A stretch of 24,230 nucleotides of DNA from a virus. The notes beneath the pieces were generated by a model. It did not search any database, was not told where the DNA came from, and saw only the letters and a program-made list of their open reading frames with translations. Both the position numbers and the translations under genes were made by a program. Below, piece by piece: positions 1 through 24,230 of this stretch (the stretch's first letter is position 1; each line of letters opens with the position of its first letter). Where the stretch lies: positions 1 through 24,230 of the IMG/VR virus record IMGVR_UViG_3300025286_000139. One strand, 5' to 3'.

Positions 1-112
1 CCCTATACCCCCTACCCCCACTAGTCTGTTCATCTTACCTATACCCCCTATATTACCTAAAATGCCGGGGTGGTACAAACAAAATAAGCCGCCCTTTCTC
101 ATTATGTATTAG
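1..112. other. Non-coding edge region with C-rich direct repeats
   Basis: No gene is supported here. The 13-mer CCTATACCCCCTA occurs twice exactly, at 2-14 and 38-50, a spacing of 36 bp, and a further C-rich run lies at 8-19. The region lies downstream of the leftward gene at 113-331, so it could hold its transcript end, a binding site for a phage protein, or part of a larger repeat array beyond the window edge. No convincing terminator hairpin is visible. Confidence 0.5.
2..50. repeat. Two exact copies of a 13-bp C-rich direct repeat
   Basis: CCTATACCCCCTA is present at 2-14 and 38-50 in direct orientation. Two copies only are visible because the window begins here. Iteron-like binding sites are possible, but nothing in the sequence assigns a function. 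Confidence 0.5.
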
Positions 113-331
113 CTAATCCTTCCCCTTCGGCCCCTTCTTTATTCCTTTCTTCTTCCCCCCAAACTTCTTAATCCCCTGTTTATGGCGCTCCTTCTGCACC
201 ATATCGATACTAACGCGCCCCTCGCGCCCACACTCCCACCTAATACGATTGATTTCGTACATAATCTCTTCGTCCGTATTAAAATTCGCCAGCTTACTAA
301 CGAACTTTTTCTCTGCTTTGCTTAAAGGCAT
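113..331 (-). CDS. Small basic protein, leftward, unknown function
   Basis: A 72-residue protein that I do not recognise. The N-terminal half is helical and mixed in charge (residues 1-35). The C-terminal 25 residues are very rich in Lys and Gly (GGKKKGIKKGPKGKD), as in small nucleic-acid-binding proteins. The start is supported by a strong AAAGGAG ribosome binding site on the minus strand at 347-341, about 9 nt before the ATG. It is the only leftward gene in the window and is divergent from the sigma-factor operon. Its ribosome binding site lies directly beside the rightward promoter at 345-361, so the two transcription units are packed back to back. A weak candidate for its own promoter on the minus strand is TTGTCC (389-384), 16 nt, TACATT (367-362). 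A DNA- or RNA-binding role is only a guess from composition. Confidence 0.6.
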   Translation of the reverse strand: MPLSKAEKKFVSKLANFNTDEEIMYEINRIRWECGREGRVSIDMVQKERHKQGIKKFGGKKKGIKKGPKGKD

Positions 332-344
332 GCTTTTCTTCTCC

Positions 345-361
345 TTTCAGTGTATAATACT
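345..361 (+). promoter_or_regulatory. Late-type promoter of the sigma-factor operon
   Basis: CAGTGTATAATACT matches the element found before the portal, protease, tail-module and tail-tube genes, with CA in place of GG just before TGTATAAT. It is the only member of the set to deviate there. The core is a sigma-70-like TATAAT. No TTGACA-like -35 is visible at the usual distance. It lies 33 nt before the ATG at 394. Confidence 0.6.
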
Positions 362-393
362 AATGTATCCACCTTTTAACGCAGGACAATCCC

Positions 394-615
394 ATGACCG
401 ATTTCAAAGAAGGCAATGCGATTCCATTGCAAATGTATATCAAGGCTACGGCTGACCTTGAGTGTGACGTTGAAAAAGACCTTGAGGCAAAAGATCCCGA
501 TACAGACGAGGCAAAAGCTATCCTATCCGGCGAAGCTAATGAAAGTACCGAAGGGAATGACGGAAGAACAAGTTCTTCAGACGATACAGAAAGTAGTGTA
601 CCGGACGGCGAATAA
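394..615 (+). CDS. Small acidic protein, first gene of sigma operon
   Basis: A 73-residue, strongly acidic protein with no recognised family. Asp and Glu dominate residues 25-73, and the tail is rich in Ser/Thr and probably disordered. The start follows an AGGA ribosome binding site at 383-386 and is the first ATG downstream of the promoter at 345-361. The last 59 nt overlap the start of the sigma-factor gene in another frame, much longer than the 1-8 nt overlaps further along the operon. In T4 the late sigma gp55 works with a small co-activator, gp33; the position and charge make a co-regulator conceivable, but no gp33-like motif can be claimed. The alternative is a non-functional leader ORF coupled to the sigma gene. 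Confidence 0.5.
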   Translation: MTDFKEGNAIPLQMYIKATADLECDVEKDLEAKDPDTDEAKAILSGEANESTEGNDGRTSSSDDTESSVPDGE

Positions 616-1084
616 GTACAAATTTGGCTATTATGATTACGACGACATCTGTCAAGAGGGTTTCATAATCGCCATGGAGGGTCTCGAACGTTACGATGGC
701 GTCCGACCTCTGGAAAACTTTTTAGCCGTACACGTTTCTAATCGATTAAAGAACTTTAAACGTGATAACTTCTGTCGCCAAGAATCCATTTCAGCGAGTG
801 GATCATCTTGGTTATTAAACGACACAAAGAGGTTCTTGATGGAGCCACTTGATATATCTTCGATTCGTGATGAAAAGGAATCGGGGATGAGTACCGACGA
901 CAACTTTATCGCTGATATTGAAACCAAAGAAATTGTAAGCGTTATTGATAAGTACCTAGACGTTTCAATGAGATCTGATTACTTGCGCATGCTTCACGAA
1001 GTATATGTTCCAAAGCATCGACGTGAGCAAATCATCGAAACGATAACGAATATCGTCAGGGAGCACGCCGATGAAGAAGGGTAG
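557..1084 (+). CDS. Phage late sigma factor, gp55-like
   Basis: A 175-residue sigma-70-family protein, close in length to T4 gp55 (about 185). It would bind host RNA polymerase and direct it to phage late promoters. Residues about 15-75 look like sigma region 2: an aromatic, Tyr-rich stretch (KYKFGYYDYDDICQEGF), then an amphipathic helix with ERYD, then a helix beginning PLENFLAVHVSNRLKNFKRD, which fits the region that binds the polymerase coiled coil and melts the -10 element. A short basic helix near the C-terminus (KHRREQIIETI) may be a remnant of region 4. The reading frame is open from 416, but the ATG at 557 is preferred because GAAGGG precedes it directly and the upstream 47 residues are low-quality and overlap the acidic gene. 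The TATAAT-like promoters in this window are its natural targets. Confidence 0.7.
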   Translation: MTEEQVLQTIQKVVYRTANKYKFGYYDYDDICQEGFIIAMEGLERYDGVRPLENFLAVHVSNRLKNFKRDNFCRQESISASGSSWLLNDTKRFLMEPLDISSIRDEKESGMSTDDNFIADIETKEIVSVIDKYLDVSMRSDYLRMLHEVYVPKHRREQIIETITNIVREHADEEG

Positions 1085-1871
1085 ATTCTCTAAATCAGAG
1101 ATTGCTTTCATAAAATCTAACTGTGAACATCTTTCTTATGAGGAACTGGGTACGAAACTTGACAGAGACCCAGAAAGCGTCGAGAGCTTCGTTAAATCAA
1201 AATTGGGCAAGGATGTCTCATCGAAACAAGAGCGTGCCGTACAGGCTGAATACGACCTTAAGAGACGCCCCTACTGGAAAGATCTAAAGGAGCAATTTAA
1301 TCCTAGCGAGCTAGAGATGATCTTGTTCCATTGGGGGCGCATGATTGGGCAATTTAGAGACGATGTGCTACCCACAGAAGAACTCCAAGTTCTTGACACG
1401 ATCAAGCTGGAGATTCTTATGAACCGGGCATTGAAAGAGCAGCAGAAGGGAATGAAGGATGTCGAAAACATGGAGAGACTGGTTACAGATGAAAAGCGAA
1501 AAAGCCTCGAAGATCAGGACATGGATGCAATTTTTAACATGGAAAGACAGATCGCCGTCCTGCGAGCCGCTCAAGAAACGCTCAATAAAGACTACAAGGA
1601 CTTGGGTCAAAAGAAAGCCGTCATGCTCCGAGATATGAAGGCTACGAGAGAGCAGCGCATTAAACGCTTAGAAGATTCAAAAGAGACATTTGTCGGCTGG
1701 ATCAAGAGACTACTAGACGACCCATCACACTCCAGAGAGCTTGGCCTCAGAATGGAGAAAATGCGGATAGCTGCGGATGAAGAAAAGACCCGCCTATCTG
1801 AGTATCACCAATACGAAGATGGTGGCATAGACCAACCATTCTTAACCCCAGAGACAGCCAAAGATGATTAA
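1071..1871 (+). CDS. Helix-rich protein, possible terminase small subunit
   Basis: A 266-residue, mostly helical and charged protein. Residues 5-45 resemble a helix-turn-helix (SYEELGTKLDRDPESVESF). Residues about 75-225 are rich in Glu, Lys, Arg and Leu with coiled-coil character, including a long helix around the ERQIAVLRAAQETL stretch. A DNA-binding N-terminus followed by a coiled-coil oligomerisation region is the usual plan of small terminase subunits, which recognise phage DNA and load the large subunit. No other gene in the window fills that role, although it lies 4 kb from the large terminase. The start at 1071 has a GGGAG ribosome binding site and overlaps the sigma gene by 14 nt. 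The family assignment rests on architecture and context only; it could instead be a transcription-related partner of the sigma factor. Confidence 0.4.
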   Translation: MKKGRFSKSEIAFIKSNCEHLSYEELGTKLDRDPESVESFVKSKLGKDVSSKQERAVQAEYDLKRRPYWKDLKEQFNPSELEMILFHWGRMIGQFRDDVLPTEELQVLDTIKLEILMNRALKEQQKGMKDVENMERLVTDEKRKSLEDQDMDAIFNMERQIAVLRAAQETLNKDYKDLGQKKAVMLRDMKATREQRIKRLEDSKETFVGWIKRLLDDPSHSRELGLRMEKMRIAADEEKTRLSEYHQYEDGGIDQPFLTPETAKDD

Positions 1872-2391
1872 ACATACAATATTCCTAAAATGGTGGCTCT
1901 TCATGAGCATCGTTCTTATCGCCTCTATATTTGGCTATAGAAACGGTGTGTTTGCTGAAGTATATGAAGCTGACTTCACCAAGCTAAGTGTCGTTCTCGC
2001 CGCCCTCTTTACTTACATGTCTATTTGGTGCGGAGTCAAAACGTGGCAGCTTAGCCAATTCCTAGACACATACGATACAAACAAAGAAAACAACTCTGTA
2101 ATCGTAGAGAGAATCGAACACCTAACCGAAGTCGGCTGGTTCGTATCCGACCTGTGTCTAAGCATCGGTATGATCGGAACCGTAGTTGGCTTTATCATGA
2201 TGCTCGGCGGCTTCTTTACCGTTGACTTCTCAGACGCCGCCACTCTCCAAAATCTTATCAAAGATCTAGGCTCCGGTATGTCTGTCGCCCTCTACACAAC
2301 CCTAGTTGGACTTGTTTGTTCTGCTTTGTTAAAGGTACAGTATTTCAATCTTAACCAAGGTATCTCTCGTATATTGGCTAAGATGTCATGA
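1864..2391 (+). CDS. MotA/TolQ/ExbB-family proton channel protein
   Basis: A 175-residue inner-membrane protein. Four hydrophobic segments are visible at about residues 8-28, 41-60, 97-117 and 138-160. The last two carry the family signature: IGMIGTVVGFI (101-111) with Thr106 in the pore-lining GTV turn, then GMSVALYTTLVGL (138-150) with Thr145/Thr146, matching the AL-T-GL pattern of ExbB, TolQ and MotA. In characterised systems five such subunits surround two ExbD/MotB-type subunits and use ion flow to drive rotation. It is a compact version: the long cytoplasmic tail of ZorA and the large cytoplasmic loop of MotA are absent. The gene overlaps its neighbours by 8 and 4 nt, so it should be made together with the partner encoded next. 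Family confidence is high; the role in a phage is unknown. Confidence 0.85.
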   Translation: MIKHTIFLKWWLFMSIVLIASIFGYRNGVFAEVYEADFTKLSVVLAALFTYMSIWCGVKTWQLSQFLDTYDTNKENNSVIVERIEHLTEVGWFVSDLCLSIGMIGTVVGFIMMLGGFFTVDFSDAATLQNLIKDLGSGMSVALYTTLVGLVCSALLKVQYFNLNQGISRILAKMS

Positions 2392-2993
2392 GAAAACGCA
2401 CATACGATACAAATGTAGCATTTCTAGATCTGTTGTTTAACACCCTCCTGTGTTTCGCCGCCCTCTTTACTCTTTCTTTCGTAATGATCAACCCATCTAG
2501 AGAGAACGCTAACACGGAATCAAAAGCTGAGTTCATTATTACCGTAACTTGGCCACACGAACAGGATAACGATGTTGACGTATACGTTGAAGACCCGGAA
2601 GGTCACCTTGTTTCTTTCTCCCGTCGAGAAGACGGCCTTATGCATCTAGATCGTGACGACTTGGGACATAGAAACGATACTATCCAGACACCAGACGGCC
2701 CCATCACGTATAATGAAAACAGGGAGATTGTCTCCATTCGCGGTATACTTCCCGGTGAATATATAGTAAATGTACACATGTACCATATGAACTCTGAAGA
2801 ACCATGCCCCGTCACTCTTCAGCTTGATAAAATTAACCCTTACAAGACCGCAGCCCTCAAAGAAGTCACGTTAATAGTTAAAGAAGAAGAGAAAACAGCC
2901 TTTCGCTTCACTGTGAATCAAAATGGCGACGTGATTGACGTAAATGAATTACCCAAAGACTTAGCCCACGCAAATCGAGCACCTCCTCTATGA
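2388..2993 (+). CDS. ExbD/MotB-like protein with YfaP-like C-terminal domain
   Basis: A 201-residue protein with a short basic cytoplasmic N-terminus, one transmembrane helix at about residues 10-34 and a periplasmic domain. The helix has an Asp near its start (FLDLLFNTLL, Asp14), where ExbD, TolR and MotB carry their essential ion-binding Asp. Residues about 48-180 form a beta-rich domain with DNDVDVYVEDPEG (60-72), HLDRDDLGH (86-94) and a GILPGEYIVNVH strand (119-130), the pattern of YfaP/DUF2135-type domains. This differs from MotB and ZorB, which have an OmpA-type peptidoglycan-binding domain, and from ExbD/TolR, which have a small dimer domain. The ATG overlaps the channel gene by 4 nt, supporting a channel-stator pair. 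The helix-with-Asp plus neighbour makes the class likely; the domain name is from pattern recognition. Confidence 0.75.
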   Translation: MRKRTYDTNVAFLDLLFNTLLCFAALFTLSFVMINPSRENANTESKAEFIITVTWPHEQDNDVDVYVEDPEGHLVSFSRREDGLMHLDRDDLGHRNDTIQTPDGPITYNENREIVSIRGILPGEYIVNVHMYHMNSEEPCPVTLQLDKINPYKTAALKEVTLIVKEEEKTAFRFTVNQNGDVIDVNELPKDLAHANRAPPL

Positions 2994-3529
2994 ACATCAT
3001 TCCCACCTTTATCCTGCTTGGGGGATTAATACTCTGGTTCGTAATAGGAACTAAAGGGTACTGGTCGCTTAAAATGATTCTCATCACCATGACGGTGTGT
3101 TTCAGCCTATTCCTGTCACAGACCATGGAAGACGTGAGAGGGTGGCCTACGGACGACGAGCTTCCAAATAAGTTCAGAGTGCATTGGATAGTTATCAAGG
3201 AGCCAAGCAAAACGGATCATAATGAAAAGGGCGGGATATATCTGTGGGTAACGGATTTGGCCGGGGACGGGAAACAGCCTCGTGCCTACAGGTCTGAATA
3301 CAGCCGCGAGAAACACGAGGACGCCCAGAAAGCCATCGGAATGATTATGGAGGGAAAGCCTGTCGCGGGTAGTCGCGGGGGTTCTGAGGGTGAAGGAGAG
3401 GGCGAAGGAGAGGGAGACGGCAAAAAGGGGCAAGGACAAGGAAATGGAACTGGCGACGGTAGCCTCAGTGATAGTCCCGAGATTATCTTTCATGAGCTAC
3501 CACCGTCTAAACTACCGGAGAAAAATTAA
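2990..3529 (+). CDS. Membrane protein with Gly/Glu-rich linker, motor cassette
   Basis: A 179-residue protein starting in a 4-nt overlap with the stator-like gene. Two hydrophobic helices lie at residues 3-20 and 27-44. A soluble region (about 50-120) contains FRVHWIVIKEP, GGIYLWVTDL and PRAYRSEYSREKHEDAQKAI. It is followed by a low-complexity stretch (about 125-160) of Gly-Glu and Gly-Gln repeats, encoded partly by a 12-bp tandem repeat at 3389-3412, and a short non-repetitive end (EIIFHELPPSK). I do not recognise a characterised family. Two anchors, a flexible linker and a conserved-looking tip recall how TonB or TolA transmit work from ExbBD or TolQR, but that is analogy only. It is co-translated with the channel and stator genes and is best treated as the third component. 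Confidence 0.65.
   Translation: MNIIPTFILLGGLILWFVIGTKGYWSLKMILITMTVCFSLFLSQTMEDVRGWPTDDELPNKFRVHWIVIKEPSKTDHNEKGGIYLWVTDLAGDGKQPRAYRSEYSREKHEDAQKAIGMIMEGKPVAGSRGGSEGEGEGEGEGDGKKGQGQGNGTGDGSLSDSPEIIFHELPPSKLPEKN
3389..3412 (+). repeat. 12-bp tandem repeat encoding Gly-Glu linker
   Basis: Two tandem units, GGTGAAGGAGAG (3389-3400) and GGCGAAGGAGAG (3401-3412), followed by a decaying copy, encode the GEGEGEGE part of the linker of the third motor-cassette protein. Slippage at this repeat could change linker length. Confidence 0.6.
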
Positions 3530-4554
3530 TGAACAAAAACGCAATTGTGTTCGGTATAACCGGCCAAGACGGTTCATACTTAGCAGAACTCTTATTGGGC
3601 AAGAACTACAACGTAATCGGAGTGACACGGAGGGTTAGTACCGGCAATACGGGCCGGATTGCACACCTCATGGACTGCCCGCATTTACGGTTAGTAGAGG
3701 GCGACTTAACTGACTACAGCAGCATCTTGCGTATTATTGAAGAGTATGAGCCAAAAGAGGTGTATAATCTTGCAGCGATGAGCCATGTTGGCACATCCTT
3801 TGACCAACCTCTGCTTTCATTTGATGTCACTGGAAAGGGATGCTTAAATATCCTTGAAGTTCTTAGGGAGCACAGTTCTTACGCAAGGTTTTATCAAGCG
3901 TCTTCCAGTGAAATGTTTGGAGATGCGTTAACACAAATAGGTGGTGATAAGTATCAAGATGAAAAAACTCTATTTAGACCTCAATCTCCATATGCCATAG
4001 CCAAGCTTGCTGCTCATCACGCAACTAGACTATATAGACAATCTTATGGATTACATGCTAGTTGTGGAATTTTGTTTAACCACGAGAGCGAGAGAAGAGG
4101 CGGAAGGTTTGTTACAAAGAAGATTACAAAATATATCGCCAAGCTACATCATTATCTTGAAGAAGACGGTGATATCGAGTCTGCGCCCAAGCTACACTTA
4201 GGAAACTTGGACGCCAAAAGGGATTGGGGACACGCCGAAGACTATGTGCGCGCTATGTGGCTGATGTTACAGGAAGACGTACCGGATGATTATGTGATAG
4301 CTACGGGGACGACACATTCTGTTAGGGACTTTTTGAAAGCGGCGTTCAATAAAATTGGAATAGAGGAGTATATGGATTTTGTAGTTCAGGATCCGAAATT
4401 TATGAGACCCTCAGAAGTTCCGTACTTAAAGGGTAACTATTCCAAAGCAAGGGTGGTGCTGGGCTGGGATCCGAAGGTGGATTTCGACCAGCTAGTTTCT
4501 AGGATGGTAGAGTACGATATTCAACAAGTCAAGGAACAGGAGACAGCAGGATGA
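3529..4554 (+). CDS. gmd: GDP-mannose 4,6-dehydratase
   Basis: A 341-residue short-chain dehydrogenase/reductase family enzyme converting GDP-mannose to GDP-4-keto-6-deoxymannose, the precursor of GDP-fucose, GDP-rhamnose, GDP-perosamine and related sugars. Visible motifs are the NADP-binding GITGQDGSYL (9-18), the catalytic SSSEMFG (125-131) and YAIAK (Tyr155, Lys159), the substrate region NHESERRGGRFV (184-195) and RDWGHAEDYV (231-240), all typical of GMD. Length matches bacterial GMD (about 340-370). It begins in a TAATG junction with the motor cassette and ends in an ATGA overlap, so it is part of the same operon. gmd is a known auxiliary gene in marine phages and usually linked to surface polysaccharide change, but no partner epimerase/reductase is in this window, so the final sugar is not predictable. 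Confidence 0.95.
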   Translation: MNKNAIVFGITGQDGSYLAELLLGKNYNVIGVTRRVSTGNTGRIAHLMDCPHLRLVEGDLTDYSSILRIIEEYEPKEVYNLAAMSHVGTSFDQPLLSFDVTGKGCLNILEVLREHSSYARFYQASSSEMFGDALTQIGGDKYQDEKTLFRPQSPYAIAKLAAHHATRLYRQSYGLHASCGILFNHESERRGGRFVTKKITKYIAKLHHYLEEDGDIESAPKLHLGNLDAKRDWGHAEDYVRAMWLMLQEDVPDDYVIATGTTHSVRDFLKAAFNKIGIEEYMDFVVQDPKFMRPSEVPYLKGNYSKARVVLGWDPKVDFDQLVSRMVEYDIQQVKEQETAG

Positions 4555-4901
4555 GTAAAAAAACTACGTTTCTAGCCGTAGTGGCTACGCTTACGTTAGC
4601 AGTGTTGGTTTATCATACTTCTCTGCTTCGTAGTGAGATTCTCTCTTTGAGGGAGGAAACTAGTGGACACGCCGATGACATTTATTTTCTTATGAAGAGT
4701 GACAGCGCAAGGCTGTATACGATCATGGATACGGAGGTTAGGATTTTGCATTACGCCAAACCTCATAAGCACCCTATGTGGGCTTGCCCAGAGTGTGCTG
4801 AACAAAAAAATCGGGAAAAATTAGATGCCCAAAAAGAAATACAAGGTGAAAGTAGACATAAGCACGGCGCTGAAGGAGTTGGAGAAGCTGGGTCTAAGTG
4901 A
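4551..4901 (+). CDS. Small membrane-anchored protein with His/CxxC motif
   Basis: A 116-residue protein with an N-terminal hydrophobic helix (about residues 5-25) after a KK start, then probably a periplasmic domain. A possible metal-binding cluster, HYAKPHKHPMWACPEC, lies at about residues 67-82, with four His/Cys-type ligands in a short stretch. The C-terminal 35 residues are charged and low in hydrophobics. It starts in the ATGA overlap with gmd, where an AGGAG-type ribosome binding site (CAGGAGACAGCAGG) sits in the gmd 3' end. I recognise no family. A lysis accessory (spanin-like) or envelope protein is possible from topology, but there is no lipobox and no partner with one. Confidence 0.6.
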   Translation: MSKKTTFLAVVATLTLAVLVYHTSLLRSEILSLREETSGHADDIYFLMKSDSARLYTIMDTEVRILHYAKPHKHPMWACPECAEQKNREKLDAQKEIQGESRHKHGAEGVGEAGSK

Positions 4902-5076
4902 AACAAAAAGTACCTTTTGGGTTACTACTAACTCTGAAGATCCAGATGATGCATGTGCAGAAGCAGGTGAAAAAGTTTACAAGATGATATCTCAACAGCG
5001 GGATAGCACTCGGTATAAAGATGCTGCTGCAATTGTTAAAAAGAAAATGAAGATAGTTAAGATAGTTAAAGTGTAA
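4825..5076 (+). CDS. Small basic protein of unknown function
   Basis: An 83-residue protein beginning with a Lys-rich segment (PKKKYKVKVDIS). It has a mixed alpha/beta pattern and a C-terminal Lys/Val strand. The overlap of 77 nt with the upstream gene is long, but the start has GGGA about 15 nt upstream, and the stop overlaps the HNH gene start in a TAATG junction, which argues that it is translated. The KYKVKVDIS start and later FWVTTNSEDPDDACAEA stretch resemble small beta-alpha modules, but I name no family. Confidence 0.5.
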   Translation: MPKKKYKVKVDISTALKELEKLGLSETKSTFWVTTNSEDPDDACAEAGEKVYKMISQQRDSTRYKDAAAIVKKKMKIVKIVKV

Positions 5077-5363
5077 TGTCCTACAGAGATTATAAAGATC
5101 CGCTTTATAAAGAGTGGAGAAGTAGAGTTAGAGCCAGAGACAAACACCGTTGTCAAATGCCGGGGTGTAACAAGCGCGGTAAAAACAATCAGGTTCATCA
5201 TATTAAACGGTGGGCTGACTACCCATCCCTTCGCTATGAAGAGTCTAATGGTATTACTTTGTGTTTTTTTTGTCACAAGACGGTTACAACTAATGAACCT
5301 CACTATGAGCGCCTATTTACTGGTATAATAGATAAAACATATGGTGATAATCCAAGACACTAG
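5076..5363 (+). CDS. HNH endonuclease
   Basis: A 95-residue HNH nuclease. DKHRCQMPGC provides the first zinc-ligand Cys pair, NQVHHIKRWADYP carries the catalytic HH, the Asn lies in EESNGITLC, and CFFCHK gives the second Cys pair and terminal His. This is the compact stand-alone form. It lies two genes before the large terminase. In HK97-like phages an HNH protein next to the terminase stimulates cutting of phage DNA during packaging, and this is the most likely role. A homing endonuclease is less likely because no intron or split gene is visible. Its start is the TAATG junction with the preceding gene. Confidence 0.85.
   Translation: MSYRDYKDPLYKEWRSRVRARDKHRCQMPGCNKRGKNNQVHHIKRWADYPSLRYEESNGITLCFFCHKTVTTNEPHYERLFTGIIDKTYGDNPRH
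5318..5330 (+). promoter_or_regulatory. Possible extended -10 promoter before ERCC4 nuclease
   Basis: TACTGGTATAATA has a perfect TATAAT with TG one base upstream (TGnTATAAT, an extended -10). It differs from the GGTGTATAATA set by missing the TG directly before TATAAT. It lies inside the HNH gene, 11 nt before the ERCC4 ATG, which leaves almost no room for a ribosome binding site on the resulting transcript, so it may be chance. Confidence 0.25.
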
Positions 5364-5796
5364 AGAACAAAGCCCTTTTGATTTTAGCTTTTATGACTGC
5401 GAGATATCGATAGCAACTCTTAAAACAGGCGACTACACAGTCGAAGGTTATGAGCACGTTGTTTGTATAGAGCGAAAGAAAAGCGCGGCCGAGCTTGCAA
5501 CTAATCTTGGCAAATTTCGGGAAAGATTTGAAAACGAACTCGAAAGAATGCGAGAGTTTGAACATAGGTATATCGTATGTGAATTTAGCGAAGACAACCT
5601 ACGTAAGTTTCCTCATAATACTAAAATTCCCAAGCGTATAAAGAAGTATATTAGGATGAACGGGAAGTATATGAGGAAAAAATTATACGAATATGAAGAA
5701 GAATACGGGGTTAAACTTATATTTTGCGAGGACAAGTCGGAAGCGGAAGCAAAGGTTATAGAAATATTTCAACAAGTCGTGAAAGAAAATGGATAA
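5341..5796 (+). CDS. ERCC4-type nuclease
   Basis: A 151-residue single-domain nuclease of the ERCC4 (XPF/Mus81-like) fold. The active-site pattern is clear: QDTREQ (5-10) at the start, TGDYTV (29-34) and CIERKKS (42-48), i.e. D..RE, GDY and ERKK. Basic helices at about residues 115-135 (KRIKKYIRMNGKYMRKKL) may contact DNA. No helix-hairpin-helix domain follows, so the protein is only the catalytic module. Family members cut branched or flap DNA. Placement between an HNH nuclease and the large terminase suggests trimming or resolving replicated DNA before packaging, comparable in purpose to T4 gp49, though another repair or host-takeover role is possible. It overlaps HNH by 23 nt and terminase by 8 nt, pointing to coupled translation. 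Confidence 0.85.
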   Translation: MVIIQDTREQSPFDFSFYDCEISIATLKTGDYTVEGYEHVVCIERKKSAAELATNLGKFRERFENELERMREFEHRYIVCEFSEDNLRKFPHNTKIPKRIKKYIRMNGKYMRKKLYEYEEEYGVKLIFCEDKSEAEAKVIEIFQQVVKENG

Positions 5797-7753
5797 GCAA
5801 GCAGCAATAGACGACGCTTGGCTAAATATAGAGGTAGACGAGCGAGACCTTTTTAATCCGATGTCTTTTTTTTCGTCCGGTGATCCAGACGATTTCGAGA
5901 CCCGTTTAGCTTGGATAATGTCCAACCCAGAATATTTTCCTTTTATTGTAAAGGAGATATTCAATATTGATTTACTGCCTGTTCAAGCCCTAATGCTTAA
6001 AGAGATGTGGATTCGTAAGTTTCCCATGCTCATTGCCTCTCGTGGATTTGGCAAAAGCTTTATCCTCTCCCTGTATGCGATGATGAGAGCAGTTCTTTTA
6101 CCTCCCAGAAAGATTGTTGTTGTTGGTGCAGCTTTTCGTCAATCTAAAGTTCTCTTTGAATATATGGAAACTATCTATCAGAACGCCCCCTTGTTGAGAG
6201 ACATGGTAACCTGTACCCCAAGGAGGGATGTAGATAGATGTCAAATGACCATAGGCGAGAGCACTATAGTGTGCTTACCGCTAGGCGATGGGTCAAAGAT
6301 CAGAGGCCAGCGAGCTAATGATATTATTGCTGATGAATTTGCTTCAATTCCCAGAGAAATTTTTGAAAACGTCGTAGCTGGATTTGCTGCGGTAAGCGCA
6401 TCTCCAATTGAAAACGTGAAGAGAATAGCCGCTAAAAAGAGAGCCTTAGAGCTTGGGGACGACGCCAAAGACGCTGAAGAAGATCCTATTCAAAGTTCCA
6501 ACCAGATAATTTTGTCTGGTACGGCTTATTATGATTTTAACCATTTTTCAGAGTATTGGAAAAAGTGGAAAACCATTATACAGAGCAAGGGCCGCAAAAA
6601 GAGACTTCAGGCTATATTTGGTACGGAAGAAATACCCAGAGGGTTTGATTGGACGCAGTATAGTATAATTAGAATTCCTTTTGAGCTTGTTCCAGAAGGA
6701 TTTATGGATGAAGCGCAAGTGGCAAGATCTAAGGCTACTGTCCATTCAGGTATTTATGAGATGGAGTTTGGGGCGTGCTTTAGCACAGACAGTCAGGGGT
6801 TTTTCAAGAGATCTCTTATAGAGTCCTGCGTTGCTTCTTATAACAATGATATATCATTACCTAGTGGGGAAGTTTCGTTTGAGGCTGCTCTTAGGGGCAA
6901 TCCTAATTGCAGATATGTATATGGGGTAGATCCAGCCTCAGAAGTTGATAATTTCAGCATTGTACTTTTGGAGCTACACGAAGACCACAGCCGGATTGTT
7001 CATTGCTGGACCACCAATAGGTCAGAGCACAAAGAAAAAGTCAAGATGGGTGTCGTTAGCGAAATGGATTTTTATTCATACTGTGCGCGAAAAATACGCG
7101 ATCTTATGAAAACCTTTCCCTGTGAGAGAATTTCTATGGACGCTCAAGGTGGCGGCATAGCCGTAATGGAGGCTTTGCACGATCCAGATAAAATCCACGA
7201 AGGAGAGCTTCCAATATGGGAAATTATAGATGACAACAAAGAAAAAGATACTGATGGAAATCCGGGATTGCATATTTTAGAGATGTGTCAATTTGCTAAA
7301 TCAGACTGGCTTTCTGAGGCTAATCACGGTATGAGAAAGGACTTTGAAGATAAAGTTCTTCTGTTCCCATTTTTTGATGCTGTTTCTCTCGGATTGGCAG
7401 CTTCCGAAGACAAAATAACTAAAAGAAAGTACGACACCCTAGAAGATTGCGTTATGGAGCTAGAAGAACTCAAAGATGAGTTGTCAATGATCATTATCAG
7501 TCAAACTGCTGCTGGTAGAGACAAATGGGACACTCCAGAAGTTAAACTTGCGGGTGGACGAAAAGATCGCTTGCGGAAAGATAGATATAGTGCCCTGCTT
7601 ATGTGTAATATGTCTGCTAGAACGATGCACAGGACGCCCGCGCCTCTAGATTACAACCCCACCGGAGGGTTTGCAGAAAGATCAAAAGGTCAAGATGGCC
7701 CCAGTTATATAGGTCCAGCATGGTTTACCGAAGGTATGAAAGATGTTTACTAG
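5789..7753 (+). CDS. terL: Terminase large subunit
   Basis: A 654-residue DNA-packaging motor. The N-terminal ATPase has Walker A SRGFGKSF (84-91), Walker B DIIADEF (178-184) with catalytic Glu183, and the coupling motif ILSGTA (241-246). The C-terminal RNase-H-like nuclease has acidic residues in YVYGVDPASE (Asp381), ERISMDAQGGG (Asp451) and near KDRLRKDRYSALL. It docks on the portal, pumps DNA into the prohead and cuts concatemers. A 30-residue Ala/Lys/Asp-rich insertion (about 205-235) between Walker B and motif III is unusual. The start overlaps the ERCC4 gene by 8 nt. A new promoter begins just after the stop, separating this gene from the head genes. Confidence 0.95.
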   Translation: MDKQAAIDDAWLNIEVDERDLFNPMSFFSSGDPDDFETRLAWIMSNPEYFPFIVKEIFNIDLLPVQALMLKEMWIRKFPMLIASRGFGKSFILSLYAMMRAVLLPPRKIVVVGAAFRQSKVLFEYMETIYQNAPLLRDMVTCTPRRDVDRCQMTIGESTIVCLPLGDGSKIRGQRANDIIADEFASIPREIFENVVAGFAAVSASPIENVKRIAAKKRALELGDDAKDAEEDPIQSSNQIILSGTAYYDFNHFSEYWKKWKTIIQSKGRKKRLQAIFGTEEIPRGFDWTQYSIIRIPFELVPEGFMDEAQVARSKATVHSGIYEMEFGACFSTDSQGFFKRSLIESCVASYNNDISLPSGEVSFEAALRGNPNCRYVYGVDPASEVDNFSIVLLELHEDHSRIVHCWTTNRSEHKEKVKMGVVSEMDFYSYCARKIRDLMKTFPCERISMDAQGGGIAVMEALHDPDKIHEGELPIWEIIDDNKEKDTDGNPGLHILEMCQFAKSDWLSEANHGMRKDFEDKVLLFPFFDAVSLGLAASEDKITKRKYDTLEDCVMELEELKDELSMIIISQTAAGRDKWDTPEVKLAGGRKDRLRKDRYSALLMCNMSARTMHRTPAPLDYNPTGGFAERSKGQDGPSYIGPAWFTEGMKDVY

Positions 7754-7757
7754 CAGA

Positions 7758-7770
7758 TTGGTGTATAATA
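7758..7770 (+). promoter_or_regulatory. Late promoter before portal gene
   Basis: TTGGTGTATAATA is an exact match to the conserved element of the window. It lies 5 nt after the terminase stop and 52 nt before the portal ATG. The leader contains the 10-bp palindrome TGTAATTACA at 7792-7801. No convincing -35 box is visible. Confidence 0.65.
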
Positions 7771-7821
7771 TTTTAGACAATTCCTATTCAATGTAATTAC
7801 AATCCTATTACAGGTGTGTAG

Positions 7822-10071
7822 ATGGCCAAATCAAAAAAAGAAGACAACCCTATCAAAGACCACATTCCAGAACCGGCTTTTGTGACATGGGATAATAATG
7901 ACGAAAAGGCCGCTGCCCTAGCCGCCTCCGCTGGCGCCGTGGAGGTTTATGATGGTATTGGTAGCTCTACTGCATCACATCGATCTTTCCTAGATGTTGA
8001 AGGCAATATTTCTGTTAGAACGGGTTATCAGAGAGACGACTATAACAGGTTTCGATCTAGAGAGGCCATTCCTAGACAACAAAAGAAGATTATGGCTAAG
8101 TGTATGGATGCTTATGACAGGGTTGGCATTATTAGAAATGTTATCGATTTAATGGGGGATTTTGCCACTCAGGGAATTAGCATAGTTCATCCCAACAAGA
8201 GAATTGAAAGATTCTTTCAGAAATGGTTTGACAAAGTTTCTGGCAAAGAGCGCTCAGAAAGATTTCTAAACAACCTGTATAGATGTGGGAATGTCGTAGT
8301 TAAACGCCAAAATGCGAAATTGTCAAAAAAGCTAGAGAAGGAACTGGCTAAAGGATCAACTCCTGATATAGAAATCTTGCTTCCTAAAGTAACAAAGAGA
8401 GAGATACCTTGGAGGTACGATTTTCTGAATCCTCTTACGGTGGAAGTTATAGGCGGGCAACTTGCTATATTTGCAGGAGACCCGCAGCTAGGTCTTAAGG
8501 TTTCTGCAACCATTAAGAAGATGGTTCTCAGCGGGAGCGAGTACCCAGAAATTATAGCCAAGCTTCCCAAGGATCTCGTTAAGTCTATCAGGGATGGTAA
8601 TAGCATTATTCCCCTAGACCCTGATAAAACGTCCATTCATTACTACAAGAAAGATGACTGGCAGATATGGGCCAACCCCATGATACTATCTGTGTTAGAT
8701 GATGTTGTCATGCTTGAAAAAATGAAGCTTGCCGATATGTCTGCTTTGGATGGGGCTATTTCTAATATACGACTCTGGAAGCTTGGTGACCTAGACAACA
8801 AAATTTTGCCCACCAAGACTGGCGTTAACAAGCTAAGAAATATCTTGGCGAGCAACGTTGGCGGCGGGACCATGGATTTGGTTTGGGGTCCAGAGCTTGA
8901 CTTTAAAGAGTCTGCCACTGAAGTCCACAAATTCTTGGGAGCAGAAAAATATCAGCCGGTGCTGACCAGTATCTATGCTGGTTTAGGTATTCCACCCACT
9001 CTCACCGGGGCTTCTAATTCTTCTGGCGGTGGATTTACTAACAACTTTGTTTCTCTCAAGACTCTCATCGAGAGACTGGAGTATGGCAGAGATTTGCTTG
9101 TTTCGTTTTGGAACGCGGAGATAGAGGCTGTTCAAAAGGCTATGGGCTTTAGATTTCCTGCTAAGATCCATTTTGAACAAATGATTCTCTCTGATGAGGC
9201 GGCTGAAAAGAACTTGTTGATTCAGCTTGTTGACCGGGATCTTATTAGCGCCGAAACTGTACAGGCTAGATTTGGAGAACTGCCAGAAATTGAGAGAATT
9301 AGAATTAAGCGAGAAGTCAAGGATAGAGAGAACGAAAAGATGCCACAGAAATCCGGTCCTTATCACAACCCACAGCATAGAAACGATCTGGAGAAGATAG
9401 CCTTGGGTAAAGACCTGTTAGAGGCAGAGGATCTGGGTTTGATTCCATCTGAAGAAACTGGGAATCACCCGTTTACAAAACCAGAAGACAGGCGCGATAC
9501 CGCAGTGGTAGAGGAGAAGAAGGAGGAGAAGAAGGATAAACAGGACGAGCGAGAGATGAAAAAAATGGATCAAAAGCAGCAATCACAACCTCCACAACAA
9601 AAAGAGTTCGGTCCTACTGGTAGACCAGAGGACGGCAGACCAAAGAACGCTAAAGATGAACAGAAACGGAAGCAGAAGCGCGTAGTGCCTAAAAGCGCCG
9701 CTAGTGATTTCACTAATCTGTTTTTGTGGGCCAACGACGCTCAAAAACAAATAGCGGAAATTGTTCATCCAGCACTGCTTGCTCACTATGACAAGAAGAA
9801 TATAAGAAGCTTGACTAAAAGCCAAATGGATGAACTTGAATACATTAAGTTTTGTCTATTGTGCGGTTTGAAGCCTTATGTGGAATTAGATATTGATGTT
9901 ATTCAACAGCTACTTCAAAACTCTAATACCGCCACTAACACCGCGTTATCTGCGGCCCGAAGAGAATTTGTTACGGAGTTTGTGTCTGTAAACGGTAAAC
10001 AACCCACCGTTGAAGAAATGCGCAATATTCAATCTTCGGCGTATGCTATGCGCACTTTGACCAACCTGTAA
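7822..10071 (+). CDS. Portal protein
   Basis: A 749-residue protein, long for a portal. It forms the dodecameric ring at one capsid vertex through which DNA enters and leaves. Features seen are an N-terminal helical region (about 80-135), a beta-rich wing region (about 180-280), and VLTSIYAGLGIPPTLTG (about 380-396), a characteristic portal stretch, followed by a Gly/Ser turn and the long stem helix (LIERLEYGRDLLVSFW). Residues about 555-620 are a highly charged Lys/Glu/Gln-rich segment, then a helical C-terminal domain of about 120 residues. The start is preceded by AGGTGTGTAG and lies downstream of a dedicated promoter. The charged extension may contact scaffold or packaged DNA. Confidence 0.9.
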   Translation: MAKSKKEDNPIKDHIPEPAFVTWDNNDEKAAALAASAGAVEVYDGIGSSTASHRSFLDVEGNISVRTGYQRDDYNRFRSREAIPRQQKKIMAKCMDAYDRVGIIRNVIDLMGDFATQGISIVHPNKRIERFFQKWFDKVSGKERSERFLNNLYRCGNVVVKRQNAKLSKKLEKELAKGSTPDIEILLPKVTKREIPWRYDFLNPLTVEVIGGQLAIFAGDPQLGLKVSATIKKMVLSGSEYPEIIAKLPKDLVKSIRDGNSIIPLDPDKTSIHYYKKDDWQIWANPMILSVLDDVVMLEKMKLADMSALDGAISNIRLWKLGDLDNKILPTKTGVNKLRNILASNVGGGTMDLVWGPELDFKESATEVHKFLGAEKYQPVLTSIYAGLGIPPTLTGASNSSGGGFTNNFVSLKTLIERLEYGRDLLVSFWNAEIEAVQKAMGFRFPAKIHFEQMILSDEAAEKNLLIQLVDRDLISAETVQARFGELPEIERIRIKREVKDRENEKMPQKSGPYHNPQHRNDLEKIALGKDLLEAEDLGLIPSEETGNHPFTKPEDRRDTAVVEEKKEEKKDKQDEREMKKMDQKQQSQPPQQKEFGPTGRPEDGRPKNAKDEQKRKQKRVVPKSAASDFTNLFLWANDAQKQIAEIVHPALLAHYDKKNIRSLTKSQMDELEYIKFCLLCGLKPYVELDIDVIQQLLQNSNTATNTALSAARREFVTEFVSVNGKQPTVEEMRNIQSSAYAMRTLTNL

Positions 10072-10098
10072 AACACAATTTTGATTTGTACAGTCCTT

Positions 10099-10111
10099 TT
10101 GGTGTATAATT
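10099..10111 (+). promoter_or_regulatory. Late promoter before protease/scaffold gene
   Basis: TTGGTGTATAATT repeats the conserved element, in the short gap after the portal stop and 17 nt before the protease ATG. A TTGATT sequence 18 nt upstream could act as a weak -35, but it is not shared by the other copies. The short leader still holds a GAGGTAAG ribosome binding site. Confidence 0.6.
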
Positions 10112-10127
10112 CTATGAGGTAAGACAC

Positions 10128-11612
10128 ATGACAATGCCAATCTTTCAATCAGAAATAAATTCTGGATTAGCAGAGCTTATTCAGACCAATAATAGCATTG
10201 CCTATTCTTCATTGGCGGCGCCCTTTGCTCCAACAAAGAACGATGAAGAACTGGCAAAGCTTGAGCTATTGAACACACAGGCTAAAAGTAATCCTGATCA
10301 ACTTGATCTTTATTACCTAAATTCTGTCCTTGTTTCAACTGGGTGGAACAAGAACGATGACGTGTTTAATGCAGCGGAGACTTGGGCTGCTAGAAAAACC
10401 CCAGAGGACAAACAGTTTAATTATATGCACGATGAAAACGATATCATCGGACATATTACCGGTAACTGTGTGTTGAACGCCGATGGTAAAGTCATCGCTG
10501 ACAGTCAAGACGCACCAGAGGAGTTTAACATTGTCACCAGCGCTGTAATTTATAGAAGCTGGTCAGACCCAGAAAAAAGAGAAAGAATAAACCAGCTAAT
10601 TGCCGAGATCGAACAAGGACAATGGTTTGTTTCTATGGAGTGTCTGTTTAAAGGGTTTGACTACGCTGTAGTCGCTCCTGATGGCAACCACAACATTGTG
10701 ACAAGAAACGAGTCTTCAGCATTTTTAACCAAACATCTAAAAGCCTACGGAGGAGAAGGACTGTATGAAGGATATACGATAGGACGACTGCTTAGGAATA
10801 TTTCATTTTCAGGTAAAGGATTGGTAAATAATCCTGCCAATCCGCATAGTGTAATTCTTAAAGAGACTGACCCCTTTAAGTCTACTCAAGCATGCGTAAT
10901 AGAAGAAACCACCATAAGGGAGACAAATAAAATGTCTAATGACAATGTCATGCAACAGCAACTAGATGTTCTTAAGGCTGACTTGGCTGAAGCTAAGCAG
11001 CGTGAAGAAGCTCTAGAGGCCCGGCTAAAGGAATTGGACGAAAAGGCTTTTACCGAGAAGGTTGAAGCTTTGGAGGCCGAAATCCAATCTAGAGACGAAG
11101 CAATCGCTTCTATGTCAGAGGCCGCTACAGCTTTTGATGCTGAAAAAGCTGAGCTAACGGAAGCCTTGACGAAAACCCAAGAGGAACTCGAAGCGCTCAA
11201 GTCAGAACTTGACACTATTAAGACAGAGGCTCATAAGGCTGCTAGACTAGCCGCCCTTATCCAAGCCGGTCTTGATGAGGAAGCCGCTGCTGAGAAGCTC
11301 GAAAAATTTGCCGAAGCTAGTGACGAGATATTCAATGAGATTGTCTCGCTGTTTTCACAGGCCGACGCGGAAGATGAGCCTGCTCAAGAAGAAGAAGCCG
11401 AAGCAGAAGTTACAGAATCTGATGAAGCTGATGAAGATTCAGACGAAGCAGAGACTGAGGCCGACGCAGAAGTTTTAGAAACTGTAGAAGAAGAAGTCGA
11501 AGCCAGCTTAACTGACGCTGGTGAAACTGATTCTGCCGAAGAGGCAAGGTCTGCCGCAAGCGACTGGCTAAGTAAGAATGTTCTTAAGTCAACAGCTAGC
11601 ATCCAAGAGTAA
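10128..11612 (+). CDS. Prohead protease fused to scaffold protein
   Basis: A 494-residue two-part protein. Residues about 60-250 look like a prohead maturation protease: NYMHDENDIIGHI (98-110) gives the catalytic His101 and FVSMECLFKGFDY (167-179) the nucleophile Ser169, the His...Ser arrangement of prohead serine proteases. Residues 269-494 are a long coiled coil (Glu/Ala/Leu/Lys) ending in a very acidic segment (about 415-460), as expected of a scaffold that is degraded after assembly. The start at 10128 has GAGGTAAG upstream. An internal in-frame ATG at 10932 with its own ribosome binding site suggests that the scaffold is also made separately, as in lambda C/Nu3. Catalytic assignment is from motif shape; the domain plan is strong. 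Confidence 0.8.
   Translation: MTMPIFQSEINSGLAELIQTNNSIAYSSLAAPFAPTKNDEELAKLELLNTQAKSNPDQLDLYYLNSVLVSTGWNKNDDVFNAAETWAARKTPEDKQFNYMHDENDIIGHITGNCVLNADGKVIADSQDAPEEFNIVTSAVIYRSWSDPEKRERINQLIAEIEQGQWFVSMECLFKGFDYAVVAPDGNHNIVTRNESSAFLTKHLKAYGGEGLYEGYTIGRLLRNISFSGKGLVNNPANPHSVILKETDPFKSTQACVIEETTIRETNKMSNDNVMQQQLDVLKADLAEAKQREEALEARLKELDEKAFTEKVEALEAEIQSRDEAIASMSEAATAFDAEKAELTEALTKTQEELEALKSELDTIKTEAHKAARLAALIQAGLDEEAAAEKLEKFAEASDEIFNEIVSLFSQADAEDEPAQEEEAEAEVTESDEADEDSDEAETEADAEVLETVEEEVEASLTDAGETDSAEEARSAASDWLSKNVLKSTASIQE
10932..11612 (+). CDS. Putative separate scaffold protein from internal start
   Basis: An in-frame ATG (residue 269 of the protease-scaffold fusion) is preceded by AAGGGAGA at 10916-10923, about 9 nt away, a good ribosome binding site inside a coding region. 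The product would be 226 residues, starting MSNDNVMQQQL, consisting only of the coiled coil and acidic tail. Scaffold nested in a protease gene is known for lambda Nu3 and similar phages. Translation from this site is inferred, not shown. Confidence 0.5.
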   Translation: MSNDNVMQQQLDVLKADLAEAKQREEALEARLKELDEKAFTEKVEALEAEIQSRDEAIASMSEAATAFDAEKAELTEALTKTQEELEALKSELDTIKTEAHKAARLAALIQAGLDEEAAAEKLEKFAEASDEIFNEIVSLFSQADAEDEPAQEEEAEAEVTESDEADEDSDEAETEADAEVLETVEEEVEASLTDAGETDSAEEARSAASDWLSKNVLKSTASIQE

Positions 11613-11638
11613 AATATCTTTAATTAGGAGTACATAAA

Positions 11639-12142
11639 ATGGCTTTAAAAGCTGATCGTCACGAACTGCAAACCGACATCTCTTTCTTCATGAATGAAGT
11701 AGCTACTAGAGGCGGTGTTGCCGTTTTTTCAACCGCTGGCTCAGGCGCAGCGATGGATAGTAGCAAGGCTCTTGTAACCTACAAAGCAATGCCTTCAGGC
11801 TCAGTTCCCGCTGGCCTACTTCTGAATGACATGGTCAACCTTGACCAGACTCGCCAGCATATTAACTGGCATAAGGATGAGATTCAGAAGGGTGGCAAGG
11901 TTACTCTGCTTACGCAGGGTTGGGTTGTCACTGATAGAATTTACCCCGGCGACACGCCTGCTGTAGGCAACGTAGCTTATGTACACCACAGTGGTTACAT
12001 TTCAAGCGTTATTACTGCCGCCAAGGGTCAATTTGACAGAAGCATGCCAACCAACCTAGCTGTTGGTCGTTTCCTCTCCAAGAAGGACGAGGATGGTTAT
12101 GCTAAGGTCTCAATTAACCTTCCTAACCAAACTCACCAGTAA
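11639..12142 (+). CDS. Probable capsid decoration protein
   Basis: A 167-residue, mostly beta protein with a short N-terminal arm (ALKADRHELQTDISFFMN), immediately before the major capsid gene and after the scaffold, the usual place of the head-stabilising decoration protein. Gly, Ala and Val are abundant, and strands such as GGKVTLLTQGWVVTDRIYPGD and VGNVAYVHHSGYIS fit the small beta-tulip type of decoration proteins. The start has AGGAG 8-12 nt upstream. Identity is mostly by position and fold impression. Confidence 0.6.
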   Translation: MALKADRHELQTDISFFMNEVATRGGVAVFSTAGSGAAMDSSKALVTYKAMPSGSVPAGLLLNDMVNLDQTRQHINWHKDEIQKGGKVTLLTQGWVVTDRIYPGDTPAVGNVAYVHHSGYISSVITAAKGQFDRSMPTNLAVGRFLSKKDEDGYAKVSINLPNQTHQ

Positions 12143-12166
12143 GCCTTATATAGGAGATAACTAAAA

Positions 12167-13171
12167 ATGTCTAACTCACTACAGAGACCAGACGAGCAGT
12201 TTATTGGATTGCTCAAACAGTCTGGTAGCAATGATAAGTCTGTTGCCCTAGAAGCGCAGCACGAGATCGCCAAGGCTCTCGAACAACCTCTTCGAAAGGG
12301 TGTTCTTGTTGGCGATATTCTCGGTAACATTTTTGAGAGAGTAGTCATGGAGCCGGGTACTACATCCGAGTTCCCGCTTGATCTACTTGCTCCGGGCGAA
12401 GAAGACGAATTCGTCGCCTATACTAATCCCGGCCATGGCCGTATTCCAGAACGTCAGGTTGAGGGCGATTACGTAATGGTCCCGACCTACAGCGTTAGTG
12501 CTTCAATCGACTGGCTACTTCGCTATGCTCGTGAAGCCCGATGGGATATTGTTGGTCGCGCAATGCAGGTGTTGGAAGCTTCATTCGTCAAGAAGATGAA
12601 TGATGATGGCTGGCATACTGTCTTGGCCGCTGGAGTTGACCGTAATATCATGGTTTATGATGCTGATGCAACTGCTGGTCAGTTCACCAAGCGTCTAGTT
12701 TCCTTGATGAAGACTGTCATGCGTCGTAACGGTGGCGGAAACACAGCGTCGATTAGCCGTAGTAAGCTAAGCGACCTGTACCTTAGCCCTGAAGCCCTAG
12801 AGGATATTCGCAACTGGCAGGTGGATCAAATTGATGAGATCACCCGCCGCGAGATCTTCTTGGCCGCTGACGGTGGAATTACTCGTCTATTCCAAGTTAA
12901 TTTGCACGACATCGACGAGCTTGGTGAGAGTCAGGAGTATCAAAACTTCTTTGTCAACTCACTAAGCGGAAGCCTCCAAGGTAGTGATGTAGAGCTAGTT
13001 GTCGGACTTGATCTTGGCAACAGAGACTCCTTCATCATGCCTGTGAAGCAAGAAGTGCAGATCTTCGAAGACGACAACCTTCATCGTCATCAGAAGGCTG
13101 GTCTTTATGGTTGGGCCGAGCTAGGCTTTGCCGTTCTAGACAACCGCCGAGTCCTTCTCGGATCCTTCTAA
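12167..13171 (+). CDS. Major capsid protein, HK97 fold
   Basis: A 334-residue protein in the size range of HK97-fold capsid subunits. It follows the portal, protease and decoration genes and precedes the neck genes. The N-terminal 45 residues are helical and polar and may be a delta-domain or scaffold-contact region. A long helix around residues 120-150 (SASIDWLLRYAREARWDIV) fits the spine helix, and the C-terminal part (VKQEVQIFEDDNLH, YGWAELGFAVLDNRRVLLGSF) fits the closing P-domain strands common in this family. AGGAGA lies just before the ATG. A strong terminator follows at 13201-13235. Codon choice looks like highly expressed genes (many CGT and GGT codons). Confidence 0.85.
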   Translation: MSNSLQRPDEQFIGLLKQSGSNDKSVALEAQHEIAKALEQPLRKGVLVGDILGNIFERVVMEPGTTSEFPLDLLAPGEEDEFVAYTNPGHGRIPERQVEGDYVMVPTYSVSASIDWLLRYAREARWDIVGRAMQVLEASFVKKMNDDGWHTVLAAGVDRNIMVYDADATAGQFTKRLVSLMKTVMRRNGGGNTASISRSKLSDLYLSPEALEDIRNWQVDQIDEITRREIFLAADGGITRLFQVNLHDIDELGESQEYQNFFVNSLSGSLQGSDVELVVGLDLGNRDSFIMPVKQEVQIFEDDNLHRHQKAGLYGWAELGFAVLDNRRVLLGSF

Positions 13172-13200
13172 GGTTGGCCAAGGCCAAAAGCTGCAAGAAG

Positions 13201-13235
13201 CCGTCCCGTGGTTTATATCACGGGGCGGTTTTTTT
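13201..13235 (+). terminator. Rho-independent terminator after major capsid gene
   Basis: A 10-bp stem (CCGTCCCGTG at 13201-13210 pairing with CACGGGGCGG at 13219-13228, with one G-U pair), an 8-nt loop and a run of seven T. It ends the head-gene transcript and directly precedes the next late promoter. Confidence 0.9.
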
Positions 13236-13243
13236 ATAAGGAT

Positions 13244-13256
13244 ATGGTGTATAATA
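13244..13256 (+). promoter_or_regulatory. Late promoter of neck/fibre module
   Basis: ATGGTGTATAATA matches the conserved element (GGTGTATAATA at 13246-13256). It sits 9 nt after the terminator T-run and 30 nt before the first ATG of the module, so head and neck/tail modules are separate transcription units. Confidence 0.65.
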
Positions 13257-13286
13257 TAGTGAGTATATGCCACTCTGGAGATAGAT

Positions 13287-13736
13287 ATGACAGGAATATC
13301 TGATTATTTAGAATCGGGTGTGATAAATTTTTTGTTCAGAGGTAACACCAATAGCTTTGCTCGTCCGGGCAATTTAGCCATAGCGTTGTGTTCTGGAGTT
13401 CCACAAGACCATCAAACTGGAGCTACTATTCCAGAAATAGCTAGTGGCGTAGCTGGGGTTTCAAATGGGTATAAAAGATATAATTTAGGATCTCCTGCTG
13501 ACGCCACATGGAGGCAAGTTAGCAGCAGTGGTTTTACTAATAATCTTAGTACATTAAGCTTTCCGGCGTGCTCCAACACCGCTTGGGGCCTTATGTCTGG
13601 TATAGCCATTTGTAATAAATCTGGAATAGGCACAGGTCAAGTGTTAATGCACGGAAAGTTAGCAAATCCCGTTACAATCAGGACTGGTGAAACCTTTGCG
13701 TTTAATATTGGCGATTTAGAAATAGATCTTTTTTAG
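13287..13736 (+). CDS. Conserved phage structural protein, SDYLE type
   Basis: A 149-residue protein of a small widespread virion protein type. It opens with GISDYLESGVINFLFRG, followed by a strand with a hydrophobic LAIALCSG motif, a region containing GYKRYNLG, and a C-terminal part with FPACSNTAWGLMSGIAICN and MHGKLANPVTIRTGETFAFNIGDLEI. In related proteins the same order is seen: SDYLE start, ALF/ALC strand, TFPA-W-GI and a final sequence with LxxGDTxxF. The function is not established; such genes lie with head and fibre genes. GGAG precedes the start. Confidence 0.65.
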   Translation: MTGISDYLESGVINFLFRGNTNSFARPGNLAIALCSGVPQDHQTGATIPEIASGVAGVSNGYKRYNLGSPADATWRQVSSSGFTNNLSTLSFPACSNTAWGLMSGIAICNKSGIGTGQVLMHGKLANPVTIRTGETFAFNIGDLEIDLF

Positions 13737-13748
13737 AGGGGTTATCCA

Positions 13749-14261
13749 ATGGCTTGGACCGATGACATGCCTGTTATAGTCAGGTATTTAATAAATGATC
13801 TTGATTCCACAAATTACTCATATTCTAATGGGCGAGTAAAACAGACAATTGTTGTTGCGGCCCAGTTAGTTTTAAATGAAATAGATTTCGATAAAACTTA
13901 TACAGTAACGGTAAGCACGTCTGGTATCAGCCCAGACCCCACAGCGGCAACTAAAGATGACGCTTTTATCAACTTGGTCTCTCTGAAGTCAGCATGCTTG
14001 ATCGCCTCAAGCGAGTTGAGAACCAAGTCTCTAGACGCAGTAAGGGTGAGCGACGGCTCCTCTACTATCGATACTGGGGGTGTTTTGAAGGGTTTTGAGG
14101 CGCTTAGTAAAAGCATGTGTGCAAGATACGAAGATGCCAAGATCCAATATAAAGCTGGAAACAGTATTGCTGGCAAGGCTATTCTTACACCATACGAATC
14201 TCCAAACTTCCCGGTAGTTCACGGGGAAGGACATAATACCAGAACTGGATACTTCGAATAG
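13749..14261 (+). CDS. Putative head-tail adaptor protein
   Basis: A 170-residue protein, mainly helical with a small beta insertion. Position after the capsid gene and the pattern of an N-terminal helix (PVIVRYLINDLD), a central helical region with SLKSACLIASSELRTKSLD, and a C-terminal helix near SMCARYEDAKIQYKAGN fit the connector proteins of the HK97 gp6 type that bind under the portal. It starts 12 nt after the previous stop with GAGGGG upstream. Assignment is from order and helical pattern. Confidence 0.5.
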   Translation: MAWTDDMPVIVRYLINDLDSTNYSYSNGRVKQTIVVAAQLVLNEIDFDKTYTVTVSTSGISPDPTAATKDDAFINLVSLKSACLIASSELRTKSLDAVRVSDGSSTIDTGGVLKGFEALSKSMCARYEDAKIQYKAGNSIAGKAILTPYESPNFPVVHGEGHNTRTGYFE

Positions 14262-14271
14262 GAATGGATAA

Positions 14272-16008
14272 ATGACACAAAAAAATCTAGCCTCTCTCAA
14301 GGCAGAATACGATGCTAATTTAGCCGATAACGACACCGGGGCTATATCTGCTCAGGACGTAAGAGACGCTTTAACTAACACGGCAGACTCCATCATTCCT
14401 ATTATGGCTAGTGGCACTGATGTATATTTTTCGAATAGGTATTCAACTTTTGGTACTAGTGTAGATTTCAGGCCAAGTGGAGATATTCTTCCCAATAGAA
14501 CCATAGCCAATCTTACCGGCCAGTGGAACTCTAACAACGTATCTGCGATTAAGTTCACATCTGGTCCCACATCTACTACAACTGGTGGGATAGCTTTTTA
14601 TACAGCCGCTTCTGGTAATCCTCTTCCATCCGGTAATGAATGGCCTTACACCCTGCATAAAAGAGCACAATTTAGACACGATGGTCGATTTGAGATCCTT
14701 GGTAGTGGAGTAGGCCATATAGGACTTCACTATAACAGAATTCATCACAGTGGCATTGGAATATTTATTGATCATGATTATGGCAACCATTTGGCTTCTC
14801 CTCAGAGTCAAACGATGCGTTTTGGTCATTATGATACCGCGAGCAATATATTTACCCCCAACCTGCATTTGCATGGGTCAGGCCAAGTTATCATTTCAAG
14901 AGAGGGTAGCTATGCTGTTAAAAGCTCTGGCTGGGCAGAGCTACACCTTGAGAATAAAAATAACAGAAATTCTTCCAATAATAACAATATGGGAACCGGT
15001 AGCCGAATCCTTTTCAAGGGGTTTAAAGACGGCTCACGGTCAACTTCACAAGATATATATGCTCTGGGTACAGATATTCGTTCGTCTGGCAACAGTTCAA
15101 TTTCAAAACACAACTTTTTTATACAGGATCTTTACGCTCCACAAAAACCTCATAGATTTTATATTGATCCATCGGGAAATATAGGTATAGGCAGCGTGGC
15201 TCCTAGTGGCAAACTTCACATTACTGCTGGAGGGCTGTATAGCGGAGCTAGTGGTGTAGCCTTGTCATTAGGCACTGTAGAATCTAACACATATTTTGAT
15301 TGGAAGCTTTCAAAACCAGCAACTGAATCAGGTAACACCTATCTAACTTTGGACACTAGATATCCAGCAAAAAGAAATATTATTGCGGTGCAGTCCAATA
15401 CCACTCGCAATTCTACACATGTTGGATTTGGTACTAGAACTCCTTATGGAATAGTGGACATTTCGCATGGTGGGATTGGTCACTCTGGCTTAAATCTAAG
15501 TAATACTGGGGAGGGAGGCAGAAGGTGGACGCTGCTGAGTACTCACGGCAAGTCTACTGCTCTAGAAACTCCAGCCAACAAAGCCAGCGGATGCTTTGTT
15601 GTTCAAGACTCAACGGCCAGTAGAACCCGCTTTGCTATCGATGCTTCAGGAAACGTGGGAATTGGCGAGATACCACAAACAATCAAGGGAACCGCTACGA
15701 AGGTTTTGGTGTTTGGGGACAATGGTCAAAACGCGCTAGCAACCAGCCTTAACACTGCTGGCCTTTTTGCCAAAGATACCGGAGGAGTTGTAAAACTTTA
15801 TGCCTTTGACGAGGGTGGAAACCAGAGTGCTATTAGCCCCCACGTATTCAAAATGTTTGATCAGCCAGATCCTTTGGCTTGGTCATACTACGGCATTAAT
15901 CATGCAGTTGGAAGAGAAATTAACGTAGATGTCTATGGAGCAATTAGAGCCATAGAAGATTTGACCGGTAAACAATTTATATTTACACAAGATATAGACG
16001 GAGAGTAA
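14272..16008 (+). CDS. Virion fibre protein with GNVGIG repeats
   Basis: A 578-residue fibre-like protein. The first 45 residues (DNDTGAISAQDVRDALTNTADSI) match the short attachment motif found at the N-terminus of many phage fibres. The rest is Gly/Ser/Asn/Thr-rich and beta-rich, with three loosely repeated blocks of the type found in fibre shafts: DPSGNIGIG...PSGKLHI (near 300), HVGFGTRTPYGIVDI (near 382) and DASGNVGIGE (near 460). These are normally found next to a self-cleaving peptidase S74 chaperone, but no S74-like Ser-Lys domain is visible at the C-terminus. Its place among neck genes suggests a head or neck fibre instead of a tail-tip fibre. RBS AGGA precedes the start. Confidence 0.75.
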   Translation: MTQKNLASLKAEYDANLADNDTGAISAQDVRDALTNTADSIIPIMASGTDVYFSNRYSTFGTSVDFRPSGDILPNRTIANLTGQWNSNNVSAIKFTSGPTSTTTGGIAFYTAASGNPLPSGNEWPYTLHKRAQFRHDGRFEILGSGVGHIGLHYNRIHHSGIGIFIDHDYGNHLASPQSQTMRFGHYDTASNIFTPNLHLHGSGQVIISREGSYAVKSSGWAELHLENKNNRNSSNNNNMGTGSRILFKGFKDGSRSTSQDIYALGTDIRSSGNSSISKHNFFIQDLYAPQKPHRFYIDPSGNIGIGSVAPSGKLHITAGGLYSGASGVALSLGTVESNTYFDWKLSKPATESGNTYLTLDTRYPAKRNIIAVQSNTTRNSTHVGFGTRTPYGIVDISHGGIGHSGLNLSNTGEGGRRWTLLSTHGKSTALETPANKASGCFVVQDSTASRTRFAIDASGNVGIGEIPQTIKGTATKVLVFGDNGQNALATSLNTAGLFAKDTGGVVKLYAFDEGGNQSAISPHVFKMFDQPDPLAWSYYGINHAVGREINVDVYGAIRAIEDLTGKQFIFTQDIDGE

Positions 16009-16010
16009 CA

Positions 16011-16283
16011 ATGGCCATTGTCAAAAAAATTATAACGGCTAACGCCATAAAGAATGGCACAGTTGTGACCGGGGTTGATCCTCTCGGTAATTCTAACACA
16101 ATTGACCCGCTTAGTGGCAAGATCACTACAAGCTTTACAAGCATGTCTCAGGGATACGGTTTGGGCACTGATGGACAAACTCATTTCCAATGGTTAAACG
16201 TCCACAGTTCTGGCGCCCTACAGTCACTCTATAATACTAGATTTGACAATCCTAGATATTATACTGGCGATGCTGTTACGTAG
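16011..16283 (+). CDS. Small virion-associated protein A
   Basis: A 90-residue protein beginning 2 nt after the fibre stop, with GGAG in the fibre gene end as ribosome binding site. It is Thr/Gly/Ser-rich, with a GVDPLGNSNTIDPLSG stretch near residue 40, and ends in RYYTGDAVT. The next gene product ends in RHYKGDAAG and has a similar GVDVHGNKKTL stretch, so the two are likely divergent paralogues. They may be fibre accessory or tip proteins. No family recognised. Confidence 0.55.
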   Translation: MAIVKKIITANAIKNGTVVTGVDPLGNSNTIDPLSGKITTSFTSMSQGYGLGTDGQTHFQWLNVHSSGALQSLYNTRFDNPRYYTGDAVT

Positions 16284-16304
16284 GATTTTTAAAGGAATAT
16301 CATT

Positions 16305-16502
16305 ATGGCTGATGACGTAATTTTTATACCTAGATCTGGGGTAAGAGGCCAGATTGGTGCTACTACAGGCGTAGATGTTCATGGGAATAAAAAAACGCTT
16401 CGGGATTATTACGTAGCATCGGGAATAGACGCTACGTATTTCGGCAAGCTTGGTGACAGAAACGACGACATTAGGCACTATAAAGGCGATGCAGCCGGTT
16501 AG
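16305..16502 (+). CDS. Small virion-associated protein B
   Basis: A 65-residue protein with AAGGA 11 nt upstream. It has the plan of a basic or polar N-terminus, TGVDVHGNKKTL, a Tyr-rich middle (RDYYVASGIDATYFG) and the end RHYKGDAAG. The central GVD-x-x-GN and final Y-x-GDA are shared with the preceding gene. Probable fibre-module accessory. Confidence 0.5.
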   Translation: MADDVIFIPRSGVRGQIGATTGVDVHGNKKTLRDYYVASGIDATYFGKLGDRNDDIRHYKGDAAG

Positions 16503-16519
16503 TGTGAATTGGAGAAATC

Positions 16520-17023
16520 ATGGCTATAAATATTCCAGAGAGTGTTTATACAAAGTTTAACGAAGCTGTTGATGCAATGATAACAGAGTTCGGGGTTCCC
16601 TGCACTTTGGTTTATCCAGAGAAGCAAGTGGCCTGTACCAATTGTATTACAGACACCATAGGTAGAAAATCTGGCAACAGATATAGAACAGGGGGTCCAA
16701 TTCCGTTTGCTAGAGGTATGATGTGTCCTCTTTGTCATGGAAAGGGATTTAAAGCCACGGAGAACACCGATGAAATTACCATGAGGGTTTATTGGAGTAA
16801 AAGAGACTGGGTTAATACAGGAATCCAGTTGGATGTTCCAAACAATGTTGTACAAACCATTACCTATTTGAAACACCTGCCCAAAATCAATAAAGCTAAA
16901 GAGGTGCTGATTAACAAGAACATTGAAGGGCATGAGATACTTAGATATATAAAAACTGGCGAATCAATCACTAACGGTTTGCAACATAACAGATACATTG
17001 TAACCTATTGGAGGAGGGCTTAA
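16520..17023 (+). CDS. Neck/completion protein with zinc-knuckle cysteines
   Basis: A 167-residue protein with two CxxC pairs: CTNC (Cys39, Cys42) and CPLC (Cys69, Cys72), plus Cys28, arranged as a small zinc ribbon of about 30 residues. The rest is alpha/beta with RVYWSKRDWVNTG and a C-terminal RYIVTYWRRA strand. It lies in the position of a head-tail stopper. A zinc site in a neck protein is not typical but has precedent in virion proteins. No firm family. The ribosome binding site is GGAG 8 nt before the ATG, and the stop abuts the next start. Confidence 0.5.
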   Translation: MAINIPESVYTKFNEAVDAMITEFGVPCTLVYPEKQVACTNCITDTIGRKSGNRYRTGGPIPFARGMMCPLCHGKGFKATENTDEITMRVYWSKRDWVNTGIQLDVPNNVVQTITYLKHLPKINKAKEVLINKNIEGHEILRYIKTGESITNGLQHNRYIVTYWRRA

Positions 17024-17665
17024 ATGGCGTCACTTCCCCCCATTAAAGCTAGGCTTGTTTTAGATCTTAAGGAGTCAGACAAAGATATTCAATTGAAAAT
17101 GATGGCTTCGATGCAGACATGGTTAAACCACAAATTTCAACTGGCCCAGCCCACTATTATCAGCCGATTAAAGTTTCAAGTATCTGAGTGGCTAATGGCT
17201 ACTGACGAGATACAGTCTTTACTTGGTGGACAATTAATGGCTGACTTTGGTATTCCTTCTCCCGGCGCTTCTGTTTCCAATATAGTTGAGTCAGTTACCC
17301 GAACTGTTACCGTGATGTTCAAACCTTTGGGGAGAACCTTGACCGGGCAAGTGTTAACCATAGCTGTTCAACCTCTTGACTTTTCTAATGTATTAGGAAT
17401 TGGCGAAACAATTATTACCAAAAAGGGGGCCAAGCTGGACTGGCTAGAGTGGCTATTAATGAGAGGCGATGATATTATCGTTAGAGATTACCACGTTGAA
17501 TATGGATCATTCGGTAGAACCGGTGAAGCACATATGATTAAGCCGGGGCTGTTTAGGGTCGATCCAGCATTTAGCGGTACGGGAAAAGACAATTTTATTA
17601 CCAGAGCGTTTGACGACAAGACAGATGACATGATAAGAATTATATTTAACGCTATACAGAGCTAA
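17024..17665 (+). CDS. Putative tail completion or neck protein
   Basis: A 213-residue protein. An N-terminal helical part (about 15-75) is followed by strands (TRTVTVMFKPLG, GQVLTIAVQPLDF) and a C-terminal alpha/beta part that includes the WLEWLLMRGDDIIVRDYHVEYG motif. It starts immediately after the stop of the previous gene, with a GGAGG ribosome binding site inside that gene's 3' end, indicating coupling. Between neck and tail tube the usual genes are stopper and terminator/completion proteins. I assign it to that group by position only. Confidence 0.45.
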   Translation: MASLPPIKARLVLDLKESDKDIQLKMMASMQTWLNHKFQLAQPTIISRLKFQVSEWLMATDEIQSLLGGQLMADFGIPSPGASVSNIVESVTRTVTVMFKPLGRTLTGQVLTIAVQPLDFSNVLGIGETIITKKGAKLDWLEWLLMRGDDIIVRDYHVEYGSFGRTGEAHMIKPGLFRVDPAFSGTGKDNFITRAFDDKTDDMIRIIFNAIQS

Positions 17666-17667
17666 CT

Positions 17668-18681
17668 ATGCCTGATTATACAGAGTTAAAAGGATTCACT
17701 CAAATAGGGGATAACACCCTTACGTCGATGTTGCAAGACAACGTCATAGAATTTTTTGATTGGGGTCTTCTTAATAAGGGTGGATACTTTAATATATCTA
17801 TCCCCACATCCGGTCAATATGGGGGCGATAGACACAGACTAAGACTAGTAGATGACCCTAACTATACTAAGGGTCAAGTATGGGAGTCGTACAAATCAAA
17901 CTGGGTGTGGCAAAGCGGGATCGACCAAGCTGACACACCAGTTAATATATCTGGAGTATACGTGGGTGGAACCTTCTACCCAAAAACCACAACTGGTAGT
18001 TATGCCCACCACGTTAACTATCCTTGGGGTAGAGTAATTTTTGACAGTGCTATTTCCACGAGTAGTACCGTTACTATGGAATACAGTCACAAGTGGATTA
18101 ATGTTACATATGCCAACAGCGTGCCTTGGTTTAGGGAGTTACAATCTAGGTCACATCGTGTAGATAGCGGCCATTTTTTACAGGATGCATCTGGAGACTG
18201 GTCACAACTAGGCGGTTCTAGATTTCAATTACCCGCCATAGCTATTGAGATGGTTCCGGTTAGATCCATGAAGCCATATCAACTGGGTGGTGGTCAGGTT
18301 ATCAATAGTGACATTTTATTCCATGTTTATGCCGAGGACGAATATACGAGAGACAAATTGGTAGACATAGTTGCATTACAAGACGACAAAACAATATACA
18401 TGTTCGATACCAATAGAATGACAACGGACAACAGATTCCCGCTTGATTATCGGGGGGCAAAGGCTTCAGGAGCCTTGACATACCCGGATCTGGTCAGACC
18501 AAGCGGTTCTGCTTATGGGGATGGAACTTTTAATGCCGGATTTAGATCTGACACAAAGAATGGTAGACCCGACCGGCTAAGGTTTACCAGTATGAGAAGT
18601 CAGCAGATGAGTGTACTTACTCCGTCTTTATATAGCGGTTTAGTGAGATGTTCAGCAGAAGTAATAATGCCGGGAATTTAA
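17668..18681 (+). CDS. Putative tail completion/terminator-region structural protein
   Basis: A 337-residue beta-rich protein, abundant in Tyr, Trp and Gly. A short helical start (TSMLQDNVIEFFDWGLLN) is followed by a beta domain and a segment VHVYAEDEYTRDKLVDIVALQ-like (about 220-245) resembling the central strand-helix of tail terminator proteins. It is the last gene before the tail tube. The length exceeds normal terminators (about 130-200), so it may carry an additional domain or have another role in the neck. No tail sheath features were seen. It starts 2 nt after the previous stop, with no strong ribosome binding site, consistent with coupling. Confidence 0.45.
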   Translation: MPDYTELKGFTQIGDNTLTSMLQDNVIEFFDWGLLNKGGYFNISIPTSGQYGGDRHRLRLVDDPNYTKGQVWESYKSNWVWQSGIDQADTPVNISGVYVGGTFYPKTTTGSYAHHVNYPWGRVIFDSAISTSSTVTMEYSHKWINVTYANSVPWFRELQSRSHRVDSGHFLQDASGDWSQLGGSRFQLPAIAIEMVPVRSMKPYQLGGGQVINSDILFHVYAEDEYTRDKLVDIVALQDDKTIYMFDTNRMTTDNRFPLDYRGAKASGALTYPDLVRPSGSAYGDGTFNAGFRSDTKNGRPDRLRFTSMRSQQMSVLTPSLYSGLVRCSAEVIMPGI

Positions 18682-18684
18682 TGC

Positions 18685-18703
18685 TTTTGGTGTATAATAC
18701 TAT
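18685..18703 (+). promoter_or_regulatory. Late promoter of tail tube gene
   Basis: TTTTGGTGTATAATACTAT is the best-conserved copy of the late element. It lies directly after the stop of the previous gene and 49 nt before the tail tube ATG. Confidence 0.7.
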
Positions 18704-18713
18704 AGCTAGCAAT

Positions 18714-18729
18714 TTCTGAATATTCAGAA
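18714..18729. promoter_or_regulatory. 16-bp perfect palindrome in tail tube leader
   Basis: TTCTGAATATTCAGAA is its own reverse complement. It lies between the promoter and the AAGGAGAG ribosome binding site of the tail tube gene. In DNA it could be an operator for a dimeric protein; in RNA it could fold into a 6-bp stem with AUAU loop at the 5' end of a highly expressed message. Confidence 0.5.
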
Positions 18730-18751
18730 TCAAACAAGGAGAGATTTTCAA

Positions 18752-19834
18752 ATGCCAAATAATAAAAGAGTATTCTGGGCCGTACAAGGCGTAGTGATTG
18801 GCGAAGTGGGCGAAACCAGTGTTAATACTACATGGCCCTATGCTAATAAAACAAAGTTAAATCCAGTTCACGGCTTACAAACTGTTGGGATTACCACCAC
18901 GTTTAACCTTGAGCAAGTCTTTGAAATGGGTCAATTGTCCCTGTATGAAAACCTTGAAGAAGTTCCAGACATTGAAGTCACGCTTGAAAAGGTTATCGAT
19001 GGCTATCCCTTGCTTTACCACTTGGCCACCAGTAACCCATCCCTTACTGGCACTGATTCCCTAGTGGGTAGATCAACTGAGAGATGTGATTTACGAATGG
19101 GTGTTTATTCAGACACGGCGACTAAAGCGGGATCCGTTGGTCCCCAGTCTGAAGTTTACTGCTCTGGTATGTACGTGTCTTCAATTGGTTACACTATTCC
19201 AGTAGATGGAAACGCTACTGAATCATGTACTCTGGTTGGAAACCATAAGAAGTGGTATGCTGGGTCATCAGCCGTACTGGGCAGTCCCGCAGTAAACCTT
19301 GGTTTTGGTTCAGAGTCTCCCCCGTCTGGTGTTACAAGACGCCAGCATATCAATTTGACAGCGAGCAAACTACCCACGGATATTCCCGGTGTAGGCTCTG
19401 ATGGTCAGATGGATAGCGGAGATGGAGATATTCAAAATGCCCCGGATGCACATATTCAGACCGTTTCGGTAAGTGCTGACCTTGGTAGAGAAGCCATTAG
19501 TGAGCTAGGTCATAAAGATCCATTTCACAGATTTGTTAGTTGGCCCGTAGAAGTTACTTGTGAGATTGAAGTTGTAACCGGTTCTGGCGACTTTGTTAAC
19601 GCTCAGCCGCATGCAACCAATCTAAGCGACCAAACAATCAGAATTAATCTTTCTGGTGTTGCTTCTGCCGGTGGCGGTGCTGGTTTGGTTTTGGATCTTG
19701 GCAGCAAGAACAAGCTAACGAGTGTTTCATACAGTGGTGCGGATACTGGCGGTGGAAATGCCACCACCTCATTCTCTTACTCCACATTTAACGATTTGAC
19801 AATATTCCAAGTTCGTAACCCAACGAATGGCTAA
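18752..19834 (+). CDS. Major tail tube protein
   Basis: A 360-residue beta-rich protein with its own promoter, an AAGGAGAG ribosome binding site and a terminator, as expected for an abundant virion component. It is placed between the neck genes and the chaperone-like and tape measure genes. The N-terminal half (LEQVFEMGQLSLYENLEEVPDIEVTLEK) has the strand-loop-strand pattern of tail tube subunits with a conserved acidic LYE-x-x-E-x-P motif. The C-terminal third (LSDQTIRINLSGVAS, LTSVSYSGADTGGG) resembles a separate Ig-like or sheath-facing beta domain that decorates the tube. Assigned by position, expression signals and pattern. Confidence 0.7.
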   Translation: MPNNKRVFWAVQGVVIGEVGETSVNTTWPYANKTKLNPVHGLQTVGITTTFNLEQVFEMGQLSLYENLEEVPDIEVTLEKVIDGYPLLYHLATSNPSLTGTDSLVGRSTERCDLRMGVYSDTATKAGSVGPQSEVYCSGMYVSSIGYTIPVDGNATESCTLVGNHKKWYAGSSAVLGSPAVNLGFGSESPPSGVTRRQHINLTASKLPTDIPGVGSDGQMDSGDGDIQNAPDAHIQTVSVSADLGREAISELGHKDPFHRFVSWPVEVTCEIEVVTGSGDFVNAQPHATNLSDQTIRINLSGVASAGGGAGLVLDLGSKNKLTSVSYSGADTGGGNATTSFSYSTFNDLTIFQVRNPTNG

Positions 19835-19850
19835 GAATTTGAAAGACATT

Positions 19851-19874
19851 GGGGGGACGCTTCGGTGTCCCCCC
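19851..19874 (+). terminator. UUCG-tetraloop hairpin after tail tube gene
   Basis: GGGGGGACGC-TTCG-GTGTCCCCCC forms a 10-bp stem (one G-U pair) capped by a stable UUCG tetraloop. No T-run follows directly, so it may be a processing or mRNA-stabilising hairpin as much as a terminator. It lies 16 nt after the tail tube stop. Confidence 0.75.
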
Positions 19875-19877
19875 TGT

Positions 19878-19955
19878 GTCAGCGTTATTTTGCGATAGCC
19901 TCTGCGTTGCAGTCTATAGGATAGTTAAAAGGCAAGTGAACAGCGCTGACTTTTT
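19878..19955 (+). ncRNA. Possible structured RNA or second terminator
   Basis: GTCAGCG (19878-19884) and CGCTGAC (19944-19950) are complementary and separated by 59 nt; the second arm is followed by TTTTT (19951-19955). This could be a short structured RNA of about 75 nt ending in a rho-independent-like terminator, or a long-loop terminator. The stem is only 7 bp and no promoter is obvious in the gap, so it may be chance. Confidence 0.3.
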
Positions 19956-19977
19956 AGGCTTATATAGGAGAGACAGA

Positions 19978-20025
19978 ATGTATAAGGATAGTATATTCCC
20001 GCTTGAATTTCATATGGCGCTTTAA
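19978..20025 (+). other. 15-codon start segment, coupled or +1-frameshifted
   Basis: AGGAGAGACAG precedes an ATG at 19978, the best ribosome binding site in this gap. The frame encodes MYKDSIFPLEFHMAL and stops at TAA (20023-20025). The next gene is open one frame over (+1) from 20003. At the stop the sequence is CTT-TAA-C, like the CUU-UGA-C of the bacterial prfB +1 frameshift. A +1 shift, or a single-base sequence error in the T run, joins the segment smoothly to NAMELRDREFF of the next gene. The alternative is a leader peptide translationally coupled to the ATG at 20030, 4 nt after the stop. Confidence 0.5.
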
Positions 20026-21049
20026 CGCAATGGAATTACGAGATCGGGAATTTTTCATATACAGGATTGGACTAGGATACATCAAGTATAAGGAAAAAGA
20101 TATAATCCTGTACATACACGAGCCAACCCTAGAAGAGCTATATGATGCTCAAGATCAATATAGGGAAGCGTATCAGGACGCCCTTTTTAATAAGATATAT
20201 ACTGACGAGGAAATGCTTGAAATTATGAGAGACAAAGGGTTGTGGTCAGATAAAGAGGAGGCGAAACTTAAAGGACTTCCAAAAGAAATGGAAGAGTTGA
20301 AATTAAAAATGTATGAGAACGTTTTGAGACCAGATAAAGTAAAAAATATGCGTAAACATCTTAGGCAAGTAGAAAAACAGCACCAAGATGTTGCGACAAA
20401 AAGATATATTTTTGAGTCTAGCACATGTGAGGGATATGCGAGTTATGTTAGGACCACATGGAAAATTGAACATTGCACCCGAATGAAAGATGGTTCAGTG
20501 TGCGATTGGAGCGCAATAAATTTTAACGAAATAATGAATCATTACCACGAAAATAGGCTCTCAGAAACAGAGCTAAGAGAGATAGCAAAAACGGAACCTT
20601 TTAGATCGATATGGCATGGTGGCAGGAAAAAGGTATTTAATAGGAGCGGCTTGGAACTTACCTACGAACAAAAGTCTTTAGTTATGTGGTCGGGGCTATA
20701 TGACAGCTTGCATGAATCACCAGATTGTCCAACAGACGATGTTATACAAGACGACGATCTCCTTGATGGTTGGCTGACTCAACAGCGAAGAGAACGTGAA
20801 TCCGATAGAAAGAAAAGAGCAGGAGAGAAGTACGACATGGAGGCAGACGACATATTTATTCCAGCGGAAACACCAGAAGAGATAGAGAATATACAAGGTC
20901 TAAACGATCAGGGTAACGACGCAGTTGTTAAAGCAAGACATGCACAAATTCAGGAAGCGGGAGAGGTTAAGCACGCTGATTTAATAGATGTCAAGAGAGA
21001 CCTAATGATGCAAGCAAACGAACAGCAGGTAAGCAGTTCCAAACGATAA
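20003..21049 (+). CDS. Tail assembly chaperone-like protein
   Basis: A 348-residue, highly charged, mostly helical protein between tail tube and tape measure, the place of tail assembly chaperones that coat the tape measure before tube polymerisation. The open frame allows TTG at 20003 or ATG at 20030; neither has a good ribosome binding site, whereas ATG 19978 in another frame does. The real N-terminus therefore may come from 19978 through a +1 shift. A short beta start (FFIYRIGLGYIKYKEKDIILYIHEPTLEELYDA) is followed by helical stretches and a disordered Glu/Asp/Lys/Gln-rich C-terminus (about 250-348). The central motif WKIEHCTRMKDGSVCDWSAINFNE has two Cys and conserved-looking aromatic residues. 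The family is not recognised; role by position. Confidence 0.5.
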   Translation: MNFIWRFNAMELRDREFFIYRIGLGYIKYKEKDIILYIHEPTLEELYDAQDQYREAYQDALFNKIYTDEEMLEIMRDKGLWSDKEEAKLKGLPKEMEELKLKMYENVLRPDKVKNMRKHLRQVEKQHQDVATKRYIFESSTCEGYASYVRTTWKIEHCTRMKDGSVCDWSAINFNEIMNHYHENRLSETELREIAKTEPFRSIWHGGRKKVFNRSGLELTYEQKSLVMWSGLYDSLHESPDCPTDDVIQDDDLLDGWLTQQRRERESDRKKRAGEKYDMEADDIFIPAETPEEIENIQGLNDQGNDAVVKARHAQIQEAGEVKHADLIDVKRDLMMQANEQQVSSSKR

Positions 21050-21062
21050 GAAAGGATAGGGT

Positions 21063-21455
21063 ATGACAGAACAGGAATATGACTATGATGATCTTATCAG
21101 ATCTTCAAGAAAGTATAAGACTGATAAAGAAAAACAATACAACGATAGCTCTAAAGAAAGACTCGGAAGTATCGCCAAAAAGAAGATAGAAACCACGATG
21201 ATAGGAGCTTTAAGCTCTGTAGAAAATCATTTTGGGTTTTTATGGGGCCACAACAGTGGAGAAGAGCTAACTCCCGAACAACAACATCTAAAATCTATTT
21301 TTGACGAGATAAGATCTGAAATTCTGGACAAAGGAAATAATCAGATAAGAAATTTAGAATCTGAACTATCTTATTATGAAGTCAAATGGCTTCGCTATCA
21401 AATGAATCTACCACTAGTACCTATGGAATCTAAGGAGGAGACCGATGCCAGCTAA
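21063..21455 (+). CDS. Small charged protein of chaperone region
   Basis: A 130-residue helical and polar protein. It starts after AAAGGATAGGGT and overlaps the next gene by 11 nt. Residues 1-45 are charged and probably disordered (DYDDLIRSSRKYKTDKEKQ), the middle is a hydrophobic helix (TTMIGALSSVENHFGFLWG), and the end has a coiled-coil-like segment (IRNLESELSYYEVKWLRYQ). Together with its neighbours it forms a set of three proteins before the tape measure. No family is recognised. Confidence 0.5.
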   Translation: MTEQEYDYDDLIRSSRKYKTDKEKQYNDSSKERLGSIAKKKIETTMIGALSSVENHFGFLWGHNSGEELTPEQQHLKSIFDEIRSEILDKGNNQIRNLESELSYYEVKWLRYQMNLPLVPMESKEETDAS

Positions 21456-22350
21456 AAAAGCTAATAACAAGCAGATTATTAAGTCTGTTGACAGCGATGG
21501 AAAAAAAATAGAAGTTGCTGTACTTCGACCCGATGCGAAGGTCTCTAGAGAAGCCCAAAAGGTCTACAATAGATTTTTTAGGGATGCTCTTGAGTCTGGA
21601 GCACTGCTTAGGCAAAAGCTTGATGGCTATATGACCGAGCAAGGTCTATGGAATGATGACAAGCAGAAGGAATATGATAAGCTAACTTCGGCCATCATTA
21701 ATGATGAAAAGAAGATTAAAGCTGGCGGAATCAAGCTTAGCGATGCGAAAGATTTAGCCATTGAGATGTCCGACAAAAGAGCCAGCCTGAGAGACCTGAT
21801 TGCGGAGAGAACCGTCATGGACGGTAATACCGCAGAAGGACAGGCCGACAACGGAAGGTTTAACTACCTGATGGCCGCTTGCATTGTCGATACGGATTCT
21901 GGCAAGCCTGTGTTTGCAGATGAAGACGGAGCACCCAGTGTCGATAAGTATGATGAAAGTGCTAGTGAAGAGTATGTAGTTAAGTGTGCCGGAAGACTTG
22001 CAGAAATGATGTACGGTTTAGACTCTTCGTATGAAGCAAATCTTCCCGAGAACAAGTTCCTAAAGCAGTTTGATTTTATCAATAAAGATCTTCAGCTAGT
22101 TAATGACGATGGACATGCAGTAGACAGGGAGGGCAGACTGATTAATGATGAGGGTAGATTTATTGATAAGGATGGCAATTTTGTAGACAAGGATGGTACT
22201 CCTATGGATAAGGATGGAGACTATATTATGGATGTCAAGCCGTTCCTAGATGATGATGGAAATGAGCTTGTTATTAAAGACGAGGAGGAGCCAAAAAAGA
22301 CCAAGAAAACTAGACAGAAAAAAGAAGAAGCGAGTGCTTCACAAACATAA
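21445..22350 (+). CDS. Tail assembly chaperone-like protein with DG heptad repeats
   Basis: A 301-residue protein directly before the tape measure. The first 150 residues (VSREAQKVYNRFFRDALESG, MTEQGLWNDDKQKEYDKL, GGIKLSDAKDLAIEMSDKR, NTAEGQADNGRFNYLMA) resemble a conserved tail-region protein seen in other marine phages, where it lies before the tape measure. Residues 219-260 are six tandem heptapeptides of the type [V/I/M]-[N/D]-x-[D/E]-G-x-x, with a related LDDDGNE at 268-274; an Asp/Gly pattern of this kind can bind calcium. The C-terminus is Lys/Glu-rich. The start has AAGGAGGAG just before the ATG and a hairpin terminator follows. Function is by position; a TAC role is plausible. Confidence 0.55.
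   Translation: MPAKKANNKQIIKSVDSDGKKIEVAVLRPDAKVSREAQKVYNRFFRDALESGALLRQKLDGYMTEQGLWNDDKQKEYDKLTSAIINDEKKIKAGGIKLSDAKDLAIEMSDKRASLRDLIAERTVMDGNTAEGQADNGRFNYLMAACIVDTDSGKPVFADEDGAPSVDKYDESASEEYVVKCAGRLAEMMYGLDSSYEANLPENKFLKQFDFINKDLQLVNDDGHAVDREGRLINDEGRFIDKDGNFVDKDGTPMDKDGDYIMDVKPFLDDDGNELVIKDEEEPKKTKKTRQKKEEASASQT
22099..22224 (+). repeat. Six 21-bp repeats encoding DG heptapeptides
   Basis: Six tandem codon-phased 21-bp units encode VNDDGHA, VDREGRL, INDEGRF, IDKDGNF, VDKDGTP and MDKDGDY. DNA copies have diverged, mostly retaining GATGG or GAGGG at the Asp/Glu-Gly position, so this is an old expansion rather than a fresh slip. Confidence 0.75.
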
Positions 22351-22361
22351 CGGGTAGAATT

Positions 22362-22410
22362 GGGTTACTGGATAGTGTTATTTATTGCACTACCAGTATA
22401 CCCATTTTTT
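22362..22410 (+). terminator. Rho-independent terminator before tape measure
   Basis: GGGTTACTGGATAGTG (22362-22377) and CACTACCAGTATACCC (22388-22403) form an interrupted stem with a short loop, followed by a run of six T. It ends the chaperone-gene message 14 nt before the tape measure start, so tape measure expression depends on read-through or an unseen promoter. Confidence 0.75.
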
Positions 22411-22423
22411 ATAGAGGTTATCG

Positions 22424-24230
22424 ATGGCCACACCATTTGTTTTAACGGCTACCATTCAAACGCAATTACATACAGGTAGCGTTCAAAGTACTCTTGCTCA
22501 CTTGAGAAAGACGTTGGGTGGCAAACCAATCCCGGTTAGAGTTATAGTAGACACGAAGCCTCTAGAGAAGGCCGAAGTCACTTTAAGGCGTGTTAAGAAT
22601 GAGGCGCGGGGCGCGTCTGGTGGTATGGCGGATTTTGGTCGGCTTGCTGGCATGGCCGGTAAACGTTTCTTGGCGTTCACCGTAGCCAGCGCCATTTTTA
22701 TTAAACTAACCATGGCTATTAGGGAAGGCGTGGGACAGGCCATAGAGTTTGACAGGGAAATGGTAAGGCTGTCTCAGGTTACTGGGAAAAGTGTTAAAGC
22801 GCTTCGAGATATTGAAAGGTCGGTTACAGATTTATCAATGTCGTTGGGTGTTGCTTCAAAAAGTATCATGAGCATTACCAGAATCTTAGCGCAAACTGGT
22901 ATGACTGCTAAAGATACCAAAATAGCCATGAAAGTGTTGGCCCAAACCGAGTTGGCCCCCACTTTTACGAACATAGAAAAAACTGCCGAAGGTGCGATAG
23001 CCGCAATGAGGCAGTTCAAAATTGCGGCAGAAGATCTTCATCAGGTGCTTGGTGCTATCAATGCTGTCTCCAAGAGATTTGCTGTTGAATCTGACGACCT
23101 TATCGCCGCCGTAAGACGAACCGGTGGGGTGTTTGCCTCTGCTGGCGGATCAGTTAATGAGCTTATAGCCCTCTTCACTTCTGTTCGTGCTACTACCCGT
23201 GAAACCGCAGAGACCATTGCTACTGGTCTGCGTACCATCTTTACCAGAATTCAGCGCCCAAGAACCATTAAATTCTTGAGGCAGTTTGGTGTTGAGCTTA
23301 CAGACCTTCAAGGAAACTTTGTTGGCCCCATGGAAGCTGTTCGTAGGTTGAGTGTGGCTTTACATGGACTCTCAACTACAGACTTTAGATTTGCCGCAAT
23401 CGTTGAGCAACTTGGTGGATTCCGTCAGGTGGGTAAAGTTATCCCCATGATTACGGAATTTAAAACGGCCACGGCTGCTTATGCTGTTGCTCAGGCTGGA
23501 GCAAACTCTTTAACTGACGACGCCACAAAAGCTCAACAAGCCTTAAACGTACAGATAACAAAGGTTAAAGAAGAATTCCACGCAATGATGCGTAAGATGG
23601 TAGCCAGCGAGGGCTTTAAGACGATGTTCAAGATGGCTATGAGTCTTGCATCTGCTCTTATTAAGCTGACCGAAGCTCTTGAACCTATCCTCCCCATGTT
23701 GATGACTCTTGCCACGCTTAAGATCGCTACCGGTATGGGCGGTTTTATGAGGGGCGCTGCGGCGGGAGCGGCTCCAATGGCGGCGGCTAGAGGTGGCGTG
23801 GTTCCCGGCACGGGCAATAGAGACACTGTTCCAGCAGTTTTAACTCCCGGCGAGTTTGTTATTAGAAAGAGCGCGGCTAAAAAGCTAGGGTATGACCAGC
23901 TTGGCGCAATGAACAAGCATGGAAAGGGCGGGATAATTGAAGCTACAGGAAAATACGGTGGATTATTTTTAAGCCCCCAGCCTTCTAATGATAGCTATAA
24001 GAACCCAAGGGAACACAAGGGTTCTTTAATAAAGGGTGGCAGCATATTGGCTAACAAGGTTAATTTAGCCATGGGTAAGAGAATGTCGGATGAGCCACTA
24101 GTAGGAGCCACGAAGGGTAGGGGGGATGCGGCGAGGCTAGATTTTAACATAAAAGGTACTGATAGACAGGCTTTTATTAGACAGCTAGAGGCTAGACAGC
24201 TAGAGGGCAAGCTTAGTACGACACAGTTGC
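22424..24230 (+). CDS. Tail tape measure protein, 5' part
   Basis: The first 602 codons of a gene running off the right edge. The frame is open throughout from ATG 22424, which has GAGG 8 nt upstream. The tape measure sets tail length and is ejected with DNA into the host. Typical features are Ala/Gly/Lys-rich helical segments, residues about 100-340 matching the phage tail tape measure core (EFDREMVRLSQVTGKSV, LGVASKSIMSITRILAQTGM, ETAETIATGLRTIFTRIQRP, LRQFGVELTDLQGNF), hydrophobic stretches near 84-102 and 425-455, and the tape measure signature at about 456-490, GGVVPGTGNRDTVPAVLTPG followed by EFVIRKSAAKKLGY. Later residues repeat Arg-Gln-Leu-Glu motifs (RQLEARQLEGKL). Length cannot be judged from the window. 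Confidence 0.9.
   Translation, partial: MATPFVLTATIQTQLHTGSVQSTLAHLRKTLGGKPIPVRVIVDTKPLEKAEVTLRRVKNEARGASGGMADFGRLAGMAGKRFLAFTVASAIFIKLTMAIREGVGQAIEFDREMVRLSQVTGKSVKALRDIERSVTDLSMSLGVASKSIMSITRILAQTGMTAKDTKIAMKVLAQTELAPTFTNIEKTAEGAIAAMRQFKIAAEDLHQVLGAINAVSKRFAVESDDLIAAVRRTGGVFASAGGSVNELIALFTSVRATTRETAETIATGLRTIFTRIQRPRTIKFLRQFGVELTDLQGNFVGPMEAVRRLSVALHGLSTTDFRFAAIVEQLGGFRQVGKVIPMITEFKTATAAYAVAQAGANSLTDDATKAQQALNVQITKVKEEFHAMMRKMVASEGFKTMFKMAMSLASALIKLTEALEPILPMLMTLATLKIATGMGGFMRGAAAGAAPMAAARGGVVPGTGNRDTVPAVLTPGEFVIRKSAAKKLGYDQLGAMNKHGKGGIIEATGKYGGLFLSPQPSNDSYKNPREHKGSLIKGGSILANKVNLAMGKRMSDEPLVGATKGRGDAARLDFNIKGTDRQAFIRQLEARQLEGKLSTTQL

Follow-up and report, generated by a model that had tools for sequence, protein, structure and literature searches.

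A conserved single element before virion-gene operons of an uncultured phage family is very probably a late transcription start signal for a phage-made sigma factor

Which signal activates the packaging, capsid and tail operons of an uncultured phage that encodes a sigma factor of its own, and which protein reads it? In the 24,230-base IMG/VR fragment analyzed here (the window), the motif GGTGTATAATA occurs in three exact copies (S2, S4, S5; Table 1) and in three copies with one mismatch (S1, S3 and GGTGTATAATC at 3759). In 1000 dinucleotide shuffles, exact copies averaged 0.006 (maximum 1, none reaching 3) and copies with at most one mismatch 0.41 (maximum 4, none reaching 6). Five of the six copies lie in gaps, and non-coding sequence makes up 851 of the 24,230 bases (3.5%; p ~3e-7). 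A looser 13-mer allowing 3 mismatches was weakly above chance, with 15 matches vs 8.9 expected. The original prediction had named five sites sharing a motif before genes or modules; all are present at positions correct to within a few bases, its position 345 being the T-rich run that precedes the copy at 349, and the sixth copy, at 3759, was missing from its list. This copy lies within an epimerase gene and has the same flanks in the relative L009; we took it as coding, and it is still a motif copy inside a gene.

Table 1. Sites, genes and terminator-like hairpin in the window
Feature	Position	Strand	Context
S1, AGTGTATAATA	349..359	+	before small ORF and sigma gene
Small acidic ORF, 73 aa	394..615	+	overlaps sigma start out of frame
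Sigma-70-family protein (sigma-1), 181 aa	539..1084	+	domain 2 recognized; region 4 not recognized
S2, GGTGTATAATA	7760..7770	+	gap between terminase and portal genes; also in second set of loci
Portal protein gene behind S2	7822..10071	+	phrog_2739, E 1.3e-8
S3, GGTGTATAATT	10101..10111	+	before gene 10128-11612 (head region)
Major head protein gene	12167..13171	+	phrog_2522, E 7.3e-5; upstream of terminator and S4
Hairpin with U run (intrinsic-terminator-like)	13195..13234	+	capsid operon end, directly before S4
S4, GGTGTATAATA	13246..13256	+	before gene 13287-13736
S5, GGTGTATAATA	18689..18699	+	before tail-region gene 18752-19834

Four of the five sites, S2 to S5, have counterparts at the corresponding gene boundaries of relatives. 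In row counts that take in the window and some contigs twice, the element was found with 0-1 mismatch in 65 of 84 rows at the S2 slot, in 26 of 32 at S4 and in 9 of 10 at S5 (window included; the tenth row has 2 mismatches), as well as in 18 of 62 at S3, where a further 37 have 2 mismatches. Six control gene starts yielded 0/242 rows with 0-1 mismatch and 8/242 with 2. A second set of loci was fetched by sigma instead of terminase and shares 8 contigs with the first; here, GTGTATAAT was present with 0-1 mismatch in 32 of the 44 loci whose terminase and portal genes are at least 15 nt apart and in none of the 13 loci with a gap below 15 nt. Some loci of this set show seeming GTGTATTAA matches where the terminase gene ends; these are codons for the C-terminus of the protein, not sites.

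Unbiased word counts led to the same element. The 8-mer TGTATAAT was found in 10 of the 37 upstream gaps of the relative G001 (15 copies on both strands, 136 kb), and the element's words were the leading upstream words in G001, G002, G004, G005, G006, G008 and G010. Two observations count against our best explanation: the motif was not among the leading upstream words of G003, and in G004 only S5 was recognizable, S2-S4 not. Six further contigs contained 28 copies of KGTGTATAAT vs 2 of the reversed pattern. The comparison of copies in genes and before them, proposed with the original prediction for the complete genome, was run on relatives; the record itself is a 24,230-base fragment. At score 13, the window and ten contigs held 43 copies in gaps and 28 in genes, figures that are approximate because gene calling simply took the longest ORFs and applied a rule for ribosome sites, and for which the matrix was trained on the slot sites themselves. 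Since sites in G001 also precede ribonucleotide reductase and other non-virion genes, the label “late only” is too narrow.

The architecture of the sites points to promoters. As predicted, there is no shared -35: no signal above background offsets was detected at the sites. GTG abuts TATAAT directly at S1-S5 and likewise at the pooled sites, and a T-R-R step 5-7 nt beyond the hexamer, outside the search pattern, is conserved: of 81 non-redundant sites, 71 have T at +14 and 75 a purine at +15. Genes of the early arm are preceded by a contrasting class of TTGACA-16/17-TATAAT promoters, whose spacer often contains CGAT. Short conserved elements in gaps can also be binding sites, and an operator or a processing site in the leader of the late transcript might look similar; a perfect TATAAT followed at the right distance by a conserved start-like step makes this highly improbable. 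So does S4, which lies directly behind a strong terminator-like hairpin (fold of 13172-13245, -34.8 kcal/mol, z -5.5) and would therefore need a new start; relatives keep the same order, GGGCGGTTTTTT and then the motif.

TATAAT is the -10 consensus of primary sigma factors, and an upstream TG offers the sort of contact that can stand in for a -35. The host primary sigma might hence suffice to read these sites as extended -10 promoters without any phage sigma, and S1 keeps mostly this portion of the element. The textbook extended -10, TGn-TATAAT, has one base between TG and hexamer, whereas TG is flush with the hexamer at the window and pooled sites alike. Moreover, all 81 sites selected with a tolerance of 3 mismatches keep the G before TG, the host-type promoters of these phages contain TTGACA, none of the 36 of the CGAT type having GTG ahead of the hexamer, and the sites precede virion operons, which would not be expected to be expressed early. 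Reading by the host sigma alone thus appears clearly unlikely, although TG adjoins TATAAT in 6 of the 36 host-type early promoters, which counts against our best explanation. Given the missing -35, the conserved T-R-R step and the contrasting TTGACA/TATAAT early class, we interpret the sites as phage promoters made of a single element, most similar in form to the phiEco32 gp36 promoters and less so to those of T4. The element before virion-gene operons is very probably a late transcription start signal for a phage-made sigma factor.

The T4 late consensus is TATAAATA, without the GGTG of the element described here. A -10-like element without -35 before late genes is common to both, and T4 gp55 (185 aa) is similar in length to sigma-1 (181 aa); passages of PMC7892883 and PMC2988020 describe the T4 reader as a short sigma with domain 2. 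Profile comparison of sigma-1 with gp55 was weak (hhalign probability 22%, 33 columns). The acidic C-termini of the sigma-1 family (EEG or EDW) are not clearly like the sliding-clamp epitope of gp55, and clamp families were found in 0/11 records (PF02767) and, below cut-off and in a search whose control was weak, in 1/11 (PF02916). The gp55 comparison made at the outset is fair with regard to mechanism, but no kinship beyond domain 2 was found, and the gp36 element of phiEco32 is the closer one. According to passages of PMC8948821 and PMC4331800, gp36 promoters consist of the single element tAATGTAtA with TG flush with TATA and no -35, lie before structural genes with starts 6-8 bp downstream, and are read by a sigma without region 4. 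The single element and the flush TG are found here too, the start is predicted from the T-R-R step, and tAATGTAtA and TGGTGTATA agree at 7/9 positions; the present element differs by GG for AA and by a longer conserved hexamer. Both readers belong to the sigma-70 family, but hhalign revealed no kinship between sigma-1 and gp36 (probability 1.8%). Phage 7-11 likewise uses a phage sigma (SaPh711_gp47) for late promoters at structural gene boundaries (PMC8948821), but these are bipartite, GTAAtg-(16)-aCTA, and the sigma has region 4.

The sigma-70-family gene of the original prediction is present and heads the late arm; its start by homology is 539, giving 181 aa, and not 557 with 175 aa. Sigma-1 matches Pfam Sigma70_r2 (PF04542) with 34.2 bits (cut-off 24), and residues 3-79 of its model superpose on sigma domain 2 over 72 residues (Z up to 9.7, rmsd 2.4); the fold of the whole chain is uncertain owing to a mean pLDDT of 70. 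Region 4 gave no Pfam match at E up to 1, and the C-terminus is modeled as three helices, with a best structural match of Z 4.8 and no sigma domain among the matches listed; a region 4 may still be present there. Among the 21 members taken into the alignment, one matched phrog_234, “late sigma transcription factor” (E 0.008). A phage-collection search with the sigma gave no match, nor did a Foldseek search at E 0.001 or better. An ORF similar to 394..615 precedes the sigma in most nearer relatives.

Each of the nine relatives exceeding 97 kb has 2-3 sigma genes, i.e., one or two more elsewhere, and sigma-1, as one candidate of two or three, is therefore only the likely reader of the late element. 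The late promoters could instead be read by sigma-2, located in the early/replication arm of relatives, or by a third sigma, with sigma-1 reading something else or acting as a later cascade step. Sigma-2 (150-187 aa) occurs in G001, G002, G003 and G004 in similar gene order and has higher Sigma70_r2 scores than sigma-1, further sigma genes were found in 5/6 other contigs, and phiEco32, according to a passage of PMC8948821, makes its late sigma from the middle arm, which by analogy might apply here. We consider this rather unlikely, as the linkage to the late arm belongs to sigma-1 and the element lacks a -35 while the third sigma of G001 has region 4 (31.0 bits); for sigma-2 the latter argument is weak because region 4 is hardly recognized there (E 0.16 in one of four members). 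Base -16 of the element at first seemed to covary with sigma-1, cleanly so between two clades, but the pattern broke down with more relatives and was dropped: in a table with added relatives, which left out 22 sigma rows, base -16 (one clade has G, others T or C) tracks no single helix residue of sigma-1. No gene for a multisubunit RNA polymerase was found in 11 records (control positive 14/14).

We therefore favor, with a probability of about 0.58, phage-specific single-element promoters used by host core polymerase with a phage sigma, sigma-1 being the most likely reader. The holoenzyme would recognize (T)GGTGTATAAT as an enlarged -10 without a -35, open the DNA at TATAAT and start 6-7 nt downstream. 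Late in infection, the packaging, capsid and tail operons would be switched on from these promoters, in line with the original proposal of common -10-only promoters for late genes, and early genes on the opposite arm would depend on TTGACA/TATAAT promoters read by the host primary sigma. Position at the head of the late arm, domain 2 and the lack of a recognizable domain 4 would suit sigma-1 as late reader. More tentatively, the phages may run a cascade with their own set of two or three sigmas, from host-type early promoters whose spacer carries a CGAT operator via phage sigma(s) to GGTGTATAATA (or TGTGTATAATA) late promoters, the late sigma being co-translated with the small overlapping protein as a possible partner or anti-sigma.

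S1 was suggested to be a weaker or dual-recognition site with positive feedback on the sigma operon. Its sequence AGTGTATAATA is identical in G001 and G002/G007; in the same slot of other relatives only (G)TATAATA is kept, most having TATAAT without GG, and S1 has no T-R-R step, which is present at the other four sites. This pattern would fit dual or host reading. A conserved feedback loop is unsupported, and we rejected it as a family-wide feature because several relatives have no recognizable element at the sigma operon.

T4-like and phiEco32-like phages already provide examples of late promoters that consist of a single element and have a stripped-down phage sigma as reader; a third, apparently large uncultured family would use the same solution with its own element. 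With such an element, operons and timing may become readable from sequence in many uncultured genomes, and with several sigma factors in the family, the matching of promoters to sigmas can be tested directly. Searches for the exact motif strings returned, among the matches listed, only papers that look unrelated, and literature searches listed no paper on this phage family, which does not prove absence. A genome scan for the host matched a pattern in 6 stretches, none a relative. In the phage collection, the terminase matched 40 records, all below 60% identity, and the major head protein two Bacillus phage G records (20%). Relatives of sigma-1 are encoded on 502 stretches in IMG/VR.

The record in IMG/VR is identical to the window in full (24230 bases) and is classed as a fragment. 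It carries exact copies of GGTGTATAATA at 7760, 13246 and 18689, and single-mismatch copies at 349, 10101 and 3759. In 1000 dinucleotide shuffles, exact copies averaged 0.006 and three were never reached; with at most one mismatch, the mean was 0.41, the maximum 4, and six were never reached. Non-coding gaps make up 3.5% of the window, yet they contain five of the six copies, and five of the eight gaps of at least 40 nt hold one. The five gap sites (S1 to S5, from left to right) all stand before genes of the window's arm, the probable late arm, which carries sigma as well as packaging, capsid and tail genes. The placement in gaps before genes, as originally proposed, is thus upheld. The sixth copy (3759-3769) sits within the epimerase gene and was seen again in a relative's locus (L009, at 1033).

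A terminase search of IMG/VR yielded 80 loci, and ten longer contigs (G001-G010) were read, whose gene order is that of the window. For each gene boundary the orthologous gene was located and the best upstream match taken. In rows that take in the window itself, with some contigs entered both as a locus and as a long contig, 0-1 mismatch was found in 65 of 84 rows before the portal gene (S2), 26 of 32 on the 3′ side of the capsid gene (S4), 9 of 10 before tail-region gene 18752 (S5), 18 of 62 before gene 10128 (S3; another 37 had two mismatches) and 7 of 30 before the sigma gene (S1). At six control gene starts in these loci, none of 242 rows had 0-1 mismatch and 8 of 242 had two. When all 8-mers in upstream gaps were counted with no motif supplied, the element's words led in G001, G002, G004, G005, G006, G008 and G010 and occurred, without leading, in G003. 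Six further contigs, retrieved via sigma, held 28 copies of KGTGTATAAT vs 2 of the reversed control. Among the 57 sigma-retrieved loci that could be judged, GTGTATAAT with 0-1 mismatch stood in 32 of 44 terminase-portal gaps of at least 15 nt and in none of the 13 shorter ones. More distant relatives have T or C as first base of the element (TGTGTATAAT). A marine origin of the loci is our guess.

The consensus of 81 sites (near-copies removed) is TTTGGTGTATAAT, with little information farther upstream. TTGACA matches at 16-18 nt did not surpass those at three control distances, in agreement with the lack of a shared -35 that was first noted. Outside the search pattern, a T follows 5 nt past the hexamer in 71 of the 81 sites and a purine after it in 75; this step, in the window present at S2-S5 and absent at S1, falls where the transcript would be expected to start. 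Directly 5′ of S4 lies a strong terminator-like hairpin, and this order is kept in relatives. T4 gp55 promoters, likewise -10 only, work in the same way; the closest in element are those of phiEco32 gp36, which two reports give as tAATGTAtA with the start 6-8 bp downstream, gp36 being a sigma without region 4 (PMC8948821, PMC4331800).

The window's sigma-70-family protein (sigma-1) is encoded in nine of the ten long contigs, namely the nine covering its place. Its domain 2 is well supported; no region 4 was recognised in the C-terminal part, and comparison with T4 gp55 and phiEco32 gp36 found no kinship beyond domain 2. Sigma70_r2 searches revealed a second sigma gene in G001-G004, where its gene order is conserved, as well as in five of six additional contigs, and a third in some relatives; all nine contigs >97 kb have at least two (E 0.01; some under the Pfam cut-off). 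These genes were hidden from the original prediction because the window is too short. A correlation between base -16 and sigma-1 residues failed. Given this failure and the additional genes, the chance that sigma-1 reads the late element is only somewhat better than even: the proposed sigma exists, but as one candidate among two or three.

In relatives, promoters of the form TTGACA-16/17-TATAAT are found on the divergent early arm. CGAT, which may be an operator or spacer contact, occurs in the spacer of 36 of 92-93 distinct strict ones, and a run of this type precedes early genes in G009. GTG precedes the hexamer in 0 of the 36; therefore the two arms use different promoter types, as would be expected if the late type were read by other than the host sigma.

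Sigma-70-family genes and early promoters (TTGACA-N4..8-CGAT(A)-TATAAT, spacer 16-17) in the window and relatives (G, longer contigs; L, loci)
Feature	Source	Position
Sigma-70-family protein	window	539-1084
Second/third sigma genes	G001	98533-99030 and 125561-126058
Second/third sigma gene	G002	85916-86380
Second/third sigma gene	G003	3341-3793
Second/third sigma gene	G004	12836-13372
Early promoter	G001	272-
Early promoter	G002	1952-
Early promoters	G004	100428+/103623+/104955+/105915+
Early promoters	G009	9470-38536, minus strand
Early promoters	L057, L085	

At the sigma operon, AGTGTATAATA is common to the window, G001 and G002/G007; elsewhere there is only (G)TATAATA or nothing clear, without a good -35. 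Such a site would fit use also by host polymerase, to start sigma synthesis. The CAGTG variant noted there is real, but AGTG also precedes ribonucleotide reductase in G001 and occurs at S3 in G002, and is therefore no mark of the sigma operon. In one relative (L067, 2435-2454) the TGTGTATAATA site upstream of sigma-1 is an inverted repeat (TGTGTATAATATTATACACA), matching on both strands. Between S1 and sigma, a 73-codon ORF (394-615) extends, in another frame, over the sigma start; its product is acidic and conserved. Most nearer-clade relatives have a comparable ORF of 52-78 codons that shares a core of about DL..xDP...AKAIL; the likeness is looser in G003 and G004 (as L086 and L071), and none was seen in L057, L058, L059, L069 and L054. 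The product is possibly a partner or anti-sigma.

Other window genes encode a nucleotide-sugar epimerase, HNH and ERCC4-type nucleases, large terminase, portal, major head protein, a head protein and tape measure protein. The interval from sigma to epimerase includes three small genes (1864-2391, 2388-2993, 2990-3529) that have no homologue among the ten relatives; by eye, the first two resemble MotA/ExbB-type membrane proteins, and a family search with the first gave no match. G001 has a long minus-strand run of sugar epimerase, glycosyltransferase and methyltransferase genes (about 68-98 kb), as if the phage were remaking a surface polysaccharide. The left-end gap of the window (1-112) contains repeated CCTATACCCCCTA-like words.

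Follow-up and report, generated by a model that had tools for sequence, protein, structure and literature searches.

The DNA analyzed here (24,230 nucleotides, IMG/VR record IMGVR_UViG_3300025286_000139; hereafter the window) is a tailed-phage contig that carries three consecutive genes for membrane proteins, referred to as genes 1, 2, and 3, which together constitute a cassette (Table 1). The genes are tightly packed: the upstream open reading frame runs 8 nt into gene 1, each of the two internal junctions is a 4-nt overlap (ATGA), and gene 3 shares one nucleotide (3529) with the gene for GDP-mannose 4,6-dehydratase (GMD). A first-pass annotation, made from the sequence alone, had described such overlapping joins together with an upstream phage sigma factor, and both points are borne out, the latter by a Sigma70_r2 match in the same gene run; among relatives this gene is a neighbor in only some cases. 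Its placement of the cassette inside a morphogenesis region holds for the window and does not extend as a general rule across the family, and the label of a lytic-type carrier fails for the family, given that the temperate phage 16-3 has the cassette.

Table 1. Features of the cassette and its neighborhood, in window coordinates.
Feature	Coordinates	Strand	Description	Basis
Gene 1	1864..2391	+	175 aa, MotA/TolQ/ExbB-type channel protein	Pfam PF01618
Gene 2	2388..2993	+	201 aa, Asp14 partner	AF2 model, structure and profile comparison
Asp14 codon GAT of gene 2	2427..2429	+	putative proton-carrying aspartate	profile alignment, conservation
Gene 3	2990..3529	+	179 aa, two TM helices and predicted periplasmic part	AF2 model, charge rule
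Phage sigma factor	416..1084	+	sigma-70 region 2 protein	Pfam Sigma70_r2, E 3.2e-8
Upstream protein	1071..1871	+	unknown function	homologues near cassette in 14 loci
GMD	3529..4554	+	GDP-mannose 4,6-dehydratase	Pfam, E 1.5e-114

Gene 1 matches the Pfam family MotA_ExbB (PF01618) above its cutoff (E 5.5e-9, 36.3 bits against 22.9), 77 of 79 members of its own family match it at E ≤ 0.001, and both motifs on which its MotA/TolQ/ExbB-type identity had been proposed, GTVVGF and ALYTTLVGL, are present. Comparison with E. coli ExbB gave E 7.6e-5 (hhalign), and among solved structures the profile of gene 1 matched MotA best (9.6e-6), followed by TolQ (3.1e-4), with ZorA and ExbB weaker. Profile alignment pairs T106 (codon 2179-2181) with ExbB T148 and T146 (codon 2299-2301) with ExbB T181, so the channel has both threonines that are conserved in ExbB and TolQ; T146 is kept in all 111 loci and T106 in 106 of them, four rhizobiophage loci having N or A instead. 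ExbB Thr148 and Thr181, TolQ Thr145 and Thr178, ExbD Asp25, and TolR Asp23 have been reported to be essential (PMC12905483). In contrast to ExbB and TolQ, gene 1 is only 175 aa long, with four predicted transmembrane helices and a minimal cytoplasmic loop. Four helices are also found in the A subunit of MotA-MotB and PomA-PomB, from which the cassette differs in lacking the large torque loop and the flagellar context, and in which neither a plug nor an OmpA-like peptidoglycan-binding domain was detected.

The gene 2 protein is predicted to be N-in, with one transmembrane helix (residues 9-34, nt 2412-2489) followed by a periplasmic domain (AF2 pLDDT 90.6; the alignments used for structure prediction were built without rows from phage records). 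Asp14, which had been noted as an intramembrane residue of a single-helix protein, indeed falls in this sole predicted helix, near the cytoplasmic end as in ExbD and TolR. In profile alignment with the E. coli proteins it pairs with ExbD D25, TolR D23, and MotB D32, and when the segment was compared with 10 E. coli proteins, ExbD, TolR, and MotB ranked first (E 0.019-0.027; others ≥0.18), at a low hhalign probability of about 2%. Asp14 is kept in 110 of 110 aligned loci. The periplasmic head is modeled as a TerD-like beta-sandwich, with the DxD...DPxG...DxDDxG pattern shared with TerD and DUF2135 (YfaP): the VIA comparison with TerD (3ibz) gave Z 11.6 and 4.2 Å over 142 residues, and other TerD-like matches (2qng, Z 10.0; 2qz7, Z 9.4) stood above most unrelated rows, while Foldseek returned no match for gene 2 at E ≤ 0.001. 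The folds of ExbD/TolR, MotB, and ZorB were not among the matches listed. Of the two Pfam families suggested beforehand besides MotA_ExbB, ExbD matched neither the window protein nor any of 90 family members, and DUF2135 reached the window protein only below its cutoff (12.2 bits against 22, E 0.2) and 2 of the 90 members at E ≤ 0.01. The partner presents a TerD-like sandwich where no ExbD/TolR domain was detected, and its setting differs from that of TerD and YfaP, the domain being attached to a membrane helix of ExbD type within a motor cassette.

Conservation of the proton-path residues would also suit a device that merely dissipates the proton-motive force, as a lysis trigger or to shut down host metabolism, performing no mechanical work. 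We consider such a leak highly improbable, since the head is the most conserved part of gene 2 (W55, D62, D64, D90, D91, G93, E113, and G123 are invariant), for which a simple leak has no need, and motors of the MotA/TolQ/ExbB kind are gated against leak.

Gene 3 had been described as a two-helix protein with a Gly/Glu linker, and its model (AF2 pLDDT 83.1) contains both features: transmembrane helices at residues 3-20 and 25-49 are followed by a small alpha/beta domain, a Gly/Glu-rich linker, and a conserved FxxLPPxxLPxK motif at the C-terminal end. The loop between the helices has K/R in 111 of 111 sequences, which by the charge rule predicts an N-out protein whose C-terminal part is periplasmic. 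No confident match was found among PDB folds (Foldseek best E 0.19, VIA best Z 6.8); three matches in BFVD at E ≤ 0.001, including a Rhizobium phage “transmembrane protein,” probably belong to the same family.

As in systems bearing TonB or TolA, the cassette genes are clustered and the third encodes an inner-membrane protein with a periplasmic part. A channel, an Asp partner, and a periplasmic transducer parallel TolQRA and ExbBD-TonB, and a phage-borne substitute for Tol or Ton, keeping the outer membrane tight or importing nutrients during infection, would be in keeping with the metabolic neighbors of some loci (FBPase, ornithine cyclodeaminase, APS reductase, and GMD). This seems decidedly unlikely given that gene 2 has no detectable ExbD/TolR domain and gene 3 does not resemble TonB or TolA: it has two helices, is N-out, carries a short Gly/Glu linker, and lacks both an SHLS-type helix motif and, in the window, any His in either helix. 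Comparison with TolA (hhalign, E 0.098) was within background, and identity of gene 3 with TonB or TolA was rejected.

Relatives of gene 2 are encoded by at least 291 IMG/VR viral contigs. The first-pass annotation had proposed a survey for the same gene order, and in 163 of 163 loci with enough sequence all three genes occur in the order 1-2-3 on one strand; 111 of the loci with all three genes are non-redundant and intact, and the order and strand are kept in every one, so that a chance or decayed match, or an arrangement confined to the window, was rejected. The evolutionary distances of the three proteins are correlated (Mantel r 0.76-0.90). Their surroundings are variable, with 55 upstream gene clusters in 108 loci and 63 downstream in 110, and since the flanking genes differ between loci the three genes can be regarded as a functional unit. 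No fixed fourth partner gene was found across the 111 loci, the commonest neighbor, GMD, being near only 18. The cassette is mainly phage-borne, which separates it from ExbBD and TolQR; a purely viral distribution was rejected, as two cellular MAG contigs also have it, one next to ThrRS, MiaA, and GatB, and it is absent from 191 other genomes of the phylum of the cassette-bearing cellular MAG. The cultured carriers are 27 records of Rhizobium and Sinorhizobium phages, including 16-3, a classical laboratory phage, and in nearly all of these the genes are annotated “hypothetical.”

This constancy also bears on the idea that phage subunits mix into host TolQR/ExbBD or ZorAB and poison them. Gene 1 does keep little besides its transmembrane core, and gene 2 keeps the Asp helix under a different head, as a decoy might; yet the three genes stay together and co-evolve, and an inhibitor could do without gene 3 and without conservation of Asp14 and the threonines, making this dominant-negative role very unlikely.

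Taken with the Pfam match, the family conservation, and the residue pairing with ExbB, ExbD, TolR, and MotB, these results uphold the core of the earlier annotation, a phage channel, an Asp partner, and a third membrane protein in one cassette. The case for a motor is strong, and the best reading is a compact variant of the 5:2-type proton motor with a periplasmic head that is new to such motors; very probably it is active and ion-driven. Gene 1 would form the channel or stator ring with the gene 2 helix inside, and the driving ion would most likely be the proton. Asp14 may take protons from the periplasm and pass them along T106 and T146 of gene 1, and this passage would turn or shift a dimer of gene 2, TerD-like head included, against the ring. 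Gene 3, which its two helices would anchor next to the motor, may act as effector or transducer and, by means of its periplasmic domain, flexible linker, and conserved tail, relay force or a signal to the wall or the outer membrane.

The task of the cassette can be approached through one marine clade, in which gene 3 is fused in frame to a GH24 (T4-type) lysozyme at seven loci (L070, L072, L073, L075, L076, L086, and L092) with the E-D-T triad intact. Like SAR phage endolysins, the fusion is a membrane-anchored protein whose intact GH24 domain is predicted to be periplasmic; it differs in being anchored by a motor-cassette protein, that of gene 3, and the window cassette has no wall hydrolase domain, nor do most of its relatives have a lysozyme domain. 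Separate GH24 lysozyme genes lie near the cassette in two further loci (L059 and L078) and a few kb upstream of it in two rhizobiophages; endolysins adjoin few cassettes outside the fusion clade. Within the fused frame, a strong Shine-Dalgarno sequence (gaaggagataatgaaATG) precedes an ATG, so that translation may mainly yield lysozyme on its own, and the fused form may be incidental to the crowding of genes. Since the third part is fused to a wall-cutting enzyme in this clade, viruses may use the motor on the cell envelope, and an envelope or lysis role therefore ranks above the other functions guessed at first. Action on the wall or envelope is probable, and we lean slightly toward a compact proton motor whose effector, gene 3, controls or drives peptidoglycan and envelope breakdown around lysis, for instance, under proton-motive force, by holding a wall hydrolase, presenting it, or switching it on, with the hydrolase fused to gene 3 in one clade. 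A specific role in lysis is put forward tentatively. More speculative, and on balance doubtful, is the wider proposal that in many phage lineages such a motor governs envelope breakdown, holding or working gene 3, in some with tethered lysozyme, and linking attack on the wall to the energized state of the membrane. The cassette of T4-like rhizobiophages is situated between a topoisomerase gene and the gp55-like sigma and 46-47 nuclease genes, a region whose T4 counterpart is early/middle; this location and the four T106 substitutions speak against the preferred reading of a motor acting on the envelope.

Superinfection exclusion or inter-phage defense, in which a ZorAB-like motor senses, or responds to, the envelope disturbance that an incoming second phage causes and keeps this phage out, protecting the infected cell or lysogen, would agree with the presence of the cassette in temperate phages of the 16-3 group and with the restriction of cultured carriers to one host group, as expected of a function tuned to the host envelope. 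Zorya resembles the cassette in its MotA/TolQ/ExbB-type core and phage-related biology, and ZorA models match gene 1 weakly (best 2e-6), in the transmembrane core only. Gene 1 has no long cytoplasmic ZorA tail, measuring 175 aa where the ZorA profiles span 420-700 positions, the window gene 2 has no ZorB match, no ZorC-, ZorD-, or ZorE-like partner was seen, and the window neighbors are the sigma factor, the protein of unknown function, and GMD; membership in Zorya, which is anti-phage rather than phage-encoded, was thus rejected. Moreover, the genomes of many carriers are large and of the virulent type, and exclusion leaves the wall hydrolase fusion unexplained, so we judge it unlikely.

In bacteria, 5:2 motors driven by ions serve flagella, the Ton and Tol systems, gliding, and Zorya. 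The phylogenies of these motors that we checked make no mention of viral ones, and no paper describing such a phage cassette was found in the open-access literature searched (ExbB, TolQ, MotA, PF01618, or TerD with phage). A three-gene version in hundreds of phage contigs, with intact proton-path residues and a new periplasmic partner, suggests that viruses use this machine too. Should the motor act in envelope breakdown, it would be the first ion-driven motor known from viruses and a means of lysis control that differs from holin/spanin systems. Genes previously labeled hypothetical or p038, p040, and p042 thereby receive names and a hypothesis, and because cultured Rhizobium and Sinorhizobium phages carry the cassette, its function is directly testable.

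The MotA/TolQ/ExbB-type character that the first-pass annotation had assigned to gene 1, the channel protein of the cassette, is borne out by a Pfam match above the cutoff (E 5.5e-9), and the single N-terminal helix bearing Asp14 in gene 2 and the two helices with a Gly/Glu-rich linker in gene 3 are likewise present. The cassette belongs to the MotA/TolQ/ExbB channel family, and it is probably a compact ion-driven motor. The three genes overlap by 4 nt each, gene 1 is overlapped by 8 nt by the gene upstream, and the record, a complete 24,230-base IMG/VR entry of a tailed phage, also holds large terminase, portal, capsid and tape-measure genes as read from the ORF sequences.

Within gene 1, only D37, G102, G105, T146 and G149 are invariant in the family profile, and T106 is nearly so. 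This profile aligns with ExbB of E. coli (NC_000913, the source of all comparison proteins) at E 7.6e-5, pairing T106 with T148 and T146 with T181. A profile of the gene 2 helix placed ExbD, TolR and MotB at the top of ten E. coli proteins (E 0.019-0.027; others at least 0.18), with D14 paired to ExbD D25, TolR D23 and MotB D32. Since hhalign assigns this short helix a probability of only about 2%, weight is placed on the ranking and on the exact D14 pairing. The residues ExbD Asp25, ExbB Thr148/Thr181, TolR Asp23 and TolQ Thr145/Thr178 are essential (PMC12905483), and TolR D23 hydrogen-bonds TolQ T145/T178 (PMC12583513). D14 is found in all 110 loci that align at that position; T106 is absent from five loci, with N in two, A in two and a gap in one, and each of the N and A loci belongs to a rhizobiophage. 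Membership of ExbD/TolR by sequence was rejected, as was membership of TonB/TolA and of Zorya. The cassette probably operates like motors containing these proteins, and its novelty is a three-part, phage-borne form with a TerD-like head.

From the distribution of charges in 111 sequences, gene 1, whose four helices were taken from sequence reading, is assigned an N-in/C-in topology; gene 2 is predicted to be N-in, its head lying in the periplasm, and gene 3 to be N-out with its soluble part periplasmic. The gene 3 loop carries Lys/Arg in all 111 sequences and is nearly free of acidic residues. An AlphaFold2 model of gene 2 from 83 sequences (mean pLDDT 90.6) consists of a helix and a beta-sandwich, for which VIA-align placed a TerD protein first, above unrelated rows (Z 11.6 over 142 residues). 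Its conserved acidic pattern is reminiscent of calcium-binding TerD/DUF2135 domains. The gene 3 model (pLDDT 83.1) had no confident fold match in structure searches.

Scanning with gene 1 gave nine viral contigs with 41-62% identity, in each of which genes 2 and 3 adjoin it, and alignment-based scans of viral contigs found at least 117, 149 and 291 relatives. After merging, the order 1-2-3 on a single strand holds in 163/163 loci with enough sequence. The few loci missing a gene lie at contig ends, except L114 and L115, in which no gene 3 was recognised. In the non-redundant set of 111 loci (identical cores removed only; 99 left below 90% identity in gene 2), neighbouring genes lie at most 60 nt apart in 102 and 101. 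Pairwise distances of the three proteins correlate strongly with one another (Mantel r 0.84, 0.76 and 0.90; 0/500 permutations), and the flanks lack conservation, with 55 distinct gene clusters upstream and 63 downstream. Hence the three genes form the unit.

Four very different gene 2 queries returned 27 records each out of 50,697 phage records, and all 27 cultured carriers are Rhizobium or Sinorhizobium phages: Pootjesviridae (e.g., P10VF and RL2RES), RHph_I1_18 (171 kb), the RHph_N3_19 group (68 kb) and the temperate 16-3 group. The 16-3 phages have cassettes far removed from those of other rhizobiophages, which implies at least two arrivals in phages of this host family, or strong divergence. 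The largest viral contig with the cassette has 527 kb. A pattern scan of 84,980 species genomes of bacteria and archaea found two loci, both intact cassettes in bacterial MAG contigs (L162, L163) with apparently chromosomal surroundings; divergent cellular relatives may exist, since the scan is limited by its pattern. The setting of L163 is unexpected for an envelope motor otherwise known from phages.

Coordinates of the cassette, neighbouring genes, lysozyme fusions and a cellular locus
Feature	Contig	Position	Remark
C-rich motif	window	1-60	start of record
266-aa protein	window	1071-1871	between sigma factor and cassette
Cassette	window	1864-3529	
GDP-mannose 4,6-dehydratase	window	3529-4554	abuts cassette
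Gene 3-GH24 lysozyme fusion	L070	2768-3658	
Gene 3-GH24 lysozyme fusion	L072	2460-3353	
Gene 3-GH24 lysozyme fusion	L076	2657-3550	
Trypsin-like protease gene	L168	6247-7143	
Trypsin-like protease gene	L011, L012		upstream of cassette
Cellular locus	L163	1-16570	cassette about 7492-9215; beside ThrRS, MiaA, GatB; 1.0-Mb genome

The motor seems rather likely to work on the cell wall or envelope, and lysis is its most likely role, a reading we hold tentatively. The most telling functional clue is a clade, on marine contigs that read as T4-like from neighbouring genes, in which gene 3 is in frame with a GH24 lysozyme (L070, L072, L073, L075, L076, L086 and L092; Pfam 5e-47 to 6e-50); a targeted scan gave eight contigs with fusion relatives, two covering part of the fusion only. 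In these lysozymes the residues E, D(+9) and T(+15) are preserved, and the fusion agrees with the periplasmic placement predicted for this part of gene 3. Since an internal ATG stands behind a conserved Shine-Dalgarno, both fused and free lysozyme may be made, a possible dual product of membrane-tethered and free endolysin. Further connections with lysis are modest. In L059 and L078 the cassette has a lysozyme gene close by, in RHph_TM3_3_14B and RHph_X2_25 one is located a few kb upstream of it, and certain flanking genes have matches to the RIIA/RIIB lysis-inhibitor families. Against a pure lysis role counts that in T4-like rhizobiophages the cassette adjoins topoisomerase, gp55-like sigma and 46/47-like nuclease genes. 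GDP-mannose 4,6-dehydratase, which overlaps gene 3 by 1 nt in the window and is the commonest neighbour (18/111 loci), suggests a phage sugar-modification function.

In 16-3-type temperate rhizobiophages, a trypsin-like protease gene (Trypsin_2, 3.6e-20), its product probably periplasmic, lies just upstream of the cassette. Host-like metabolic genes recur in marine-contig flanks (flanking-gene alignments A9 and A10), namely glpX-type FBPase, ornithine cyclodeaminase, APS reductase and SbmA/BacA. The 266-aa protein, probably a coiled coil, is kept near the cassette in 14 loci, and the C-rich motif at the record's very start is repeated (CCTATACCCCCTA).
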